Assembly (NCBI RefSeq): GCF_018069705.1
Contig: NZ_CP072943.1
Location: 2,171,453 to 2,235,452, forward strand
Length of the DNA stretch: 64,000 bases
Direction of reading: 5' to 3'
Source: Aminithiophilus ramosus
GTDB lineage: Bacteria; Synergistota; Synergistia; Synergistales; Aminithiophilaceae
Both the position numbers and the translations under genes were made by a program. Below, piece by piece: positions 1 to 64,000 of this stretch (position 1 is the stretch's first letter; every line of letters begins with the position of its first letter). A model generated the notes under the pieces. It searched no databases, had not been told where the DNA came from, and saw only the letters and a program-made list of their open reading frames with translations.

Positions 1-569
1 GTCGTCCGTTCCATGGCCTCTCCCCGGGAATGGACGGGGACGCCTTCGAGGAGCTTCAGCGTCGCCGGAGCGGGAACGGGCAGCTCGCCATGGGCGCAAC
101 GGACCGTCCCGCCGCCGACGTTGACCGACGAGGCGACGATCGCGTCGGGCGAGAGGGCCTCCATGAGGGTCAGGGCCCCGACGATGTCGACGAGGGCGTC
201 GACGGCCCCCACCTCGTGGAAGTGGATCGCTTCGGGACTCAGGCCGTGGACGGCCCCCTCGGCCTGGGCCAGCATCCGAAAGGCCCGGGCCGCCCTGTCG
301 GCGACGGCGGGACTCAGGTCGCTCCGCCCGATGATGTCGAGGACATCGGAGAGCCCCCGGTGGACATGGCCCTCGTCGGAGAGGACCTTGACGTCGACGC
401 CGGAAAGGCCCGACCGGAGGCCCCTCTCGGCGGTGACGCGCCACCCGTCGAGAGCCAGTCCCGCCAGGCGGGAGCCCGGATCGGTCTCGTCGAGAAGATC
501 GAGGAGAAGGCCGAGCATCATGTCGCCGCTGATTCCGGCAAAACAGTTGAGGTAGAGAGTGCGTTTCAT
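1..569 (-). CDS. larC: Nickel-pincer cofactor biosynthesis protein LarC, N-terminal part (runs off the window)
   Basis: Reading down from ATG at 569 gives 189 codons before the window edge, beginning MKRTLYLNCFAGISGDMMLG, the typical LarC (DUF111) start with its Gly-Asp metal-handling segment. A histidine-rich stretch (EAIHFHEVGAVDALVDI) follows near residue 110 and GGGTVRCAHGELPVPAPAT near residue 155; both are family hallmarks. LarC is the CTP-dependent nickel insertase that completes the pyridinium nickel-pincer cofactor of lactate racemase and related enzymes. The ATG overlaps the larB stop as ATGA, so the two are translationally coupled. The C-terminal half lies outside, so an intact reading frame cannot be confirmed. 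Confidence 0.9.
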   Translation of the reverse strand, partial: MKRTLYLNCFAGISGDMMLGLLLDLLDETDPGSRLAGLALDGWRVTAERGLRSGLSGVDVKVLSDEGHVHRGLSDVLDIIGRSDLSPAVADRAARAFRMLAQAEGAVHGLSPEAIHFHEVGAVDALVDIVGALTLMEALSPDAIVASSVNVGGGTVRCAHGELPVPAPATLKLLEGVPVHSRGEAMERT

Positions 570-1342
570 CGGTTGCCTCCTTCGCGCCGCCGGTCTGTGG
601 GACCGGCCATGAGAGCCGCCCCGTAGCCGCCTCCGACGCCGTTGTCGATGTTGACGACAGTGACGCCCAGGGCACAGGCGTTGAGCATGGTCAGAAGAGG
701 AGCCAGTCCCCCGAAGGCCGCCCCGTAGCCCACGCTGGTGGGAACGGCCACGACGGGAACGGAGACGAGACCGGCGACGACGCCGGGAAGGGCTCCGTCC
801 ATTCCCGCCACGGCGACGATGGCCCCGGCGGCCTGAAGGGACCCGAAATGGGCCAGGAGGCGGTGAAGGCCGGCGACGCCCACGTCGAAGAGGCGCTCGA
901 CGGCGCATCCCATCGTCTCGGCCGTCACGGCCGCCTCTTCGGCGACGGGGACGTCGCTGCTGCCTCCTGTGACGACGAGGACCCGCCCCCGATGGGGCCT
1001 GTCGCGCCGCGGCCAGTGACGGCCCATCCGCGCCGACGGGAGATACTCCAGTTCGGGCAGGACGGGAAGGAGCAGACGATGCTGTTCCTCGGTCATGCGG
1101 GAGAAAAGGGCCGGACCGGAGCCTCCGGCCAGGGCCGAGGCGATGCGGAGGAGTTGGTCCGACGACTTGCCGGGGCAGTAGACGATCTCCGAAAAGCCGT
1201 TGCGCAGGGCCCTGTGGGTGTCGAGCTTCACCTCGCCCAGATCGCGGAAGGGCAGCTCCCGTAGGGAGTCGGTGAAGGCCTCGACGGTGATCTCGCCCCG
1301 CTTCAGTCTGTCGGCCAGGAGGTGCAGCTCGCGTTCGTCCAT
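566..1342 (-). CDS. larB: LarB, pyridinium-3,5-biscarboxylate mononucleotide synthase
   Basis: The 258-residue product matches LarB, the AIR-carboxylase (PurE-like) enzyme that carboxylates nicotinic acid adenine dinucleotide in the first step of nickel-pincer cofactor synthesis. The N-terminal helical region (MDERELHLLADRLKRGEI) precedes a PurE-like core with VLVVTGGSSDVPVAEEA near residue 120, AGMDGALPGVVAGL and VPTSVGYGAAFGGLAPLL. The start at 1342 is chosen because the family homology begins there; the frame stays open further upstream only by chance. It heads a short larBC unit with its own promoter-like sequence at 1422-1449. No LarE or lactate-racemase-like gene is visible here. Confidence 0.93.
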   Translation of the reverse strand: MDERELHLLADRLKRGEITVEAFTDSLRELPFRDLGEVKLDTHRALRNGFSEIVYCPGKSSDQLLRIASALAGGSGPALFSRMTEEQHRLLLPVLPELEYLPSARMGRHWPRRDRPHRGRVLVVTGGSSDVPVAEEAAVTAETMGCAVERLFDVGVAGLHRLLAHFGSLQAAGAIVAVAGMDGALPGVVAGLVSVPVVAVPTSVGYGAAFGGLAPLLTMLNACALGVTVVNIDNGVGGGYGAALMAGPTDRRREGGNR

Positions 1343-1407
1343 CGTCCGTGCCACTCCCTTCCGAAGAGGTTCCCTCTCGACGGGAGGGAAAGTCCTCCGA
1401 ATCCTCA

Positions 1408-1449
1408 TGAGAATCGCTATCATCGTACAGGATGGACGGGACGAATCAA
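1408..1449 (-). promoter_or_regulatory. Predicted larBC promoter with a Fur/Nur-like box
   Basis: On the minus strand TTGATT (1444-1449) and TACGAT (1422-1427) are separated by 16 bases and point at larB. Just downstream, TGATAGCGATTCTCA (1408-1422) matches the Fur-family 7-1-7 consensus TGATAAT-N-ATTATCA at 11 of 14 informative positions and would cover the transcription start. A nickel- or iron-responsive Fur-family repressor is plausible for a nickel-cofactor gene pair. The -35 overlaps the 3' end of the preceding gene. Sequence-only inference. Confidence 0.4.
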
Positions 1450-3221
1450 GAGTCTCCCTCTTTTTTAATGGCCGCCAGGGTGCGGAGGACTCGGGCGTTG
1501 GCGGCCACGTCGTGAACGCGGAGGATGTCGACGCCCTTCTCGGCGCAGAGGGCCGTGACGGCCAGGGTCTCCTCCAGCCTCCCCTCGGGCCCTCCGTCGC
1601 CGACGAGGGCCTTCCGGGAATGGCCGATGAGGAGGGGGAACCCCCAGCTGCGGAGTTCGTCGATCCTCCCCAGCAGGGCACGACTCTGAGAGCGCCTCTT
1701 GCCGAAGCCGATGCCGGGATCGATGAGGATCCGGTCCCGGGCGATTCCGGCGTCGAGGGCCCTCCCGACGCGCTCTGCCAGGAAGGCGGCGACGAAAGGG
1801 AGGGGGTCGCTCTCCCCCTCGGGAATGGCCCTTCCCCTGCCGTGCATGAGGACGACGGGCACGCCCGCCTCGGCGACGACGGCGGCCATGTCGGGATCGT
1901 CGAGAGCCGTCACGTCGTTGACGAGGTCCGCTCCATCGGCCAGGGCCCGGGCGGCGACGCGGGATCGGGCCGTGTCGACGGAGAGGATCGTCCCGGGCAG
2001 GGCCGACCGGAGGGCCCTGACGACAGGGAGAAGACGGCTCATCTCCTCCTCTTCGTCGACAAGGGGCGCCCCGGGCCGCGTCGACTGGCCGCCGATATCA
2101 ATCATGTCGGCTCCCTGGGCCACCATCGCTCTGGCCCGATCCAGGGCCTCGTCGACAGTCCCGACGCGACTGGCCTCATGAAAGGAGTCGGCCGTGACGT
2201 TGACGATGGCCATGAGAAGGGTCCTCCGGCCGAGGGGAAGCTCGCCGTGAGGGAAGGAAAGGGTCCTTTCCCCTCGCGGAAGGGGACAAAAGGAGCGGAA
2301 GACCTTCGGGGGAGGGGACTCGCGACGGGCCGTCGCCGTGCCCTTCGAGGTCCATCGGGCCAGGAGCTGGGCCTCGTTCCAGGGCCCCTCGGCGAGAAGG
2401 GCGAAGAGGGCTCCCGCGACGAGATCGGCCGTCGCCCCCGGGTTGAGGCGGTTGCCGAAGGCGCGCAACTCGCCGTCGAAACGGGCCAGGGCGTCGGGAT
2501 CGGGGGCACGACGGCATCGGTCGAGGAGTCGGGCGGCCCGACGGGAGACGTCGCGGGCCCTTTCGATCCCCTCCTTCCGGGCGATGAGGCTGTCGGGAAT
2601 CAGGGCCAGGGTGGAGAGGAAGACCTCGACGATGGCCTGAGAGAGCGTCGAGCCCCCTTCGAGGGCGGCCCTGAGTCCGGGCAGGACGATATCGAAGGTG
2701 GCCGAGAAGTCCGTCGCGTACTCCCGGGCGACGGCGTCGCGGTCGGCGGCCTCTTTCATGGCCTCGATCAGGGAGGTCGGCGCCTTTTCCGCCACGTCGT
2801 CCTTCTCCGACCGCCCCAGTCCTCCCGGCGAGGCCAGGCGGATGGCCTCGTAGACGAGACGGCTGTCCTCGCCGTCGAGAGAGGCCAGGACGAGGCCCGT
2901 CTCCTCTCTCAGGCTGCCTCGGGGACCTTTCGTGGCCGCCAGGGCGAGGGGAGCCAGGAGGAGAAGCATGCCCAGGTTGGTGTTGGTCGCCACCGTCGCC
3001 CTCCGGGCCCTGACGGCTCGGTGGACCATGGGACCGACGCGCCACGTCCTGAGCCCCCTCAGGGCCTCGGCGGCGACGGCGGCGCTCGAGAGGAAGTCGG
3101 GAAGGGTCGCGTCGACGAAGTCGAACCTCCGGTTCACGTTGCCCGGCTTGGGGGCGCAGGCCTCCCAGAGAGAGGCCAGCTCGACCCAGCGCGTCACCTC
3201 GGCGCGGCTCCGCCCCTTCAA
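1446..3221 (-). CDS. Fusion of CitG-like (triphosphoribosyl-dephospho-CoA synthase family) and dihydropteroate synthase domains
   Basis: One 591-residue frame holds two domains. Residues about 1-290 resemble the CitG/MdcB superfamily form that accompanies H4MPT genes in methylotrophs, with CAPKPGNVNRRFDF near residue 20 and TNTNLGMLLLLAP. Residues about 325-591 are a standard dihydropteroate synthase: VNVTADSFHEAS, DIGGQSTRPGA, VSDTARS-type SVDTARS, LVNDVTALDD, DPGIGFGK and IGHSRKALVG. TTG at 3221 is taken as start because it overlaps the upstream stop as TTGA and follows GGAGGAG. The DHPS domain could join the pterin pyrophosphate to p-aminobenzoate or to beta-RFAP; the CitG domain's role in H4MPT synthesis is not established. 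Last gene of the C1 run. Confidence 0.85.
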   Translation of the reverse strand: MKGRSRAEVTRWVELASLWEACAPKPGNVNRRFDFVDATLPDFLSSAAVAAEALRGLRTWRVGPMVHRAVRARRATVATNTNLGMLLLLAPLALAATKGPRGSLREETGLVLASLDGEDSRLVYEAIRLASPGGLGRSEKDDVAEKAPTSLIEAMKEAADRDAVAREYATDFSATFDIVLPGLRAALEGGSTLSQAIVEVFLSTLALIPDSLIARKEGIERARDVSRRAARLLDRCRRAPDPDALARFDGELRAFGNRLNPGATADLVAGALFALLAEGPWNEAQLLARWTSKGTATARRESPPPKVFRSFCPLPRGERTLSFPHGELPLGRRTLLMAIVNVTADSFHEASRVGTVDEALDRARAMVAQGADMIDIGGQSTRPGAPLVDEEEEMSRLLPVVRALRSALPGTILSVDTARSRVAARALADGADLVNDVTALDDPDMAAVVAEAGVPVVLMHGRGRAIPEGESDPLPFVAAFLAERVGRALDAGIARDRILIDPGIGFGKRRSQSRALLGRIDELRSWGFPLLIGHSRKALVGDGGPEGRLEETLAVTALCAEKGVDILRVHDVAANARVLRTLAAIKKEGDS

Positions 3222-4126
3222 GGTCGGCTCCTCCACCGGGCCAGGGCCCGTTCGACGACGATGTCGGCCACATCGACGCCCGTGGCCGCCTCGAGCCCCT
3301 TCCAGCCCGGGATGCCGTTGACCTCGACGACGTAGAGAACCCCGTCGTCTCCCCGGAGAAGATCCACCCCGGCGTAGAAGGCCCCGACGGCCCGGGCGGC
3401 GGCGACGGCCAGATCCTTCATGGCCCCGTCGGGAGAGAAGGCCTCGCCTCGGGCGCCCTGGGCGATGTTGCTTTTCCACTGGCTGCCGCGACGGATCATC
3501 GACGCCGGGACCTCGTCGTCGACGACGAAGAGGCGGTAATCGTCGTTGCCGTGGGGAATGAATTTCTGGACGTAGTGGACGTAGCGCCCCAGGTCGAAGG
3601 CCCTGAAGACCCTCCAGGCGCTCTCCTGATCGCTGAGACGGACGATGCCCCGTCCCTCCGACCCGAAGAGGGGCTTGACGACGACGTCTCCACCCAGCTC
3701 GGCGAAGGCCTCCATGGCCTCCTCGGTCCTTTCGGTGACGCGCGTCGCGATGGCCGGCAGTCCGGCCTCCTCGAAAAGGAGGGAGGCCAGGAACTTGTCG
3801 ACGGAGCGCTCCAGGGCATCGGCGCCGTTGAGGACGCACCGTCCCCGCCGCTCCAGCAGATGGAGGATGTCGAGGCGGAAGACGACCTGCTCCAGAGACC
3901 CCGAGGGGAGGGCCCGCACGAAGAGGAGGTCCTCGTCGGCGAGGGACTGGCCCAGCGAGGCCGCAGAAGCGGGAAAGCCCCCTCCCTTTCCGGAGAGCAC
4001 CGCTCCCGTCATGCGCGTCGCCGGCAGGCGACGGACGACCGCTCCCCGGCGGAGGAGGGCCGCCTCGAGGCGCCCGGCGTGCCACCCCTCGGGGTTGCCG
4101 ACGATGGCCGCCCTCAGCCGAGCCAT
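3218..4126 (-). CDS. RimK-type ATP-grasp ligase, H4MPT-associated
   Basis: This 302-residue protein has the RimK/MptN-type ATP-grasp layout: an N-terminal Rossmann-like domain, nucleotide-binding loop DVVVKPLFGSEGRGIVRL (about 147-164), KFIPHGNDDYRLFVV around 190 and a Mg-binding VVEVNGIPGWKGLE near 266. In archaea MptN adds glutamate to H4MPT, and related ligases sit in methylotroph H4MPT clusters. The substrate here is inferred from context. ATG at 4126 lies 13 bases inside the mch 3' end, and the gene's stop overlaps the start of the CitG-DHPS fusion, so it is embedded in the operon. Confidence 0.85.
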   Translation of the reverse strand: MARLRAAIVGNPEGWHAGRLEAALLRRGAVVRRLPATRMTGAVLSGKGGGFPASAASLGQSLADEDLLFVRALPSGSLEQVVFRLDILHLLERRGRCVLNGADALERSVDKFLASLLFEEAGLPAIATRVTERTEEAMEAFAELGGDVVVKPLFGSEGRGIVRLSDQESAWRVFRAFDLGRYVHYVQKFIPHGNDDYRLFVVDDEVPASMIRRGSQWKSNIAQGARGEAFSPDGAMKDLAVAAARAVGAFYAGVDLLRGDDGVLYVVEVNGIPGWKGLEAATGVDVADIVVERALARWRSRP

Positions 4127-5073
4127 GACCGGGCCAGCAGATCGTCCCGGCGCCGTCCGGCATGGAAGGTCCGCCCCGTGGCGACGCTGTTGACGAAGAC
4201 TTCGGCGGGGCTGAAGAGGGCGGGATCGATCTTGTAGAAATCGCCGCCGCCGGCCTGGAAGATCTCCAGGAAGGGGCGGCCGTAGTCGCCCGACGAGGCC
4301 GAGACGAGGCGATCGAAGAGGGACGCAAGGAGGGCGTCGTCGCCGCCGAAGGCGTACCAGGCCGTTCCGCCGTAGAGGACGGCGTCGTTCGTCCGCCCCA
4401 TGGCCGTCAGGTCGTCGGCGGCGACGGGAGGGAGGGGACAGCGCCCCCAGGCCGAGAGAAGGCCCCCGACGGGAAGCCCCTCTTCGATCATCTTGTGAAT
4501 CCCCGTCTCGACGATGCGGGCGGCGATCTGGACGGAGCCGACGAGACTGGCCGTGGGCGCCGCGAGGAGGAAGAGCTCCTCGGGCACGACGGAACAGCGC
4601 TCGGCCACGGCGAGGGCCAGCTCGTCGCCCGGCTTTTTCCTCGTTTCCAGGGCCAGGACGGCTCGAGACGAGCGCTCCCGAAGATTCAGACGGTCGAGAA
4701 GGGCCTCGGAGGAACCGAGCATGCGGGCCGGCCCCGAGCCCAGGGCCCTGCGGCTTTTTCCCTCGGAGGCGTATTTCACCTCCCACCCGGCGTACTGGCA
4801 GCCCATGCAGCTCTTCAGGGGCGAGGAAAGGGTCAGGGAGAGGGCGGGCCAGGGGCTCCCCTGAAGATCGAATTCGGAAAAAGCCAGATCCCCCTCGCCG
4901 CCCAGGCAGGCCAGGGCGTAAAGACGGCCGGCCTCGAAGGAGCCGGAAACCTCGATCCCACAGTCGATCCAGGTCGTCCCGCACTCCAGGCGATGGACGC
5001 CGAGGCCGAGGCGCTCGGCGTCGGCGATCATCGTCTCGACGACGGTGGCGCTTCCCTCATTGAGGCTGTTCAT
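4114..5073 (-). CDS. mch: Methenyl-H4MPT cyclohydrolase
   Basis: The 319-residue product is full length for Mch, which interconverts 5,10-methenyl-H4MPT and N5-formyl-H4MPT in the cytoplasm. It begins MNSLNEGSATVVETMI and shows the family landmarks GVHRLECGTTWIDCGIEVSG, SSPLKSCMGCQYAGWEV near residue 90, SVQIAARIVETGIHKM near 178 and MGRTNDAVLYGGTAWY near 225. It stands between mtdB and ftr in the pathway. ATG at 5073 overlaps the fwdC 3' end by 17 bases and its own 3' end overlaps the ATP-grasp gene by 13. Confidence 0.95.
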   Translation of the reverse strand: MNSLNEGSATVVETMIADAERLGLGVHRLECGTTWIDCGIEVSGSFEAGRLYALACLGGEGDLAFSEFDLQGSPWPALSLTLSSPLKSCMGCQYAGWEVKYASEGKSRRALGSGPARMLGSSEALLDRLNLRERSSRAVLALETRKKPGDELALAVAERCSVVPEELFLLAAPTASLVGSVQIAARIVETGIHKMIEEGLPVGGLLSAWGRCPLPPVAADDLTAMGRTNDAVLYGGTAWYAFGGDDALLASLFDRLVSASSGDYGRPFLEIFQAGGGDFYKIDPALFSPAEVFVNSVATGRTFHAGRRRDDLLARSWLG

Positions 5074-5878
5074 GGATGAGAAGTTCCCCCTTTCCCAGAC
5101 GGGTCACGTCACCCGTCCAGCGACGGTACATACCGGTGCGGTGGGCCTCCGTCACGGGAAATCCCCTTTCGGCCAGAAAACGCAGCAGGGGAAGGAGGAA
5201 GAGAGGACGGTAGAGGGCCCCTCGTCGATAGGTGGGCAGGACGTCGCCCTCCATGCCTCCCAGGGCGACGACGGTCCCCCTCTTCGATCCCGCTCCGGCC
5301 CTGATCCCGAGCCTTCCGAAGACGACGACGGTGCCGGCCAGGGCCTCCAGGGCCGTGAAATCGCCCGTTCCGCCGCCGACGGCGACGAGACCCCGCCTCA
5401 TCCTCTCTCCCGTGCGGAGAGAGGCATCGCCGCGGAGGAGGACGACGCCTCCCGTCATCCCCCTCCCCTCTCCGGGGTAGGCGCCGGCCAGATGGGGGCC
5501 GGCCGATCCGCCGATTTCGAGCGTCCCTCCCGACATCATGGCCCCCGCCCAGGCGTCGACGTCGCCCTCGACGCGGATCGTCCCTCCCGACAGGGCCGAT
5601 CCGAGGTGCATGCCGCCATCGCCCCTGACGACGAGAAGGCCCTCCTTCATTCCCCTACCTATCTTCTTCACCCTGGAAAAATCGCCGTCGAGGATGAGGG
5701 CCTCGCCCCCCTCTTCCACGTCTATTTCGAAAAGCTCGCCCAGAGGCAGACTCCTTCGTCCCCAGGCGACGGGGAACCGCATCGCCGAGGCCCTGTCGAC
5801 GCCGCGGAAACGCTCCGGGACGAGAATCTCGGCCTCGACGGGAAGATCGAGGGGACGTCGCGGACGGAGGAGGGTCAT
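5057..5878 (-). CDS. fwdC: Formylmethanofuran dehydrogenase subunit C
   Basis: The 273-residue protein carries the GXGXG beta-helix fold shared by FwdC/FhcC and the glutamate synthase C-terminal domain: repeats such as GGTIRVEGDVDAWAGAMMSGG, GEGRGMTGGVVLLRGD and LAGTVVVFGRLG are visible from about residue 100 to 200. In the Fwd complex this subunit scaffolds FwdA and FwdB and may bind the methanofuran glutamate tail. Translation starts at ATG 5878, overlapping the ftr stop as ATGA. Gene order ftr-fwdC-mch keeps formyl transfer and formyl-MFR handling together. Confidence 0.93.
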   Translation of the reverse strand: MTLLRPRRPLDLPVEAEILVPERFRGVDRASAMRFPVAWGRRSLPLGELFEIDVEEGGEALILDGDFSRVKKIGRGMKEGLLVVRGDGGMHLGSALSGGTIRVEGDVDAWAGAMMSGGTLEIGGSAGPHLAGAYPGEGRGMTGGVVLLRGDASLRTGERMRRGLVAVGGGTGDFTALEALAGTVVVFGRLGIRAGAGSKRGTVVALGGMEGDVLPTYRRGALYRPLFLLPLLRFLAERGFPVTEAHRTGMYRRWTGDVTRLGKGELLIHEQPQ

Positions 5879-6783
5879 GAGAGGTCACCGACCTTTCCCG
5901 AAAGGATCTCCTGAAGATGAAAGTGGAAGGGGCCGAGACCGCCGCCGTAGTTCCCGGCCGACAGGGCGACGACGCCGGGCAGGGCCGCCGCCTCGAGCCC
6001 GACGGCCATGGCCTTCGCGACGGACCTTTCGTCGAGGCCGTCGATGACCAGCTCGTAGACGGCGTTCACCCCCTCGGGGAGGGAGGTCTCGACGAGCGAG
6101 ACCAGGCCGGGACAGTAGGGGCTGTTCGTCGAGGCCGAGAGAAATTTGTAGCGCGATCCCACCTTGCTCCCGCTGCGGACGATCCCTCCGGGGAAGGGAA
6201 GGATGGTCCCCTTCACCTTCCTCATGGCCTCGGCCGCCGCCTCGGCCGAGGCCAGCCCCGCCTCCAGGCTCGAGGCCAGGATGAGGAAGTTGCCGCCGCC
6301 GACGCCGCGCCTGATGGAGAAACGGTCCTCGACGAGGAATTCGCCGTCCATGACGGGAATACGCCAGAGGCGCCGGCCGCCGATGACCTTGCTCCCCTGG
6401 AAACCGTCGCCGAAGTAGCGGAGCTTGCCGCCCACGACAAGGCTCTCCTCCCCCTCGTCGAGGCCGTCGAAGCAGGCCGTCGTGGCGCAGGTCATGACGC
6501 CCTGGCCAACGCGCAGAAGAAGCTGCTTCTCCAGGTCCTTCCGCGACGAGGCGAAAAGGAGGACCGTCGCTCCCGGCCTTCCGTCGGGCGTCTTTTCCGG
6601 GGCAAGTTCCTCCTCGATGCCGGCCTCGCAGCCACAGCCGATGACGGAGAGGGCAAAGCCCGAGGCCGCCACGGCGGCGATCCGGGCCCACCGGGAGCTC
6701 TCCGCCGTGATCAGCAGGCGGGCTCCCCACATCTTGAAGGCCTCGGCATAGGTCCCTTCGATTTCAACGCCGCGAAAACGCAT
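5875..6783 (-). CDS. ftr: Formylmethanofuran:H4MPT formyltransferase
   Basis: The 302-residue product is the Ftr (FhcD) enzyme, which moves the formyl group between H4MPT and methanofuran. Diagnostic stretches include EIEGTYAEAFKMWGARLLIT at the N-terminus, SVIGCGCEAGIEEEL near residue 47, DGRPGATVLLFASS, VMTCATTACFDGL near 97, GGKLRYFGDGFQ and FLSASTNSPYCPGL near 218. Length agrees with archaeal and methylotroph homologues. ATG 6783 lies 20 bases inside the beta-RFAP synthase 3' end. In methylotrophs Ftr belongs to the Fhc complex; whether it is bound to Fwd here is unknown. Confidence 0.95.
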   Translation of the reverse strand: MRFRGVEIEGTYAEAFKMWGARLLITAESSRWARIAAVAASGFALSVIGCGCEAGIEEELAPEKTPDGRPGATVLLFASSRKDLEKQLLLRVGQGVMTCATTACFDGLDEGEESLVVGGKLRYFGDGFQGSKVIGGRRLWRIPVMDGEFLVEDRFSIRRGVGGGNFLILASSLEAGLASAEAAAEAMRKVKGTILPFPGGIVRSGSKVGSRYKFLSASTNSPYCPGLVSLVETSLPEGVNAVYELVIDGLDERSVAKAMAVGLEAAALPGVVALSAGNYGGGLGPFHFHLQEILSGKVGDLS

Positions 6784-7753
6784 CGCCTACCTCCTCTCGC
6801 AGCGGACAACGCACGACCCGGGCCCCCTCGTTCAGGGGAGAGGCCAGAATCAGCTCCGAGCCCTCCGCCTCGGGACGGCGAAGCAGGGCCTCGCCTGCCG
6901 CCTCGGCCTCGACGGGGTCGTCGAAGAAGCCGAAGACCGTCGGCCCCCAAGAGCTCTGGCCCACGCCGAGGGCTCCCTCTTCCGAAAGGGCCCGAAGGAG
7001 GGCCTCGGCGGTGGGCGAGGCATAGATCCCTCCCTGGACCGGGGCGAAGGAGCGTCCCACGAGGCGCTGAATCTCCGTCAGAGCGGCGCCGAAGGCCTTT
7101 CCGTCCCTTTTTTCCAGGGCCGGAAGGAGGGCCATGACGACGAGGCGACAGAGCTCTCCCGCCGAAGAGGGGTCGGGCGGCGGAAGCTGGGCCAGGGCCC
7201 GCTCTTCGGCGCGCCCCGAAAGGCCGGCCGCGCCGGGGACGAGGGCCAGGAGGAAACGCCACCGCTCGGGGAGAAAGCGTCTCACCAAAAGAGGCGGCGG
7301 CCCCGCCTCTCCCGGCAGGAGGCCTCCGTCGAGGATCAGGCCTCCTGCGGCGAAGGCTTCGACGCCCACGGCCGACCGTCTCCCCCGATCGAGACGGGAC
7401 GCGAGGAACCGGATATCCCCGTCGATTCCCGCCAGCTCGGCCAGGGCCGCCGCCGCGGCCAGGACGACCTGCGTCCCCGACCCGAGGCCCACATGGGCCC
7501 TGGGGACCCGAAGGAGACGGATTTCGACGGGAGGAAGATCGCCGAAAAGAAGCCGTCCGGCACTCTCGACCTTGGATCGGAAGACCTCAGGCCCCTCGTA
7601 GAGCCATCGTTCGCCGAAAGAGGCCTCGAGGACCGTCTCCGGCCTGTCGATGGCCACGCCCAGGCTGCCGAAACGGCGCCCCGTCCCTCCCTGCAGGTCG
7701 AGAAATCCCAGATGGAGCCGAGAACCGGTTCTGACGCAAAGCGTCACCGTCAT
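6764..7753 (-). CDS. Beta-ribofuranosylaminobenzene 5'-phosphate synthase
   Basis: A 329-residue GHMP-kinase-fold protein. The motif HVGLGSGTQ at residues 87-95 is the signature of beta-RFAP synthase, and RTGSRLHLGFLDLQGGTGRRFGS-like sequence opens the protein. The enzyme condenses p-hydroxy- or p-aminobenzoate with PRPP, the committed step that distinguishes methanopterin from folate. ATG at 7753 is chosen over the longer open frame because homology begins there, GAGGGATG-type spacing is acceptable, and it forms an ATGA overlap with the DUF447 stop. This gene is strong evidence that the cell makes its own H4MPT-type cofactor. Confidence 0.92.
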   Translation of the reverse strand: MTVTLCVRTGSRLHLGFLDLQGGTGRRFGSLGVAIDRPETVLEASFGERWLYEGPEVFRSKVESAGRLLFGDLPPVEIRLLRVPRAHVGLGSGTQVVLAAAAALAELAGIDGDIRFLASRLDRGRRSAVGVEAFAAGGLILDGGLLPGEAGPPPLLVRRFLPERWRFLLALVPGAAGLSGRAEERALAQLPPPDPSSAGELCRLVVMALLPALEKRDGKAFGAALTEIQRLVGRSFAPVQGGIYASPTAEALLRALSEEGALGVGQSSWGPTVFGFFDDPVEAEAAGEALLRRPEAEGSELILASPLNEGARVVRCPLREEVGDAFSRR

Positions 7754-8304
7754 CCCTCCTCGAAAAACCGTTCCAGCCGGGCCAGGGCCTCCCTCTCCCG
7801 CTCCCCTCCCGTTTTGGCCGTCATCAGCCGAGCCCTCTCCAGGAGAGGGAACCACACCGCACGGGTCAACCATTTCCGGCGCGTCGCCGCCACGGCAAGC
7901 TCGAGAAGGGCCGAGGCGCTCCGGTTGAAGCCGATAAAATCCCTCTCCCTTCCAACGCCGACGACGGCGCAGCGGAAACGGCCCCGTTCTCCCTCATCGG
8001 AGACTTCGACGATGCGGAGCTCCCGGTAGGAGCAGACGCCCTCGACGATGCCTCCGGGAACGAGAGAGGCGCGACGGTGAGGCCTGTCCCTTCTGGCTTC
8101 TTCGTCGAGGGCGCAGGCCACGAAAAGAGAGATGTCGTCGGTGACGTTGGCCAGGGCCCCCCGGCCCGCGACGAGATTGAAGAAGGTGCGACTGCTCCTG
8201 TAGGGAGCGATCTCCACGAAGGAGTCCCCCCAGAGGAGCCCCATGGGGGCGAAATGGACCAGGCCGTCGTCGTCGACGGTGGAGAGGATCACCTCGACGA
8301 TCAT
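7750..8304 (-). CDS. DUF447 family protein, H4MPT-associated
   Basis: The 184-residue product fits DUF447, a flavin-reductase-like split-barrel family found next to methanopterin genes in archaea and methylotrophs. It begins MIVEVILSTVDDDGLVHFAP and contains MGLLWGDSFVEIAPYRSSRTF near residue 22 and NRSASALLELAVAATRRKWL near residue 127, all typical. The reaction is unknown; mutants of such associated genes in methylotrophs affect H4MPT production, so a role in cofactor synthesis is the reasonable inference. Both ends overlap neighbours as ATGA. Confidence 0.82.
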   Translation of the reverse strand: MIVEVILSTVDDDGLVHFAPMGLLWGDSFVEIAPYRSSRTFFNLVAGRGALANVTDDISLFVACALDEEARRDRPHRRASLVPGGIVEGVCSYRELRIVEVSDEGERGRFRCAVVGVGRERDFIGFNRSASALLELAVAATRRKWLTRAVWFPLLERARLMTAKTGGEREREALARLERFFEEG

Positions 8305-9626
8305 CGCCTCTCGCCTCTGTAGCCGAAGCGAAGGGGACTCTCCTGGACATATTTCTTGCCCAGGAGGGCGGCCGTGTGGGCCCGCTCGAGCTCCCGGCCC
8401 AGGTAGAAGGCGTGGGAGGCGTCGACGACGCCGAGGCGGCCGAAAATCTCGGCCGGATCTTCGGCGCAGACGAAGCGCTCGCCGTTGAAGACGACGATCT
8501 TCCCGTCGGCGACGAAGATGCGGAAGTTGACGTCCCGCACCTTGGCGGCCAGGCTCCGCAGCTCCTTTTCGCCGTAGCCGTCGAAGGGAAGTTCCTTGGC
8601 GACGACGAGATCGCCTCTCATGTGTTTGGCCAGCCTCCGCCTCTTTCCGGCCCAGTGCATCATCTTCCGCGCACGGTCCAGCTCCCGCACCGTCCCGGCC
8701 GTCCAGGAGACGACTTCCGTCGTCAGGAGGTAGTCGATGGACAGCTCCTCGGCCACTCCGGCCAGAAGGGCGTTGATGCCCACGCTGTCGGCCTCGACGA
8801 GCTCCGTCACGTTGCCGCCTCCCATGAGCATCGGCACCTGGGGGTAGCGGCGCCGGACCTCGACGTAGCCCGCCAGGGACCGGGCGAATCCGAAAAGGAG
8901 GGGCGAAAGGAGGGGATCGGCCACAACCTTCATCTTTCGCTCCAGAGCCACGTCGAGGTTGCGGTAGAGACTGTCCAGGTCCCCGTCGCCGTCGGGAATG
9001 ACGACGACGGGACAGGACCAGCCCTGCGCCAGAGGAAGGGTCTCGCCGTTGACGCTCAGGAGCAGGTCGGCGCCGGCCCGGGCCGCCTCCTCCAGGGTCG
9101 GTCCGTGGAGAGAGTCGACGCTCACGGCAAAGCCCTCGGCCTTGAGGGAACGGACGGCATCGGCCACGGCGGGAAAGGGACCGCCCGGAGGGCCGCCCAG
9201 ATCGATGATGTCGGCTCCGGCGGCCCGAAAGGCCCGGGCCGCCTCGAGGCGCTCCGGCGGGCAGAGGCGCCAGGCCTCGACGATCTCGGCGACGATCTTC
9301 AGGCTGTACCCCTCGTAGTCGACGGGCTCCTCCTCGCCGCCGAAGAAACGGGGCAGATCCTTGAGATCCTTCGGACCCCGCCGGACGGGGAGCCCCAGGC
9401 GCCTCTCCAGGGGCTCCAGATCGCCCCTCAGGAGGCCGGGGAGAAGGATCTCGTCGCAGTCCTCCCGAGGCTCGAGATGACGGTCGACCCAGGAGGCCGT
9501 CATGAGGGCGGCGACGGTGATGGGAAGGACGGCCACCCGTCCCTCGATCCCTTCGAGGCGGGGCAGAAGGGCCTCCAGGGAGGGGGCGGCCAGAGTGCCC
9601 GTGACGAAGAGGACACGCCGCCTCAT
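8301..9626 (-). CDS. DUF6513-containing dihydropteroate synthase-like protein
   Basis: The 441-residue product matches the archaeal/methylotroph DHPS-related family. The N-terminal part (MRRRVLFVTGTLAAPSLEAL, PITVAALMTASWVDRHL) is the DUF6513-type domain; a TIM-barrel DHPS-like part starts near residue 105 with EIVEAW, AGADIIDLGG (about 137-146), SVDSLHGPTLEEA and LLSVNGETL, followed by MLMGGGNVTELVEADSVGINALL near 266. It lacks the classic GGQSTRPG loop of FolP. It may carry out the pterin-RFAP condensation or another step; a canonical DHPS domain exists in the same operon, so the division of labour is open. Overlaps both neighbours by 4 bases. Confidence 0.85.
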   Translation of the reverse strand: MRRRVLFVTGTLAAPSLEALLPRLEGIEGRVAVLPITVAALMTASWVDRHLEPREDCDEILLPGLLRGDLEPLERRLGLPVRRGPKDLKDLPRFFGGEEEPVDYEGYSLKIVAEIVEAWRLCPPERLEAARAFRAAGADIIDLGGPPGGPFPAVADAVRSLKAEGFAVSVDSLHGPTLEEAARAGADLLLSVNGETLPLAQGWSCPVVVIPDGDGDLDSLYRNLDVALERKMKVVADPLLSPLLFGFARSLAGYVEVRRRYPQVPMLMGGGNVTELVEADSVGINALLAGVAEELSIDYLLTTEVVSWTAGTVRELDRARKMMHWAGKRRRLAKHMRGDLVVAKELPFDGYGEKELRSLAAKVRDVNFRIFVADGKIVVFNGERFVCAEDPAEIFGRLGVVDASHAFYLGRELERAHTAALLGKKYVQESPLRFGYRGERR

Positions 9627-10135
9627 CGCCTCTCCAGCCAGATGGCCAGAGTCTCGGGGGAGGTCAGGACCGTCACGCCGGGGAAGGCGGCCAGACGCTC
9701 GACGTAGGCGAGATCGAGAGGTCTGGGGCGGACGACGACGGTCTGCCCCTTGGGGTCGACGGACTCCATCTCGGGAGCGGTATCGGTGGGGAGGACGGCC
9801 ACGGGAACGCGGGACTTGCCGGCCTGGGCGAAGAGCGTCGTCACCAGGGAATCGGACAGGCCCAGCACGAACTTGGCCACCGAGTTGGACGTGGCCGGAG
9901 CGACGACGAGACTGCCGTAATCCCCCCGGGCCAGACGGCCCGACAGAGGCGACGAGGCCTGACGGTCGAGGAAGAGGGGACGACGGGCCAGACGCCCCTC
10001 GAGGCCGTAGAGGGCAAGGACCTCCTCGGCGGCCCGGGAGAGGAAGAAATCGACGTCGTTCCGGGCCAGCGCCAGATCGAGGGATTGCGAGAGCCAGTGG
10101 CCGGCTCCCGTGAGACACCAGGCGAGGGAACTCAT
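9623..10135 (-). CDS. Flavoprotein, dihydromethanopterin reductase (DmrB/AfpA-like)
   Basis: The 170-residue protein has the HFCD-type flavoprotein fold: MSSLAWCLTGAGHWLSQSL at the N-terminus, a YGSLVVAPATSNSVAKFVLGLSD segment near residue 77 with the conserved PATSNSVAK motif, and VAVLPTDTAPEM near 113. DmrB-type proteins of methanogens reduce dihydromethanopterin to H4MPT with FMN and a ferredoxin- or flavodoxin-level donor, the last step of the pathway. ATG at 10135 is preferred over an upstream start because it gives an ATGA overlap with the preceding stop. The position between GTP cyclohydrolase and DHPS-like genes supports this role. Confidence 0.82.
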   Translation of the reverse strand: MSSLAWCLTGAGHWLSQSLDLALARNDVDFFLSRAAEEVLALYGLEGRLARRPLFLDRQASSPLSGRLARGDYGSLVVAPATSNSVAKFVLGLSDSLVTTLFAQAGKSRVPVAVLPTDTAPEMESVDPKGQTVVVRPRPLDLAYVERLAAFPGVTVLTSPETLAIWLERR

Positions 10136-11604
10136 GACGATCGGTCCCCCCGGAGCCACTCCTCCAGCGAGGTGTGGTGGGACGTCTCGATCCCCTCGTT
10201 CAGCTCTCGGCGGATCTCGCCCAGCGTCCCCTGGCGCTCGGCATAGGCGTTGTGGCGGTGGATGCTCTCGAGATTCTCCTGGCGGGCCAGGACGAAGGCG
10301 CCGTCGGGGAGGTCGCCGTAGACGAGACCGACGTTGCTCAGCATCTCCCTGACGACGTCCTCGACGAAGCGCGGGTTGCGGTGGGCCTTGTTGACGACGA
10401 AGAACTCGTCGGGACGCTTGAGCAGCTCGTAGACCTCGGAGCTCATCGAGGCCTCGACGATGGAGACGAGATGTTCGGCCCTGACTTTTTCGTCGGCTCC
10501 GATCATGAGCGTCCCCCGCCCCCTCTGGTTGTGGGAGGCGATGGGGAGAAGGTCGAGAATCCTGTCGGCCTCCTCTTCGCTGAATCCCTCGTCGAGGAGA
10601 AGCTGACGCTCGTAACCCCTGACGATCGCCTGGGCGCAGGGACAGACGGTGAGCCCGTCCACTTCGACGCCGACGAGACGGCGGGTCCTCGTTCCGTCGC
10701 TGGCGGCGATGCCGATGAAGGTGGCGAGCTCCTCCACCTTCCTCCCCGAAATGGGCGTCATCCGCTCCAGGGGATAGCGGGCCCGAAGGCGTACCTGGGC
10801 GTAGCGGGCCCCCTGAGAGGCGGCGATCGCCTCGGCGAGACGTTCGGCGAAGGACTCGAAATCGGGCGAGGCCTCCGAGGAGAAGGCCTCGGCCAGCTCC
10901 TCGAGGACATCGGAAAAGCGCGACATGTGGACGCCCGAACGCTCCGGCCCCAGATCGGCGAAGAGATCCAACGTGGCCTCGAAGAGCGTCGGCCTCCCTC
11001 CGTCGGTGACGCGGATCACCCGCTCCAGATTGGTGACGCCGACGCGGGTCAGGCTCGCGGCGATGCGGGGAGATTCCTGCTGAACGTCGCGGTCGAGGCG
11101 GAAGCGGAGGCCGCGCTCGACGCGATCGACGCCTTTCTCGCCGACGGACCGGGCCAAAGAGGCGACGGACCGGTCCAGAAGGGGGTGGACCACCTCGGGA
11201 GCGATCTCGGCCAGAGGGATGAGGACGAACCCCCTCTCGGCCATGCGGGGGTGGGGAACGACGAGGTCGGCCTCGTCGATGAGGCGGTCTCCGTAAAGGA
11301 GAAGATCGATGTCGATAGGCCTCGGGGCGTTCCGGAAGGGACGGAGGCGGCCCATGCGCTTCTCTATGGCCAGAAGGAAGGCCAGAAGGCCAGAGGGCTC
11401 GAGATCGGTCTCCACTTCGCAGACGGCGTTGAGGAAGCGAGGCTGATCGTCATAGCCCACGGGATCGGTCTCATAGAAGGAAGAGACCTTCTTCACCACG
11501 GCCCGGGCGCTCAGAAACTGGAGGGCCTGGAGGATGTTGCCCTGGCGGTCGCCCAGGTTGGCGCCGAGGCTCAGGAAGACGCGTTCGCGGCCCTTCTCTC
11601 GCAC
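10132..11604 (-). CDS. Fusion of HPPK (FolK) and FolE2/MptA-type GTP cyclohydrolase
   Basis: A single 490-residue frame contains two pterin enzymes. Residues 1 to about 165 are 6-hydroxymethyl-7,8-dihydropterin pyrophosphokinase: VFLSLGANLGDRQGN, SSFYETDPVGYDDQPRFLNA, and catalytic RNAPRPIDIDLLLYG (91-105) with HPRMAERGFVLIPLAEI. Residues about 172-490 are a COG1469 cyclohydrolase: DVQQESPRIAASLTRVGV, GVHMSRF (224-230), EVDGLTVCPCAQ with metal-binding Cys321/Cys323, and LPIASHNQRGRG. COG1469 includes FolE2 (dihydroneopterin triphosphate) and MptA (cyclic phosphate); the H4MPT context favours MptA but sequence reading alone does not decide. Its first 34 bases overlap the fwdA 3' end. Confidence 0.88.
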   Translation of the reverse strand: MREKGRERVFLSLGANLGDRQGNILQALQFLSARAVVKKVSSFYETDPVGYDDQPRFLNAVCEVETDLEPSGLLAFLLAIEKRMGRLRPFRNAPRPIDIDLLLYGDRLIDEADLVVPHPRMAERGFVLIPLAEIAPEVVHPLLDRSVASLARSVGEKGVDRVERGLRFRLDRDVQQESPRIAASLTRVGVTNLERVIRVTDGGRPTLFEATLDLFADLGPERSGVHMSRFSDVLEELAEAFSSEASPDFESFAERLAEAIAASQGARYAQVRLRARYPLERMTPISGRKVEELATFIGIAASDGTRTRRLVGVEVDGLTVCPCAQAIVRGYERQLLLDEGFSEEEADRILDLLPIASHNQRGRGTLMIGADEKVRAEHLVSIVEASMSSEVYELLKRPDEFFVVNKAHRNPRFVEDVVREMLSNVGLVYGDLPDGAFVLARQENLESIHRHNAYAERQGTLGEIRRELNEGIETSHHTSLEEWLRGDRSS

Positions 11605-13264
11605 GGAATCACCTCCCCGAGGGGAACGTCGTCGTCGTCGAGGGCATAGTTGTCGAAGGCGACGGTGTAGGTCCTCTCGAAATAGTCGCGCAGCTCCCTT
11701 TCGAGAGCCCTGTCATGGCCGGGAGCGACGTAGAAGGTCCGGCCCCGGACCTCCTCGACGATCTTCCCCTCGCGCAGAACCCAACGTCCCCCCTTCACGA
11801 GATGGCGCACCCGCGCCAGGGCCCGGCGACAGGAGGCGAAGCGGGAACAGCGGCACTCCGTGCCGTCGACGTCGACTCTGTCATAGAGGGCCACGTCGCC
11901 GTCGGCGCCGACGCCGAGATGGCCCTTGTCCCTCAGACCCAGAATCCGGGCCGGAGCGGCCCTTGTGACGATGGCGATCTCGTAAAGAGAGTACTCCCTG
12001 TCGAGGTTCGGAAGAAGGGCCCCCTCGACGGCTCGGGGGGCAGAGTGGCCAGCACTTCGGCCCGATAGTCGCGGTCCATGAGAAGGCGTATGACCTGAGG
12101 GTAGCAGAAGAAGGGCCCTCCGTTGGGGTGATCCGTCGTCAGGGCCAGCTTCCAGGGATCGTCGACGAGAAGGAAGAGCTCCAGTCCCGTCATCCACTGC
12201 TCGGCGGCGATGCGGCTCTTCCTGTCGTAGAGGACGGGGAGAATGCCGCCGCCGCTCTCGGCCTCGACGTCGTCGTTGACCCACTTCTTTCCCGTCATCC
12301 TGTGGAGGGAGAACTCGAGAGGGCCGTCGGAGGTCATCGTCGTCGCCGGGCCGAAGATGACCTGGCCCACGTCGAAGGTCACGTCCGAGACGCCTCGCAG
12401 GGCCTCGACCACCGATTCGGCTCCGGAGCGGAAGGCATGGCCCTCCTCGCGGCCCCTGTAGCTCAGAAACTGAAGGTGACAGAGGTGGCTCCCCCTGCCG
12501 TCGAGGCCGCGAAGCGTCTCCGCCGTGGTCCGCGAGCTTCGCGGCTGTCCCAGGTTGAGACCGTGGACGTGAATATCGTGAGGAAGGCCCAGATCGCGAG
12601 AGGCCTCGGCCAGGCATTCGAGGATCTTCCGGGGCGTCACGCCGTCGAAGGCGATGACGGGATCGTCGAGAGAGGCCACGTTGCCGCCCCACTTCCAGTT
12701 CTCGACGCCGCCGGGGTTGACGACCTTGACGGCGTAGCTTCGCGTCGCCTCCAGAAGCCAGGCCACGTAGTGGCGCAGTTTCTCCTTCTCCCCTCTGGCG
12801 ACGCAATCCATGACGAACTGATTGTTCCCCATGGTGACGAGAAGCCCCTTGTCCACCATGGGAAGATCGTCGAGCTCCTCGTGGGCGTGACGGGCCAGGA
12901 GGGGCGCCGAGGCGGCCTCCATCACCGTCGTGTAGCCCATCTCGGCGTAGAGATAGCCCGAGAGGAACGTCGACGGGACGGTGAAGCCCGATCCGGAGCG
13001 CAGGGAGCCGCTGCGGCCGCGCAGATGCTCCCGATGGTCCTCGGGGCGAAGCTTGCGCCCCGCGTTCTCCTTGCTGCCGGCCACGTGGGTGTGCATATCG
13101 ACGCCGCCGGGGAGGACGAGCATTCCCTCGGCCTCGATGACCTCGACATCGCCCGATGCGGAGGGAGCCTCGACGATCTTGCCTCCGTCGATCCAGACGT
13201 CGCGGACCTCCCCGTCGACGCCGTTGGCCGGATCATAGACGGTTCCGCCTCGAATGCGAATCAT
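11571..13264 (-). CDS. fwdA: Formylmethanofuran dehydrogenase subunit A (one apparent frameshift)
   Basis: Subunit A is the amidohydrolase-fold subunit that hydrolyses or forms N-formylmethanofuran. Metal ligands are visible: DMHTH (His58, His60), the carboxylated-lysine region YAVKVVNPGG, HDIHVHGLNLG and LTTDHPNGG with its aspartate. The frame from ATG 13264 runs intact to codon LATLPP, then the homology continues one base out of frame as RAVEGALLPNLDREYSLYEIAIVTR to the stop at 11571. One extra C in the C6 run (G6 at 12035-12040 on the plus strand) restores a 564-residue product of normal length. Either a sequencing/assembly indel or a real lesion. ATG overlaps the fwdB stop as ATGA. Confidence 0.9.
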
Positions 13265-14529
13265 CGCCGCACCTCCTCGATGAGACGTTTCAGGACCTCC
13301 TCGTCGGAGGGACGGCGCCTTTCGAGGAAGGGCCTGAGCCTGAGAGCGACGCCGTCCATCCGGTAGGAGCTGCCCGCCGTATCGATGCCGGCCAGGCCCG
13401 TCGGCATCCAGAGCGTCGCCGAGGCGGCCGTGAGGCTCTCGGCCGGATCGAGGACGATCGTCGGCAGGGCCTGAAGGCGATCGGCGGCCCGGCGGGGGAA
13501 GTGGGCCACGGGGTCGGAGGCGACGACGACGACGCTGTCGGCGTCGCCTCGGGCCAGGACGTCGACGGCGGTGAACTCGCCCGGCCCGTACTGGGGGTAG
13601 CCCCGGGCGAAGCTGACGGCGAAGGGGAAGCCGCACTGCCACGTCGTCACCTGGTCGGCTCCGGTCACGTTGCCGTGACCTCTCATGGGAATGACGGAAA
13701 AGCGGGTGTGCTCGTTGAGGTCGGCGACGAGGGAGAAGAGCTCGGCCACGTTCAGATCGCGCCCCCGCGTCATCGTCAGCCCCATGCCCATGAAGGCGAC
13801 GCCGTAGCGGCAGGTCTTGAGGCGCTCGGCCAGATCGACGAGACGCTCCCGGGGAAGGCCGCCGACGGAAGGAGCCTCCATGGGACGTCCCTGGACGAGG
13901 GCCCTCAGGGCCGTGAGGAGCTCGAAATCGTCTCCCTGTCTCACCTGGAGGAAGAGGTCGGCCCCCTTCGTCGCCGCCGTAGGGCGGACGTCGACGATGA
14001 CGATCGTCCGGTCCTTTCGTCCCTGCGGCGTCAGACGCCCTCTGGCCGTCGCGTAGCGGGCGAAGTGGCGGGGATGGGCGGCGGCGGGGTTGCATCCCCA
14101 GAAGAGGAGCAGATCGGCCCTGTTGCGGACCTCTCCGAGCGTGCAGGTCGGCTCGCCCACGGCCTGCATGGCCAGCCCCGTGGGACCGTGGCAGACGGAG
14201 GAGGTGCTGTCAAGAAAGGCCCCCAGCCTGTCGGCCAGTTCGACGGCCCGCCTCTGGGCCTCCGTCGGGGCCGAGGAGAGGCCGTAGATCAGGGGCGAAT
14301 GGGAGGCTCTCAGGATAGCTCCCGCCTCCGCGTAGGCCTCCTCCCAGGGGACCTCTTTCCCCCTGAGACGGGGCAGGCGCGGCGAGGGATCGTAGTCGCG
14401 GAAGTGTCCCTGACCGTTGGCGCAGGCCTTGAGGACCTTGACGAGACGTCCCCCGTCGACCTCGACGACGATATCGTCACAGAGGCAGCCGCAGAAGGTG
14501 CAGACGACGTTCTCGATCCGCTCCGTCAT
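13261..14529 (-). CDS. fwdB: Formylmethanofuran dehydrogenase subunit B, Mo/W catalytic subunit
   Basis: The 422-residue protein belongs to the molybdopterin oxidoreductase family. A 4Fe-4S site is present at the N-terminus (Cys10, Cys13, Cys17 and Cys36 in VVCTFCGCLCDD and KACANGQGHF), and SVCHGPTG places Cys113 where archaeal FwdB uses a cysteine to ligate Mo or W. Later landmarks include LLFWGCNPAAAHPRHFARY, FMGMGLTMTRG and VIPMRGHGNVTGADQV. These ligands are known to be lost in the non-redox FhcB of aerobic methylotrophs, so this subunit should catalyse CO2/formate redox chemistry. It overlaps fwdD upstream and fwdA downstream by ATGA. Confidence 0.94.
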   Translation of the reverse strand: MTERIENVVCTFCGCLCDDIVVEVDGGRLVKVLKACANGQGHFRDYDPSPRLPRLRGKEVPWEEAYAEAGAILRASHSPLIYGLSSAPTEAQRRAVELADRLGAFLDSTSSVCHGPTGLAMQAVGEPTCTLGEVRNRADLLLFWGCNPAAAHPRHFARYATARGRLTPQGRKDRTIVIVDVRPTAATKGADLFLQVRQGDDFELLTALRALVQGRPMEAPSVGGLPRERLVDLAERLKTCRYGVAFMGMGLTMTRGRDLNVAELFSLVADLNEHTRFSVIPMRGHGNVTGADQVTTWQCGFPFAVSFARGYPQYGPGEFTAVDVLARGDADSVVVVASDPVAHFPRRAADRLQALPTIVLDPAESLTAASATLWMPTGLAGIDTAGSSYRMDGVALRLRPFLERRRPSDEEVLKRLIEEVRR

Positions 14530-14891
14530 GGCTCGACTTCGACGGGAAGCCCCTTGAAGGCCGGCATGCCCGTCCCCTCCGTCTCCGTTCCGATGAGGCC
14601 GTTGGCCCGTCGCCCCATGGGCAGGAAGAGCATCCCCCGGGGAAGATCGGAGGCCTTGAGAACGACCCGGACCGAACCGGCCCCGCTGCGAACCGTGGCC
14701 TCCTCCCCGTCGGTCAGGCCCAGCTCGGCCAGATCGTCGCCGTTGATCTCGGCCAGAGACGTCGCCCTGTCATAGGCCTCCGTCATCTTGCCCTTGTGCA
14801 TGGCCGCCGCCTGGGCCAGAGTCCGGCCCGTCACCAGGGTCAGCTTCAGAGCCACCTCGATCGCCCCTTTCCTTTTCCCGGAACCCGTCAC
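14526..14891 (-). CDS. fwdD: Formylmethanofuran dehydrogenase subunit D (molybdopterin-dinucleotide-binding)
   Basis: The 121-residue protein has the small molybdopterin-dinucleotide-binding double-psi barrel: LKLTLVTGRTLAQAAAMHKGK (about 15-35), EINGDDLAELGLTDGEEATV and DLPRGMLFLPMGRRANGLIG, as in archaeal FwdD/FmdD. In archaea it completes the pterin site together with FwdB. The Fhc complex of methylotrophic proteobacteria has no such subunit, so its presence next to fwdB supports a metal-dependent enzyme. Start at ATG 14891 overlaps the upstream ATP-grasp stop, and the stop overlaps fwdB. Confidence 0.9.
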   Translation of the reverse strand: MTGSGKRKGAIEVALKLTLVTGRTLAQAAAMHKGKMTEAYDRATSLAEINGDDLAELGLTDGEEATVRSGAGSVRVVLKASDLPRGMLFLPMGRRANGLIGTETEGTGMPAFKGLPVEVEP

Positions 14892-16009
14892 CGATCGCCG
14901 ATCTCGTCGCGAAGGACTCGAGCCCCCTCGAGAAGGGCCCCGATGCAGCCGTCGCGACGTTTCGCCTCGGCCAGAAGGGTACAGACGGGAGACCCTGCCG
15001 CCACGCTCTCGCCGTCGTGAGGAATATCGCGCCTGTTCTTATCGTACCAGTCGCCGCTGCAGGAGACATTAAGGGACCTGCGGGCGTAGACGACGGCCTT
15101 GCCCCAGAAGCCCTCGCGGAAGGAGAGGTCGCCATCGGGCAGAAAACCGCGGCAGGCCGCGACGTGGAAGGGGAAAAGGCTCCCCCCCCAGGCCGCCTCG
15201 AGGATCTCCAGAGAGGCCGCAGGACGGGGATTGACCTCCACCGGGAGAGGCCATCTTCTTCCGTCCCTCTCGGTGACGATGAAATCGACGCCGTTGAGTC
15301 CCTTGAGGCCGAAGGCACGGACCAGGACGTCGCCGATCCGCTCCAGAAGCCTCCGCCCCTCGTCGGAAAGCTCCAGGGGGAAGACGTTGCCGCACCAGGC
15401 GAAGGGCCTTTCCGTCAGGGCCCGATGCCCTACGAGCTGCTCCGTCAGGCCCAGAAGACGGCTTCGCCGCCCGTCGCAGAGAAAGGTGGCGCTGGCCGGA
15501 AGTCCCGGCAGGAACTCCTGGAGGAGCCGTCCCTCCCGGAGCCGTTCTCCCCCGTACAGGCGAAGGCCCGTCCCTCCGGCGCCGCCGACGGGCTTGGAGA
15601 GCCACCGTCCCTCCCGGGCCCCGATCTCCTCGCCGGGGAAAAGGGTCCGCGGGAAGGGAATCGCCTCCTCCGTGAAAAGGCTCCTCAGGAGGCGCCAGTC
15701 GCGGACGCGCCTCAGGACGAAAGGATCGTTGCCCAGAAGCTCCCGGCCCCGGGCCAGGGCGGCGACGACCTCTCCGTGATTTTCGAGGCCGCCCGTGTAG
15801 ACGACGGAATCGGCCTCGAAAGAGCGGGCCAGATCGACGAGCGCCTCAGCGGAATAGCCTTCACCCCGATCGCCCCGGACGGACCGCGTCGGCACCCTCT
15901 CGGCCAGGTCACGGTCGCCGAAATAGTCGACGGCGACGACGGTCCATCCTCCCCGCCAGGCCGACTGGGCCAGGCCCCGGACGCTGTAGCCCGCCGCGAG
16001 GAGCGTCAA
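14888..16009 (-). CDS. ATP-grasp carboxylate-amine ligase (COG2232-like), H4MPT/MFR-associated
   Basis: A 373-residue ATP-grasp protein: N-terminal dinucleotide-like domain (LLAAGYSVRGLAQSAWRGG, VVAVDYFGDRDLA), central ATP-binding part with KPVGGAGGTGLRLYGG (about 140-155) and LLQEFLPGLPASATFLCDG, and a C-terminal LKGLNGVDFIV...LPVEVNPRPAASLEILE motif near 235-270. Homologues cluster with fhc/mch genes in methylotrophs; a glutamylation or other ligation in methanofuran or H4MPT synthesis is likely but unproven. TTG at 16009 is the start: it overlaps the mtdB stop as TTGA, a repeated device in this operon. Confidence 0.8.
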   Translation of the reverse strand: MTLLAAGYSVRGLAQSAWRGGWTVVAVDYFGDRDLAERVPTRSVRGDRGEGYSAEALVDLARSFEADSVVYTGGLENHGEVVAALARGRELLGNDPFVLRRVRDWRLLRSLFTEEAIPFPRTLFPGEEIGAREGRWLSKPVGGAGGTGLRLYGGERLREGRLLQEFLPGLPASATFLCDGRRSRLLGLTEQLVGHRALTERPFAWCGNVFPLELSDEGRRLLERIGDVLVRAFGLKGLNGVDFIVTERDGRRWPLPVEVNPRPAASLEILEAAWGGSLFPFHVAACRGFLPDGDLSFREGFWGKAVVYARRSLNVSCSGDWYDKNRRDIPHDGESVAAGSPVCTLLAEAKRRDGCIGALLEGARVLRDEIGDR

Positions 16010-16872
16010 AGGCCAAGGCGCTCCTTGGCCAGGGCGAAAAGCTCCTCGGCATCGAGAACGGCGTCGTTGCTCTCGAAGAGCCGGGCCACGGCGGCCTTGT
16101 GAATCTTCATCTTCAGACCGCCTATGGCCAGGGCGCCGAAAAGGATTTTGCCCTCGACGTCGCGGCCGTCCCAGTGGCTTTTGACCCCCTCTATTCCCAG
16201 GGGGGGGACGGCGTTGACGTCGGCCAGGACCCGCAGCTCGGGCAGGGACTGCCAGAGGGACTGCCGAAGGAGCGTCACGCCGGCGGCTCCTGCGGCGAGG
16301 ACGGCCTGGGTTCCGCCGAGCGCGCGGTCCCTCTCGTCGTCGTCGGAGACGACGGCTGCCTCGACATCGACGCCGAAACGCGCTTTCAGGCGCGCGACGG
16401 CCTCGGTCGCCCTGTCGGCGCGGCGAGAGGTCAGACGGACCTGGGCCCCGTCAAGGGCCAGGAGAGCCGCCCCCCGGAGGCCGACGGGACCGGTCCCGCC
16501 CAGGACGGTGACTCTCTTCCCCTCGAGACCGCCCAGGCTGGCCGCCATCTTGGCCACGGCGGCGGCGGCCGTCGTGTTGCAGCCGTTGGCGTCGAAGAGG
16601 ACCGAGACCTGAAGGGGGCCGAAGAAGGCCTTCCTCGTCGCCTCCAGGAGGGCCTCCCCCCGGGCCACGTCGGAACCGCCGATGAAGATGGCGCTGCCGT
16701 GAAGATCTTCAGGGCCGCGGGTGAAGATGACGCCGTGGACGAGGCCCGAAACGGCCTCGACCGTCACGCCTCCATGGCGCAGGAGCACCTCGGCGCCCCC
16801 GTCGAGAGCGGCGACGGCGTCGAAGACGCTGGGCTGACCGTCGGAATCGAGCTGCAGAAGAATTTTTTTCAC
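16006..16872 (-). CDS. mtdB: NAD(P)-dependent methylene-H4MPT dehydrogenase
   Basis: The 288-residue product fits MtdA/MtdB, the bacterial Rossmann-fold dehydrogenases that oxidise 5,10-methylene-H4MPT to methenyl-H4MPT. It opens KKILLQLDSDGQPSVFDAVA, then GGVTVEAVSGLVHGVIFTRGP and HGSAIFIGGSDVARGEALLEA, and has the nucleotide loop VLGGTGPVG (123-131) followed by SRRADRA. MtdB is the better name because the companion carrier is H4MPT, although MtdA also uses tetrahydrofolate; cofactor preference cannot be read directly. GTG start at 16872 follows a GGGGGGA ribosome site. It heads the tightly overlapped run and lies 150 bases downstream of the DUF2193 gene; nothing else is seen in that gap. 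Confidence 0.92.
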   Translation of the reverse strand: MKKILLQLDSDGQPSVFDAVAALDGGAEVLLRHGGVTVEAVSGLVHGVIFTRGPEDLHGSAIFIGGSDVARGEALLEATRKAFFGPLQVSVLFDANGCNTTAAAAVAKMAASLGGLEGKRVTVLGGTGPVGLRGAALLALDGAQVRLTSRRADRATEAVARLKARFGVDVEAAVVSDDDERDRALGGTQAVLAAGAAGVTLLRQSLWQSLPELRVLADVNAVPPLGIEGVKSHWDGRDVEGKILFGALAIGGLKMKIHKAAVARLFESNDAVLDAEELFALAKERLGL

Positions 16873-17022
16873 CCAAATCCCCCCTCGGTGCTGTCGGGTT
16901 CCCTGCAGGGCCGGAGCGGAAAGGCCGAGCCGACGAAGGGCGCATCAAAGGCGGAAGACCGAGAGCCTCCCCTCGATCTCCCGCCTCCCCTCGACGGAGA
17001 TCGGATCAGACCGCCGCCGACC

Positions 17023-18555
17023 TCAGACCGTCAGATGCCACTCGCAGTAGCCGTTGTCGCCCTGGCCGCACCCCTTGACGAAGGGGACGTTCCTCTTGAG
17101 GAGAGAGGTGACGGCGCATCCCTTGCAGAAGCGCACCGGAGCGCCGGGCTTGTCGGGGTGGAGGGCGATGATGTTGGTCATGAGCGTCGCCGTGGTGCAC
17201 TCGGGCGTCAGATAGCAGGGGAAATCGGCCATGGACATGAGGGCGGCGAAGCGCTGCGTGATGGCGCAGGCCGGATAGGTGTAGCGCTGGGGGTTGGAGA
17301 CGACTTCGTGATCGTCGATGGGGCTGAAGTCGAGGGTCACGCCCTTGATCTTGGCCCCGGCGCCGAGGGGATAGATATCGAGGATCTTCTCGCCCCGGAC
17401 GAGGATGTCCATGAAGTCGACGTTGTGAAGCTCGTCGGCCTCGCCCCTCTTGGGATTCATGACGGCGTAGTTGTGGAAGCGCTTCGTCAGAAGATCGACG
17501 ACCATGGGGACGGTGAAGCTGTCCTTCCAGAGGATGTAGGCCGTCGCCGCCGCGGGAGCCCCCGTGGCGACGGAGAGGACGTCGTATTCGCTCTTGAAGG
17601 CGCCCGCCTCGAGAGCCTTCTTGAGGGTGTTCTCGAAGACGGCCATGACGGACTCGTAGATGGCGAAGGCCATGTCGTCCTTGAACATGTTGTAGGCCGA
17701 CTGGGCGATGTGGTGTCCCACGTCGCCCACGCAGTAGGCGGGAACGGCGACGATGTTGGCGTAGTGGACGCCTCCCTTGGCCGCCGCCTCGATGAAGGGA
17801 CGCATGCGATCTCTGTACTGGTTCATGTACTTGGTGACGTCGAAGGAGCTGTGGGGACCGTGACCGCCCAGATTGTGGGTCCCCATGAGATGGGCCTGGG
17901 CCGCGATGGGCTCGCGGTAGATGAACTGGAGCATGTCCACTTCGGCCTGCTCGGCCTCGGCGGCCGTCCTGCCCGCCTCGATGGCTCCCCTGAAGGCCGC
18001 CCCCAGACCGTAGGAGGTGTTCATCCCCCAGGACTTGGAGGCCAGGATGGCCTGCTTGTGATGCTTGGGCATATCGAGGGCGCGGAGGATGCGGTTCACG
18101 AGATTGGAAACGGAACCGACGGACATGGCGAAATCGACGACGCAGGTGGGGCCGTACATCCCCCCGTAGCGTCTCACCGCCTCGAGGCCGACCAGGGCCC
18201 TGTTGGCGGCGATGGCATCGATGAACATCCACATGGACTTCTTGAATTCAGGATCGATATCGTAGAGAACCTCCAGAATGGGCGGCGTCTGGTAGTGCTC
18301 CACGAAGGGATCGTCCTCGGGACGGATGGTGTCGGTCAGACCGCAGAGGATGTCGTAATGGGCGTTGACGGACTGAACGTGGAGATCGACGACCTCCTTC
18401 TTCTGCCCCTCGGCGACGGTCATCGTGTTGACGGCGTCGACGTAGGGTTTGGCGTCGGGAAGCTTGAAAACCCCTCCGCGCTTTTCCGCGATGACCCCAT
18501 AGACGGAATGGGTCGCCCCGATGGCTTCCTTCACCATTTTTTCGAAAACGGACAT
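17023..18555 (-). CDS. DUF2193 domain protein, function unknown
   Basis: This 510-residue protein matches DUF2193, a family recognised mainly from methanogenic archaea. It contains EDDPFVEHYQTPPILE near residue 80, VRRYGGMYGPTCVVDFAMS near 128, KSWGMNTSYGLGAAFR, PAYCVGDVGHHIAQSAYNM and a C-terminal cysteine set: CYLTPECTTATLMTNIIALH, RFCKGCAVTSLLKR and GCGQGDNGYCEWHL. The Cys-x-x-Cys pairs could bind a metal, but no reaction is known. Start ATG 18555 follows GGGAGGTGG and begins at the family N-terminus. Its place in front of mtdB suggests a role in C1 entry or cofactor chemistry; this is inference. Codon use matches its neighbours. Confidence 0.85.
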   Translation of the reverse strand: MSVFEKMVKEAIGATHSVYGVIAEKRGGVFKLPDAKPYVDAVNTMTVAEGQKKEVVDLHVQSVNAHYDILCGLTDTIRPEDDPFVEHYQTPPILEVLYDIDPEFKKSMWMFIDAIAANRALVGLEAVRRYGGMYGPTCVVDFAMSVGSVSNLVNRILRALDMPKHHKQAILASKSWGMNTSYGLGAAFRGAIEAGRTAAEAEQAEVDMLQFIYREPIAAQAHLMGTHNLGGHGPHSSFDVTKYMNQYRDRMRPFIEAAAKGGVHYANIVAVPAYCVGDVGHHIAQSAYNMFKDDMAFAIYESVMAVFENTLKKALEAGAFKSEYDVLSVATGAPAAATAYILWKDSFTVPMVVDLLTKRFHNYAVMNPKRGEADELHNVDFMDILVRGEKILDIYPLGAGAKIKGVTLDFSPIDDHEVVSNPQRYTYPACAITQRFAALMSMADFPCYLTPECTTATLMTNIIALHPDKPGAPVRFCKGCAVTSLLKRNVPFVKGCGQGDNGYCEWHLTV

Positions 18556-18949
18556 TCCTGCGCCACCTCCCTGTTTCAAACCTTCGCTCCGATCCTCTTG
18601 CCCGCGCTCACGGGAATCCCTTTTCCTCCTTGCGACCCTTTTTCGGCTCCACCTCCTTCCGTCCGACAAAAACCCAACGCCGAAGACGCCCCCCTCGAAG
18701 ACGAGAGTCGACGGCACAGGACGCGAAAAAGACGTCTGAAAAAGCGCGAAGGGTTGTTACGGACAAATTCCCAGCACGGAAGAACGACCGGTCGAAGACC
18801 AAGAGGGGAGAACGAAAGAGGGGACCGGGAACGCTCCACAGCAAGCAGCTCGAAGGGAACTCGCCGTAAAGACGCAGCAGCGCGCTCTCCCGAAGCGGAA
18901 GGCGCCGCGCAGTCCCTGAGGTCAGGGTAGCCGGTCTCGATATCATCAC
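18556..18949 (-). other. Long predicted 5' leader of the DUF2193 gene, no gene seen
   Basis: About 390 bases separate the predicted transcription start from the DUF2193 ATG. No convincing protein is encoded on either strand. The leader RNA can form a short hairpin, CCCTGACCTCAGGG, near 18917-18930, and other GC-rich stems near 18850-18910. I cannot match it to a known riboswitch class. It could be a regulatory leader for the C1 operon or simply a distant promoter. Confidence 0.4.
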
Positions 18950-18955
18950 GGAGAT

Positions 18956-18984
18956 AGAGTACCGTCTAAAAAATTGTTTGTCAA
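18956..18984 (-). promoter_or_regulatory. Predicted sigma70-type promoter for the DUF2193-mtdB-fwd operon
   Basis: TTGACA (18979-18984 read on the minus strand) and TACTCT (18956-18961) are spaced by 17 bases, with an AT-rich spacer that contrasts with the GC-rich surroundings. It is the best promoter in the 550-base gap between the DUF2193 gene and the divergent permease gene. The -10 is imperfect. Confidence 0.55.
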
Positions 18985-19109
18985 CAGATCAATCTTTTGA
19001 CTTCATGTTCGATCCCGGGCCGATTCGATGAGAGACAGGACTGTATCCTTCCATCTCTTCGTGCTACGATGAAAGTCCGATGGAAAAGGGGAGAGAGGAG
19101 TCTGATGCG

Positions 19110-20507
19110 ATGAGCGGCAAAAGGAGGAAGCCCCTCGGAGGGGAAGACAACGTCTTCGGCTTTTTCGACATGAGCCTTTTCACCCTCTGCGCCATCGTCG
19201 TCATCGACACCCTTCCGGCCACGGCTTCCGTCGGGACATCGGCCGCCGGGTGGTGGATCGTCACGGCCCTCCTCTTCTTCGTCCCCTACGGCCTCGTCTC
19301 GGCCGAACTGGGGTCGGCCTATCCCGAAAAAGGCGGCCTGGGAGGGTGGATCGCCCGCGCCTTCGGCCCCCGCTGGGGGGCCCGCGTGACCTGGCTCTAC
19401 TGGGCCCAGCTCGCCCTGGGACTCCCCTCCGTCTACATCCTTCTCTCCTCCATGACCTCGCGGATGTTTTTTCCCGACCTCCCCCTCTCCGGCCAGGTCG
19501 CCCTCGCCGTCGGCGCCACGTGGATCACGGTGGCCCTCTCCCTCCGCCCCCTGGCCCAGGCCAAGGAAATCGCCAACGCCGGGGCCCTCGCCAAAATCGC
19601 CATCGTCGCCGGCCTCCTTGCCTCGGCCCTCTTCCACCTCTTCCACCACCCCCCGGCCAACGACCTCTCGTGGCAGCGTCTCCTTCCCACCTGGGACGGA
19701 GGGCTTGCCTTTCTGCCCATCCTCCTCTTCAACCTGGCCGGCTTCGAACTCATGTCGGGCGCCTCCGACGAGATGGTCGATCCCCGACGGGACGTTCCCC
19801 GGGCCATCCTCACGGCGGGGACGGTCATCACCGCCCTTTACCTGACGGCGACGCTGAGCCTCCAGGCCATGATCCCCCTGGAGGAGCTCTCCCTCGTCAA
19901 CGGCATCATCGACGCCCTCTACCGCGTCTTCGGCTCCGACGGTTCGGGCACCTTCGTCGCCGATGCCGTCGGCTCTCTCGTCCTCTTCTCCATCGTCGCC
20001 ACCATGATCGGCTGGACTCTGGGCGTGAATCGCGTCGCCGCCGCCGCGGCCGAGACCGGAGAGCTGCCTGCCCTCTTCGCGAAACGCCACAACAGATTCG
20101 GAACCCCCCTGGGCGCCTCGCTCCTGACGGCGCTCCTGGCCACGGCGCTGCTCCTCCTCTACGGTCGACTGGCCGAGACGTCGGAAGAGCTCTTCTGGAC
20201 CCTGACGGCCTTCGCCTCCATCCTCTTCCTCCTCCCCTACGTCGGCCTTTTCGCCGCCTTCATCGCTCTCCGCCGACGGGACGGGAGGGCGCAGGGGGGC
20301 TACGTCATCCCCGGCCCCTCCTGGCTGGCCTTCCTCCTGGCCTTCACGGCCGCCCTTTTCGTCGTCCAGGCCATCCTCCTTTTCCTATGGGTCCCGGGAG
20401 AGCCCTTCGACGGCGCCTTCGCCCTCCCCGTCGTCGCCGGCGTCGTCGCCACCGTGGCGACGGGGGAAAGGCTGATCGGGAAGGCCGAAGCGGAAGGGAA
20501 AGACTGA
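19110..20507 (+). CDS. APC superfamily amino-acid permease
   Basis: The 465-residue protein has about 12 hydrophobic segments and the APC fold: FGFFDMSLFTLCAIVVIDTL at the first helix, VPYGLVSAELGSAYPEKGGLGGWIARAFG in the helix 2-3 region, and LFNLAGFELMSGASDEMVDPRRDVPRAI around helix 6-7, resembling glutamate/GABA-antiporter-like and amino-acid permeases. It would import or exchange amino acids, fitting an amino-acid fermenter; the substrate is not resolved. ATG 19110 is chosen because GAGAGGAG lies 9 bases upstream; an in-frame ATG at 19080 has no good ribosome site. It is divergent from the C1 operon. Confidence 0.85.
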   Translation: MSGKRRKPLGGEDNVFGFFDMSLFTLCAIVVIDTLPATASVGTSAAGWWIVTALLFFVPYGLVSAELGSAYPEKGGLGGWIARAFGPRWGARVTWLYWAQLALGLPSVYILLSSMTSRMFFPDLPLSGQVALAVGATWITVALSLRPLAQAKEIANAGALAKIAIVAGLLASALFHLFHHPPANDLSWQRLLPTWDGGLAFLPILLFNLAGFELMSGASDEMVDPRRDVPRAILTAGTVITALYLTATLSLQAMIPLEELSLVNGIIDALYRVFGSDGSGTFVADAVGSLVLFSIVATMIGWTLGVNRVAAAAAETGELPALFAKRHNRFGTPLGASLLTALLATALLLLYGRLAETSEELFWTLTAFASILFLLPYVGLFAAFIALRRRDGRAQGGYVIPGPSWLAFLLAFTAALFVVQAILLFLWVPGEPFDGAFALPVVAGVVATVATGERLIGKAEAEGKD

Positions 20508-20637
20508 CCTCGCGACTCCGACCGCCAGGTACAGGGAAAAAGAAAGGAGAGGGGAGCCCTTAAAGCAAAAAGGGTTTAAAATAGGAGCCGACGGACGAAT
20601 CCGTTCCGACGGACAAACCACAAGGAGGGATATTCTC

Positions 20638-21243
20638 ATGAGGAAACCCGCACCTGCCGGCCATGCGATCCACGAGCTCCTCGCCAACAGATGGAGCCCC
20701 AGGGCCTTTTCGACGCGCCTCCCCTCGAAGGAGACTCTGGCCACCCTTTTCGAGGCCGCCCGCTGGGCTCCCTCGGCCTACAACGAACAGCCCTGGCGCT
20801 TCATCGTCGCCACCAAAGAGGACCCAGAGGCCTACGGCAAGGTCCTGGCCTGCCTCGTCGAGGCCAACCAGGCCTGGGCCGCCTCGGCTCCCGTCCTGGC
20901 CATCCTGGTCACGAAAAAGACCTTCACGAGAAACGGCAAGGCCAACGGCTACGCCGCCCACGACGGGGGACTGGCCCTGGAGAACCTCATGCTCCAGGCC
21001 GTGGCCGAGGGGATGTTCGCTCACGCCATGTCCGGTTTCGATCCCGACAGGGTCCGCGAGACCTTCGACGTTCCCGACGACTACAGCCCCACGACGGCCC
21101 TCGCCCTGGGCTACGGCGGCGACCCCGAGCAGCTCGAGGGGGACTATCGCGCCATGGAGGTGGCCCCCCGCGAGCGTCTGCCCCTGACGGAGCTGGTCTT
21201 CTCCGGCACCTGGGGCAGGACGTCGCCTCTCGTCGGCGACTGA
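20638..21243 (+). CDS. Nitroreductase family protein
   Basis: A 201-residue FMN-dependent nitroreductase-fold protein. RWSPRAFSTRLPSKETLATLFEAARWAPSAYNEQPWRF-type N-terminal sequence (about residues 18-55) holds the FMN-binding arginine-serine and the SxxNxQPW motif; GGLALENLMLQAVAEGM sits near 118 and ALALGYGGDPE near 157. Such enzymes reduce nitro compounds, quinones or flavins with NAD(P)H; the natural substrate is unknown. AAGGAGGGA precedes ATG 20638. It stands alone, followed by a strong hairpin. Confidence 0.88.
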   Translation: MRKPAPAGHAIHELLANRWSPRAFSTRLPSKETLATLFEAARWAPSAYNEQPWRFIVATKEDPEAYGKVLACLVEANQAWAASAPVLAILVTKKTFTRNGKANGYAAHDGGLALENLMLQAVAEGMFAHAMSGFDPDRVRETFDVPDDYSPTTALALGYGGDPEQLEGDYRAMEVAPRERLPLTELVFSGTWGRTSPLVGD

Positions 21244-21286
21244 TCGCCCCGAAACCGCAGGGAGGGCCGTCAGGCCCGCCGGGCAC

Positions 21287-21328
21287 AACAGGAAGGAGGA
21301 GGGCCTTTCGGCCCTCCTCCTTCCTGTT
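21287..21328. terminator. Bidirectional hairpin between nitroreductase and nifJ
   Basis: A perfect 19-bp stem (21287-21305 with 21310-21328) around a TTTC loop lies between two convergent genes. It has no T-tract on either side, so it may need Rho or act as a simple RNA end. Confidence 0.65.
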
Positions 21329-21344
21329 GCCCTCTGCGGCGACG

Positions 21345-24300
21345 CTAAACGTCCGCCATGGCGGCCATATGCCGGTAGAGCTTCCAGCGATAGGCGTTTT
21401 CGGCCCTGGCCCGCTCCAGAAGCCGGGCCGCCTCTTCGGGGTGGGCCCGCTGGAGGATGCGGTAGCGATTCTCGCCGTAGATGTAGTCCTCCAGGGGCAG
21501 GGAGGGTTCCTTGTTGTCGAGGGTGAGGGGGTTCTTCCCCTCTTCTCGCCTCCTCGGGTCGTAGCGCATCGTGATCCAGTGGCCCGAGGCGACGGCCTTT
21601 TTCTGCTGTTCCAGGCCGTTTTTCAGTTCGATGCCGTGGGCGATGCAGTGGGCGTAGGCGATGATGATCGACGGGCCGTCGTAGGATTCGGCCTCTCGGA
21701 AGGCCTTGACGACCTGGGCGTCGCTGGCGCCCAGGGCCACGCGCGCCACGTAGACGTTGCCGTAGGCCATGGCCATGAGGGCCAGGTCCTTTTTCATGGC
21801 CGGCTTGCCACCGGCGGCGAATTTCGCCACCGCTCCCATCGGCGTCGATTTCGACATCTGACCGCCCGTGTTCGAGTAGACTTCCGTGTCCAGGACGAGG
21901 ACGTTGACGTTTCTGCCCGAGGCCAGGACGTGGTCCAGGCCGCCGTAGCCGATGTCGTAGGCCCAGCCGTCTCCTCCGAGGATCCAGACGTTTTTGCGGA
22001 CCAGGACGTCGGCAAGGCTCAGGAGGTCTTTGGCCTTGGCCTCTTCCCTCCCGGCCAGGTTCGCCTTGAGGCGCGCCACTCTTTCGCGTTGCGCCGCGAT
22101 TCCCTTTTCGTCGCTCTGGTCGGCGCCGACGAGGTCCGCGACCAGGCTCTGGCCGACGATCTCTTTCTGGCCTTCGAGCAGTTCGAGGGCGTACTGGAGC
22201 TGTTTGTCCAGGGCAAGACGCATGCCCATGCCGAATTCGGCGTTGTCCTCGAAGAGGGAGTTGGACCAGCTCGGGCCCCGTCCTTCTCCGTCGCTCGTCC
22301 AGGGGGTGGTGGGGAGGTTGCCTCCGTAGATGGACGAGCAGCCCGTGGCGTTGGCGATGAGGGCTCTGTCTCCGAAGAGCTGGCTCAGGAGTTTGACGTA
22401 GGGCGTCTCTCCGCAGCCGGCGCAGGCGCCGGAGAATTCGAAGAGGGGGCGCAGGAGCTGGATGTCTTTGACCGTTCCCAGGTTGAGCTGCCCCCTGTCC
22501 ATGTCGGGCAGGCTCAGGAAGTAGGTCCAGTTCGCCTTTTCGCTTTCCCGAAGCGGCGGCTGGGACACCATGTTGATGGCTTTTCTGCCCTCTTCCTTTT
22601 TGCTCCGGGCCGGGCAGTTCTGGACGCAGAGTCCGCAGCCGGTGCAGTCTTCCGGCGAGATCTGGACGGTGTATTTTTTGTCTTTGAAGGCGGGCCATTT
22701 GGCCTCGGTCGATTTGAAGGTCGCAGGCGCGCCCTTCAGCAGGGCGCCGTCGTAGACTTTGGAGCGGATGACGGCGTGGGGGCAGACGAGGACGCATTTG
22801 CCGCACTGGATGCACGTTTCCGGGTCCCACTGGGGGATTTCCATGGCGATGTTGCGCTTTTCCCACTGGGTCGTGCCCGTCGGGAAGGTGCCGTCGGCCG
22901 TGAGGGCCACGTCTTTGACGGTGAGGCTGTCTCCTTCGTTGGCGAGCATGGGACCCAGGACGGTTCTGACGAATTCGGGCGCCTCGGCGGGGACGGCGGG
23001 TTTCATGGCGAAGCTGCTCGTCACTTCCTTCGGGATTTTGACTTCGTGGAGGTTCGCCACGGAGGCGTCGACGCAGGCGTAGTTCTTTTTGACGATGGCT
23101 TCGCCTTTGTTTCCGTAGGTCTTTTTGATGCTCCGCTTGATGGCTTCGATGGCCTCGTCCTGGGGGAGGATTCCGCTGATGGCGAAGAAGCAGGTCTGCA
23201 TGACGGTGTTGATGCGGACGCCCATTCCCGTTTCGTGGGCCACTTTGTAGGCGTCGATGACGTAGAAGCGGATCTGTTTGTCGATGATTTCTTTCTGCAG
23301 TTCCCGCGGCAGACGGTCCCAGACGTCTTCCGGGCCGTAGATGCTGTTGAGGAGGAAGGTGCTTCCCGAAGCCGCCTGGGCGAGGAGACGGTATTTTTCG
23401 ACGTAGGTGAAGACGTGGCAGGCGATGAAGTTGGCCTGGCCGATGAGGTAGGACGATCTCAGTTCTTTCGGGCCGAACCGCAGGTGCGAGACGGTGAGAC
23501 CTCCGGATTTCTTGGAGTCGTAGACGAAGTAGCCCTGGGCGTAGTTGTCCGTGTCGTCTCCGATGATTTTGATGGAGTTTTTGTTGGCCCCTACGGTGCC
23601 GTCGGAGCCGATTCCCCAGAAGAGGCAGCGGACGGTTTTTTCGTCTTCCGTGCTGTAGGCGCTGTCGTAGGCGAGGCTGAGGTGGGTCTGGTCGTCGTCG
23701 ATGCCGACGACGAAGGGCTGTTGCGGCTGTTCCTTTTTGAGTTCGTCGAGGACGGCTTTGACCATGGCCGGCGTGAAGTCTTTCGACGAGAGGCCGTAGC
23801 GCCCTCCGATGAGGCGCACCGAGGGGCGCCCGTCGGAGAGGGCCGCTTTGACGTCGAGGTAGAGGGGCTCTCCCTGGGAGCCCGGCTCTTTGGTGCGGTC
23901 GAGGACGGCGACGGAGCGGACGCTCGACGGGAGGGCCGCCAGGAGGTGGGTCGCCGAGAAGGGGCGGTAGAGGCGCACTTTGACGACGCCCACTTTTTCT
24001 CCCGCTTTCATCAGGTGCTCGACCGTTTCGTGGGCCGTTTCGGCTCCGCTTCCCATGAGGATGACGACGCGCTCGGCGTCACTGGCTCCGACGTAGTCGA
24101 AGAGGTGGTAGCTTCTGCCGACGACGGAGGCGAACCGATCCATGGCGGCCTGGACGTGGCCCGGGCAGGCTTCGTACCAGGGGTTGGAGGCCTCTCTGGC
24201 CTGGAAGTAGTAGTCGGGGTTCTGCGCCGTCCCCCGGATCCGCGGACGGTCCGGCGTGAGGGCCCTTTCTCTGTGGGCCTGGACGAGGCCGTCGTCGATC

Positions 24301-24881
24301 ATGGCGCGGGCGTCTTCTGCCGTGAGCTGTTCCACTTTCGCCACTTCGTGGGAGGTCCGGAAGCCGTCGAAGAAGTGGACGAAGGGGACACGCGACGAGA
24401 GCGTCGCCGTCTGGGCGATGAGGGCCATGTCCATGGCCTCCTGGACCGATCCCGAGGCCAGAAGGGCGAAGCCCGTCTGGCGCACGGCCATGACGTCGCC
24501 GTGATCGCCGAAGATGGAGAGGGCGTGGGACGCCACGGTGCGGGCCGCGACGTGGATGACCGTCGACGTCAGTTCGCCGGCGATCTTGTACATGTTGGGG
24601 ATCATGAGAAGAAGACCCTGGGAGGCCGTGAAGGTCGTGCCCAGCGATCCGGCCTGGAGCGCCCCGTGGAGCGCCCCCGCCGCGCCTCCTTCGCTCTGCA
24701 TTTCCACCACCGAGGGCACCGTGCCCCAGATGTTCGTCCTCCCCTCCGAGGACCACTGGTCCGCCCATTCGCCCATGTTCGACGACGGCGTGATCGGGTA
24801 GATGGCGATCACTTCGTTCGTCAGGTGCGCCGAGTAGGCCGCCGCTTCGTTGCCGTCGATCATTACCTTCTGTCTTGTCAT
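21345..24881 (-). CDS. nifJ: Pyruvate:ferredoxin (flavodoxin) oxidoreductase, single-chain
   Basis: The 1178-residue single-chain PFOR oxidises pyruvate to acetyl-CoA and CO2, reducing ferredoxin. In order: domain I with MIDGNEAAAYSAHLTNEVIAIYPITPSS, domain II, the central PFOR segment (LFWGIGSDGTVGANKNSIKII), the ferredoxin domain with two 4Fe-4S motifs (CIQCGKCVLVCPHA and CTGCGLCVQNCPA), then the TPP domain (CAGCGETPYVKLLSQLFGDR, ILGGDGWAYDIGYGGLDH, LDTEVYSNTGGQ). Length and Cys content are normal. ATG 24881 follows CAGGAGG. Reduced ferredoxin from this enzyme and Fwd could share acceptors. Confidence 0.97.
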   Translation of the reverse strand: MTRQKVMIDGNEAAAYSAHLTNEVIAIYPITPSSNMGEWADQWSSEGRTNIWGTVPSVVEMQSEGGAAGALHGALQAGSLGTTFTASQGLLLMIPNMYKIAGELTSTVIHVAARTVASHALSIFGDHGDVMAVRQTGFALLASGSVQEAMDMALIAQTATLSSRVPFVHFFDGFRTSHEVAKVEQLTAEDARAMIDDGLVQAHRERALTPDRPRIRGTAQNPDYYFQAREASNPWYEACPGHVQAAMDRFASVVGRSYHLFDYVGASDAERVVILMGSGAETAHETVEHLMKAGEKVGVVKVRLYRPFSATHLLAALPSSVRSVAVLDRTKEPGSQGEPLYLDVKAALSDGRPSVRLIGGRYGLSSKDFTPAMVKAVLDELKKEQPQQPFVVGIDDDQTHLSLAYDSAYSTEDEKTVRCLFWGIGSDGTVGANKNSIKIIGDDTDNYAQGYFVYDSKKSGGLTVSHLRFGPKELRSSYLIGQANFIACHVFTYVEKYRLLAQAASGSTFLLNSIYGPEDVWDRLPRELQKEIIDKQIRFYVIDAYKVAHETGMGVRINTVMQTCFFAISGILPQDEAIEAIKRSIKKTYGNKGEAIVKKNYACVDASVANLHEVKIPKEVTSSFAMKPAVPAEAPEFVRTVLGPMLANEGDSLTVKDVALTADGTFPTGTTQWEKRNIAMEIPQWDPETCIQCGKCVLVCPHAVIRSKVYDGALLKGAPATFKSTEAKWPAFKDKKYTVQISPEDCTGCGLCVQNCPARSKKEEGRKAINMVSQPPLRESEKANWTYFLSLPDMDRGQLNLGTVKDIQLLRPLFEFSGACAGCGETPYVKLLSQLFGDRALIANATGCSSIYGGNLPTTPWTSDGEGRGPSWSNSLFEDNAEFGMGMRLALDKQLQYALELLEGQKEIVGQSLVADLVGADQSDEKGIAAQRERVARLKANLAGREEAKAKDLLSLADVLVRKNVWILGGDGWAYDIGYGGLDHVLASGRNVNVLVLDTEVYSNTGGQMSKSTPMGAVAKFAAGGKPAMKKDLALMAMAYGNVYVARVALGASDAQVVKAFREAESYDGPSIIIAYAHCIAHGIELKNGLEQQKKAVASGHWITMRYDPRRREEGKNPLTLDNKEPSLPLEDYIYGENRYRILQRAHPEEAARLLERARAENAYRWKLYRHMAAMADV

Positions 24882-24981
24882 TTTCGTGCCTCCTGTCCTG
24901 GGTCTGCCCAGCTCCGTCGCTAAAAGGTCAGGAAGGGGGGGCGGAGACGGAACGTCGCATCGCAAAGAGCCTTTGCCGTAT

Positions 24982-25009
24982 ATTTTATACACTTGGCGCG
25001 ATATGTCAA
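24982..25009 (-). promoter_or_regulatory. nifJ promoter
   Basis: On the minus strand TTGACA (25004-25009) is followed after 16 bases by TAAAAT (24982-24987) within a conspicuously AT-rich patch. The implied start near 24975 leaves a leader of about 95 bases before nifJ. Confidence 0.75.
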
Positions 25010-25091
25010 AATATTTAAACTCGCCGATTCCCACACCCGCAGCCCCGTCCCTTTCGGCGCCCTGTCCGCCGAAAGAGAAAGGAAACGGCAC

Positions 25092-25766
25092 GCGTCCCCT
25101 CCTGCCGAGGGGACCCTACGCGAATAGTTTAACACGCCGTAAGATTTTAGGAAGGCACAAAGGCCCCCTTCCCGAGCCTCCCCCCTTCCGGTCGGTTTCG
25201 CGACGGACGCTCGTGAGAAAAAGCCGCGTGGCGAAAAGAGGGGTCCGAAGATCCCTTCCGCCCGTCTTTCTCGCCTCGGCGCCTGCCGCCCCTTCCTCCG
25301 GCAGCGACGTTCACGCCCCCTGCGGGGCGCCCCGCCCGCGTCCGAACCGGGCCGCGAGAGGTGGAAGGCGGGCTTTCGGGAAAAGGCTGCCGCCTCCCGA
25401 GAGGAGAGCCCTTCGTCGAAAAGGCCGGACCTCCCGACGGCCCCTTCCGTGGTTTTTCCGGAAAAGGCCGTCGGGAGGTCCCTTCGGTCCTGCATCAGCC
25501 CGAATCCGCAGGCGCTTCAAGACAAACTCCGTCGGATCCGCCGATCAAGAGGCCCGTTCCAATCACCTCGCAGGTGCGAGGTCGAGGCAACCGTTTCCGT
25601 CCTTCAGGCTCTTCCTGACCGCAGGCTGGACGTGGGCTTCCATCCTGTTTCCACCTGCCGAGCAGGGGTCGGGAACCCGACCCGAGGTGCGACTCACGAC
25701 GGTGCCCCTGTCTTTTCTGCCGTGATCCGCGTCGATTTTCCCCCCGTCCGGAAGGGAGAACCCCGC
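25092..25766. other. Gene-free, hairpin-rich region between nifJ and the V-ATPase operon
   Basis: No open frame here resembles a protein. The stretch holds several inverted repeats: a 16-bp perfect pair 25427-25442/25466-25481 with a smaller TTCCG/CGGAA hairpin inside, CCTCGCA/TGCGAGG at 25566-25581 and GGGTCGG/CCGACCC at 25666-25683. The part from 25560 to 25690 can fold on either strand. I compared it by eye with RNase P, tmRNA, SRP RNA and cobalamin riboswitch signatures and found none. A non-coding RNA is possible. Confidence 0.4.
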
Positions 25767-25800
25767 GGTAAGAGGGCCGACGCGCGTCGGCCCTCTTACC
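25767..25800. terminator. Palindromic terminator after the V-ATPase operon
   Basis: A 34-base perfect palindrome (stem of about 16 bp) begins 9 bases past the stop of the last ATPase gene. There is no T-tract, as in several other hairpins in this window. Confidence 0.6.
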
Positions 25801-25808
25801 CGATCGTC

Positions 25809-27176
25809 TCAGCCGAGGTGCTCTTTGATGAGGGGCGTGGGCAGGCGGGTCAGCTCCGATCGAGGGAGAAGGCCCAGCAGCTCCCAGGCCAGGTCGAGAG
25901 AGGCGCCGATCTCGCGGTCTTCGGCCTCGCCCTGGGAGAGGAATCGCGCCTCGAAGGCCCGTCCGAAGCGGAGGACGCTCTTTTCCACGGAGCCCAGTTC
26001 GTCCTCTCCGACGACGCCGGCCAGAGCCCGCACTTCCTGCACCTTGCTGTAGGAGGCGAAGAGTTGTCCCGCCAGGTCGGGATGGTCGTCGCGGGTGAAG
26101 CCCTTGCCGATGCTGTCCTTCATGAGGCGGGACAGACTGGCGGGGATGTCGACGGGGGGATAGACGCCCTGGGCGAACTGGTCCCGTGAGAGAACGATCT
26201 GCCCCTCGGTGATGAAGCCCGTCAGGTCCGGTATGGGGTGAGTGATGTCGTCGTTGGGCATGGTCAGGATGGGAAGCTGCGTCAGGCTTCCCGGACGGTC
26301 GCGAAGGACGCCGGCGCGTTCGTAGAGGGAGGCGAGGTCGCTGTAGAGATAGCCCGGATACCCCTTGCGGCTCGGGACCTCGCCTCGGGCCACGGCCAGC
26401 TCCCGAAGGGCCTCGCAGTAGTTGGTCATGTCCGTCATGACGACGAGGACATGGTAGCCCAGATCGAAGGCCAGATATTCGGCGGCGGTCAGGGCGGCCC
26501 GAGGAACGGCGAGGCGCTCGATGACGGGGTCCGAGGCCAGGTTGAGAAAGACGACGGGCGGCTGTCCTCTCCCCGCGTCGCGGAGAGCTTCGATGAAGTA
26601 GGCGGCGTCGTCGTTGCGGATGCCGATGCCGACGAAGACGACGGCGAAGTTCTCTCCGGCGACGAGGCGGGACTGAGAGGCGATCTGAACGGCCAGGTGG
26701 TTGTGGGGCAGGCCGTTGGAGGAGAAGATGGGCAGTTTCTGCCCTCGGATGAGGGTCATGAGCGTATCGACGACGGAGATTCCCGTGTGGATGAAGTCCC
26801 GCGGGTAAGAGCGGGCCATGGGATTGATGGGGCGGCCGTTGATGTCGCGGCGCAGGCCTCCCAGAACGGGACCGCAGCCGTCTCGCGGCTCGCCCAGCCC
26901 GTCGAAGGTCCTTCCCAGGATGGAGGGGTCGAGAGGCATCTCCAGGTGACGGCCCAGGAAACGGACGCGACTTCTGTCGGGAACGAGGGCCGCCGTTCCG
27001 GCAAAGACCTGGACGACAGCCCGGTCCTCCTCGACGAGGACGACCCGCCCCCGCCGGGGGGAGCCGTCCGGTCCCACGACCTCGACGGCCTCGTCGTAGC
27101 CGACGCCGCGGACGCCGTCGACGACGACGAGAGGCCCCTCGATGGAGGCCAGGCCCCGATATTCCGCAAGGCTCAT
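25809..27176 (-). CDS. ntpB: V-type ATP synthase subunit B
   Basis: The 455-residue regulatory nucleotide-binding subunit of the V1 head. It lacks a classic P-loop, as expected for B, and shows GVGYDEAVEVVGPDG, PRDFIHTGISVVDTLMTLIRGQKLPIFSSNGLPHN-type sequence near residues 125-160, VFVGIGIRNDDAAYFIEAL, DMTNYCEALRELAVARGEVPSRKGYPGYLYSDL near 260-290 and SLTQLPILTMPNDDITHPIPDL. B and A form the catalytic hexamer in the cytoplasm. ATG 27176 overlaps the subunit A stop as ATGA. Last gene of the operon. Confidence 0.96.
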   Translation of the reverse strand: MSLAEYRGLASIEGPLVVVDGVRGVGYDEAVEVVGPDGSPRRGRVVLVEEDRAVVQVFAGTAALVPDRSRVRFLGRHLEMPLDPSILGRTFDGLGEPRDGCGPVLGGLRRDINGRPINPMARSYPRDFIHTGISVVDTLMTLIRGQKLPIFSSNGLPHNHLAVQIASQSRLVAGENFAVVFVGIGIRNDDAAYFIEALRDAGRGQPPVVFLNLASDPVIERLAVPRAALTAAEYLAFDLGYHVLVVMTDMTNYCEALRELAVARGEVPSRKGYPGYLYSDLASLYERAGVLRDRPGSLTQLPILTMPNDDITHPIPDLTGFITEGQIVLSRDQFAQGVYPPVDIPASLSRLMKDSIGKGFTRDDHPDLAGQLFASYSKVQEVRALAGVVGEDELGSVEKSVLRFGRAFEARFLSQGEAEDREIGASLDLAWELLGLLPRSELTRLPTPLIKEHLG

Positions 27177-28954
27177 CGACGATCCCTCCCTACGGCCAGG
27201 CGCTCCGTGCCGATGCGCTCGAGCCGCGATTCCAGTTTCAGGCGGATCTCCTCGAAGGAGGCGAGATCGGCGACGGAGATCTCGCGGAGGCGGTAGAGGG
27301 CCTCCACCTCTTTGGCCTCCCTGATGAGACGGAGCGGGACGTCCTTGGCGACGAGGTCCCTGGCCCTCCTGTAGAAGTGGACGATGAGTTCCATGATGGC
27401 GAAGGTCTTGGCCGGGGGACAGAAGGCGTCGGGGCCGAAGGCTCCCTGCTGGAGGAATCCGATCTTGATGATGGAGGCCACGAGGGCCACGAGACGCTGT
27501 TCGTCGGGGAGGACGTCCTCTCCGACGAGTTGGATCACCTGCTGGACCCGCTCGTCCTCGGAGAGGAGGCGCCGCACTTCGTCCTGCACGCTTCCCCAGC
27601 GGGGATCGATGTGGCTTTCGAACCAGGGTCGGACCTCGGCGGCATACTCGCTGTAGGAGTTCATCCAGCTGATGGCCGGGTAGTGACGGGCCGAGGCGAG
27701 GTCGCGCTCCAGGGCCCAGAAACAGCGGATGAAGCGTTTGGTGTGGCGCGTGACGGGCTCGGTGAAATCGCCTCCCGGAGGGGAGACGGCGCCGATGAGG
27801 GTGACGCTGCCCCGCTCCCCGCCCATGGTCGTCACCCGCCCGGCCCTCTCGTAGAATTCGGCCAGGCGCGACGGCAGGTAGGCCGGGAACCCCTCCTCGG
27901 CGGGGATCTCCTCCAGGCGACCGGAGATCTCCCGAAGGGCCTCGGCCCAGCGCGACGTCGAATCGGCCATGAGGGCCACGTCGTAGCCCATGTCGCGGAA
28001 ATATTCGGCGATGGTGAGGCCCGTGTAGATCGAGGCCTCTCGGGCGGCGACAGGCATGTTGGAGGTGTTGGCGATGAGGATCGTCCGCTCCATGAGGGGA
28101 CGGCCCGTCTTGGGGTCCTCCAGGGAGGGGAACTCCTCCAGGACCTGGGTCATCTCGTTGCCCCTCTCGCCACAGCCGATGTAGACGACGAGCTGAGCGT
28201 CGCTCCACTTGGCCAGCTGGTGCTGCGTCACCGTCTTGCCCGTGCCGAATCCGCCGGGGATGGCCGCCACGCCGCCGCGGGCGATGGGGAAATAGCCGTC
28301 GATGACGCGCTGTCCCGTCAGAAGGGGCTCCTCGGGCAGAAGGCGCTGGCGCACGGGGCGCGCCCTGCGGACGGGCCAGCGCTGCATCAGAGGCAGGACA
28401 CGCTCGCGGCCGAAGCCGTCGCGGAGGCGGAGCAGGGAGGCTCTCCCGTCGTGGAAACCCTGAGGGAGGACCTCGAGAACCTCACCCTCCATGTCCGGCG
28501 GCAGAAGGAGGCGGTGTTCGACGAGAGGCGTCTCCTTCACCGTGGCCAGAAGCGTTCCGGCCGTGACGATATCGCCCTTCGTCACCTGAGGGAAAATCTC
28601 CCAGTTGCGGTCTTCGTCGAGCTGCTCGAGACCGCCGCCCCGGCCCAGAAAGGGGCCGCTCTTTTTCATGAGAGCGCCCAGAGGACGACCGATTCCGTCG
28701 AGGATGGCGCCGACGAGGCCCGGCCCGAGGGTGACCGAGAGGGGCTCGCCGAGGCCGACGACGGGCTCTCCCGGCAGGAGTCCCTGAGTGTCCTCGAAGA
28801 CCTGAAGGATGGCCTCGTCTCCCTCCTGGCGTATGACCTCGCCCAGAAGACGGAGGGGGCCCACCTCGACCATCTCCCTCATGGCGAACCCGGCGAGACC
28901 TCGGGCCCTGACGACGGGTCCGTTGATGGCGACGATTCGGCCCTGACGTTCCAC
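27173..28954 (-). CDS. ntpA: V-type ATP synthase subunit A (catalytic)
   Basis: The 593-residue catalytic subunit has the P-loop GGFGTGKTV at about 234-242, the V-type-specific non-homologous insert (about 110-190), the Walker B/arginine region [29 protein letters not shown]-type segment and the [18 protein letters not shown] motif. GTG at 28954 is used as start: homology begins at [14 protein letters not shown], no ATG lies nearby, and AAGAGGG precedes it. It follows subunit E by 10 bases and overlaps B by 4. It couples ATP hydrolysis or synthesis to ion transport. Confidence 0.96.
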
Positions 28955-28964
28955 GGCGGCCCTC

Positions 28965-29579
28965 TTAGTGAGCCGCCAGGAGCGCTTCGGCCAGGCGTTC
29001 CCGCAGCTCTCCGGCCTTGGAGTGCCAATCGGCCGGAACACGTCTCCGCCCGTCGGACGTCTCGATCCAGAGGCCGCCCAGGATGGGGGCGGCCTCCGGA
29101 GAGGCCTCGAAACGAATCGACGGCAGAGCCTCGGAAAGCCGCCTCATAAGGCCGGCCACATGGGGCTTCTCCTTGGGACCGGGGCGAAGGACGAGGGAGT
29201 CGGCCCCGGGCAGAGAGGAGATGGCCTCGAGGGCCAGACCGAAAAGGATGTCGTCGAAATCGGGCCGCGAGGAAAGGGCGACGAGGGCCTCCTCGAGGCG
29301 GCGCACGCCCTCGTCGAGGAGGAGGTTCTGAAGGCGGATGCGCTCGAGGGAGCGCTCCCTCTCCATGGCCGCCAGCTGACGGCGGCGGATGTCCTGTGCC
29401 CTGGCCTGGGCCTCGTCGACGATCAGGGCCACCTGCTGTTCGAGGCGAGCCTCCTCGGCCTTTTTCCAGGCCTCGGCCTCGGCCTCGGCCGAGTGGACCA
29501 GGGCCTCCTTCTGCGAGTCGGCCCTGTCGAGGAGAAGATCCCTAAGGGCCCCGACCTTGCCGCCTTCCTGTTCTCTCAT
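28965..29579 (-). CDS. ntpE: V-type ATP synthase subunit E (peripheral stalk)
   Basis: A 204-residue protein whose first 95 residues form a charged helix rich in Ala, Glu and Arg (for example LEQQVALIVDEAQARAQDIRRRQLAAM), followed by a globular C-terminal part ending in WHSKAGELRERLAEALLAAH. This matches subunit E, which pairs with G/H as a stator between the head and subunit I. ATG 29579 shares one base with the subunit F stop (TGATG). Confidence 0.85.
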   Translation of the reverse strand: MREQEGGKVGALRDLLLDRADSQKEALVHSAEAEAEAWKKAEEARLEQQVALIVDEAQARAQDIRRRQLAAMERERSLERIRLQNLLLDEGVRRLEEALVALSSRPDFDDILFGLALEAISSLPGADSLVLRPGPKEKPHVAGLMRRLSEALPSIRFEASPEAAPILGGLWIETSDGRRRVPADWHSKAGELRERLAEALLAAH

Positions 29580-29884
29580 CAGGCTTTCACCCCCAGGGCA
29601 TTGCCCAAGAAACGATCCATGAAATCGTGGCCCCGCAGGGAGCCTTCCGGCCCGGGAACCTCGACGACGAGGGGAAGTCCTCCCTCAAGCCGGAGCTCTC
29701 CTATCGTGGCGGCGACCCAGGAGGCAGCCTCCTCGGTGAAAATCAGAAGGGCCAGCTCCTTGTCGTCCAGGGCCTCGTCGACGACGGAGGCGATCCTCTC
29801 CCTGTCGACGAGGCGTCCCTCGACGCCGGCCAGACGGAACCCGGCCAGGGCCTCCTGGCTGTCGCTGATCAGAAGGGCCTTCAA
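29579..29884 (-). CDS. ntpF: V-type ATP synthase subunit F
   Basis: The 101-residue product has the small Rossmann-like F-subunit pattern: MKALLISDSQEALAGFRLAGVEG, a helix with ERIASVVDEALDDKELALLIFTEEAA, and LPLVVEVPGPEGS near residue 68. F sits on the central stalk with D. It lies between K (4 bases upstream) and E (overlap by 1). Length is typical for the family. Confidence 0.9.
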   Translation of the reverse strand: MKALLISDSQEALAGFRLAGVEGRLVDRERIASVVDEALDDKELALLIFTEEAASWVAATIGELRLEGGLPLVVEVPGPEGSLRGHDFMDRFLGNALGVKA

Positions 29885-29888
29885 GGGA

Positions 29889-30299
29889 TCAGAGTTTTCC
29901 CAGGATCAGCAGAGAGACGATGACGCCGTAAATGGCGATGCCCTCGGCCAGCCCCAGGTAGATGAGCGTCGTGCCCAGAAGTTCGGGCTTCTCGGCCACG
30001 GTGCCCAGGGCGGCGGCACCGACCATGGCGACGGCGATGCCGGCGCCGAGGCAGGCCATTCCCGTGGCCAGGCTCGCCCCGATGAACCCCAGTCCCGACG
30101 AGGCGGAGGCGACTCCCGTCGAGGCCAGGGCGGGCGCCTCGAGCAGAGTCGTCACCAGGGCCGCCGCCATGGCGACACCGCCTGCCGTCACGGCGGCGGC
30201 GAGGACCTTCCTCGGCGACGACGGGAAACGGCGACGCAGGCGAAAACCGACGAAGACCGTGGAAAAAGAGACGACGACAAGCAGAGCCAAACCGGTCAT
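29889..30299 (-). CDS. ntpK: V-type ATP synthase subunit K (proteolipid ring)
   Basis: The 136-residue membrane protein has an N-terminal helix (MTGLALLVVVSFSTVFVGF), a basic loop, a second hydrophobic stretch and then the proteolipid hairpin: IGASLATGMACLGAGIAVAM (about 73-92) and LIYLGLAEGIAIYGVIVSLL (about 112-131), with Glu119 of LAEGIAIYG as the ion-binding carboxylate. This is shorter than four-helix NtpK with two c-like units. Whether H+ or Na+ is carried cannot be told from eye reading. ATG 30299 overlaps the subunit I stop as ATGA. Confidence 0.93.
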   Translation of the reverse strand: MTGLALLVVVSFSTVFVGFRLRRRFPSSPRKVLAAAVTAGGVAMAAALVTTLLEAPALASTGVASASSGLGFIGASLATGMACLGAGIAVAMVGAAALGTVAEKPELLGTTLIYLGLAEGIAIYGVIVSLLILGKL

Positions 30300-32269
30300 G
30301 ATGAAACCCCTTTCTTCAATTTCTCGTAGCGGTAGAGCGAAGCCGCTGGTCGCCCCCAGGGAACGGGGCGGAAAGGACGCCCTCCGCCGCGGAAAAATTT
30401 GCCGAACAGCTCGTAGTATTCGAGGCGCAGGGTCTGGATGAAGACGATGAGTCCCTCGAGGAGGACGATGAGCAGATTGCCCAGGACGAGGAGCAGCCAC
30501 CGGAGGATCAGCCCTCCGGGCAGGGCTGCCGCCTGGTCCGCCAGCAGGAAAACGGCCATGGAGAGCCCGGCGTGATTGAGGGCGAAGGCGGCCAGGCGGA
30601 CGAAGGAGGCCGTGTTGCTCAGGAAGGAAAAGAGGTGATGAAATCGGCTGAAGCCCTCGACGGCGGCGCTCCCTCTTTTTTTCCCTTTCCGTCCCGGCAG
30701 AGGAACGATTCCGGCCAGGAGGAAGAGGACGGCAAGGGTTACCGTCACCGAAAGGAGGGGACCGAAAACCGCATCTCCGCCCCATCCCGTCAGAGCCGAG
30801 ACGCCGAGAAGGACGGCCGACCAGTAGAGAAGGAGTCCGGCCACCCCTCGCTCGCCCAGGAGAAATTCGCCCCAATCCCTCTCCTTCCAGCTCTCCTGAA
30901 GCCCCAGGATCATGGCGACGGACAGGCAGACGACGCCGGTGACGAGAGAGGCGGCGATAAGGGAGGACGTATCGTGCATCGGCGACAGCCAGAGGGGTTC
31001 GATCAGGTCCTCCTTCCCCATGACGCTGCCGTAGAGAAAGCCGAAGAGGGCGGAGACGACGCCCGCCAGCTGTACGACGGCGCCGAGCCCCCGGGAGAGC
31101 GTTCCCCTGCGCGTCAGCCACCAGGCCCCCAGGGCCAGCAGGGCGCCATGGCCGACGTCGCCGAACATGAACCCGAAAAAGAGGCAGAAGGTGACGGCGA
31201 CGACGAAGGAGGGGTCTCTCTCGCCGTAGGAGGGGAGACTGTAGAGGGCGACGATATCCTGAAAGGCCCGGACGAGAGGGAGATTCTTCAGCATCGACGG
31301 CACGAGGCCGCGCTCGATCTGTTCCGGCTCGGGATCGGCGGCGACGAGGACCGTCCGCGGAGCCCTCCGGGCCATCTCCTCCCTCAGCTGGGGCAGCTCG
31401 TCGGCGGGAAGCCAGCCCGAGACGAGGTGGAGTCGTCCCATCTGCCCTCCCTCGCGGCAGATCTCCCAGATTCTCTGGCCCGAATGGAGCCGTGAATGAA
31501 GGGCGGCCAGCTCCTCCTCGTGGCTGTCGAGATAGGTCTGAACGGCCGTCCGGAGACCTTCGACGGCCCTTTTGTGGTGGGACTGGCGGCGGCGGAGCCG
31601 GGCCAGAGCCTCTGAGGCGCTTCCGCCGGGCAGATCGTCGAGGGGATAGACCTTGAAAAGCAGGGAATCGAGAAGCCTCTGGGCCCCCTCGAGATAGCCC
31701 GGAACGGTCACGGCAAGGATCCAGCGCTGGCGCCCGCGAAGGGCCAGATCGAGGAGAATCAGAGGGGCATCGCGGGAGGACTCGCGGAGCCTCTGCCAGT
31801 TGTCCTCGTCGATGCGCCCGAAGAGGACGGAGAGATGGCGGGCCTCGGAAAGATCGCGGGGATCGCGGCGCAGGCGGGCCAGGGCCTCGAGGAAGATGCA
31901 CCCCGCCTCGAGAGTCTCCATCGAATCGGTCAGTTCCTGCGAGCGGCGATGCCACAGGGTCAGCTTTCCGGCGACCTGATCGACGAGAGACTTGGCCCGG
32001 GAGGGCGTCAACTCGACGTCGACGGAAAGGGGACGGGCCTCGGGGATCTCCCGTCGGGCCAGGCGCCAGACCGCTTCCAGCTGTTCCAGGGGCTCCTCGT
32101 AGGGATTCTCCCGCACCGTGGAGAGGCCCGCCCGAAGCGAGGCGTCGGAGACGCAGAGCCCCAGGGGAAGGGGCTGAAAGGCCCCTTTCAGGAGCAGGTG
32201 ACGCGCCATTCCTTCCACCTCTTCGAGGGGACCGATGAGGGAAAGGGCCTTCATTTTCAGGAGGGCCAT
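30296..32269 (-). CDS. ntpI: V-type ATP synthase subunit I
   Basis: A 657-residue two-part protein. The cytoplasmic N-terminal half (to about residue 355) is helical and charged; the C-terminal half has seven to eight membrane helices with FVVAVTFCLFFGFMFGDVGHGALLALGA near 365-392, GSVMGKEDLIEPL, and FSFLSNTASFVRLAAFALNHAGL near 553-575 with the conserved SxxRLxAxxLxH motif including the essential arginine. Subunit I anchors the stators and provides the ion half-channels. It overlaps subunit C by 13 bases. Confidence 0.95.
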   Translation of the reverse strand: MALLKMKALSLIGPLEEVEGMARHLLLKGAFQPLPLGLCVSDASLRAGLSTVRENPYEEPLEQLEAVWRLARREIPEARPLSVDVELTPSRAKSLVDQVAGKLTLWHRRSQELTDSMETLEAGCIFLEALARLRRDPRDLSEARHLSVLFGRIDEDNWQRLRESSRDAPLILLDLALRGRQRWILAVTVPGYLEGAQRLLDSLLFKVYPLDDLPGGSASEALARLRRRQSHHKRAVEGLRTAVQTYLDSHEEELAALHSRLHSGQRIWEICREGGQMGRLHLVSGWLPADELPQLREEMARRAPRTVLVAADPEPEQIERGLVPSMLKNLPLVRAFQDIVALYSLPSYGERDPSFVVAVTFCLFFGFMFGDVGHGALLALGAWWLTRRGTLSRGLGAVVQLAGVVSALFGFLYGSVMGKEDLIEPLWLSPMHDTSSLIAASLVTGVVCLSVAMILGLQESWKERDWGEFLLGERGVAGLLLYWSAVLLGVSALTGWGGDAVFGPLLSVTVTLAVLFLLAGIVPLPGRKGKKRGSAAVEGFSRFHHLFSFLSNTASFVRLAAFALNHAGLSMAVFLLADQAAALPGGLILRWLLLVLGNLLIVLLEGLIVFIQTLRLEYYELFGKFFRGGGRPFRPVPWGRPAASLYRYEKLKKGVSS

Positions 32270-33345
32270 CGGATTTCACCTCCGGGGATGAGGGGTCGGC
32301 AGAGGAAAAGGGCTCCCTGCCGTCGGTCAAAACCGTAACGGACATCTTCGACGAGGGTGACGAGGTCGAAGGCCTCGAAGCGCCGGAGAAAAAGCAGGGC
32401 CACGACGCTCTGCAGGCCCGGCAGCCCCCTTCGGTAGACGCGGAGGGCCTCCTCCCGCAGACGCCGCTGCTTGGCCCTCTCCAGCGACAGCTCCTCGCGG
32501 GCCTCGTCGTCGGGGAAGACGTCGCCGTAGGGCCCCGACTGGAGCTTCCGCCAGAGCTCCTCCTCCGAGGGCGCCTGGACGAGGGCGTTCAACTCCCTCC
32601 GCCCGATGCGGCGTCCTCCGGGCATGAGAGCCCCCATCAGCTCGGCGCCGTCCATGGCGTAGTAGCGCCGACCGCGCCGGATCCAGGAGAGATTGGCCAG
32701 GTCGGCCTCGGTGCCGAAAAGGTCGGCCAGCTGCCTTCCGACGGAGCCGCCCAGGGCCCGGCAGGCCGCGAGGGTCAGAGAAAAGAGACGCCGGTCCAGA
32801 GACATCTCGACGGGGAAAAGCCCTGTCGCGGCATCGTCGAGCTGGGCCACCATGGCTGCCGCCTTGGGCCCGAGAGGCGTGGCGGCCAGAAGACGGGCCA
32901 CCTCCAGAAAGGACGTGGCCTCGACGAGGCTCGGCAGAGGATAGGGCGTGCGGGGAAAACGGTCGACGAGGCGCTTCAGATAGGCCCTGTCGACGTGACC
33001 GGCGCGGAGACGGCGAAGAAGGCGCTTGAGAAACTCCATCACCCAGCGGTCGCGAAAGGTCTGAAGGAGGCGCAGGGAAGGCCCCCTGAAATGGACGAAA
33101 AACCGTTCCGCCTCGAGAAAGGGGACGACGGAGACGACCTCCTCCACCTGGGCCCGAGCCAACCCCTTCGGCTCCAGGCCCTCGAAAAAGGGGGCATAGG
33201 GCTCGCTTCCTGCCAGGGCGAAGGCGATCTCCTCGACGGAGTCGCAGTCGAGAAGCCTCCAGAAAAAGGCGTCGTCGAGCAGCGTCGAGGCCCGGGCACG
33301 GCCGCCGGCGCAGAGTCGACCGCCCAGATCAGGAGAGAGGACCAC
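32257..33345 (-). CDS. ntpC: V-type ATP synthase subunit C
   Basis: The 362-residue helical protein fits NtpC/AtpC, the funnel-shaped connector between central stalk and ring: LLDDAFFWRLLDCDSVEEIAFALAG near the N-terminus, PSLRLLQTFRDRWVMEFLKRL near 100, and a C-terminal VVALLFLRRFEAFDLVTLVEDVRYGFDR segment near 317. GTG 33345 is the start, 17 bases inside the G/H gene. Similarity is of the weak kind typical for C subunits; operon position makes the call secure. Confidence 0.88.
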   Translation of the reverse strand: MVLSPDLGGRLCAGGRARASTLLDDAFFWRLLDCDSVEEIAFALAGSEPYAPFFEGLEPKGLARAQVEEVVSVVPFLEAERFFVHFRGPSLRLLQTFRDRWVMEFLKRLLRRLRAGHVDRAYLKRLVDRFPRTPYPLPSLVEATSFLEVARLLAATPLGPKAAAMVAQLDDAATGLFPVEMSLDRRLFSLTLAACRALGGSVGRQLADLFGTEADLANLSWIRRGRRYYAMDGAELMGALMPGGRRIGRRELNALVQAPSEEELWRKLQSGPYGDVFPDDEAREELSLERAKQRRLREEALRVYRRGLPGLQSVVALLFLRRFEAFDLVTLVEDVRYGFDRRQGALFLCRPLIPGGEIRWPS

Positions 33346-33685
33346 GGTCCCGGCCCTGACCGATCCACCTTTCGGCAGCCTCTTTCGCTATATCCCGAGC
33401 GACGGCCTCCATGCGCCCCCGGGCGTGGAGGGCAAGGGCATCGCGCTCCTGCTGGGCCAGTTGGGCCATGTGGCGCGCCTCCTCCTCCGAGGCGGCGCGA
33501 GCCCCTTCGAGCCGGGACCGGGCCTGTTCCCGGGCCGCGGCAAGCTTCTGCTCGCCCTCGACGACGGAGGCCCTCTTCGTCTCCTCCAGAAGGGTCGCCG
33601 CCCTGCGGCGGGCCTCCTCGACGGTCCTTTCGGCCTCATCCTCGGCATCGAGGAGAACGGAAAGTACCTGATCCAGATCTTTCAT
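33329..33685 (-). CDS. V-type ATP synthase subunit G/H (peripheral stalk)
   Basis: A 118-residue, almost wholly helical protein, rich in Ala, Glu and Arg (LDAEDEAERTVEEARRRAATLL, ASEEEARHMAQLAQQERDALA), ending in a short globular tail WIGQGRDRGPLS. This is the coiled-coil stator partner of subunit E, called H, G or NtpF in different systems. Assigned on composition, length and place between D and C. Confidence 0.78.
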   Translation of the reverse strand: MKDLDQVLSVLLDAEDEAERTVEEARRRAATLLEETKRASVVEGEQKLAAAREQARSRLEGARAASEEEARHMAQLAQQERDALALHARGRMEAVARDIAKEAAERWIGQGRDRGPLS

Positions 33686-33698
33686 CTCATGACCTCCC

Positions 33699-34316
33699 CT
33701 ACCGTGACGAAAGGGATTGCACCCGCTTCATGCGAACGAAGTCCTCCCGCTCCCCCTCCTCCAAGGCCTCGGCGATTCCCCGCAGGGCCCGATCCAGGGC
33801 GGGAAGGGCCACCTTCTCGAGGGAGTTGACGCGACGGTTCGTCTTGCGGACCTGGCCGGCCAGCCGGAAAAGGCCGCTCTCCATCTCGGCCAATCGCGCC
33901 GTGAGGGCCAGGGCCTCCCGGAAGGACCTTCCCGCCCTGTCCAGGGCGCCCGAGGTGGCCCAGAAGGAGTAGACGGGCCGGGGCCGGACCTCGATGGCGT
34001 CGACCTCGGGGACTTCCACTCCGAGGACGGAGCGGAGACGGACGGTGATGCCCTCCTCGAGGGGCACCGCCTCGGCCAACTCCTCGACGACGTCGATCCC
34101 CTGGGCCAGATTGGCCCGCTGAAGATCTCTGTAGGCCTGGGAGAAGAGGCGTGCCGCCTCTTCGAGGAGCCCCCTCGCCCTCTCCCTCTGGCGGGTCAGC
34201 TCCATCATGAGGATCCGCCGCTTCTGCTCCAGCAGATCCCGTCCCCGCCCGGCGAGGCGGCGGGAGCGGGCAAGTCTCATGTAATTGCCCCGAGTCGGCG
34301 CGGCCTTAATTTTCAC
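33699..34316 (-). CDS. ntpD: V-type ATP synthase subunit D
   Basis: A 205-residue coiled-coil rotor subunit. It begins KIKAAPTRGNYMRLARSRR, close to the family PTR-x-x-L start, with LLEQKRRILMMELTRQ following, and has the C-terminal helix QVRKTNRRVNSLEKVALPAL near 157-176, a D-subunit hallmark. GTG 34316 is the start, behind GGGGGG. It is the first gene of the operon here, whereas D is often at or near the end of V-ATPase operons. Confidence 0.93.
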   Translation of the reverse strand: MKIKAAPTRGNYMRLARSRRLAGRGRDLLEQKRRILMMELTRQRERARGLLEEAARLFSQAYRDLQRANLAQGIDVVEELAEAVPLEEGITVRLRSVLGVEVPEVDAIEVRPRPVYSFWATSGALDRAGRSFREALALTARLAEMESGLFRLAGQVRKTNRRVNSLEKVALPALDRALRGIAEALEEGEREDFVRMKRVQSLSSR

Positions 34317-34636
34317 CCACAGCCCCCCCTTGGTTCATTCAGTGTAAGCATGCCACTGCGAGAGGGATCTGACAAGGTGGCAAAATATTCCAAAAAGCAC
34401 TCCCACGGTCTTCTTCCTTCCGGAGAAAAGAGGCTATCGTGACGCCCCTCAAGGGCGAACTCCCTTTTCTCGCCTCGTCATCGGCCCGCGGGCGATTCTT
34501 ACCGGGTAAATTCAACCTCTCGCCCCGGACATATAGAAGGGGCCCCTTTTTCAGAAGAGGCGCCTCGCGTCACAGGGCGCCGCCGGAGGCTCCGGCTCGG
34601 GAGGGCGAGATTGCGAGAGGTCACGCCCTCCTCCGC

Positions 34637-34642
34637 TATAAT
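34637..34642 (+). promoter_or_regulatory. Consensus -10 box (TATAAT) upstream of the EamA transporter gene
   Basis: TATAAT sits 43 bases before the proposed CTG start. A -35 is less clear (TTGCGA at 34611-34616 is 20 bases upstream). The box matters because it places the transcript start near 34648, which rules out the longer frame that begins with GTG at 34439. Confidence 0.6.
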
Positions 34643-34684
34643 GGAGACTCCCATCCCGCGTTTTTTCAGAAAGGAGCGCTTTCC

Positions 34685-35581
34685 CTGACCCCCATCGGCA
34701 TCGTTCTGGCCCTGACGACGGCCCTCTGCTGGGCCATCGTTCCCCTCATCTACCGCCGCAACATGGGCGATCTTTCCTTTCCCGAAGTCAACGCCATCCG
34801 CTCCTTCGGCTTCGTCGGGGCGATGGTCCTCCTCGTCCTCTTTCAGGGAACGGGGATGCCGCCCGCTCTGCGGGGCCCCCACTTCCTCCTCCTCCTGGCC
34901 GCGACCCTTCTTGGCAACGTCTTCGGCGACGTCCTCTACCTCTCGTCCATCGCCAAGATCGGCGTCGGCCGGGCCGTGGCCATCACCAGCACCTACCCCC
35001 TCGTCGTCACCGTCCTGTCGGCGCTCTGGCTGGGCGAACGGATCACCCTTCCCATCGCCGTCGGAACGGTCTCGGTCGTCGCGGGCCTCAACCTCCTCCG
35101 CAAGGGCAACGACGCCGACAGAGGCCATCTCCCCGAGGCGAAACGGGGCTTCCTTCTGGCCCTCGCGACCGCTCTCTGCTGGGGGCTCTCCATCCCCGTC
35201 ACGCGGTGGCTCCTCCTCGAGACGGATCTGTCGTCGACGGACCTCAACTTCTGGAGATCTCTCGTCTTTTTCCCCTCCGTCTGGGCCCTCTGGCTCCTCC
35301 GCTGTCGTCTGGGCTATCACCGGCCCGAGCGGATCCTGGCCCTCAGGGGCCGCTCCTGGCTGGCCCTCAACGGCGCCGGGGCCCTCGCCCTCGCCCTGGG
35401 GGGCACTCTGCTGGCCCTGGCCCTCCAGCAGGCTCCCGCCTCGGTGGTGACGCCCATCACCGCCTCGAGCCCGCTGATTTCGACCCTTCTGGCCATTTCC
35501 TTCCTGGGCGAAACGTCGACGCGGCGACAGTGGGTCGGCATCGCCCTCGTCGTCGTCGGATCGGCCGTCATCAGCTTCTGA
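34685..35581 (+). CDS. EamA (DMT) family transporter, probable CTG start
   Basis: A 298-residue protein of about ten membrane helices in two EamA repeats: TPIGIVLALTTALCWAIVPL (about 2-21) and ALATALCWGLSIPVTRWLLL (about 158-177) open each half, and LYLSSIAKIGVGRAVAITSTYPLVV and ALQQAPASVVTPITASSPLI end them. It probably exports small metabolites or amino acids. No ATG, GTG or TTG lies between the promoter and the first helix; CTG at 34685 follows AAAGGAG by 9 bases and begins exactly where the first helix does. It is followed closely by a nitroreductase gene. Confidence 0.82.
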   Translation: MTPIGIVLALTTALCWAIVPLIYRRNMGDLSFPEVNAIRSFGFVGAMVLLVLFQGTGMPPALRGPHFLLLLAATLLGNVFGDVLYLSSIAKIGVGRAVAITSTYPLVVTVLSALWLGERITLPIAVGTVSVVAGLNLLRKGNDADRGHLPEAKRGFLLALATALCWGLSIPVTRWLLLETDLSSTDLNFWRSLVFFPSVWALWLLRCRLGYHRPERILALRGRSWLALNGAGALALALGGTLLALALQQAPASVVTPITASSPLISTLLAISFLGETSTRRQWVGIALVVVGSAVISF

Positions 35582-35602
35582 GAACCCGAAAGGAGCCCGC
35601 CC

Positions 35603-36157
35603 TTGGACTTCGCCGACCTTCTCGTCCACCGCAGAAGCGTTCGCCGCTACAGCCCCGACCCCGTGGCCCGGGAGCGGGTCGACATCTGTCTCGATGCCGC
35701 CCGGATGGCCCCGAGCGCCTGCAACGGCCAGCCCTGGTTCTTTCACGTCGTCGACGGTCCCCTCCGTCCGTCCCTGGCCGAGGCGATGAATTCCGGCCTC
35801 TACGGCAAGGGGCTCAACGCCTTCGTCGCCGAGGCTCCCGTCCTCATCGCCGTCGAAACCCTCCGGCGCGAGCGTCTGGCCCCCTGGCTGGCGGGAATGG
35901 TCCGCCGCCTTCGCTACGAGACGATCGACGTGGCCATCGCCGTCGACCACTTCACCCTCCAGGCCGCCGAGCTGGGCCTCGGAACGTGCTGGATCGGCTG
36001 GTTCAACGAAAGGGCCGTCAAAAACGTGCTGGGCCTTCCCCGCCGATCCCATATCGACGTCATGATCACCCTCGGCTGGCCCGCCGATCCCGCCCCGTCG
36101 GGACGCAAGAAAAGGAAACCCCTCGACGCCGTCAGAGACTACGACAGTCCCTCCTGA
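35603..36157 (+). CDS. Nitroreductase family protein
   Basis: The 184-residue protein is a compact nitroreductase: LVHRRSVRRYSPDPVARERVD near residue 7 with the FMN-binding arginine-serine pair, AARMAPSACNGQPWFFHV near 33, AIAVDHFTLQAAELGLGTCWIGWF near 113 and LGLPRRSHIDVMITLGWP at the end. It is not a close copy of the nitroreductase at 20.6 kb. TTG 35603 is the start, with AAAGGAG upstream, 21 bases after the transporter stop, so the two are probably one unit. Confidence 0.87.
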   Translation: MDFADLLVHRRSVRRYSPDPVARERVDICLDAARMAPSACNGQPWFFHVVDGPLRPSLAEAMNSGLYGKGLNAFVAEAPVLIAVETLRRERLAPWLAGMVRRLRYETIDVAIAVDHFTLQAAELGLGTCWIGWFNERAVKNVLGLPRRSHIDVMITLGWPADPAPSGRKKRKPLDAVRDYDSPS

Positions 36158-36185
36158 AGCCGGCACGGTCGGGCCGACGAGAAAG

Positions 36186-36234
36186 GGGGGAAGAGAGGGA
36201 GACGGAAAGCCTTCCCTTCTCCCCCTCTTCCCCC
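36186..36234 (+). terminator. Hairpin after the nitroreductase gene
   Basis: GGGGGAAGAG (36186-36195) pairs with CTCTTCCCCC (36225-36234) around a 29-base loop that can pair further (GGGA/TCCC). Only a short T-rich end follows. TAGAAT at 36235-36240 directly after it could be the -10 of the next gene. Confidence 0.4.
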
Positions 36235-36281
36235 TAGAATGGTAAAAGACATGAAAAATCTGACGAGGGAGGCATCTACCG

Positions 36282-36752
36282 ATGGAGAAAATCAGGGACA
36301 TCAAGAAGGCCCTTTTCTACGCCATCCATGCCGAAATGGAGGCCAACGAGTTCTACCGGGCCTGGGCCGACGAGAGCGACATCCCCCACATCAAGAAGGA
36401 GCTCCATGAACTGGCCCAATGGGAGGCCGGCCACCGCGACGCCCTCTGTGCCCACTACGAGAAGACCTTCGGCGAGGCCTTTTCGCGCGATCCGGCCCTT
36501 TTCGTCGAACCGGCCCTCCAGGTCCAGGCCGACGAATTCCGCAACAGCTACGCCCTCCTGCGCATCGCCTCGACGGCCTACCTCTCGGAGATGAGGGCCG
36601 CCGAGTTCTACGAGCAGCTGGAAGAGGCCAGCTCGGGCGAGGCCCGGGAGATGTTCCGCGAGCTGAAGGAGATGGAAAGGAACCACATGGCGACGGCGAA
36701 GAGACGCTATATCGAGATGCGAGAGGCCATCGTCGGCTTCCGGGCCTTCTGA
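36282..36752 (+). CDS. Rubrerythrin-like ferritin-fold diiron protein (no rubredoxin domain)
   Basis: A 156-residue four-helix protein with the diiron ligands of the rubrerythrin/ferritin-like family: AIHAEMEANEFYRAWAD (Glu18, Glu21), ELAQWEAGHRDAL with ExxH near residue 48, AEFYEQLEEAS near 107 and ELKEMERNHMATA with ExxH near 131. There is no C-terminal CxxC rubredoxin domain. Such proteins detoxify peroxide or store iron in anaerobes; the exact activity is not fixed. GAGGGAGG precedes ATG 36282. Confidence 0.82.
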   Translation: MEKIRDIKKALFYAIHAEMEANEFYRAWADESDIPHIKKELHELAQWEAGHRDALCAHYEKTFGEAFSRDPALFVEPALQVQADEFRNSYALLRIASTAYLSEMRAAEFYEQLEEASSGEAREMFRELKEMERNHMATAKRRYIEMREAIVGFRAF

Positions 36753-36798
36753 GCGCGGCGGCTTTTCCCGGAACGGCGGAAGCCGTCGCCTCTTCTTC

Positions 36799-36833
36799 GG
36801 GCCGCTTCGGGAGAGCGCCGACTCTCTCGGCCC
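36799..36833. terminator. Nested hairpin between convergent genes
   Basis: GGGCCG/CGGCCC (36799-36804 and 36828-36833) encloses GAGAG/CTCTC (36811-36815 and 36822-36826). It lies between the converging rubrerythrin-like and AlaX genes. No T-tract. Confidence 0.4.
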
Positions 36834-36885
36834 TTCCGGACAAGGCCTTCCTCCGCGAGAGGGCGTGCGGCTCCTCCGCCGGCCC

Positions 36886-38034
36886 TCAGAGTCCCAGGGC
36901 ACGGCGCCAGAGGGGCCACGGCGCCGTCGCGACGCCCGAGACCCAGGCCGAAGCGCCTCCGCCTCGGGCGCCCAGCTCGGGATGGCCCTTGAGAAAGGCC
37001 CGAAGATCGAAGGAGACGTCGGAGCCTCTGGCGACGACGAAGGGGCCTCGCCCCTCCGGTCCGGGACAGAGGACGACGACGAGGGCTCTGCCGTCGCTTT
37101 CGACCTGTTTTTTCACGGCAGGCGAGACCAGATCGGCCGTCCAGCCGGGAAGCTCGACGAAGTGAAGACGGAAGGCGCCACATTCCTCCGTCGTCCAGGA
37201 GAGGCTCAGGTTCTGGCGAGCCCTGTCGAGGTCCCTGGCCAGCCCCTCCTTTTCGGCCCTCAGCTTCTCGTAGACGCCCTCGATCCGGTCGACGGGGCAA
37301 CCCACGCCGCGAAGAAGACGTCTCATGACCTGGCCGTAGAGGTCACGGAGGGAGCCCTCGACGGTGAAGGTCACCGTCCAGTCCGGCGCCGATCCGTTGT
37401 AGGCCGTCACGAAGAGGTCGCCCACCTCGGCCGTGGAGGCCACGTGGGAGCCGCAGCAGGCGTTGGCGTCGAAACCGTCGATCTCGACGACGCGGACGAC
37501 GTCGTCGCCGATGCGCTCCCAGTTGGCCTTCAGGCCCGGGAAGGCCCGGGCCTCCTCGGCGGAAAGCTCGTGGACGGTGACGGTCCGGTTCTCGGCGATG
37601 ACGTCGCGGGCCCTTTTTTCCGCCTCGAAGAGCAGCTCCCAGCCGATCTCGCCGTCATAGGCGATCGTGACGGAGCTCTCTTTGTCGCCGATGTGGGTCT
37701 TGGTGATGCGCAGCCCTTCCCGGAGGCCCTCCAGGACCTTCGAGAGGATGTGCTCGCCGCTGTGCATCCGCGTCAGCAGGCTCCTCCAGGCCTCGTCGGG
37801 AAGGGCACGGAGGACCGCGCCCTCTCGGGGCTCTCCCCGCCCGATCCGGAGTTCCGTCACGGCCAGGCCGTCGACGAGGCGCACGTCGACGACGGCGGCC
37901 TCGAAGTCTTCGGCCTCGAGACGGCCTCTGTCGGAGGGCTGGCCTCCTCCGGAGGGGCGGAAGGGGTTGGGATCGAGAAGGACCTCGGCCCCCTTCCCGC
38001 TGCGGGAGAGGACGGAAGCGATGCGAAGGATCAT
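36886..38034 (-). CDS. Alanyl-tRNA editing protein (AlaX type, with DHHA1-like C-terminus)
   Basis: The 382-residue protein resembles the editing part of alanyl-tRNA synthetase without a catalytic core. NPFRPSGGGQPSDRG opens the first barrel, zinc ligands are visible in TRMHSGEHILSKVL (HxxxH, about 90-98) and in ANACCGSHVAS (about 190-200), and the last 130 residues look like a DHHA1-type RNA-binding domain. It should hydrolyse Ser- or Gly-mischarged tRNA-Ala. Size places it with the long AlaX (type II-like) forms. It lies 4 bases after the VOC gene. Confidence 0.88.
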   Translation of the reverse strand: MILRIASVLSRSGKGAEVLLDPNPFRPSGGGQPSDRGRLEAEDFEAAVVDVRLVDGLAVTELRIGRGEPREGAVLRALPDEAWRSLLTRMHSGEHILSKVLEGLREGLRITKTHIGDKESSVTIAYDGEIGWELLFEAEKRARDVIAENRTVTVHELSAEEARAFPGLKANWERIGDDVVRVVEIDGFDANACCGSHVASTAEVGDLFVTAYNGSAPDWTVTFTVEGSLRDLYGQVMRRLLRGVGCPVDRIEGVYEKLRAEKEGLARDLDRARQNLSLSWTTEECGAFRLHFVELPGWTADLVSPAVKKQVESDGRALVVVLCPGPEGRGPFVVARGSDVSFDLRAFLKGHPELGARGGGASAWVSGVATAPWPLWRRALGL

Positions 38035-38038
38035 GGCC

Positions 38039-38407
38039 CTACTCCAGGGGCTCGCAGAGCTCGATCCTCTCGCCGTCGGGCCCGGAGAAGAAGAAGATGG
38101 ACTTGCCTCCGAAGGGGATGGGCTCCTCCGAATCGAGGGAAAGGCCCAGAACCTTCAGCCGGGCGATCTCGTCGGCGACGCTGTCGACCTGAAAGGCCAG
38201 ATGGATCGTCGGGCAGGACACCTCCGGGTAGGGACGGCCGGCCTTCTCCACGAGCTCGATGAGGGAGGAACCGCTTTCGAGGAAGAGGAGCCGCGTTCCC
38301 GGCCTGTCCACGCTTCTTCTCTCGCGGCAGCCGAGAACGTCGACGTAGAAACGGCGCGAACGGTCGAGATCGCGCACGAGAAGCCCCACATGGGCAAGAA
38401 AGGCCAT
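38039..38407 (-). CDS. VOC (glyoxalase/bleomycin-resistance) family protein
   Basis: A 122-residue protein with two beta-alpha-beta-beta-beta modules of the vicinal oxygen chelate fold: LAHVGLLVRDLDRSRRFYVDVLG at the start, LLFLESGSSLIELVE, HLAFQVDSVADEIARLK near 69 and FFFSGPDGERIELCEPL at the end. Metal ligands His6, Glu51, His69 and Glu115 are all in place. Methylmalonyl-CoA epimerase or lactoylglutathione lyase-like activity is possible; no substrate is assigned. ATG 38407 follows a GGAGG site. Confidence 0.85.
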   Translation of the reverse strand: MAFLAHVGLLVRDLDRSRRFYVDVLGCRERRSVDRPGTRLLFLESGSSLIELVEKAGRPYPEVSCPTIHLAFQVDSVADEIARLKVLGLSLDSEEPIPFGGKSIFFFSGPDGERIELCEPLE

Positions 38408-38445
38408 AACGATCGCCTCCTGAATCAGATTGGCCCCATTGTACC

Positions 38446-39375
38446 TCAGGCGTCGGCCGAAAGGTCGCTCATCTCCCGGAGAAGTCGGATGGCCATGGCG
38501 TCGATTTCGTCGAGGGTGACCTCCTCGTCGGACTGGAGGAGCGTCTCCATCTGGCTCTGGACCATCTCGAGAACGGCGAAGAGTCCGGCCCGCTCCATGT
38601 GGGGGCGGGCCTCTTCGAGGACCTGATCGGGGAGCCGGTCGGTGAGGTAGCCGAAGAGGATGGCCGCCGTGGCGAACCAGCCCATGCGATCCTCGTCGGC
38701 GAGCCAGACGGGACTCAGAAGCCCGGCCAGATTGCACGTCTCCCAGGCACGGGCCTCGTCGTCGTCGTCGCTCTCGCCGTCGGGGACCTCCCAGTACTGG
38801 AGCAGGTAATAGGGAAGGTCGGGCTCGAGGGCGATGGCGTCCCAGAGGGCGCGGGACGCCTCGGGACCGGGGCCGGAAAGGAGGAAGAGGGCCAGGGCCC
38901 GGCCGTGGAGGGCGAAAAGGACATCCTCCCTCTCGGCCATGCTTCTTTCCAGGACCTCTCCGTGCCGCTCGAGGATCATGAGGGAGCGGTAGAGAAGGGT
39001 CCGCCCCAGCGTCTCGTCGTCGGGATCGAAGGAGACGAGCTCCTCGGCCAGGGCCAGGACCTTCTCGTCCTCGCCCGACATGAGGGCGTTGAAGGCCAGC
39101 CGCTCGAGAACGACGGCCAGAAGGCCTCCCAGGCGGTCATCGAGGCGGGGCTCTCCGTCGAGACGCCGACGCAGCTCGGCGGCGGCCCGCTCGAGAAGGG
39201 CCGCCGCCTCTCCCTCTTTTTCGGAGAGATCGCCCTCTTCGGCGAGAGCAAGAAGGGCATGGGGATTCTCGGGATCCAGCACGAGCAGTTCCAGGGCCGT
39301 CTCGTGGACCTCGTCGTCGCTTCCGTCCAACCTATCCAGAAGGGCATCAAGGACTCGCTCGTCTTCTCCAGTCAT
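38446..39375 (-). CDS. Hypothetical acidic TPR-like helical protein
   Basis: The 309-residue product is acidic and helical, with repeat-like units such as HETALELLVLDPENPHALLALAEE and LALAEELVSFDPDDETLGRTLL that resemble tetratricopeptide repeats; a DDDDE tract lies near residue 206. I do not recognise a family. It has no signal peptide or membrane segment. ATG 39375 (MTGEDERV) is preferred because GGAAAGG lies 9 bases upstream; an in-frame ATG at 39384 would have none. Downstream is the VOC gene, 38 bases away. Confidence 0.7.
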   Translation of the reverse strand: MTGEDERVLDALLDRLDGSDDEVHETALELLVLDPENPHALLALAEEGDLSEKEGEAAALLERAAAELRRRLDGEPRLDDRLGGLLAVVLERLAFNALMSGEDEKVLALAEELVSFDPDDETLGRTLLYRSLMILERHGEVLERSMAEREDVLFALHGRALALFLLSGPGPEASRALWDAIALEPDLPYYLLQYWEVPDGESDDDDEARAWETCNLAGLLSPVWLADEDRMGWFATAAILFGYLTDRLPDQVLEEARPHMERAGLFAVLEMVQSQMETLLQSDEEVTLDEIDAMAIRLLREMSDLSADA

Positions 39376-39850
39376 GGGGGTCATCCTTTCCGTGCCGTTG
39401 AAATTCAATTTCATTAAAATGACGATAGGCAACTCAAGCAAGCTCCGACAGCAGCTCTTGGTGGGACACGATGCCAGGACCATTCCCTGCGCGGTATTTC
39501 CCGTTTCGATTCGGCCCCTCCATCGCCATCTCCCCGGCGTCTGAAGACGCGAAGCGCACCTGCCCGCCTCCGCCAATCCTTCCCGCTATCCTGCCGGAAA
39601 CGGTCTCCGTGGGCCTCCCGCCGAGGCCACGCCCGGCCTGTTCTCCCTCCACCCCTTTCCGCCCGATGCGATGAACGACCTAAACCCAGGGTCTCTCTAT
39701 CATAGACGAGGCGCCCTCCTAAATCTTCCGTTTCTTCTGCCCTTCCTCGACGGTGTCCTTCGCCTGGGAGAAAGCTCCGATCGTGCCACCTCACCGCTCT
39801 TCCTCTTTCTTGACCTCGGCAGCCTATTTCCCGAAGCGGGACGACCGCCC

Positions 39851-39880
39851 TTGTCAAAAAGATACATCTCACTCTACAAT
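39851..39880 (+). promoter_or_regulatory. Promoter for the DUF364-moeA-binding protein unit
   Basis: TTGTCA (39851-39856) and TACAAT (39875-39880) are 18 bases apart, giving a start near 39887 and a leader of about 165 bases. The same -10 sequence, TACAAT, is used at the divergent end of the locus (48091-48096). Confidence 0.6.
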
Positions 39881-39896
39881 GGCGGAGCGCGAAAGA

Positions 39897-39914
39897 GCAA
39901 CAGAGTTGCATTAT
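39897..39914 (+). promoter_or_regulatory. Operator-like element GCAAC-N3-GTTGC-ATTAT
   Basis: The inverted repeat GCAAC-AGA-GTTGC followed by ATTAT lies at about +11 to +28 of the predicted transcript. An almost identical element, GCAAC-TTG-GTTGC-ATAAT, sits inside the promoter of the permease operon at 48097-48114. The position suits a repressor. Confidence 0.6.
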
Positions 39915-40050
39915 CAGTCTGGCTCATCAAGGGAGGGATGCTTCTGACAGCGACCTTTTCTCCATGTCCCTCGTCGCTCTCTTTTCCCGAATCTCGAATT
40001 CTTGGAACAGATCGATATAGGTGGACCGCAGCGAAAGGCAGGGTGACACA

Positions 40051-40899
40051 GTGAACTTCGAGCCCGGATCCATTCTGAAAGAAACGGCCGAAAAATTTCA
40101 GGCTCTCATCGGACCCGATTTTGATACTCTCACACTGGAACGCACTGTTTTCGGCCTCTTTTTCACGGGCGTCAAACTCAGCGACGGCCAGGGTGGCATC
40201 AGCTTCACCCCCGTCAAGGCCATTCCCGAAGCGGTCTGCTGCCCGACGTCGGCGCGGGCCATGCCTCTTTCGGGACGCCTGAAGGGAATGTCGGTCACCA
40301 AGGTTCTCCAGGAGATGTGGGAAGCGGACAGCCCCCTGAAAAAGGCCCTGGGCATCGCCACCTTGAACGCCCTTTCGGCGATCTGCGAAAAGGGACTGGA
40401 AGGGAAAGGCTACCGCCTGGAGATCGGAAATGACGCCCTCGACTCAATCGAGATCGCCGACGACGACAAGGTAGTCGTCGTCGGCGCCCTTGTCCCCATG
40501 CTAAAAAAGTTGAAGATTCGAGGGAAACCCTTCACCGTCCTCGAGCTGGATCCCCGCACGCTCAAGAAAGACGAGATGCCCTTCTTTGCCCCTTCAGAGG
40601 AGGCTCCCCTGCACGTTCCCGGGGCGGATCTTCTGGTCATGACGGGAACCACCCTCGTGAACGATACGCTGGAGGGGCTGCTCTCCTTGGCAAAACCGGG
40701 AGCCCGGGTCGTCGTCGTCGGCCCCACGGCCAGTCAGTACCCGGAGGAATTCTTCCGCCGCGGAGTGACCTGCCTGGGCGGCATCAAGGTCACGAAGGCC
40801 GACGAGCTGTTGGACATCCTCTCCGAGGGCGGCTCCGGGTACCACTTTTTCGGGCGCTATGCCGAGCGGACGACGCTGACGAAACCTTCGCCGCGTTGA
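40051..40899 (+). CDS. DUF364 (putative heavy-metal chelatase) family protein
   Basis: The 282-residue product fits the DUF4213-DUF364 family: an N-terminal enolase-like domain (LERTVFGLFFTGVKLSDGQGG near residue 30, AMPLSGRLKGMSV near 70) and a C-terminal Rossmann-like DUF364 part with VVVVGALVPMLKKLK, GADLLVMTGTTLVNDTLEGLL and ARVVVVGPTASQYPEEFFRRG. Members are found with metal transporters and are thought to chelate or handle metals or siderophores; no reaction is proven. GTG 40051 is preferred (AGGGTG upstream) over the longer frame. It is first in a unit with moeA and a binding protein. Confidence 0.82.
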   Translation: MNFEPGSILKETAEKFQALIGPDFDTLTLERTVFGLFFTGVKLSDGQGGISFTPVKAIPEAVCCPTSARAMPLSGRLKGMSVTKVLQEMWEADSPLKKALGIATLNALSAICEKGLEGKGYRLEIGNDALDSIEIADDDKVVVVGALVPMLKKLKIRGKPFTVLELDPRTLKKDEMPFFAPSEEAPLHVPGADLLVMTGTTLVNDTLEGLLSLAKPGARVVVVGPTASQYPEEFFRRGVTCLGGIKVTKADELLDILSEGGSGYHFFGRYAERTTLTKPSPR

Positions 40900-40911
40900 G
40901 GCACTCCGCCG

Positions 40912-42204
40912 ATGACTCCGACACGTCCGATGATTTACAGCCCCCACACCCCGCCCTCCAAAACTGAACCGAGAATCTCTGTCGGGAAGGCTCTGGAACT
41001 CATCCTGGCCGAAGCCCGCTATGAGTTGCCCGTCGAACGGGTGCCCCTTGCGGAGTCTCTCGGCCGCGTCGTCGCCGAAAAGCTGTACGCCCGCCACTCG
41101 CTTCCCGCGGTCCTTTCGGCCCAGGTAGACGGCATCGCCGTCCGATTCGACGACCGGACCAGCCTTCCCGATAGGACAGAAGACCGACCGTTCGCCTTCG
41201 TCGGCACCGGAACGGCCCTTCCCGAAGGCTTCGATACCGTCGTCAGGGCCGAAGACCTGGAGATTGCCGCCGACGGAACTCTGCGGATTCTGGAGGAACC
41301 CTGCGAGAAAGGCGCCTGCACCCTCCCTCCCGGGTGGGAACTTCGGAAAGGCGAGGTTCTGATCCCCCCTGATCTGCGTCTCGAACCCCAACACCTGGGA
41401 CTTCTCGCGGCGGGCGGCCACAGTGAGATTCCCGTGCTGCGCCGTCCCCTCGTCGCGGTCCTCCCGACGGGAGACGAGCTCGTCCCTCAGGGATCGATGC
41501 CTGGGCCGGGGCAGAACATCGACTCCAACTCCGCCCTCTTCGCCGGCTACCTGAAAGGAGTCGGCGCCGAACCGCTCCTCTACCCCATCACGGCCGACGA
41601 CCCCGTCCTTTTGGCGGAACGACTCGGCGATGCCCTATCGAAGGCAGACATGGTGCTGATCAACGGGGGGTCTTCCCGAGGGCACCGCGACTTTACGGTA
41701 TCCGTCGTCGCCGGGCTGGGCAGAGTGCTGTCCCATGGGCTTAATGCCGCCCCGGGCAAACCGGTCCTGCTCGCCATCATCGAAGGTAAACCCGTCGTCG
41801 GGGTACCGGGCCCTGCCCTTGCGGCCTGGTATGCCCTGGAAAACCTCGTCGGTCCCATCGTCAGCCGCTTTCTCGCCCAACCGCCCCAGGAAAGAAGGAG
41901 CGTCAAGGCAATCCTCACCCGGGAGCTGAGACTGGAAGGATTCCTGAAAGAGGCCCTCCTCTCCCTTCGCGTCCTTCTCTCTCGCGACGGCGAAGGGCGA
42001 TATCTCGTCTCGCCCTATCCCTTGAAAAACTCCATGGTCACGAACTTCGTCCGCTCCGATGGCATCCTTCGCATCCCTGAAGGAGTCGCCGGCTACGACA
42101 AGGGGGACGAAGTCGAAATCCTGCTTCTCTACCCCCAGGCGATTATCGAAAAACGGATGGAAAAGCGACAGCTTCAGACACTTGATGAAAGCGAGGTCTT
42201 TTAG
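40912..42204 (+). CDS. moeA: MoeA-type molybdopterin molybdotransferase
   Basis: A 430-residue MoeA homologue. SVGKALELILAEARYELPVERVPLAESLGRVVAE-type N-terminal sequence, DGIAVRFDD, the MogA-like central domain (VAVLPTGDELVPQGSM near 182, DSNSALFAGYLKGVG, INGGSSRGHRDFTVSVV near 248) and a C-terminal domain IV are all present. MoeA inserts Mo or W into adenylated molybdopterin. The moiety usually read GATxxGxxD is replaced by GGSSRGHRD, which places it with divergent MoeA proteins. It lies 12 bases after DUF364 and abuts the binding protein gene. A Mo/W-cofactor role suits Fwd and the xanthine-dehydrogenase-like enzyme. Confidence 0.87.
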   Translation: MTPTRPMIYSPHTPPSKTEPRISVGKALELILAEARYELPVERVPLAESLGRVVAEKLYARHSLPAVLSAQVDGIAVRFDDRTSLPDRTEDRPFAFVGTGTALPEGFDTVVRAEDLEIAADGTLRILEEPCEKGACTLPPGWELRKGEVLIPPDLRLEPQHLGLLAAGGHSEIPVLRRPLVAVLPTGDELVPQGSMPGPGQNIDSNSALFAGYLKGVGAEPLLYPITADDPVLLAERLGDALSKADMVLINGGSSRGHRDFTVSVVAGLGRVLSHGLNAAPGKPVLLAIIEGKPVVGVPGPALAAWYALENLVGPIVSRFLAQPPQERRSVKAILTRELRLEGFLKEALLSLRVLLSRDGEGRYLVSPYPLKNSMVTNFVRSDGILRIPEGVAGYDKGDEVEILLLYPQAIIEKRMEKRQLQTLDESEVF

Positions 42205-43239
42205 GTGAAAGCCCCCCTGCGCGGAATCCTCCTGTCCCTCGTCTTCATTCTCCTGGCCGGCTCCGTTCCGGCATCGGCCAAAACGATCGTGGACATGGCC
42301 GGGAACGAGGTCGACGTCCCCGACAAGGTGGAGCGCATCCTCATCACCTGCTACGGAGGAGCGACCCACGAACTGACCGTCCTAGGAGGAGCCGACCTCA
42401 TCGTCGGCCAGCCCTCGATGAAGCCCTTCCCCCTCCTCGCCGGGATGCATCCCAGCTTCAAGGAGATACCCGACGCGGGATCCTTCAACAACGTCAACGT
42501 CGAAGAGGCCCTCAAGCTGAACCCCGACCTGGTGATCGCCAGCGTCACCTCCGCTCAGGGCAACAGGCAGCTCGCCGAAGCCGGACTGCCCGTCGTGGCC
42601 GTCCTCACGGGGAAGGCCGACGTCGAAAAAATCCAGAGGGAATTCCTCCTCGTCGGATCCCTCATCGGCCGCGAAGAACGGGCGCAGCGCCTGGTCGACT
42701 ACTGGCAGAAGGTATTGAAGCTGCTGGAGGAGCGCACGGCCCCGATCCCTAGGGAAGAGCGCAAGCGCGTCTACTACATGTTGGGGAATTTCTTGCACAC
42801 CAACGGAAGCGACTGGTGGGGCGAGTTCCTCATCACGACGGCGGGAGGGATCAACGTGGCCTCCGAACTCGGCAGGGGCAGGGACATCAACGCGGAGACA
42901 CTGCTGCGGTGGGACCCCGACGACATCATCGTCAGCGGAAACGAAGGCAGCCTTCTCCCGCCGGCTGAACTGCGGGATCATCCCCAGATCGGGACGCTCC
43001 GTGCCGTCCGGGAAAACCGCCTCCACTACTGCCCCGTAGGCGCCTTCTGGTGGGACCGCCCCTCGCCGGAGGCGATCCTGGGCTTTCTCTGGCTGGGGAA
43101 GACGCTCTACCCCTCCCGTTTCGCCGACGTCGACCTCACCGTGGAGACGAAGGCCTTTTTCAGGGAGTTCTATGACGCCACGCTGAGCGACGAGGACGTC
43201 CAACTCTTTTTCAACCCCGCTGCCCTGGCCCGACAGTAA
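42205..43239 (+). CDS. FecB/BtuF-type ABC transporter substrate-binding protein
   Basis: The 344-residue protein has a signal peptide (ILLSLVFILLAGSVPASA, cleavage likely before KTIVDMAG) and a two-lobe periplasmic-binding fold of the metal-chelate class: GNEVDVPDKVERILI, VNVEEALKLNPDLVIAS, LLRWDPDDIIVSGNEG and AFWWDRPSPEAILGFLWLGKTLYP. GTG 42205 directly follows the moeA stop. It has no permease of its own in this unit; it may serve the FecCD-type permease encoded 4 kb away on the other strand, which is apparently under the same operator. Confidence 0.9.
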   Translation: MKAPLRGILLSLVFILLAGSVPASAKTIVDMAGNEVDVPDKVERILITCYGGATHELTVLGGADLIVGQPSMKPFPLLAGMHPSFKEIPDAGSFNNVNVEEALKLNPDLVIASVTSAQGNRQLAEAGLPVVAVLTGKADVEKIQREFLLVGSLIGREERAQRLVDYWQKVLKLLEERTAPIPREERKRVYYMLGNFLHTNGSDWWGEFLITTAGGINVASELGRGRDINAETLLRWDPDDIIVSGNEGSLLPPAELRDHPQIGTLRAVRENRLHYCPVGAFWWDRPSPEAILGFLWLGKTLYPSRFADVDLTVETKAFFREFYDATLSDEDVQLFFNPAALARQ

Positions 43240-43244
43240 AGCTT

Positions 43245-43300
43245 CCCCCCAAAGCCCGAAGGCATTCCTCTGCGGAGGAATGCCTTCGGGCTTTGGGGGG
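43245..43300. terminator. Strong bidirectional hairpin between convergent units
   Basis: A perfect 26-bp stem (43245-43270 with 43275-43300) with a TGCG loop separates the two converging halves of the metal locus. It is the longest perfect hairpin in the window. Confidence 0.8.
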
Positions 43301-43342
43301 GGGTGAGGCGAGGGATATCTCGTTTTGAGCGAAACGACGTTC

Positions 43343-43882
43343 TTATCGCTCCTTCCAGGACCAGAATCGGTGAGGTTTCGCGAAAGAGAGACTCACCTCT
43401 TCGGGGCGATAGTCCCATCCGTAGAATTTACCTTAAAAAATCCGTGCCTCGGCTTCGATGTCGAAACCGTAGAGATCGGGATGAAAGGTCCGGGCCATGA
43501 AGGGAAGTCCCAGAATCCCGTGGAGACTGCCGAAACCCCCGCCGGGAGAGGCGAACAGGAGGCCCTTCTCGTGATCCTTCGCCGCCACCTCGTCGGGCGA
43601 GAGGCGTTTCAGCGCCGGACTCTCCGGCGAGACGCCCGAGACGAGCGTGCTGGAAATGCAGCCGTTGCAGCGGAAAACGCACCCCGTCGTGGTGATCTGG
43701 AGGAACTTCCCACCGGGATGGAAGTGAAAGAGAGGAGCCGTCTCGATCGACACGGGAGTGACCACGAGATACGCTCCGGGAGCGATCTCCTCCATGCGGC
43801 CGGCCACGTTGCGGTAACGGCCGCAGGCCCCGGTCCGGCCCTTCTCGACCGAACAGGCCCGCTCGCAGACGGGGCATCTCAT
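43343..43882 (-). pseudogene. Chimeric remnant: radical SAM N-terminus joined to the C-terminus of an ABC binding protein
   Basis: From ATG 43882 the frame starts as a radical SAM activating-enzyme-like protein: CPVCERACSVEKGRTGACG, then CVFRCNGC (CxxxCxxC cluster motif, about 68-75). After LSPDEVAAKDHEKG the sequence changes to GILGLPFMARTFHPDLYGFD, which matches the C-terminal end of the nearby FecB-type proteins (LLYPEIFDFDIVEEARNF). A TAA at 43433-43435 stands where those proteins have Tyr, and the same frame then continues GKFYGWDYRPEE to a second stop at 43343. This looks like an in-frame deletion plus a nonsense mutation. The ATG overlaps the methyltransferase stop as ATGA. Confidence 0.75.
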
Positions 43883-44523
43883 CGGCAGGGCCTTCCCTCT
43901 AGCGATTCCTTGGCAAATCGGATCCAAAAACCCCGGTCGTCGTTGTCGATGAGAAATTTTTCGATGCCGGCCTCGGCCAGGGCGTCACGAAACGCCTTCA
44001 GCCTGAAATCGGAGGTGCGCTCCCGGACCTGAGGTTCCCATCGGGGATCGCGCTCTCTCATCTGGGCGGTGATTTTCCTTTTCATATCGCCGTTCCCGAA
44101 GCCGCCGCCGATCCAGACATAGCCGCCTGGCGCCAGAACCCGCCAGACCTCTCGAAAGGCCCGGGCCGGCTCCTCCCAGAAAAAGACCGATCCCCGGCTG
44201 ACGACCAGGTCCACCGAACCGCTCTCCAGGGGGATCCGATGAACATCCCCCAGAAGGGTGCTCACCCTGGAACCCCTTTCGCGCTCGGCGATGCCTTCCT
44301 CGGCGAAAACCAGCATCTCGGGGCTGATGTCCAGAAGAAGAACCTCCAGCTCGGTGATCTCGGCCATGGCCAGACCCAGCAGGCCCGGGCCGCTTCCCAG
44401 ATCGAGACAGCGACCCCGGGTGATCCCCGTCTCTTCCTTAATGCGCTCCGCCACGACCGGATAAAGAGGGGCAAAGACCTCCCTGGCCGTCCTGACAAAC
44501 TGTGCAGCGTCGGTCTTTTCCAT
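43879..44523 (-). CDS. Class I SAM-dependent methyltransferase
   Basis: A 214-residue Rossmann-fold methyltransferase: CLDLGSGPGLLGLAMAE (motif I, about 39-55), VLLLDISPEMLVFAEEG, LLGDVHRIPLESGSVDLVVSRG (about 90-111) and FREVWRVLAPGGYVWIGGG. The target is unknown; similar enzymes accompany radical SAM and metal-uptake genes in anaerobes, where metallophore or cofactor modification is a possibility. ATG 44523 follows GGAGGGAG. Its first 86 bases overlap the NTPase 3' end, a long overlap for two apparently real genes. Confidence 0.85.
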   Translation of the reverse strand: MEKTDAAQFVRTAREVFAPLYPVVAERIKEETGITRGRCLDLGSGPGLLGLAMAEITELEVLLLDISPEMLVFAEEGIAERERGSRVSTLLGDVHRIPLESGSVDLVVSRGSVFFWEEPARAFREVWRVLAPGGYVWIGGGFGNGDMKRKITAQMRERDPRWEPQVRERTSDFRLKAFRDALAEAGIEKFLIDNDDRGFWIRFAKESLEGRPCR

Positions 44524-45091
44524 CTCTGCTCCCTCCAGGAAAGGAGATGACCCCCGTCAGGTGACGCTCCGAAACAAGCCGCAGGAGCTCCGGCAAAAGG
44601 CCGTCCCGATTGTCGGAAGTCACCTCCACGACCCGCACATCCTGTCTGCTGCGGATCTTGCGCGGGAGCGAAGCCCCCGATCGCTTGAGGACGCCCAGGA
44701 CCGGCAGCGGCGAATCGAGGCAGGCCATGACGGCATCGTGAAAGGCCACGGCCCTTTCCTCGAAAAAACCGATCTCGTCCATGACGACGGCGTCAACACG
44801 ATCCTCCAGGGCCTTCCTCAAAAGAGACGCCCCCAAGCCGTCAAAGGCCGACGTGAGAGCCTCGAATCCCCGGTCGGTGCGCCGGGCGATCAGGGATGAA
44901 GGCGCCCCATGAGCGGCACCGAAAGGCTCGATGCAATAACCGCACATTCCTGTCCCATCGAAGGCGGGCCGCGTCCGGAAGCCGCCGATCCTCCAGTTCA
45001 GCCTTCGAAGCAGTCTGCCGAGGAGGGTGCTCTTGCCCGAGCCGACGGGGCCGGTCAAAAAGAGATTGAAGGGCGCGCTCTCTCCGGCCAC
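44438..45091 (-). CDS. THEP1-type nucleoside triphosphatase (NTPase_1 family)
   Basis: The 217-residue protein has the P-loop LFLTGPVGSGKSTLLGRLL (about 10-28), GGFRTRPAFDGTG, SLIARRTDRGFEAL and the Walker B region DAVVMDEIGFFEERA (about 98-112), as in THEP1/YcdX-like NTPases. Homologues are found beside Mo-, W- or metal-related genes, but the role is not settled. GTG 45091 lies behind AGGAGGGGC, 10 bases after the binding protein stop. The C-terminal 28 residues overlap the methyltransferase gene and include several cysteines. Confidence 0.85.
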   Translation of the reverse strand: MAGESAPFNLFLTGPVGSGKSTLLGRLLRRLNWRIGGFRTRPAFDGTGMCGYCIEPFGAAHGAPSSLIARRTDRGFEALTSAFDGLGASLLRKALEDRVDAVVMDEIGFFEERAVAFHDAVMACLDSPLPVLGVLKRSGASLPRKIRSRQDVRVVEVTSDNRDGLLPELLRLVSERHLTGVISFPGGSRDGKDRRCTVCQDGQGGLCPSLSGRGGAH

Positions 45092-45101
45092 GATGCCCCT
45101 C

Positions 45102-46160
45102 CTACTTCTTCCGCATCGAACGGATCAGGATTTCCCGGGCCTCTTCCTCACCCAGGTCGTAATGCCAGAAAAGGCGGTAGAAGTTTCGGGCCTCCTCGAC
45201 GATATCGAAGTCGAAAATCTCCGGATAGAGCAGGTTGGCCAGCCATCTCAAACCCAGGACGCGGTTCACCGACGGCGGACGGTCGAACCAGCAGAAGGGA
45301 TTGTCCGGAACGGCGTAGACGTGGCCGCTTTTCACGGCCTCGATATCCTTCCAGTGGGTGTCGCCTGCAATGCCCTCGCTGTAGCCGCCCCGAGAAGCTC
45401 CCCAGGCGATGATCAGGTCCGGGTTCCAGAGGAGAATCTGCTCCATGGATACGGACGACATCCCGACCTGAGGGCCCATGGGCACCTCCGCCACGTTGAC
45501 GCCGCCCGCCAGATCCAGCACCTGGGTGTGGATGGAGCCGGCCGGATCGGTCTTCCGGCCGTCGGGCCCCTCGGCGTAGTAGACCCTGACTTTCTTGTCC
45601 TGAGGAATCCGAGCGGCCCTGTCGGCGATGGAGCGGACCGTCTCCCGGCAATACCGGGCCAGGACCTCGGCCCGCTCTTCCTCTCCCAGAAGCTTTCCCA
45701 GGAAAAGGTAGGATTCGTCGAGGCGCGTCAGCTCGTTGTCCACAAGGGCCACAGGGATGCCCGTCTGACTCTGCAGCTTGTCCGCGAAGGACCGGGCCGT
45801 CTCGTTGATGAAGGACATGGAGACGAAAAGATCCGGCTTGAGGGCCATGATCTCCTCCAGGTTGCCCGTCTGGGTGGAAAACCAGCCGCCGATGACGGGC
45901 AGGTCGCGATACTCGGCGGGGAGGAAGCGCTTCTCTCGGGGCCTGAGCTCGTAGTTCCACCCCATCAGCTGATCGGGGGCCAGGGTGTAGATCAGGGTCG
46001 TCCCGATGGGATTCGTGGAATAGACCTTCCGGGGGGAGACGGGGACGACAAGATGCCTCCCCGCCATGTCCACGACCTCCCGCGTCTGGCCGGCCAGCGC
46101 GGCGGCTGAGAGGCAGAGCAGGAAAAAGGAGGCGGCAAGCGACAATCTGAACCTCTTCAC
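45102..46160 (-). CDS. FecB/BtuF-type ABC transporter substrate-binding protein
   Basis: A 352-residue exported binding protein. KRFRLSLAASFFLLCLSAAALAG-type signal sequence precedes REVVDMAGRHLVVPVSPRKVY; EEIMALKPDLFVSMS, QILLWNPDLIIAWGAS and a tail RPPSVNRVLGLRWLANLLYP follow. GTG 46160 is chosen because AGGAGC lies 7 bases upstream and the signal peptide starts there. It resembles the plus-strand binding protein at 42.2 kb in layout but is clearly divergent. It belongs to the operon of the permease and ATPase. Confidence 0.9.
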   Translation of the reverse strand: MKRFRLSLAASFFLLCLSAAALAGQTREVVDMAGRHLVVPVSPRKVYSTNPIGTTLIYTLAPDQLMGWNYELRPREKRFLPAEYRDLPVIGGWFSTQTGNLEEIMALKPDLFVSMSFINETARSFADKLQSQTGIPVALVDNELTRLDESYLFLGKLLGEEERAEVLARYCRETVRSIADRAARIPQDKKVRVYYAEGPDGRKTDPAGSIHTQVLDLAGGVNVAEVPMGPQVGMSSVSMEQILLWNPDLIIAWGASRGGYSEGIAGDTHWKDIEAVKSGHVYAVPDNPFCWFDRPPSVNRVLGLRWLANLLYPEIFDFDIVEEARNFYRLFWHYDLGEEEAREILIRSMRKK

Positions 46161-46174
46161 GATGACGGCTCCTT

Positions 46175-46981
46175 TCAGGAAACGCGCTTTTGGACACACC
46201 CGACGAGGCTGTCGGGAATGCAGAGCTTTAAACCGCCCTGCCTTGCGTCGAGGGAGATGATCCTGACGTCGATCCCGTACATGGCGCGGATGTTTTCCCT
46301 CGTGACCACCTCGGACGGAGAACCGAGCCCCAAGGGGCGCCCCTGCCTGAAACAGAGGACCCGGTTGGCGTAAAAAAAGCTCTGCTCCGGGAAGTGGGTG
46401 GAAAGGATCACGGTCAGTCCCCTGCGGGAGAGGGACTTCACCCGCTCCATGACCAGAAACTGTCTGCCGAAATCCAGGTTGGTCGTCGGCTCGTCCAGGA
46501 TGAGAATCCTCGGCTCCTGGGCCAGCGCCCGCGCCAGGAGGACCAGCTGCTGCTCCCCGCCGCTGATTCGCGTGTAGACCTGATCCTTCAGGTAGGAGAT
46601 ATCGAGCATCGCCATGGCCTCTTCGGCCTTCTCGACATCCTCCTCCGAGGGAGAGGCGAAAAGCGCGAGATGGCTCGTCCGCCCCATGAGAACCACGTCC
46701 AGCGCCCGGAAGGGGAAGACGGCCCCCCGAGCCTGGGGCACGTAGCCGATGAGCCGGGCCCGCCGGGCCGGAGACCAGCCCTCCACGTCACGACCGTCGA
46801 CGAGCACCTGGCCGGCCTGCTTCTCCAGAAGGCCCAGGATCGTCTTGAAGAAGGTCGTCTTGCCCGAGCCGTTGGCACCGAGCAGGCAGAGGACCTCGCC
46901 ACCTTCGACGAACATCGAGATGTCCTCGACGACGGTCTTGCGGCCGTAGCCGCAGGAGAGCCCCTTCGTCTCGAGCCTCAT
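46175..46981 (-). CDS. FecE/BtuD-type ABC transporter ATPase
   Basis: The 268-residue ATPase has Walker A LLGANGSGKTTFFKTIL (about 33-49), a Q-loop in VPQARGAVFPF, signature ISGGEQQLVLLARAL (about 138-152), Walker B ILILDEPTTNLDF and the switch histidine in STHFPEQ. It is typical of iron-chelate, cobalamin and related metal importers. ATG 46981 overlaps the permease stop as ATGA and its stop is 14 bases from the binding-protein start. Confidence 0.95.
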   Translation of the reverse strand: MRLETKGLSCGYGRKTVVEDISMFVEGGEVLCLLGANGSGKTTFFKTILGLLEKQAGQVLVDGRDVEGWSPARRARLIGYVPQARGAVFPFRALDVVLMGRTSHLALFASPSEEDVEKAEEAMAMLDISYLKDQVYTRISGGEQQLVLLARALAQEPRILILDEPTTNLDFGRQFLVMERVKSLSRRGLTVILSTHFPEQSFFYANRVLCFRQGRPLGLGSPSEVVTRENIRAMYGIDVRIISLDARQGGLKLCIPDSLVGCVQKRVS

Positions 46982-48030
46982 CGCAGGGCTCCTCTCTCCC
47001 TGAGGAGAAGGAAGAGAAAGAAGGGGACGCCGATGAGAGCCGTCAGAACGCCCAGAGGGATCTCGACCGACGTCAGAATCCGCGCCAAGTCGTCCACAAG
47101 GAGCAGGAAAACGCCTCCGGCGACGATCGAGGCCGGGTAAAGGTCCTTGTAGTCGGGGCCCACGAGAATGCGGGCGAGATGAGGGATCACCAGCCCGACC
47201 CAGCCGATCATCCCGCTGACCGAGACCGAGGCGGCCGTCACCAGAGTGGCGCAGACGATGACCAGCAGCTTGTAGCGCATCACGTTCAACCCAAGGGCCG
47301 TCGCCTCCTCGTCGCCGAGAGAAAGGACGTTGAGACGCCAGCGGATGAGAAAAAGCGGGACAAGCCCCAGAAAAACGGGAACGGCGACAAAGCCCACGTC
47401 GGACATCGTGATGGACGAGAGGCTCCCCATGAGCCAGAAGGTGATGGTGGGCAGCTTGTCGTAAGGGTCGGCCACGTACTTGAGAAAGGACGTCGCAGCC
47501 GTGAAGAGGGACCCCGTCATGATCCCCGCGAGGACCAGCCCCAGGGTCCGGTCATGGCGTATCCTGCCGCTGAGCAGACAGGTCAGCCCCACGGCACCGA
47601 GACTGATGAAAAAGGCGAGCGCCTGAATCCCCACGACCCTCAGCGAGAGGCAGATTCCCAGAGTCGCGCCGAAACCGGCGCCAGCTGCCGCGCCGAGCAG
47701 GGCGGGGGAAGCCAGGGGATTGCGGAACAGCCCCTGGTAGCAGGCCCCCGAGGCGGAAAGAGAGGCCCCGATGAGCATCGCCGCCAGAATGCGGGGCAGC
47801 CGCACCTTGAAGACAACCGTATGAAGGACGTCCCAAGGCCCCGCATCGATCAGGGAGAGCCGGGCCGCGACAAGCTCCGCCAGCTGACGGGGAGAGACGG
47901 GATAGCGCCCCAGGGCAAAGGAGAGAAGCATCGCCGCCAGAGGAAGCACCAGATAATTCAGCTTCTTCCAGTCACGGCCTGTTGCTCTTTCGCAGGAAAG
48001 ATCCCGCAGGGTTCCCGATTCCTGGCACAT
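46978..48030 (-). CDS. FecCD/BtuC-type ABC transporter permease
   Basis: The 350-residue protein has about ten membrane helices and the FecCD landmarks VRLPRILAAMLIGASLSASGACYQGLFRNPLASPALLG-type segment (about 75-112), LLSGRIRHDRTLGLVLAGI, the ATPase-contacting GDEEATALGLNV near 238 and SVSGMIGWVGLVIPHLARILVGPDYK near 270-295. Family members import ferric chelates, cobalamin, heme or, in the Haemophilus MolBC case, molybdate and tungstate. First gene of the minus-strand unit, behind a promoter that contains the shared operator. Confidence 0.94.
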   Translation of the reverse strand: MCQESGTLRDLSCERATGRDWKKLNYLVLPLAAMLLSFALGRYPVSPRQLAELVAARLSLIDAGPWDVLHTVVFKVRLPRILAAMLIGASLSASGACYQGLFRNPLASPALLGAAAGAGFGATLGICLSLRVVGIQALAFFISLGAVGLTCLLSGRIRHDRTLGLVLAGIMTGSLFTAATSFLKYVADPYDKLPTITFWLMGSLSSITMSDVGFVAVPVFLGLVPLFLIRWRLNVLSLGDEEATALGLNVMRYKLLVIVCATLVTAASVSVSGMIGWVGLVIPHLARILVGPDYKDLYPASIVAGGVFLLLVDDLARILTSVEIPLGVLTALIGVPFFLFLLLRERGALR

Positions 48031-48090
48031 CGGAGGACACGTCCTTCCACAGAGTCAACGAGACAGCGGGAGCGGAGGCAGCGCCCCCAC

Positions 48091-48120
48091 ATTGTAGCAA
48101 CTTGGTTGCATAATGCAACC
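48091..48120 (-). promoter_or_regulatory. Promoter with embedded GCAAC/GTTGC operator for the permease operon
   Basis: On the minus strand TTGCAT (48113-48118) and TACAAT (48091-48096) are 16 bases apart. The space between is filled by GCAAC-TTG-GTTGC (48097-48109), and a third half-site GCAAC follows at 48115-48119, making a 17-base near-perfect palindrome at 48104-48120. Binding here would block RNA polymerase. The leader is about 55 bases. Confidence 0.65.
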
Positions 48121-48384
48121 ATATTGCATGTATGTGTCGCTCTGCATGAGAATGACGCTTCCCTAAGGGAACCTCGGGCATGCACCTACGACAGACAACT
48201 CCCGGAGACAGCTGTGCACGCAAAGAGGCAAACTGCGCCGAACGGGAAAGGACTCCCCGCTCTGTCCTGGAGAGTCCTTTCGAAAACGCTCCGGGGCAAC
48301 GGCTGTCTCCGCTAAGGAGGCGCCGCCTTCCCTGTTTGCAGAGAGGTCTTTCCGCCGTCCGCCAAAAGGGATGAAGAGGCGGCC
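48121..48384. other. Non-coding space with a hairpin that may end the xanthine-dehydrogenase-like operon
   Basis: No gene is seen. GAAAGGACTC (48246-48255) pairs with GAGTCCTTTC (48272-48281) around a 16-base loop, about 105 bases past the stop of the FAD-subunit gene. Another TTGCAT lies at 48123-48128, next to the operator. Confidence 0.4.
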
Positions 48385-49217
48385 TTACGTCCTTTCCCCC
48401 AGCACCTGAAGCCCCCATTCCTCCACCAGCCCTCCGGCCAGCAGGCGACGGTAGGAGGCTTCGGCCCGTATGTCGTCGACGAGGTCGACGGCCTCGGAGC
48501 AGATCGATGCGGCGGCCCGGAAAAGGGCCTCGTCGGGACTCTTTCCCTCCAGGAAGGCCTCTGCCTCGGCGACGCGGCAGGGGCAGGGGGCCATGGAGCC
48601 GAAGACGAGACGGACATCCTTCAGCCGCCCCTCCTCTTCGTGCCAGAGGGCCGCCAGGCTGCCGAGGCTGATGGCAAGCGTCTTTCTCCTGCCACCTTGC
48701 GGAAGAAGGGCCGCCCTCCGTCGCCGGGGATCGCGACGGCCCTCAGCAGCTCGCCCCGCCTGAGATCGGTCTTTCCGGGACCAATGAGAAAGTCCCTCAG
48801 GGGAAGAAGGCGCCTCTTTCCGCGGGAGAGAAGCTCCACCCGGGCCTCGAGGGCCAAGAGGGCCAGGAGTCCGTTCCCGGCGGGCGAGGCCGTGCAGACA
48901 TTGCCCCCCACGGCCCCCATGTGGCGGATGGCGGGACCGCCCACGTGACGGGCGGCCAGAACGAGGAGGGGCGCCTCCTTCGCGACACGAGCGCTGTCGA
49001 TGATCTGCTGCCACGTCAGGGCGGCGCCCAGGAAGAGAAAGCCCTCGCGCTCCTCGACGAGGCGCAGTTCGTCGAGCCTCTCGAGACCGACGAGATCGCC
49101 CTCCCTTCCCTCGCCCCTCATGCGGGGGTAGACGTCGGTCCCTCCGGCGAGAGGGATCCTGCCCCCTTCGACGGCGGACAGGGCCTCGTCGAGGGACGAT
49201 GCCATCAGGAAAGACAT
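48385..49217 (-). pseudogene. Xanthine dehydrogenase-type FAD-binding subunit with a frameshift
   Basis: The frame from ATG 49217 encodes a CoxM/XdhB-like FAD subunit: LDEALSAVEGGRIPLAGGTDVYPRM, AALTWQQIID, RHVGGPAIRHMGAVGGNVCTASPAGNGLLAL-type flavin site, and FLIGPGKTDLRRGELL. At RPFFRKVAG it leaves the family frame; homology continues one base away as RRKTLAISLGSLAALW to the stop at 48385. One extra G in the GG at about 48692-48693 would restore RKVGRRKTLAIS, the expected family sequence, and a product of about 277 residues. It overlaps the upstream gene by 13 bases. Confidence 0.8.
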
Positions 49218-50821
49218 GTTCCGGCCTCCCTCATCTTCTTCGCGCCGGCGACGACGGCCCGGGCGATGGACCTGTAGCCCGTGCAGCGGCAGAGATTGCC
49301 GCTCAGGGCCTCCAGCACCTGCTCCTCGTCGGGATCGCCGTTGCGTCTGAGCAGGTCGACGGCCGCGAGGACCATGGCCGGCGTGCAGTAGCCGCACTGA
49401 ACGGCCCCGGAAGAGGCGAAGGCCTCCAGGAGCGGGGCGAAACGGCCGTCTTTCTCTATGCCTTCGATGGTGACGAGGTGACGTCCCTCTATCTGGGCCG
49501 TCTTCATGAGGCAGGCCAGGCGGCTCTCGCCGTCGACGAGGATCGTGCAGCCGCCGCAGCCGCCGTAACCGTCACAGCCCAGAGTGAGCGTCGTCACGGC
49601 GCCGTGGCGCTTGGGCGAGCAGAGGAAGCTCTCCTGACGGGAAAAGACCATCTTGACCGGCCGTCCTTCGCTGTGGAGGGCGGCCAGCCCCAGGAGTCCC
49701 TGGATGACGACGCCGTCCTTGCCGCCGAAGCCGCCGCCCAGAGAGGGAGCGATGACGCGGATTCCGTCCCGGGGCAGTCCCAGGGCCCGCGACAGTTCGT
49801 CCCTGTCCCGCCAGGGGTTCCGCGTCGAGACCTCCATCGTCAGGATCTGGCCGTCATAGCGCGCCACGCCGCCTTCCGTCTCCAGGTAGGCATGTTCCTG
49901 GGCGGCGAAGCGGAAGGTCTCCTCGACGACGTGATCGCAGGAGGCCAGGAGGGCCTCGACGTCTCCCCGGCGGACGAAGCCCGAGGCGGCCACGTTCCCC
50001 TCCCGTCCCTCGTGAATGAGGGGCGCTCCCGGCTCCAGGGCCCGGACGGGGTCGAAAACCCCGGGAAGGGGATCAAGGTCGACGTCGACGAGGGAGGCCC
50101 CCCTGCGAGCCGCCTCGAGCGTTTCGCCCAGGACGAGACAGACCGGGTCCCCTCCGTAACGGATCCTGTCGACGGCCAGAACGGGCTGGTCCGGCTCGAT
50201 GATGCCCAGGAGATTGGTCCCCTTCACGTCCGCGGCCGTCAGGACGGCCAGGACTCCCGGGGCCGAGGCGGCCCGCGACGTGTCGAGCCCCCGAAGGAAA
50301 GCCGAGGGCACACCGGCCCGTCGGGCCACGGCCCAGACGATCCCGTCCTCGACGACTTCCGACGCGTAACGTTCCTTGCCGCAGGTCTTGGCCAGGGCCG
50401 TGTGGGCCTGTCCCAGGGAAAGGTCAACCTTCTGGGAACGGACATGGGCCGTCGTGCTCTCCGTGTAGCGGACGAGCCAGTCCAGCCGGGGAAAGACCTC
50501 TTCCATGAGGGCCCCGGCGAGGCGCCGGGAAAGGCCCAGGCCCCGGGCTTCGGGCAGGACCATGAGACCCACGAGCTCGTAGAGGCGGCCGTTCCAGGCC
50601 GACCGGACCGTCACGGCCTGGCCGACGACACGCCCTTCGACGGAGGCGACGACGTTGATCTGCCGTCCCTCCCTGTTGGCCCGGAGGAGCTTCTCAGGAT
50701 CGTAGACGTCGGGAAAGGGGAAGCGGTCGCCGTAGACGGCCCGGTACAGCTCGCAGACGGCCGGCGCCGCCGCCTCGTCGAGAAGGGCCACCCTCACCTC
50801 GGGAAGGGCCTGGTCCCTCAT
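49205..50821 (-). pseudogene. In-frame chimera: GNAT N-terminus / Mo-subunit N-terminus / [2Fe-2S] subunit C-terminus of a xanthine dehydrogenase-type enzyme
   Basis: One 538-residue frame joins three gene parts. Residues 1 to about 140 are a GNAT acetyltransferase (VGLMVLPEARGLGLSRRLAG). At HTALAKTCGKERYASEVV it becomes the N-terminus of a molybdenum hydroxylase large subunit (PGVLAVLTAADVKGTNLLG, SLGGGFGGKDGVVIQGL near 350). After SRQESFLCSPKRHGAVTTL it turns at GCDGYGGCGGCTILVDG into a 2Fe-2S subunit (QCGYCTPAMVLAAVDLL, LSGNLCRCTGYRSI). About 500 residues of the large subunit, the end of the GNAT and the first Fe-S ligand region are missing; spacing in C-x5-C-x2-C is off by one. Both joints have short shared sequence. 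Not a functional enzyme as read. Confidence 0.8.
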
Positions 50822-51949
50822 GATCGGCTCCTTCCGTTTTTCTCCTGCAGGATCTCTTCGAGGGCCTCGACGAACCCCTCCATGATCTCGGGAAGGTGAA
50901 AGGAGACGCGGATGGAGCCGGCCATGCGAAAGGCCGTCAGACTTCGGATCATGTACCCTTTTTTCATGAAAAGACGGGTAGGCCAGGGTGTCGCCGAGGG
51001 GAAGGCCGACGACGGCATAGTTGCCCTCTCCGCAGAGACACTCCAGACCGAGGCGGATCGAGGCCTCCTTCAGGATCGTCCTCGCCCGGCGGCAGAGGGC
51101 CCGCGTCGCCTCGACATGCCCTCCGTCGTCTTCGAGGGCAGCCAGAGCCGCCTCCTGAGCCAGGGTGTTGACGGAGTAGACGACGGCCGTACGGCGGATG
51201 ACATCGACGACGGCAGGATCTCCGGCCAGATAGCCGATCCGCAGAGCGGCCAGACCGTACATCTTGGAAAAGGTGCGGAAGACCACCACGTTGGGATGGC
51301 GGGAGATGAGACGCATGGCGTCGGGGAAATCGTCTTTTTCGACGAACTCGCCGTAGGCCTCGTCGATGACGACGATCTGACGGCCACCGACGGCGTCGAG
51401 GAAGGCGCCGAGGCGGTCGGCGCTCCAGTAGGTCCCCGTGGGGTTGTTGGGGTTGCAGACGAAGAGAATTTTCGTCCTCCCGTCGATGGCTTCGACCATG
51501 GCCTCGGCGTCGAAGGCCCCCTCGACGAGGGGGACGACGCGGGCCTCGTAGCCCGAGAAGCGGGCCACCCACTCGTAGACGGCGAAGGTCCTGTCGGCGG
51601 TGACGATATTGTCCCCCTCGCGGCAGAAGGCCTTGATGACGAAGGTGATGACCTCGTTGGCCCCGTTGCCGACGAGAAAGGACTCGGGAGGCAGGCCGAA
51701 GCGCCGGGCCAGCCCCTGGCGCAGATGCCAGGCGTCGCCGCTGGGGTAGATCGAGGCCCGGGCCGGGGAGAACCGGCCCAGGACCTCCCGGGCTGCGGGA
51801 GGCGGCCCGAGGGGGTTCTCGTTGTTGTTCATGCGGAAGAGACGGGGAGCGCCGTAAAGACGGCGCAGCTCGTCGTCGGGCTTGCTGGGGATGTAGGCCT
51901 CGAAGTCGCGGACGTGGGGCGGGACGAGCCTTTCGAGGTCGGGGAAGGC
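50818..51949 (-). pseudogene. HisC-like class I/II aminotransferase with a frameshift
   Basis: The PLP enzyme shows HVRDFEAYIPSKPDDELRR, NNNENPLGPPP, FLVGNGANEVITFVIKAFC, FVCNPNNPTGTYWSA near the middle and the PLP-lysine site RTFSKMYGLAALRIGYLAG, as in histidinol-phosphate aminotransferases. Near the end, one base too many in GGG at 50976-50978 shifts the frame; reading across it gives TLAYRLFMKKGYMIRSL to the stop at 50818, which overlaps the GNAT start as ATGA. Homology also begins about 39 residues before ATG 51832, without an obvious start codon, so a second indel or unusual start near 51950-51985 is likely. Function as biosynthetic enzyme is uncertain. Confidence 0.8.
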
Positions 51950-53333
51950 CTTCGCCGGACAGCCTCCCTCCCTGAGGGGACGAGAAGGAGCCTGTCGCCC
52001 TTCCCCGCCCAGGGAAGGAGCACTCTCGGCTCGAAACCGGCCTCGACGAGGAGGCCCCCCATGGCCGCCTCGTCGGGACGGCCCAGGTCGAGGGCGAAAC
52101 GGATGGGGGCGACACCCTGTTCGGAGAGGATCCCGAGATGGGCCGCCGCATTGGCGGCCCCGTCGCGGCCCGGGGCCAGGACGGAGAGGACGGCCTCGCC
52201 CGCAAAGGAATCGGAAGCGACGGCGAAGGCCGAGGGGCTCTTCCCGCAGAGACGTTCGTCGACGAGGTGGACGGTGCGGGGCAGGCAGAGCTCATCCAGC
52301 TTTCGGCGTACGAAAGGCTCGAGGACCCGGTGAACGTAGAGAGGGGCGCCGTCGTCTTCGCCGAGCAGGATGAAAGAGACGTCCCGGTCCTCTCCGGCAG
52401 CTCCCGGCAAGGTCCCCAGAGATTCGAACCGCTCCGGACAGGGGCCCCCTCCGGGACGTTCCAGGACGACGCCCGCGAAGTCCTGGCGGGCCAGCTCGCC
52501 CAGGGCGAAATCGAGGACGGTCCCGGCCCTGTCGGAAGGAGAGGCGAAATTCCAGGGACCGTGAAGGAAGGCCGTCTTGCCCCGGCGCTCCCAGAAAAGA
52601 CCGGCCCCGACGGAACCGAGGGGATCGACGGCGGCGAAGGCCCCCCAACGCCCCGAAGCCAGGAGATCGACGACCTTCCCCTCCTGGAAGACGAAGGAGG
52701 GGCCCCCTTTCGGGCCGAGGGCGGCGACGCGGGCCGCCAGCTGAAGGGCCTCGGCCCCTTCGACGCCCCTCGACTTCCAGGGCCCCTCGGAAGGGACGGC
52801 GCCAGAGGCGGGAACCGTCGGTCCGTAGAGACGGTCCTGACGGAAGGCGAGAACCATCCCCCCCTCGCGGCGAAGGACTTCGAGAGACGAAGCGGTCCTC
52901 ACCGCGAGAAAAAGTCCCTGTCGCGACGGAGGCAGGCGATTCTCCCCGTTTCGAGGAAGGAGGTTGAAGGCCTCCAGGGGAAGGAGGTCGTCGGGAAGGG
53001 CGAGGCGGACCTCGACGTGGGCTCCGCCGTCCTCGACGGAGGCCGTGAAGACCCCCTCGGGCCCGCCTTGGGCGAGGAGAAAGGCGTAGACCTCCTCGGC
53101 GGCGAGGACGAGGCGCAAGGCCCCCTCTCATCGAGACCGAAGGCACGGGCCGACTCTTCGACGCAGCGAAGAAGGAGCCCGAGGAGGTCGGACCGCAGGG
53201 GAAGGGTCAAGGCAACGGGAAAACGTTCTTTCAAAGCCTCCTCCTCTCTCCGATCGGCCCGCCCTCTGAAGAGAGGGCCAAGAGATCGGACGCGAATAGG
53301 CGCCCCGGAAGGGAAGGTTTTCTCCTCGTTCAT
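51829..53333 (-). pseudogene. Unrecognised protein with ATPase-like N-terminal domain, frameshifted
   Basis: From ATG 53333 the first frame gives VALTLPLRSDLLGLLLRCVEESARAFGLDERG, then homology-like sequence continues one base away as LRLVLAAEEVYAFLLAQGG, which together resemble the first helices of an anti-sigma/serine-kinase type HATPase domain. One more base in the C5 run at 53121-53125 would join them. The following 330 residues (for example DFALGELARQDFAGVVLERPGG and NAAAHLGILSEQGVAPIRFALDLG) are not recognised; an acetyltransferase-like fold is possible. The 3' end near 51970 is unclear because it runs into the HisC-like frame. Regulatory role is only a guess. Confidence 0.5.
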
Positions 53334-53544
53334 CCCTCTTCCCTTTGCCCGCCGTGCGGGCCGCAGCAGGCCTCGCCGCTGATTTTACAGGCAAAGGCGC
53401 CGACACTCCAGAGTTCGGGGCTTTCCCCGGAAGCGCGACCCCCTGGAACATCCCCCATCGCCCTCTACGGCAACGCGAAAGAAAACCTCGCCGCCCCGCA
53501 AGAGGCAACGACCGCCAGGACAGGAGGCAGGGGAGAGGGCAGAC

Positions 53545-53579
53545 AAAAAAACCGGGAAGATCTCTCGATCTTCCCGGTT
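53545..53579 (-). terminator. Rho-independent terminator after tRNA-Leu
   Basis: On the minus strand a 13-bp stem (AACCGGGAAGATC and its complement) with a four-base loop is followed by a run of T (plus-strand A at 53545-53551). It ends the ylxM-to-tRNA operon and is the one classical terminator in the window. Confidence 0.88.
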
Positions 53580-53590
53580 CGTCGTTCGAT

Positions 53591-53677
53591 GGTGCGGAGG
53601 GGGAGACTTGAACTCCCACGAGCCGTAGCCCACTAGCCCCTCAAGCTAGCGTGTCTACCTATTCCACCACCCCCGCA
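53591..53677 (-). tRNA. tRNA-Leu (anticodon GAG)
   Basis: An 87-base gene with encoded CCA. The acceptor stem GCGGGGG pairs with CCTCCGC, the anticodon stem-loop CTAGCTTGAGGGGCTAG exposes GAG, a long variable arm is present, and the T-loop GTTCAAGTC is canonical. The long variable arm and GAG anticodon identify leucine. It lies 63 bases downstream of rplS and just before a terminator, so it is probably cotranscribed. Confidence 0.95.
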
Positions 53678-53740
53678 GTTGCGACAGGACGTATTATACG
53701 GAGCCCGGCCCCGATCGTCAAGCGCCGCGGCGAAAGAGAC

Positions 53741-54088
53741 CTAGAAACGGCGCTCCCTGATGCGGGCGGCCTTGCCGCTGAGCTTGCGGAGATAGTAGAG
53801 CTTGGCCCTGCGGACGCGGCCGAGGCGGACGACTTCGATCTTCTCCACCGAGGGACAGTTGAGGGGAAAGACACGCTCGACGCCGACGCCGCCGGAGACC
53901 TTGCGGACCGTGAAGGTCTCGCTGAGGCCGCCGTGCTTGCGGGCGATGCAGACGCCTTCGAAAAGCTGAATGCGCTGCCTGTTGCCCTCGACGACCTTGA
54001 CGTGGACCTTCAGTGTGTCGCCGGGGCGAAATTCGGGGAGACCCTCTTTGAGATAACGTTTTTCGATCAGAGCGATTCGGGGATCCAT
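53741..54088 (-). CDS. rplS: Ribosomal protein L19
   Basis: The 115-residue product is L19 of the large subunit: [28 protein letters not shown] near residue 20, [28 protein letters not shown] and [21 protein letters not shown] at the C-terminus. Length is standard. It follows trmD by 37 bases, in the usual bacterial order rpsP-rimM-trmD-rplS. Confidence 0.98.
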
Positions 54089-54125
54089 CGCTAACCCTCC
54101 TTGCTGAGTGCTTTAGGCTTGAATT

Positions 54126-55274
54126 TTACCGCCATCCGAAAAACCGGTCGAGAAGGACGGAGAGAAGGCCCGCGGACGAAAGGCTCCCGGGATCTCCCGA
54201 CCCGCCGCGGATCGGCTGGAGGACGGCATCGCATCTCTCGATCTCGAGTGTTTCCCCCTCGGTCGGTCCGAGGACGAATGCCAGGGGAAGATCCTTTTCC
54301 AGCAGCTCCCGTTTGAGCTGACTCCAATGAAGGGCCCCTTCGACCCGCTCCCGGGAGAGGCCGACGACGAAAGGGGCCTTCTTTTCCCTTGCCCCGATCC
54401 AGCGAAGGGCCTTTTCCGGCGAGGGAAAGGTCTTGGCCGATCCCGCCGCCGAGCGGCGCGACTCCCCCGAAGGAGAGGCCCAGAGAAGCCTCGTGACGCC
54501 GTAACTCTCGCAGGCCCGGGAGAGGAGGGGAAGCTCCCTCTCCTTCTCTCCGTCGGCAAGGATCAGCACGTAGGCGCCGTGGCTCATGTAGGGAATCATG
54601 GAGGCCCGAGCCACGACGTCAGGCCGGCGCCGAAGGGTTCTCTCGACGGCCTGCCTCCTCCGCCACCGGCCGATGGCCCCGTGATCGCCTCCGACGAGAA
54701 GCTCGGGGACGGGACGGCCTCTCCAGAGAGCCGGGCGGGTGTAGTGGGGCGTGTCGAGCATGCCTCGATAGAAGGAGTCCTCCTCGACGGCCTCCTCTCG
54801 GCCGACGACGCCGGGAAGAAGGCGGGCCACGGCATCGATGAGGACCATGGCCGGCAGCTCGCCTCCGGTGAGGACGAAGTCTCCCAGGGAGACTTCAAGG
54901 TCGACGAAGGCCTCGGTGAAACGCTCGTCGACGCCCTCGTAGCGGCCGCAGATGAGGACGAGGTGCTCCTTGCCCGCCAGGGTTTCGACCATTTCCTGAT
55001 GGAGGACGGCGCCCTGCGGGCTGGGGTAGACGACGTAGGGGTTCGATGTCGCCCTCGCGGCCTCGACGGCCCGGCCCAGAGGCTCGGCCATGAGAAGCAT
55101 GCCGCCGCCGCCGAAGACGTAGTCGTCGATCTGGCCGTAATCCCCGTCGGCGTAGTCGCGAAGATCGACGACGTCCACGGAGAGGGCTCCCGATGAGGCG
55201 GCCCTGCCGATCACGCTCGTCGAGAGAAAGGCCTCGACGAAATCGGGAAAAGCCGTGACGACGGTGAAGCGCAT
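54126..55274 (-). CDS. trmD: tRNA (guanine-N1)-methyltransferase with extra C-terminal RNA-methyltransferase-like domain
   Basis: Residues 1 to about 235 are TrmD, which makes m1G37: LRDYADGDYGQIDDYVFGGGGMLLM (about 39-63), LICGRYEGVDERF, EVSLGDFVLTGGELPAMVLID and DHGAIGRWRRRQAVERT. The protein runs on to 382 residues with a second domain (AYVLILADGEKERELPLLSRACESYGVTRL-like start, then APFVVGLSRERVEG and LAFVLGPTEGETLEIERCDAVLQPIRGG) that resembles the SPOUT-type Methyltrn_RNA_4 domain fused to TrmD in some anaerobes. Its target is unknown. ATG 55274 shares one base with the rimM stop. Confidence 0.95.
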   Translation of the reverse strand: MRFTVVTAFPDFVEAFLSTSVIGRAASSGALSVDVVDLRDYADGDYGQIDDYVFGGGGMLLMAEPLGRAVEAARATSNPYVVYPSPQGAVLHQEMVETLAGKEHLVLICGRYEGVDERFTEAFVDLEVSLGDFVLTGGELPAMVLIDAVARLLPGVVGREEAVEEDSFYRGMLDTPHYTRPALWRGRPVPELLVGGDHGAIGRWRRRQAVERTLRRRPDVVARASMIPYMSHGAYVLILADGEKERELPLLSRACESYGVTRLLWASPSGESRRSAAGSAKTFPSPEKALRWIGAREKKAPFVVGLSRERVEGALHWSQLKRELLEKDLPLAFVLGPTEGETLEIERCDAVLQPIRGGSGDPGSLSSAGLLSVLLDRFFGWR

Positions 55275-55795
55275 CAGTCCCAGAGCCCCTCCGGAATGCG
55301 GACGGCCATCTTCCGGTGCTCCACGTCGACGGAGAGGATCACGTCGGCCATGGCCGGGAGGGGGCGTTTGATTCCCTCTTTCTCGACGAGATAGACGTCG
55401 TTGCTCCCCGTGGGAAAGATCTCGACGACGACGCCCAGGAAGTCGCCCGAATCCTCGTCGAAGACCTCGAGGCCCATCATGTCATCGATCCAGTAGCTCC
55501 CCTCGGGCAGGGCGACGCGCTCGTCGGCGTCGATCTGAACGAGAGCCCCCTTGAGGGCCTCGGCACCGTCCCGATCGGCGACTCCCTCGAGGGTTACGAG
55601 GAAGAGCCCCTTCGAGGCGTGAAAGCGGAGGGCCTCCACCTTGGCCTCCCGGAGGAAGGTCCCGTCAGGCCGATGGAGACGGAAAATCCCCATGGTCCGG
55701 AAGCGCTCGGGAAAATCGGTGAGGGAAAAAAGGCGCAGCTCCCCTCTGATGCCGTGAGCGCCCAGGATGCGACCGATGGTGACCTTTTCGGCCAT
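55274..55795 (-). CDS. rimM: Ribosome maturation factor RimM
   Basis: The 173-residue protein has the RimM N-terminal barrel (VTIGRILGAHGIRGELRLFSLTDFPERF at residues 5-32) and PRC-barrel C-terminus (LPEGSYWIDDMMGLEVFDEDSG, GSNDVYLVEKEGIKRPLPAM). It helps assemble the 30S head. ATG 55795 is preferred to an in-frame GTG at 55804 because GAGGTG must serve as its ribosome site. It lies between khpA and trmD. Confidence 0.96.
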   Translation of the reverse strand: MAEKVTIGRILGAHGIRGELRLFSLTDFPERFRTMGIFRLHRPDGTFLREAKVEALRFHASKGLFLVTLEGVADRDGAEALKGALVQIDADERVALPEGSYWIDDMMGLEVFDEDSGDFLGVVVEIFPTGSNDVYLVEKEGIKRPLPAMADVILSVDVEHRKMAVRIPEGLWD

Positions 55796-55805
55796 GGGCG
55801 GCACC

Positions 55806-56057
55806 TCAGGGACGCCCTTCGTCGATGTCGACGTCGATGCGCTCCCCGCCCTTTACGGCTGCGGCCTTCGCCACGGTGCGAATGGCGTTGATCGTGGCCC
55901 CCCGCTTGCCGATGACGCGCCCCACGTCGGCGGCGGCCACGACGATGCGGATGGAGATCGTTCCGTCCTCACCCCTCTCCTCCGTCACGGCGACCGCTTC
56001 GGGTTCCGTGACGAGGTGTTCGACGAGAAAGGCGACGAGGTTGCGGAAATCAGGCAT
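55806..56057 (-). CDS. khpA: KH-domain RNA-binding protein KhpA
   Basis: An 83-residue single KH domain: RNLVAFLVEHLVTEPEAVAV at the start and the KH signature AADVGRVIGKRGATINAIRT with the GKRG loop at about residues 50-53. KhpA (YlqC) works with KhpB in RNA binding and cell-size control in Gram-positives. Its position between rpsP and rimM is conserved in many bacteria. Confidence 0.95.
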   Translation of the reverse strand: MPDFRNLVAFLVEHLVTEPEAVAVTEERGEDGTISIRIVVAAADVGRVIGKRGATINAIRTVAKAAAVKGGERIDVDIDEGRP

Positions 56058-56063
56058 GGGCCC

Positions 56064-56312
56064 TTACTGCTCGAAGACGCCGGCCTTGCGGAGCAGGGCG
56101 CGGGCCGTATCGGAGGGCAGGGCTCCGTTCTTGATCCAGTGGAGGGCACGCTCCACGTTGACCTGAATGTCTGCGGGATCCTTCATCGGGTCGTAGTGCC
56201 CCAACTGCTCGATGAAACGTCCGTCACGAGGCGACCGGGAGTCGGCCACGACGAGACGGTAGAAGGGGTTCTTCTTGCGACCGTGACGGGCCAAACGAAT
56301 ACGTACTGCCAT
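56064..56312 (-). CDS. rpsP: Ribosomal protein S16
   Basis: The 82-residue product is S16 of the small subunit: [31 protein letters not shown] at the N-terminus, IEQLGHYDP and [25 protein letters not shown] 56312 is used (homology starts MAVRIRL, and AGGAGG lies upstream) rather than an ATG four codons earlier. It follows ffh after a 69-base gap. Confidence 0.97.
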
Positions 56313-56381
56313 GCTGAACGACACCTCCTGTGAGAATTCCTGTCTCTAGGGTCTATTCCGAAAATCTTCCGGGCCGAGGCC

Positions 56382-57710
56382 TCAGAAGAGTTTGGGCATC
56401 TTGAAGCCTCTTTTGCCGCCCTTGCCGAAGCGTTTCCAGAGCTCCTTCATCTGGGCGTGCTGCTTGAGGACCTGGTTCACCATCTGGACCGACGTTCCCG
56501 AGCCCAGGGCGATGCGGCGACGGCGGCTTCCCTTGATGATATCGGGGTTCCGCCTCTCGGCGGGCGTCATGGAGAGGATGATGGCCTCGACATGTCTGAG
56601 GCGTTTGGGATCCATCTCGGCCCCCCGAAGCTGTTTGAGATTGTCGGGCAGGGGAAGCATTTCCATGACCTTGTCGAGAGGGCCCATCTTGCTCACCTGC
56701 TGAATCTGGGTGAGGAGGTCCTCCATGGTGAATCGGTTTTTCTTGAGGCTCTCGGCCATCTTCTCCATCTCGCCGCCGACGGCGGCGAGATGGACGCGCT
56801 CCATCAGTCCCTGGACGTCGCCCATGCCGAGGATGCGCTGGACCATGCGTCCTCCGTCGAAGGGCTCCATGTCCTCGAGATGCTCGCCGACGCCGGCCAT
56901 CTTGATGGGCACGCCGGTGACGGAGCGGATGGCCAAGGCAGAGCCGCCCCGGGCATCGCCGTCGAGCTTGGTGAGGACGACGCCCGTCAGCCCAAGGCGC
57001 TCGTTGAAGGCCGATGCGACGTTGACGGCCTCCTGGCCCGTCATGCCGTCGACGACGAGGAGGATCTCGTGGGGAGAGAGAAGGGCCTTCATGGCCTGAA
57101 GCTCTTCCATAAGAGGTTCGTCGACGTGGAGGCGACCGGCCGTGTCAAAGAGGATCACGTCGTGGAGGCGATCGGCGGCGAAGCGAAGGGCCCTTTCGGC
57201 GACGCCGACGGGATCCTTCTCTCCCGGCTCGGGGCCGAAGAAGGCCACCTTGGCCTGGGCCGCCAGAACCCGGAGCTGTTCGACGGCGGCGGGACGCTGG
57301 TGATCGCAGGCCACGACGAGAGGCTTATGCCCCTTGAGCAGGCGGCGGGCGATCTTGACGCAGCTCGTCGTCTTGCCCGACCCCTGGAGACCCACCAGCA
57401 TGTAGTGCGTCGGCGGCTTGGGCGAGATGACCAGGGGGACGACGTCGCGCCCCATGAGATCGCGCAGCTCTTCGAAGACGATGGTCACCACCTGCTGAGA
57501 GGGGGTGATGGAATCGAGGACGTCGCGGCCTACGGCCCGCTCCCGGATCCGCTCCACAAGATCTTTCACGACCTTGTAATGGACGTCGGCCTCGAGAAGG
57601 GCCCGCCGCACCTCGCGAAGGGCCAGGGCGACGTCTTCCTCCGTCAGCTTGCCTTTGCTCCGCAGGTTTTTGAAAATGCCGTCGAGCCGCTCCTTAAGGG
57701 CATCAAACAC
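56382..57710 (-). CDS. ffh: Signal recognition particle protein Ffh
   Basis: The 442-residue GTPase targets nascent membrane proteins together with 4.5S RNA. The N domain is followed by the G domain, with GLQGSGKTTSCVKIARRL (about 105-122), ACDHQRPAAVEQLRVLA, LFDTAGRLHVDE and TKLDGDARGGSAL, and by the M domain, with LLTQIQQVSKMGPLDKVMEMLP and the RNA-binding SRRRRIALGSGTSVQMVNQVLKQ-type helix. GTG 57710 is preferred because AGGAGG lies 9 bases upstream; the frame is open 9 codons further to a TTG. It overlaps ylxM by 8 bases. Confidence 0.97.
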   Translation of the reverse strand: MFDALKERLDGIFKNLRSKGKLTEEDVALALREVRRALLEADVHYKVVKDLVERIRERAVGRDVLDSITPSQQVVTIVFEELRDLMGRDVVPLVISPKPPTHYMLVGLQGSGKTTSCVKIARRLLKGHKPLVVACDHQRPAAVEQLRVLAAQAKVAFFGPEPGEKDPVGVAERALRFAADRLHDVILFDTAGRLHVDEPLMEELQAMKALLSPHEILLVVDGMTGQEAVNVASAFNERLGLTGVVLTKLDGDARGGSALAIRSVTGVPIKMAGVGEHLEDMEPFDGGRMVQRILGMGDVQGLMERVHLAAVGGEMEKMAESLKKNRFTMEDLLTQIQQVSKMGPLDKVMEMLPLPDNLKQLRGAEMDPKRLRHVEAIILSMTPAERRNPDIIKGSRRRRIALGSGTSVQMVNQVLKQHAQMKELWKRFGKGGKRGFKMPKLF

Positions 57711-58083
57711 GGGATCCGTCCTCCTCTTCGTCGGCAAGGCTTGCGTTCAGGGCCTTCACGAAGGCCTCGGGAAGATCGCGGGACCACCGGGCCGCCAGCT
57801 CGGAGACGGTCGAAAGGCGCCCCTCCAGAGCATCGATGCGCCGGGCGAGATCGAGGAGGGAATCGGTCTCTTTCAGCCTCTCTCTGGCCCTCTGGACGAG
57901 ATCGAAGGCTCCCTGACGGCTGACGCCGAGATCGGAGGCGACCTCGGAAAGGGACCAGTCGAAAAGCTGATGAAGCTCGAAGGCCTTGCGCTGTTTCTCC
58001 GTGAGAACGGGACCGTAGAGGTCGAAAAGCCGCGTGCAGCGCACCCTCTCGTCGAGAAGATCGGTCGCAGTCAGAGCGCTCAC
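57703..58083 (-). CDS. ylxM: YlxM-family DNA-binding protein / SRP-associated regulator
   Basis: The product (about 126 residues) has a sigma-70 region 4-like helix-turn-helix: RLFDLYGPVLTEKQRKAFELHQLFDWSLSEVASDLGVSRQGAFDLVQRAR-type sequence, as in YlxM/p13, which is usually encoded just before ffh. The start is uncertain: GTG 58083 has GGAG touching it, while CTG 58074 follows GGAGG by 8 bases. The long frame upstream of these lies before the promoter. First gene of the operon. Confidence 0.87.
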   Translation of the reverse strand: MSALTATDLLDERVRCTRLFDLYGPVLTEKQRKAFELHQLFDWSLSEVASDLGVSRQGAFDLVQRARERLKETDSLLDLARRIDALEGRLSTVSELAARWSRDLPEAFVKALNASLADEEEDGSRV

Positions 58084-58102
58084 CTCCGTGACAGGCCAGA
58101 AG

Positions 58103-58158
58103 AGTATAGGGAGAAGGCCCAGTCCTGTCAAGGCATGGACCTTGACAGGACTGGGCCT
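58103..58158 (-). promoter_or_regulatory. ylxM-ffh operon promoter inside a 19-bp palindrome
   Basis: On the minus strand TTGACA (58126-58131) and TATACT (58103-58108) are spaced by exactly 17 bases, a near-consensus promoter starting near 58096. The -35 lies in one arm of a perfect inverted repeat, 58115-58133 and 58140-58158, with a six-base centre. The other arm carries TTGACA on the plus strand. It could bind a dimeric regulator or, when transcribed rightward, form a hairpin ahead of the LUD gene. Confidence 0.75.
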
Positions 58159-58245
58159 CGACAGGCAAAAAACGCCCGATGACGGAGAAACTGCTATAGT
58201 TAGGGGGGTTTTCAATTCCCGTCACTCTTCAAGGGGGGCTTTAGC

Positions 58246-58908
58246 ATGGACAAGGAACGCGCCAAGTGGCAGACCGTCCGCGACGAACATGCCGAAAACC
58301 TCGGCCGAAGCGTCGTTCACCGCCTCGAGACGAAGGGCTTCGAGGCACGCTACGCCGCCACGGCCGAGGAGGCCCGGCAGATGATCCTCTCCCTGATCCC
58401 CGACGGGGCCTCCGTCGGCATCCCCGGAAGCGTCACACTCCGCGAACTGGGACTCGTCGAGCTCCTCGCCGAAAGAGGACATCCGGTCTTTCAGCACTGG
58501 GATCCCTCCCTCAAGCCCGAGGAGAAGTCCCGCCGCCTTCAGGAGGAACTCTCCAGCGACGTCTTCCTCTCGGGCAGCAACGCCGTCACCCTCGACGGAA
58601 CGATCGTCAACATCGACGGCACGGGCAATCGCGTGGCCGGCCTGGCCTGGGGAGACAACCGCCTCGTCATCGTCGTCGGCATCAACAAGATCTGCCACGA
58701 CCTGGACGAGGCCCTCCACCGCGTCCGCGACGTGGCCACGCCGCCCAACACGCAGCGTCTCAAGATGGCCACGCCCTGCGCCGCCACGGGCTTCTGCTCC
58801 GACTGCAACAGCCCCCAGAGAGTCTGCCGGGCCGTGCTCATCCTCGAACGGGCCCCCTTCGGTCGGGACGCCCACGTCATCGTCGTCGGCGAGGCCCTGG
58901 GCTTTTAA
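58246..58908 (+). CDS. LUD-domain protein (LutC/YkgG family)
   Basis: The 220-residue protein fits the lactate-utilisation/LUD family: AATAEEARQMILSLIPDGASVGIPGSVTLRELGL-type N-terminal part, LSGSNAVTLDGTIVNIDGTGNRVAGLAWGDNRLVIVVGINKI with the conserved N-A-V-T and DGTGNR segments near 110-140, and a cysteine-bearing end TPCAATGFCSDCNSPQRVC. This is the DUF1121-like stand-alone type rather than LutB. Its biochemical role is unknown. ATG 58246 lies behind a G-rich ribosome site. Confidence 0.88.
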   Translation: MDKERAKWQTVRDEHAENLGRSVVHRLETKGFEARYAATAEEARQMILSLIPDGASVGIPGSVTLRELGLVELLAERGHPVFQHWDPSLKPEEKSRRLQEELSSDVFLSGSNAVTLDGTIVNIDGTGNRVAGLAWGDNRLVIVVGINKICHDLDEALHRVRDVATPPNTQRLKMATPCAATGFCSDCNSPQRVCRAVLILERAPFGRDAHVIVVGEALGF

Positions 58909-59070
58909 GGGATCGCGGGAGAGGTTCCGACGCCCTCGGATCCTCTCCCGGCCGGATCCGTCGGAGGCGGTTCGAGGGGGAACGACCCGATCCTCCTTTG
59001 GCTGAAAGGCCGTCATGGCCTATCATGGATCTGTCACCTCTTTCGGGGCGAACAAGAAGTGAGGCCGACG

Positions 59071-60456
59071 ATGGCATTTTTGGCGCGACGCACGATCGAC
59101 ATGGGAAACGGTGCCGTGGCGAAGGTCCTTTTCTCCCTGGCCCTTCCTTCTATGGTCTCCATGCTCTTCCACACCCTCTACACCCTCATCGACACCGTCT
59201 TCATCGCCTGGCTCGGAGAGGCCCCCATGGCCGCCATGGCCCTCATCTTCCCCGCCGTCTTCGCCGTCTTCGCCGTCTTCGCCCTCACCAACGGCATCGG
59301 CACGGGCATGACGTCGCTCGTGACGCAACACCTGGGCGCCGACCGGGCCGACGAGGCAAAAAACTACGGGGGCAGCTCGCTGGCCCTGATCCTCCTCCTC
59401 TCCTCCGTCGCCTTTCCCCTCCTCTCGCCCCGACTGTCCCTCCCCTTCTACCGTTTTCTGGGAGGGACGGGCGAGGTCGCGCTCCAGTGCCACCGCTACT
59501 CCCTCTGGATCATCGTCAGTTTCCCCTTCATGGGCTTCACCGTCTTCTCCGACTCCCTCTTCCGGAGCCTGGGCGACACCGTCACGCCCATGAAGGGCCT
59601 CATCGTCGGCAACGGGCTCAACCTCCTCCTCGACCCTCTCTTCATCTTCTTCTTCGGCTGGGGCATCGCCGGAGCCGCCGCCGCCACCTTCCTGGGACAC
59701 GTGGCCTCCTGCTGCTACCTCGCCTCCCGCCTCCGAGGACAGAAAGACATGCCCCTCTCCCTGAAGCTGCCCGCCGACTTCCTCCTGCGCTGGCGCCACC
59801 TGGCCGCCATCGGCCTGCCCGTCTCCTTCTCCCAGGTCACCATGGCCCTCGGAGGCCTGCTCATCAACAAGACCCTCTCCCTCTTCGGCCCGGCCGCCCT
59901 GGCCGCATGGATGGTGGGCAACCGCATCGAGGGGCTGGCCTTTCTCCCCGCCTTCGGACTCAACAGCGCCCTCATCCCCTTCGTCGGTTACAACCTGGGC
60001 AGGAGGGACTACGGACGCATCCGCCAGGGAATCAAGGTGGCCGTCCTCTTCTCCGTCGTCGTCATGTCCTCCATCGGAGTCTTCCTCTACGGCTTCCCCT
60101 CCTTTTTCCTGGCCCCCTTCCGCCCCGCCGAGGAGGTCTTCCTCCTGGCCGTTCTCTCCATCAGGGCCTCCGTCCTGAGCTACCTTTTCGTGGCCGTCGA
60201 TCTCGTCTTCTGGGGCGTCTTTCAGGGAAGCGGCCATTCCCTCTGGGGCCTGGCCGCCCAAACCGTCAGGACCCTCGCCCTGCGCGTCCCTCTGGCGGCC
60301 CTCTTCGCCCGACTCTGGGGCGTCGAAGGCGTCTGGTGGTTTCAGCCCTTCGCGGCCATCCTCTCCCTGGCCGTGTCGGGACTGATCATGGTTCGCGTTC
60401 TGGCCCGCATTCGGGCCGGGACGTCGCCCCTTCCGGGGCTTTCCATCGAAGAATAG
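59071..60456 (+). CDS. MATE family efflux transporter
   Basis: A 461-residue protein of twelve membrane helices in two bundles. LARRTIDMGNGAVAKVLFSLALPSMVSMLFHTLYTLIDTVFIAWLG-type start, PVSFSQVTMALGGLLINKTLSLFG at the start of the second half, and AFGLNSALIPFVGYNLGRRDYGRI (about 297-320) are MATE hallmarks. It exports drugs or metabolites with Na+ or H+. ATG 59071 is chosen since GAGG lies 6 bases upstream; an in-frame GTG at 59059 has none. It is followed after 13 bases by the flavin oxidoreductase gene. Confidence 0.93.
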   Translation: MAFLARRTIDMGNGAVAKVLFSLALPSMVSMLFHTLYTLIDTVFIAWLGEAPMAAMALIFPAVFAVFAVFALTNGIGTGMTSLVTQHLGADRADEAKNYGGSSLALILLLSSVAFPLLSPRLSLPFYRFLGGTGEVALQCHRYSLWIIVSFPFMGFTVFSDSLFRSLGDTVTPMKGLIVGNGLNLLLDPLFIFFFGWGIAGAAAATFLGHVASCCYLASRLRGQKDMPLSLKLPADFLLRWRHLAAIGLPVSFSQVTMALGGLLINKTLSLFGPAALAAWMVGNRIEGLAFLPAFGLNSALIPFVGYNLGRRDYGRIRQGIKVAVLFSVVVMSSIGVFLYGFPSFFLAPFRPAEEVFLLAVLSIRASVLSYLFVAVDLVFWGVFQGSGHSLWGLAAQTVRTLALRVPLAALFARLWGVEGVWWFQPFAAILSLAVSGLIMVRVLARIRAGTSPLPGLSIEE

Positions 60457-60469
60457 CGAGGTGTCGCCC

Positions 60470-61621
60470 ATGGAAGGAAAAGTTTCGAGACTGTTCCAGC
60501 CTCTCTCGACGGGGGGATTGAGCCTCCGCAACCGGTTCATGCGCTCGGCGACGTGGCTCGCCGGAGCCGATGAGGCGAGCGGAGCCCTGACGGAGGGACT
60601 GATCGGCCGCTACGGCGAAATCGCCGCCGGCGGAATCGGCCTCGTCACGACGGGATTCGCCTACGTCCGTGCCGACGGCCGCGGGGCACCGCGCCAGTGG
60701 GGACTTCACGAAGACGCGCGGACCGCCGACGTGAGACGCCTCGCCGACGTGGTCCACGACGGAGGAGCCCGACTGATGGTCCAGCTCGTCCATGCCGGCG
60801 CCATGGGCCTTCCCCTCGACGGAGCCGGGCCGCTCCTCTCCCCTTCGGGAGGCGTCCTCCGGGAGGGAACGGGACCGGGCCGGGCGATGACGGACGAGGA
60901 CATCGCCGCCGTCGTCGCCGATTTCGCCGCCGCCTCCCGAAGGGGCAGGGAGGGGGGCGCCGACGCCGTCCAGATCCACGGGGCCCACGGCTACCTGCTG
61001 ACACAGTTTCTCTCGCCCCTCCACAACGGCCGCGACGACGGCTGGGGCCAGTCCTTCGAGGGACGGTCCCGCCTGTTTTTCGACGTCTACCGGGCCGTCC
61101 GGGCCGAACTCGGCGATTTCCCCGTCTGGTACAAGCTCTCCCTCTCAGAGGGCGTGGACGGGGGCTACGGCCCCGAGGAAGGACTCCGGCTCGCCCTCGC
61201 CCTCTTCGAGGCCGGCGTCGACGGCATCGAGGTCTCGGGGGGGACGGGCTACTCGCCGGCCGACAGGGCCGTCTCGCGCATCGGCATCACGAAGGGCGCC
61301 AGCGAGGCCTATTTCGCCAGCGAGGCCAAGACCCTTCGCGCTCAGGCCCCCGCAGGAAGAGCCGTCGCCCTCGTCGGCGGCCTGCGCAGTCTGGAGCGCA
61401 TGGCCGACCTCGTCGAGGAGGGAACCTGCGATCTCCTCTCCCTCTGTCGCCCCCTCATCGCCGAGCCGGACCTGATCAATCGCTGGGTCGAAGAGGACGA
61501 GGCCCCCTCGGCCTGCGTCTCCTGCAACGCCTGCTTCCGGACGGCCCGACGGGGAATTCTTCACTGTCCCGTCATGCGCGACCGCCACGAGGGGGACTGG
61601 GATCCGCTGCCCGAGAGCTGA
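60470..61621 (+). CDS. Old Yellow Enzyme-type NADH:flavin oxidoreductase
   Basis: The 383-residue TIM-barrel flavoenzyme shows FQPLSTGGLSLRNRFMRSATWLAG at the N-terminus, QLVHAGAMG, DAVQIHGAHGYLLTQFLSPLHNGRDDGWG (about 168-196), VWYKLSLSEG and GIEVSGGTGYSP. A C-terminal CVSCNACFRTARRG (CxxC) could bind iron-sulfur, as in 2,4-dienoyl-CoA reductase relatives, but the usual large C-terminal FAD/NAD domains are missing. Substrate unknown. ATG 60470 is preferred over GTG 60461 because GAGG stands 8 bases before it. Confidence 0.9.
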   Translation: MEGKVSRLFQPLSTGGLSLRNRFMRSATWLAGADEASGALTEGLIGRYGEIAAGGIGLVTTGFAYVRADGRGAPRQWGLHEDARTADVRRLADVVHDGGARLMVQLVHAGAMGLPLDGAGPLLSPSGGVLREGTGPGRAMTDEDIAAVVADFAAASRRGREGGADAVQIHGAHGYLLTQFLSPLHNGRDDGWGQSFEGRSRLFFDVYRAVRAELGDFPVWYKLSLSEGVDGGYGPEEGLRLALALFEAGVDGIEVSGGTGYSPADRAVSRIGITKGASEAYFASEAKTLRAQAPAGRAVALVGGLRSLERMADLVEEGTCDLLSLCRPLIAEPDLINRWVEEDEAPSACVSCNACFRTARRGILHCPVMRDRHEGDWDPLPES

Positions 61622-61649
61622 GGACGAGGCAAGGAGGGGGCACCGGACC

Positions 61650-61799
61650 ATGGAAGCCAAAAAACCGCCGCGGCGTCGATTCCCGTCCTCTCGATCCGAA
61701 GGGGAAGGAACCGTGTCGGTCTCCCCGCCCGGCGGATTTCCGCGTGAACCGATGAGGAAGACCTCGCGACGAGGCTCTTTCCGATCTCACTGGAGGTGA
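61650..61799 (+). CDS. Possible small basic protein
   Basis: A 49-codon frame begins at ATG 61650 with AAGGAGGGGG upstream and ends five bases before the next gene's ATG. The product (MEAKKPPRRRFPSS at its start) is rich in Arg, Pro and Ser and has no family I recognise. Strong ribosome site and perfect fit between two genes argue for it; odd composition argues against. A translated spacer or decayed gene is also possible. Confidence 0.3.
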   Translation: MEAKKPPRRRFPSSRSEGEGTVSVSPPGGFPREPMRKTSRRGSFRSHWR

Positions 61800-61803
61800 T
61801 TCG

Positions 61804-62811
61804 ATGTCTCTGCTCTGGCAATCTCTGGAACTGCGCTCTCTCCGCCTGACCAACCGCATCGTCGCCGCGCCGACGGCGACGGGAACGGCCGATCGGGAAG
61901 GCGTCGCCACCGAAAAAGGGCTGGCCCACTACGGAGGTCTGGCCCGCAGCGGCGTGGGGCTGGCCGTCGTTGAGCATCACGCCGTCTCCCCCGAGGGGCG
62001 CGTCCGCGTCTCCCAATACCGCCTGGACCGCGACGACGTCGTCGAGGCCCATCGGGCCCTGACGGCTCCCTTCCGGGAGGCGGGGCTTCCCGCCATGGTC
62101 CAGATCAATCACGCCGGAGCCGCCGTCCGCGACGAGGAGCTGCGCCTCGCCGAGGGCTTCCGCACCCTGGCCCCCTCGCCCGTCTTTCACCCCGCCCTTC
62201 CCGGCGTCCTCCCCAGGGCCCTCACGAAAGGGGAGATCGGAGCTCTGCCCGGCCTCTACGCCGAGGCCGCGAGACGGGCCGTCCTCTGCGGCTATGACGG
62301 CGTCGAGATTCACGCCTGCCACGGCTATCTGCTGAGCCAGTTCCTGAGCCCCCTGACCAACGTCCGAACCGACGGCTACGGCGGCGCCATCCTCTCCCGG
62401 GCCCGGATCCTCTTCGAGGTCTTCGAGGCCGTCCGCTCCGTCGTCGATTCCGACCTTCCCGTCGCCGTCCGTCTGGGCGTCGCCGACACCCTTCCGGGAG
62501 AGGAGCCCCGGGGGCTGACCATCGACGAGACGGTCCGCGTCGCCCGTGAGCTGGCCGCCCTGGGCGTCGACCTCCTCGACCTCTCGGGCAATCTCAACGG
62601 CTACGACGGCCGGGGAGAGGCCTGGTTCGCCCCCTACAGCCGCCTCGTCAAAGAGGCCGTCCCCGTCCCCGTCGTCTGCACCGGCGGCATCCGCAGCGCC
62701 CTGACGGCGGAACGGCTCCTCCGAGAGGGCGTCTGCGATCTCGTCGGCGTCGGAAGACCCCTCATGGCCGACAGCCAGGCCCTCGGGAGCTGGAGGGAGA
62801 GGCTTCCCTGA
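61804..62811 (+). CDS. Old Yellow Enzyme-type flavin oxidoreductase
   Basis: A 335-residue OYE-family barrel: WQSLELRSLRLTNRIVAAPTATG, PAMVQINHAGAAVRDEEL, GYDGVEIHACHGYLLSQFLSPLTNVRTDGYGG (about 164-195), VAVRLGVADTLPGEE and VPVVCTGGIRSALTAERLL with LVGVGRPLMAD at the phosphate site. It has no C-terminal cysteine cluster, unlike its upstream neighbour, and is only distantly related to it. It reduces activated C=C bonds or similar with NAD(P)H; substrate unknown. GGAGGTG precedes ATG 61804. Confidence 0.9.
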   Translation: MSLLWQSLELRSLRLTNRIVAAPTATGTADREGVATEKGLAHYGGLARSGVGLAVVEHHAVSPEGRVRVSQYRLDRDDVVEAHRALTAPFREAGLPAMVQINHAGAAVRDEELRLAEGFRTLAPSPVFHPALPGVLPRALTKGEIGALPGLYAEAARRAVLCGYDGVEIHACHGYLLSQFLSPLTNVRTDGYGGAILSRARILFEVFEAVRSVVDSDLPVAVRLGVADTLPGEEPRGLTIDETVRVARELAALGVDLLDLSGNLNGYDGRGEAWFAPYSRLVKEAVPVPVVCTGGIRSALTAERLLREGVCDLVGVGRPLMADSQALGSWRERLP

Positions 62812-62825
62812 AGGTCGACGGCCCT

Positions 62826-62875
62826 GCGAGCGGATAAGGGCCGGGAGGAGATCCTCCCGGCCCTTATCCGCTCGC
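62826..62875. terminator. Long palindromic terminator after the second OYE gene
   Basis: The 50-base segment is an almost perfect palindrome (24-bp stem, only the two central bases unpaired), 14 bases after the stop codon. GAAAA rather than a T-tract follows. Confidence 0.7.
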
Positions 62876-62892
62876 GAAAAGTGAACCCGCCA

Positions 62893-62929
62893 TTGACGAT
62901 GGGCCTTCCCTGAACTAGACTATCGTCAA
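62893..62929 (+). promoter_or_regulatory. RpiR-type regulator promoter flanked by an inverted repeat
   Basis: TTGACG (62893-62898) and TAGACT (62916-62921) have 17-base spacing. TTGACGAT (62893-62900) and ATCGTCAA (62922-62929) form an 8-base inverted repeat that brackets the promoter, a suitable place for autoregulation by the downstream gene's product. Confidence 0.55.
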
Positions 62930-62987
62930 CTCCAAGGACATTTTAGTTTATTGTCTGGAACCCTACATTAAGGAAGGTGCCCCCGCC

Positions 62988-63854
62988 ATGGACAGTGTCC
63001 AGTTACAGGAACTGATGCGAGGCAAACTGGAAGGCATGCCGACCAAGGCACGCCGCGTCATCGAATACCTTCTCTCCAACATGCGAGAGGCCGCATTCCG
63101 ATCCATCGGCGAGGTGGCCGACGACCTCTCCGTCTCCAAGGCCCAGCTCGTCCGCGTCGCCCGCATCCTCGGCTTCGACGGCTACTCCGACCTGAAGGAG
63201 GCGCTCCAGCAGGCCATCCTGGAGAAGATCAATCCGGCGACGATGCTGGCCCGCGTCATGGACGACCAGGAGAGCCTGCCCAACGTCATCTACAAGACGG
63301 AACACGCCAATCTGGACGACACATGGTCCCAGCTTCCTCCAGGCAGCCTGGACGCCTTCTGCTCCCTCGTCAGGGAGGCCCGCAACATTCACTGCCTCGG
63401 CTGGGGCATCTCCTCGCTCGTGACGGAACATCTCTTCATGCGCCTCCGCGTCATGGGCCTTGCGGCCCTCTCCATGAGACGGGGCTCTCTGACGCTTCTC
63501 GAGCAGGCCCGCTCCGTCGGAGGAGGAGACCTCATCGTCGTCTGCGAGCTGCCCAGCTACGTCGTCGAGGTGACGGAGACGGTGGAGCTCGCCAGGAAGA
63601 AGGGCGCCAAGGTCGTCGCCATCGTCGACAGCCCCGCCGCCCCCCTCTGCCGCTTCTCGGACCTGAATTTCTTCATCAGCGCCGCCAGCCCCACCTTCGG
63701 CAGCAGCATCGTCGGGCCTCTCTTCCTGACCCATATTCTCACGTCGGTCCTGGCCGTCCACATGGGAGACCGGGCCCACACGGCCCTCGAGGAGCAGGCC
63801 CAGTTTCTCCACGACGAGCGGATCTTCCACCCCGTCTTCGGCCTCAAATACTGA
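62988..63854 (+). CDS. RpiR/MurR-family transcriptional regulator (HTH + SIS domain)
   Basis: The 288-residue protein has the HTH_6 domain (MPTKARRVIEYLLSNMREAAFRSIGEVADDLSVSKAQLVRVARILGFDGYSDLKE region, residues 17-70) and a C-terminal SIS domain (NIHCLGWGISSLVTEHLFMRL near 130, GGGDLIVVCELPSYVVEVTETVELARKKGAKVVAIVD near 183-218). SIS domains bind phosphosugars in many members, but amino-acid- and nucleotide-related regulators exist; the ligand is unknown. AAGGAAGG precedes ATG 62988. Confidence 0.92.
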   Translation: MDSVQLQELMRGKLEGMPTKARRVIEYLLSNMREAAFRSIGEVADDLSVSKAQLVRVARILGFDGYSDLKEALQQAILEKINPATMLARVMDDQESLPNVIYKTEHANLDDTWSQLPPGSLDAFCSLVREARNIHCLGWGISSLVTEHLFMRLRVMGLAALSMRRGSLTLLEQARSVGGGDLIVVCELPSYVVEVTETVELARKKGAKVVAIVDSPAAPLCRFSDLNFFISAASPTFGSSIVGPLFLTHILTSVLAVHMGDRAHTALEEQAQFLHDERIFHPVFGLKY

Positions 63855-63858
63855 CCCC

Positions 63859-64000
63859 TCAGCCCTTGAGGGAGAGGACGGCGATGCCGCCCAGGATGGC
63901 GGCGATGCCGAAAAGACGCCAGAGGCTCACCGTTTCGCCGAAATAGCCCGCCGAGACGGCGAGGACGAGGACGAAGACCATTCCGGCCATGACGGGATAG
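63859..64000 (-). CDS. Drug/metabolite (EamA or SMR-like) transporter, C-terminal fragment
   Basis: The last 46 codons of a gene that begins beyond the window. They encode YPVMAGMVFVLVLAVSAGYF, GETVSLWRLFGIAAILGGIA and a VLSLKG end, the last two helices of an EamA- or SMR-type transporter with the usual GE-x-x-x-x-x-R-x-x-G motif between them. It converges with the regulator gene, four bases apart. The rest of the gene is needed to choose between the two families. Confidence 0.75.
   Translation of the reverse strand, partial: YPVMAGMVFVLVLAVSAGYFGETVSLWRLFGIAAILGGIAVLSLKG

What the first reader, a model, noticed from the sequence alone, without database searches (positions are those of the whole stretch)
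1446..18555. A near-complete H4MPT/methanofuran C1 pathway in one bacterial operon-like run
Sixteen minus-strand genes cover the reactions mtdB, mch, ftr and fwdABCD plus beta-RFAP synthase, a COG1469 cyclohydrolase, HPPK, two DHPS-like proteins, a DmrB-like reductase, two ATP-grasp ligases, DUF447 and DUF2193. Established knowledge places this pathway in methanogens, aerobic methylotrophs and some Planctomycetes. Finding carrier synthesis and C1 oxidation combined with a V-ATPase and PFOR background points to an anaerobic, probably fermentative bacterium using H4MPT as a C1 route to CO2 and reduced ferredoxin, or in reverse.
Basis: partly seen in the sequence, partly recalled or inferred. Interest (0 to 1): 0.92.

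Follow-up and report, generated by a model that had tools for sequence, protein, structure and literature searches.

The report
Methanogen-type C1 pathway in a bacterium
An anaerobic bacterium carries, in one tight gene cluster, the one-carbon pathway used by methane-making archaea, including the enzyme that interconverts CO2 and a bound formyl group; such genes were already reported in its phylum, but the first gene of the cluster is a highly conserved protein of unknown function that sits beside a membrane channel gene in many archaea and bacteria.

Summary
Window 1446-18555(-) is a tight run of H4MPT/methanofuran genes inside a single-contig 3.1 Mb Synergistota genome of the species of strain L-13 (CP074691.1), so it is not contamination. 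Synergistetes, with fwdD, were already listed as carriers (Chistoserdova 2016), and Acetomicrobium has the set in print; the core is a known kind. What I add: (1) FwdB keeps the [4Fe-4S] cysteines and the Cys118/His119/Arg288 site of tungsten formylmethanofuran dehydrogenase, and fwdD is present, so this looks like the redox enzyme, not the methylotroph hydrolase Fhc. FwdB of Moorella sulfitireducens and Desulfosporosinus lacus has an in-frame TGA (selenocysteine) there. (2) 'mtdB' groups with Methylorubrum MtdA, not with an annotated MtdB. (3) DUF2193, the first gene, is the best conserved gene of the cluster. Record titles place it in seven bacterial phyla and in archaea; an aquaporin gene follows it in 33 of 68 loci; its predicted fold had no convincing PDB match. 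(4) Serine hydroxymethyltransferase, GcvT, Fae and acetyl-CoA synthase gave no match in this genome, so no familiar partner for methylene-H4MPT was found. fwdA is frameshifted in this assembly but in one frame in strain L-13. Flux direction and the function of DUF2193 are unproven.

The parts
17023..18555 (-). DUF2193 protein (510 aa), first gene of the run; best conserved gene of the cluster; predicted nearly all helical
   Evidence: Pfam PF09959 755 bits; alignments; AlphaFold2 pLDDT 89.9
16006..16872 (-). methylene-H4MPT dehydrogenase, MtdA-like (called mtdB in the finding)
   Evidence: Mpt_N 103 bits; 279 bits to MtdA 1lu9; tree 100/100 with MtdA
14888..16009 (-). ATP-grasp ligase, candidate MfnD-like tyramine-glutamate ligase
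   Evidence: ATP-grasp_3 75 bits; the MfnD assignment is recalled, from no call
14526..14891 (-). fwdD, molybdopterin dinucleotide-binding subunit
   Evidence: PF01568 55 bits; NF042908 89 bits, under its cut-off of 175
13261..14529 (-). fwdB, catalytic W/Mo subunit with C10, C13, C17, C36 and C113-H114, R283
   Evidence: TIGR03129 515 bits; 415 bits to 5t5i_B; residue table
11571..13264 (-). fwdA, amidohydrolase subunit, split by one frameshift near 12030
   Evidence: TIGR03121 555 bits on the first part; 418 bits to 8rja_A on the first part; one frame in G106
10132..11604 (-). HPPK-MptA fusion (pterin pyrophosphokinase + GTP cyclohydrolase MptA)
   Evidence: PF01288 and PF02649; folK and TIGR00294 over cut-off; fusion also in relatives
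9623..10159 (-). DmrB/AfpA-like dihydromethanopterin reductase flavoprotein
   Evidence: PF02441; 122 bits to 3wis; under the cut-off of TIGR02700
8301..9611 (-). DUF6513/TIGR00284 dihydropteroate-synthase-like protein, presumed H4MPT synthesis
   Evidence: TIGR00284 under its cut-off
7750..8304 (-). DUF447 protein
   Evidence: PF04289 and PF20766
6764..7753 (-). beta-RFAP synthase (GHMP family)
   Evidence: TIGR00144 122 bits over cut-off; NF040726 147 bits under cut-off
5875..6783 (-). ftr, formylmethanofuran:H4MPT formyltransferase
   Evidence: TIGR03119 416 bits; 315 bits to 1ftr
5057..5878 (-). fwdC
   Evidence: TIGR03122 216 bits
4114..5073 (-). mch, methenyl-H4MPT cyclohydrolase
   Evidence: PF02289 359 bits; TIGR03120 331 bits
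3218..4117 (-). RimK-type ATP-grasp, MptN-like H4MPT:glutamate ligase
   Evidence: NF040720 223 bits, under its cut-off of 350
1446..3193 (-). one open frame holding a CitG-like domain followed by dihydropteroate synthase; one ORF also in G106, G001 and G002, far apart in G007 and G024
   Evidence: PF01874 and PF00809; frame test
566..1327 (-). larB, nickel-pincer cofactor synthesis; larC follows, mostly outside the window
   Evidence: NF033503 259 bits; larC in L132

Best explanation
The cluster encodes a complete, reversible H4MPT/methanofuran module between CO2 and methylene-H4MPT, together with many of the enzymes that make the two carriers. A tungsten- or molybdenum-bis-pterin enzyme (FwdBD) interconverts CO2 and formate at ferredoxin potential; the formate is passed inside the complex to FwdA, which joins it to methanofuran; Ftr moves the formyl group to H4MPT; Mch cyclises it; an MtdA-type NADP-dependent dehydrogenase interconverts methenyl- and methylene-H4MPT. 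Shown here: gene content, order, intact FwdB site residues, single-genome context, and no match for acetyl-CoA synthase, Fae, GcvT and SHMT in this genome. Inferred: metal, electron carrier, activity, direction. I lean slightly to a CO2-fixing, C1-supplying use in this species, because the methylene donors that I could search for are missing, and hold oxidation with an unknown donor nearly as likely. DUF2193 is most probably an enzyme that works at the one-carbon or CO2 end of this module.
For: Family matches. FwdB 415 bits to tungsten FwdB 5t5i_B against 58 bits, query residues 65-389 only, to FhcB 6s6y_B. All 79 bacterial cluster-type FwdB rows (of 95 rows; many are repeat copies of one gene) hold the four Fe-S cysteines, His119 and Arg288, and Cys (74) or Sec (5) at 118; the other 16 rows are 15 archaeal and one Caldisericota paralogue that lacks the site. 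FwdA 418 bits to archaeal 8rja_A, 269 to FhcA. Spacing of a single transcription unit. Same gene order, single genes aside, in 13 of 20 Synergistota loci. No match: Fae, GcvT, ACS in 8 of 8 Synergistota tested, SHMT in G000 and G106; Fhs is present.
Against: No enzyme, metal or cofactor was measured. FwdF/FwdG electron subunits are not in the cluster and were not searched for genome-wide. fwdA is frameshifted in this very assembly. 7 of 8 other Synergistota tested (not counting G106) do have SHMT over the cut-off, so the 'missing partner' argument rests on one species (two genomes). FolD, MetF and other C1 genes were not searched. Four of the carrier-synthesis genes score under an NCBIfam cut-off. 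7 of the 20 Synergistota loci are fragments or have the genes split or rearranged.
Confidence: 0.8

Rival explanations
1. The complex is a formyltransferase/hydrolase (Fhc) as in aerobic methylotrophs: it releases formate and does no redox chemistry.
For: Same A, B, C and Ftr components; 295 bits between this Ftr and FhcD 6s6y_D, close to the 315 with archaeal 1ftr.
Against: FwdB keeps the Fe-S and W/Mo site and fwdD is present; FhcB lacks Mo/W (PMC10100899 table, passages). Selenocysteine at the metal ligand in related copies.
Confidence: 0.05
2. The pathway runs oxidatively: an unknown enzyme, perhaps DUF2193, makes methylene-H4MPT from a small neutral one-carbon compound, and the module oxidises it to CO2 with NADPH and reduced ferredoxin as products.
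For: NADP-linked dehydrogenase family; PFOR nearby; DUF2193 beside an aquaporin gene in 33 of 68 loci; no match for Fae, GcvT or SHMT to explain methylene supply.
Against: No substrate known; in the Synergistota loci no aquaporin gene was found beside DUF2193; M. acetivorans has both DUF2193 and Fae (control lines), so DUF2193 does not simply replace Fae.
Confidence: 0.35
3. The pathway runs reductively and supplies one-carbon units for biosynthesis from CO2, replacing serine and glycine as donors in this species.
For: SHMT and GcvT without a match in G000, SHMT also in G106; FMD-type enzyme able to reduce CO2; no ACS, so not a Wood-Ljungdahl methyl branch.
Against: Fhs is present, so formate plus folate could do the same; no enzyme that passes C1 from H4MPT to folate was identified; relatives with SHMT also keep the cluster.
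Confidence: 0.4
4. DUF2193 is not a C1 enzyme but serves metal or sulfur supply for the Fe-S and W/Mo enzymes of the module.
For: Conserved cysteines; its Methanococcus voltae relative is more abundant on FeS2 (PMC9431491, passages).
Against: A long list of invariant columns, many of them polar, over the whole length suggests a catalyst; M. jannaschii rings for FwdB (control line) and not for DUF2193 (control line).
Confidence: 0.25

Closest known systems
Tungsten/molybdenum formylmethanofuran dehydrogenase FwdABCD (Methanothermobacter wolfei, PDB 5T5I)
   Same: Subunits A, B, C, D; Fe-S cysteines, Cys118, His119, Arg288 of FwdB; amidohydrolase FwdA
   Different: No FwdF/FwdG in the cluster; next to MtdA-type dehydrogenase and carrier synthesis genes in a bacterium
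H4MPT/methanofuran gene set of Synergistetes as listed by Chistoserdova 2016 and in Acetomicrobium hydrogeniformans (2018)
   Different: Those papers give gene lists; DUF2193, the aquaporin neighbour, the MtdA affinity and the missing SHMT are not in the parts I read
Formyltransferase/hydrolase complex Fhc of Methylorubrum extorquens (PDB 6S6Y)
   Same: Homologous A, B, C and Ftr subunits
   Different: FhcB matches only from window residue 65 on, beyond the Fe-S part, and lacks Mo/W; PMC5020050 says fwdD is not present in Proteobacteria
FwdABCD of Hakuba Actinobacteria (PMC7325909, passages)
   Same: Bacterial fwdDBA-ftr-fwdC with N-terminal [4Fe-4S] domain and Cys118 (the paper's sentence on tungstopterin motifs is ambiguous)
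   Different: There within a Wood-Ljungdahl genome and without methanopterin synthesis genes; here no ACS match and carrier synthesis is in the cluster
MtdA of Methylorubrum extorquens (PDB 1LU9)
   Same: 49% identity over the aligned length; one clade at 100/100
   Different: Here it sits in an anaerobic H4MPT cluster; cofactor range untested

Membership tests
W/Mo formylmethanofuran dehydrogenase | FwdB with four [4Fe-4S] cysteines | tested here: met
   C10, C13, C17, C36 in the window and in all 79 bacterial cluster-type rows
W/Mo formylmethanofuran dehydrogenase | FwdB metal ligand Cys/Sec118 with His119 and Arg288 (5T5I numbering; roles of His and Arg recalled, Cys118 also in PMC7325909) | tested here: met
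   C113, H114, R283 align with C118, H119, R288
W/Mo formylmethanofuran dehydrogenase | Pterin-dinucleotide subunit FwdD | tested here: met
   PF01568 over cut-off; NF042908 89 bits, best model but under its cut-off of 175
W/Mo formylmethanofuran dehydrogenase | FwdA amidohydrolase with intact reading frame | tested here: inconclusive
   Motifs HTH, VKVVNPGG, DHPNGG align with HSH, VKIVNPGG, DHPNGG of 8rja_A (their role as metal ligands recalled); frameshift in this assembly, one frame in G106
W/Mo formylmethanofuran dehydrogenase | W or Mo bound and CO2/formylmethanofuran activity | not testable with these tools
   needs protein
Fhc (methylotroph formyltransferase/hydrolase) | B subunit without Fe-S and Mo/W site, no FwdD | tested here: not met
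H4MPT C1 pathway | Mch and Ftr orthologues | tested here: met
   TIGR03120 and TIGR03119 over cut-off
MtdB | Groups with annotated NAD(P)-MtdB of H4MPT clusters | tested here: not met
   35-40% to the three plasmid copies L176-L178, of which only L176 is annotated; separated by 100/99 and 100/100 branches, long branches warned of
MtdA | Groups with M. extorquens MtdA | tested here: met
   30 cluster rows + 2 MtdA rows at 100/100; order inside that clade is open
MtdA | Works on both H4F and H4MPT | not testable with these tools
   needs assay
Methylotrophy (formaldehyde oxidation) | Formaldehyde-activating enzyme Fae | tested here: not met
   0 matches in G000; 2 of 14 control genomes ring
Wood-Ljungdahl pathway | Acetyl-CoA synthase (CdhC, PF03598) | tested here: not met
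   0 of 8 Synergistota genomes tested; 7 of 8 other bacteria with DUF2193 have it
DUF2193 as member of a known fold | Convincing structural match | tested here: inconclusive
   Foldseek best E 0.29, VIA-align best Z 4.8 over 83 residues; weak matches do not exclude a relation

The most novel reading that the evidence does not exclude
DUF2193 is an unrecognised enzyme of H4MPT/methanofuran one-carbon metabolism with a fold not yet seen, shared by archaea and seven bacterial phyla (by record titles), that works on a small neutral substrate (or CO2) entering through its partner aquaporin; in the window's species, where SHMT, GcvT, Fae and acetyl-CoA synthase gave no match, it is the entry or exit of the pathway. 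A linked reading: the MtdA of serine-cycle methylotrophs came from this anaerobic cluster.
Probability: 0.3. Interest if true: 0.8.

Novelty: new variant of a known kind. Interest (0 to 1): 0.5.

Why it matters
Chistoserdova (2016) called the role of these reactions in non-methanogenic, non-methylotrophic species enigmatic. The comparison narrows it: in Synergistota it looks like the redox enzyme, without acetyl-CoA synthase, and the best conserved member is an uncharacterised protein named in one of 5.39 million held papers. Genomes of named strains (Acetomicrobium hydrogeniformans OS1, strain L-13) make activity and labelling tests feasible, and DUF2193 can be deleted in laboratory methanogens.

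Tried and rejected
Contamination or chimera: rejected (single contig, second same-species genome, 22 of 185 genomes of the phylum with FwdB over cut-off). Replacement of folate-linked formate activation by the H4MPT route: rejected, Fhs is in 160 of 185 genomes at E 1e-30, the window's included. A nickel-pincer link of larB to the pathway: considered, but LarA-type proteins exist in 10 of 10 genomes tested, so larBC may simply serve these. DUF2193 by sequence against the PDB: no match up to E 1; DUF2193 on plasmids: none at E 1e-5. Foldseek and VIA-align gave only low-scoring rows, mostly helical membrane proteins; no single domain was folded alone. Papers: Adam et al. 2019 (archaeal origin of the H4MPT branch) is not held; I know it only by its title in reference lists and from recall, and it may already contain the bacterial distribution and the MtdA affinity. 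PMC8671834, PMC9635834 and PMC11264602 were searched for terms only and gave nothing used here; PMC6912568 likewise, on archaeal aquaporins (water, weak glycerol transport). The claim that DUF2193 is hardly in print rests on one search; the claims on Synergistota in print.

Statistics caution: the Fisher test (FwdB in 22, DUF2193 in 20, both in 18 of 185 genomes; p 3e-19) ignores kinship between genomes. Against a strict pairing: G097 and G179 have DUF2193 without FwdB over the cut-off; G016, G085, G101 and G105 have FwdB without DUF2193, and G016 is 97% complete with a long intact locus. The count of 5 aquaporin changes left out four rows: L069, L081 and L086, where the contig is short, and L109, a Sulfolobales locus with full flanks in which my clustering found no aquaporin; L109 counts against the pairing. 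The DUF2193 tree does not repeat the FwdB tree: 8 Bacillota-type rows fall on the archaeal side.


Full report
The window is G000:C1:2171453-2235452 of a 3,108,337-base single-contig genome, 98.45% complete. A relative in the same order, G026, has a contig of 2,103,414 bases, the length of the Acetomicrobium hydrogeniformans OS1 scaffold. The organism is thus a member of the Synergistota; the species name Aminithiophilus ramosus that I suspected was not confirmed by any search.

Anatomy. From 18555 down to 1446 all genes lie on the minus strand: DUF2193, methylene-H4MPT dehydrogenase, ATP-grasp ligase, fwdD, fwdB, fwdA, HPPK-MptA, DmrB/AfpA flavoprotein, DUF6513, DUF447, beta-RFAP synthase, ftr, fwdC, mch, MptN-like ligase, CitG-DHPS. 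Spacings run from -34 to +24 nt except 150 nt after DUF2193 and 118 nt before larB (starts chosen by me). larB (566-1327) and larC (mostly outside the window, L132) follow. The order is kept, single genes aside and as far as contigs reach, in 13 of 20 Synergistota loci (L045-L056, L061); L058, L059, L060, L062 and L063 are split or rearranged, L015 and L057 are fragments. fwdA lies in two frames here; G106 has one, so the break is not a feature of the species and may be an assembly error.

The complex looks like the redox kind. FwdB gives 415 bits with tungsten FwdB 5t5i_B over its whole length, and 58 bits with FhcB 6s6y_B only over residues 65-389. C113, H114 and R283 align with C118, H119 and R288 of 5t5i_B. 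In one search, 95 FwdB-like rows were read (many are repeat copies of one gene in overlapping loci): 79 bacterial cluster-type rows all keep the four Fe-S cysteines, the His and the Arg, with Cys in 74 and Sec (in-frame TGA) in 5; the Sec rows are Moorella sulfitireducens and Desulfosporosinus lacus. Nine archaeal rows keep the site (one of them lacks the N-terminal stretch); six archaeal paralogues lack His and Arg; one Caldisericota paralogue lacks the whole site. That Cys or Sec ligates the metal in FMD, and that FhcB lacks Mo/W, is from PMC11656701 (passages) and PMC10100899 (passages). The first part of FwdA gives 418 bits with archaeal 8rja_A and 269 with FhcA.

Relatives and history. 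FwdB over the family cut-off is in 22 of 185 genomes of the phylum, Mch in 14 of 101 of the first sample. In a tree of 51 FwdB rows the 36 bacterial rows are one side of a branch with 98/97 support, the 15 archaeal rows the other; Synergistota fall in four places among Desulfobacterota, Actinomycetota, Chloroflexota, Bacillota, which fits transfers between bacteria; the root was not inferred and long branches meet. PMC10100899 concludes an archaeal origin and transfer to bacteria (passages). The dehydrogenase groups with M. extorquens MtdA: 30 cluster rows plus 2 MtdA rows at 100/100, away from the annotated MtdB of an Azospirillum H4MPT cluster and two unannotated relatives; copies from Caldisericota and G104 fall outside. 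Long branches meet in that tree too.

DUF2193. It is the best conserved gene of the cluster: 69-89% identity to the window among Synergistota, where FwdB has 50-82% and Mch 43-70% (same-species copy left out). A scan of named genomes gave 68 loci, 49 bacterial and 19 archaeal. Of the 49 bacterial, 38 have a core pathway gene within the locus, 3 only carrier-synthesis genes (one of these a weak ATP-grasp match), 8 none; of the 8, seven are on contigs of 10.4 kb or less and one (Dethiosulfatarculus, L089) has full flanks. An aquaporin gene (PF00230, tested on one member) is the next gene on the same strand, within about 300 nt, in 33 of 68: 16 archaeal and 17 bacterial; its presence needs 5 changes on the DUF2193 tree with four rows left out, one of which, L109, speaks against the pairing. 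The Synergistota loci lack this neighbour. 20 of 20 genomes chosen from the 68 loci hold FwdB over the cut-off; of 185 genomes of the window's phylum 18 have both, 2 only DUF2193, 4 only FwdB. On the DUF2193 tree, unlike the FwdB tree, bacteria are not one side of a branch: 8 Bacillota-type rows lie with the archaea. The model (61 sequences) has mean pLDDT 89.9 and pTM 0.91 and is nearly all helical; no match below E 0.29, best Z 4.8. The only held paper with the word DUF2193 reports its Methanococcus voltae member more abundant on FeS2 (passages).

What the genome lacks. Fae, GcvT, acetyl-CoA synthase and SHMT gave no match in G000; SHMT rang in 14 of 14 control genomes and over the cut-off in 7 of 8 other Synergistota tested, and gave none in G106. 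Fhs is present. So none of the usual suppliers of methylene-H4MPT that I could search for was found, which makes either a reductive, C1-supplying use or an unknown entry enzyme likely. Other bacteria with DUF2193 have acetyl-CoA synthase in 7 of 8 cases, so there the module can be a methyl branch of the Wood-Ljungdahl pathway (inference).

Verdict. Real, genomic, and of a known kind; the phylum was listed for these genes in 2016 with fwdD (PMC5020050, parts 1 and 2 of 3 read) and A. hydrogeniformans in 2018 (PMC6025917, whole text). The new parts are the test of the FwdB site across bacterial copies, the MtdA affinity, the DUF2193-aquaporin pairing and the missing SHMT; that these are new is judged from the searches named under Tried and rejected.

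Noticed in passing
L132:13006-14796 (just left of the window, between larC pieces): 596-aa protein without Pfam, NCBIfam or PDB match; in 12 of 185 genomes of the phylum, 10 of which have FwdB, and in G016 it sits where DUF2193 sits in relatives.
   Followed up: partly
L101, L128, L144, L147, L155: Bacterial FwdB with an in-frame TGA at the metal-ligand position (selenocysteine) in Moorella sulfitireducens and Desulfosporosinus lacus.
   Followed up: partly
window 10132-11604: HPPK and MptA fused in one frame; the full fusion matched in 19 loci (several are repeat copies of one genome), among them one Anaerolineales (L068); only the MptA part matched in L058 and L091-L093, Synergistaceae MAGs.
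   Followed up: partly
window 40021-42204: DUF4213/DUF364 heavy-metal chelation protein next to MoeA, then a periplasmic binding protein; possible metal or cofactor supply for W/Mo enzymes.
   Followed up: no
G000:C1:59477-60820: Another FwdB-like match with an in-frame TGA in an open frame of 1546 aa, probably a selenocysteine formate dehydrogenase; similar matches occur in many genomes of the phylum.
   Followed up: no
L097-L101, L104, L105, L128, L070, L089: A sigma-54 activator gene near DUF2193 in 10 loci (one member tested with Pfam), mostly Bacillota by title.
   Followed up: no
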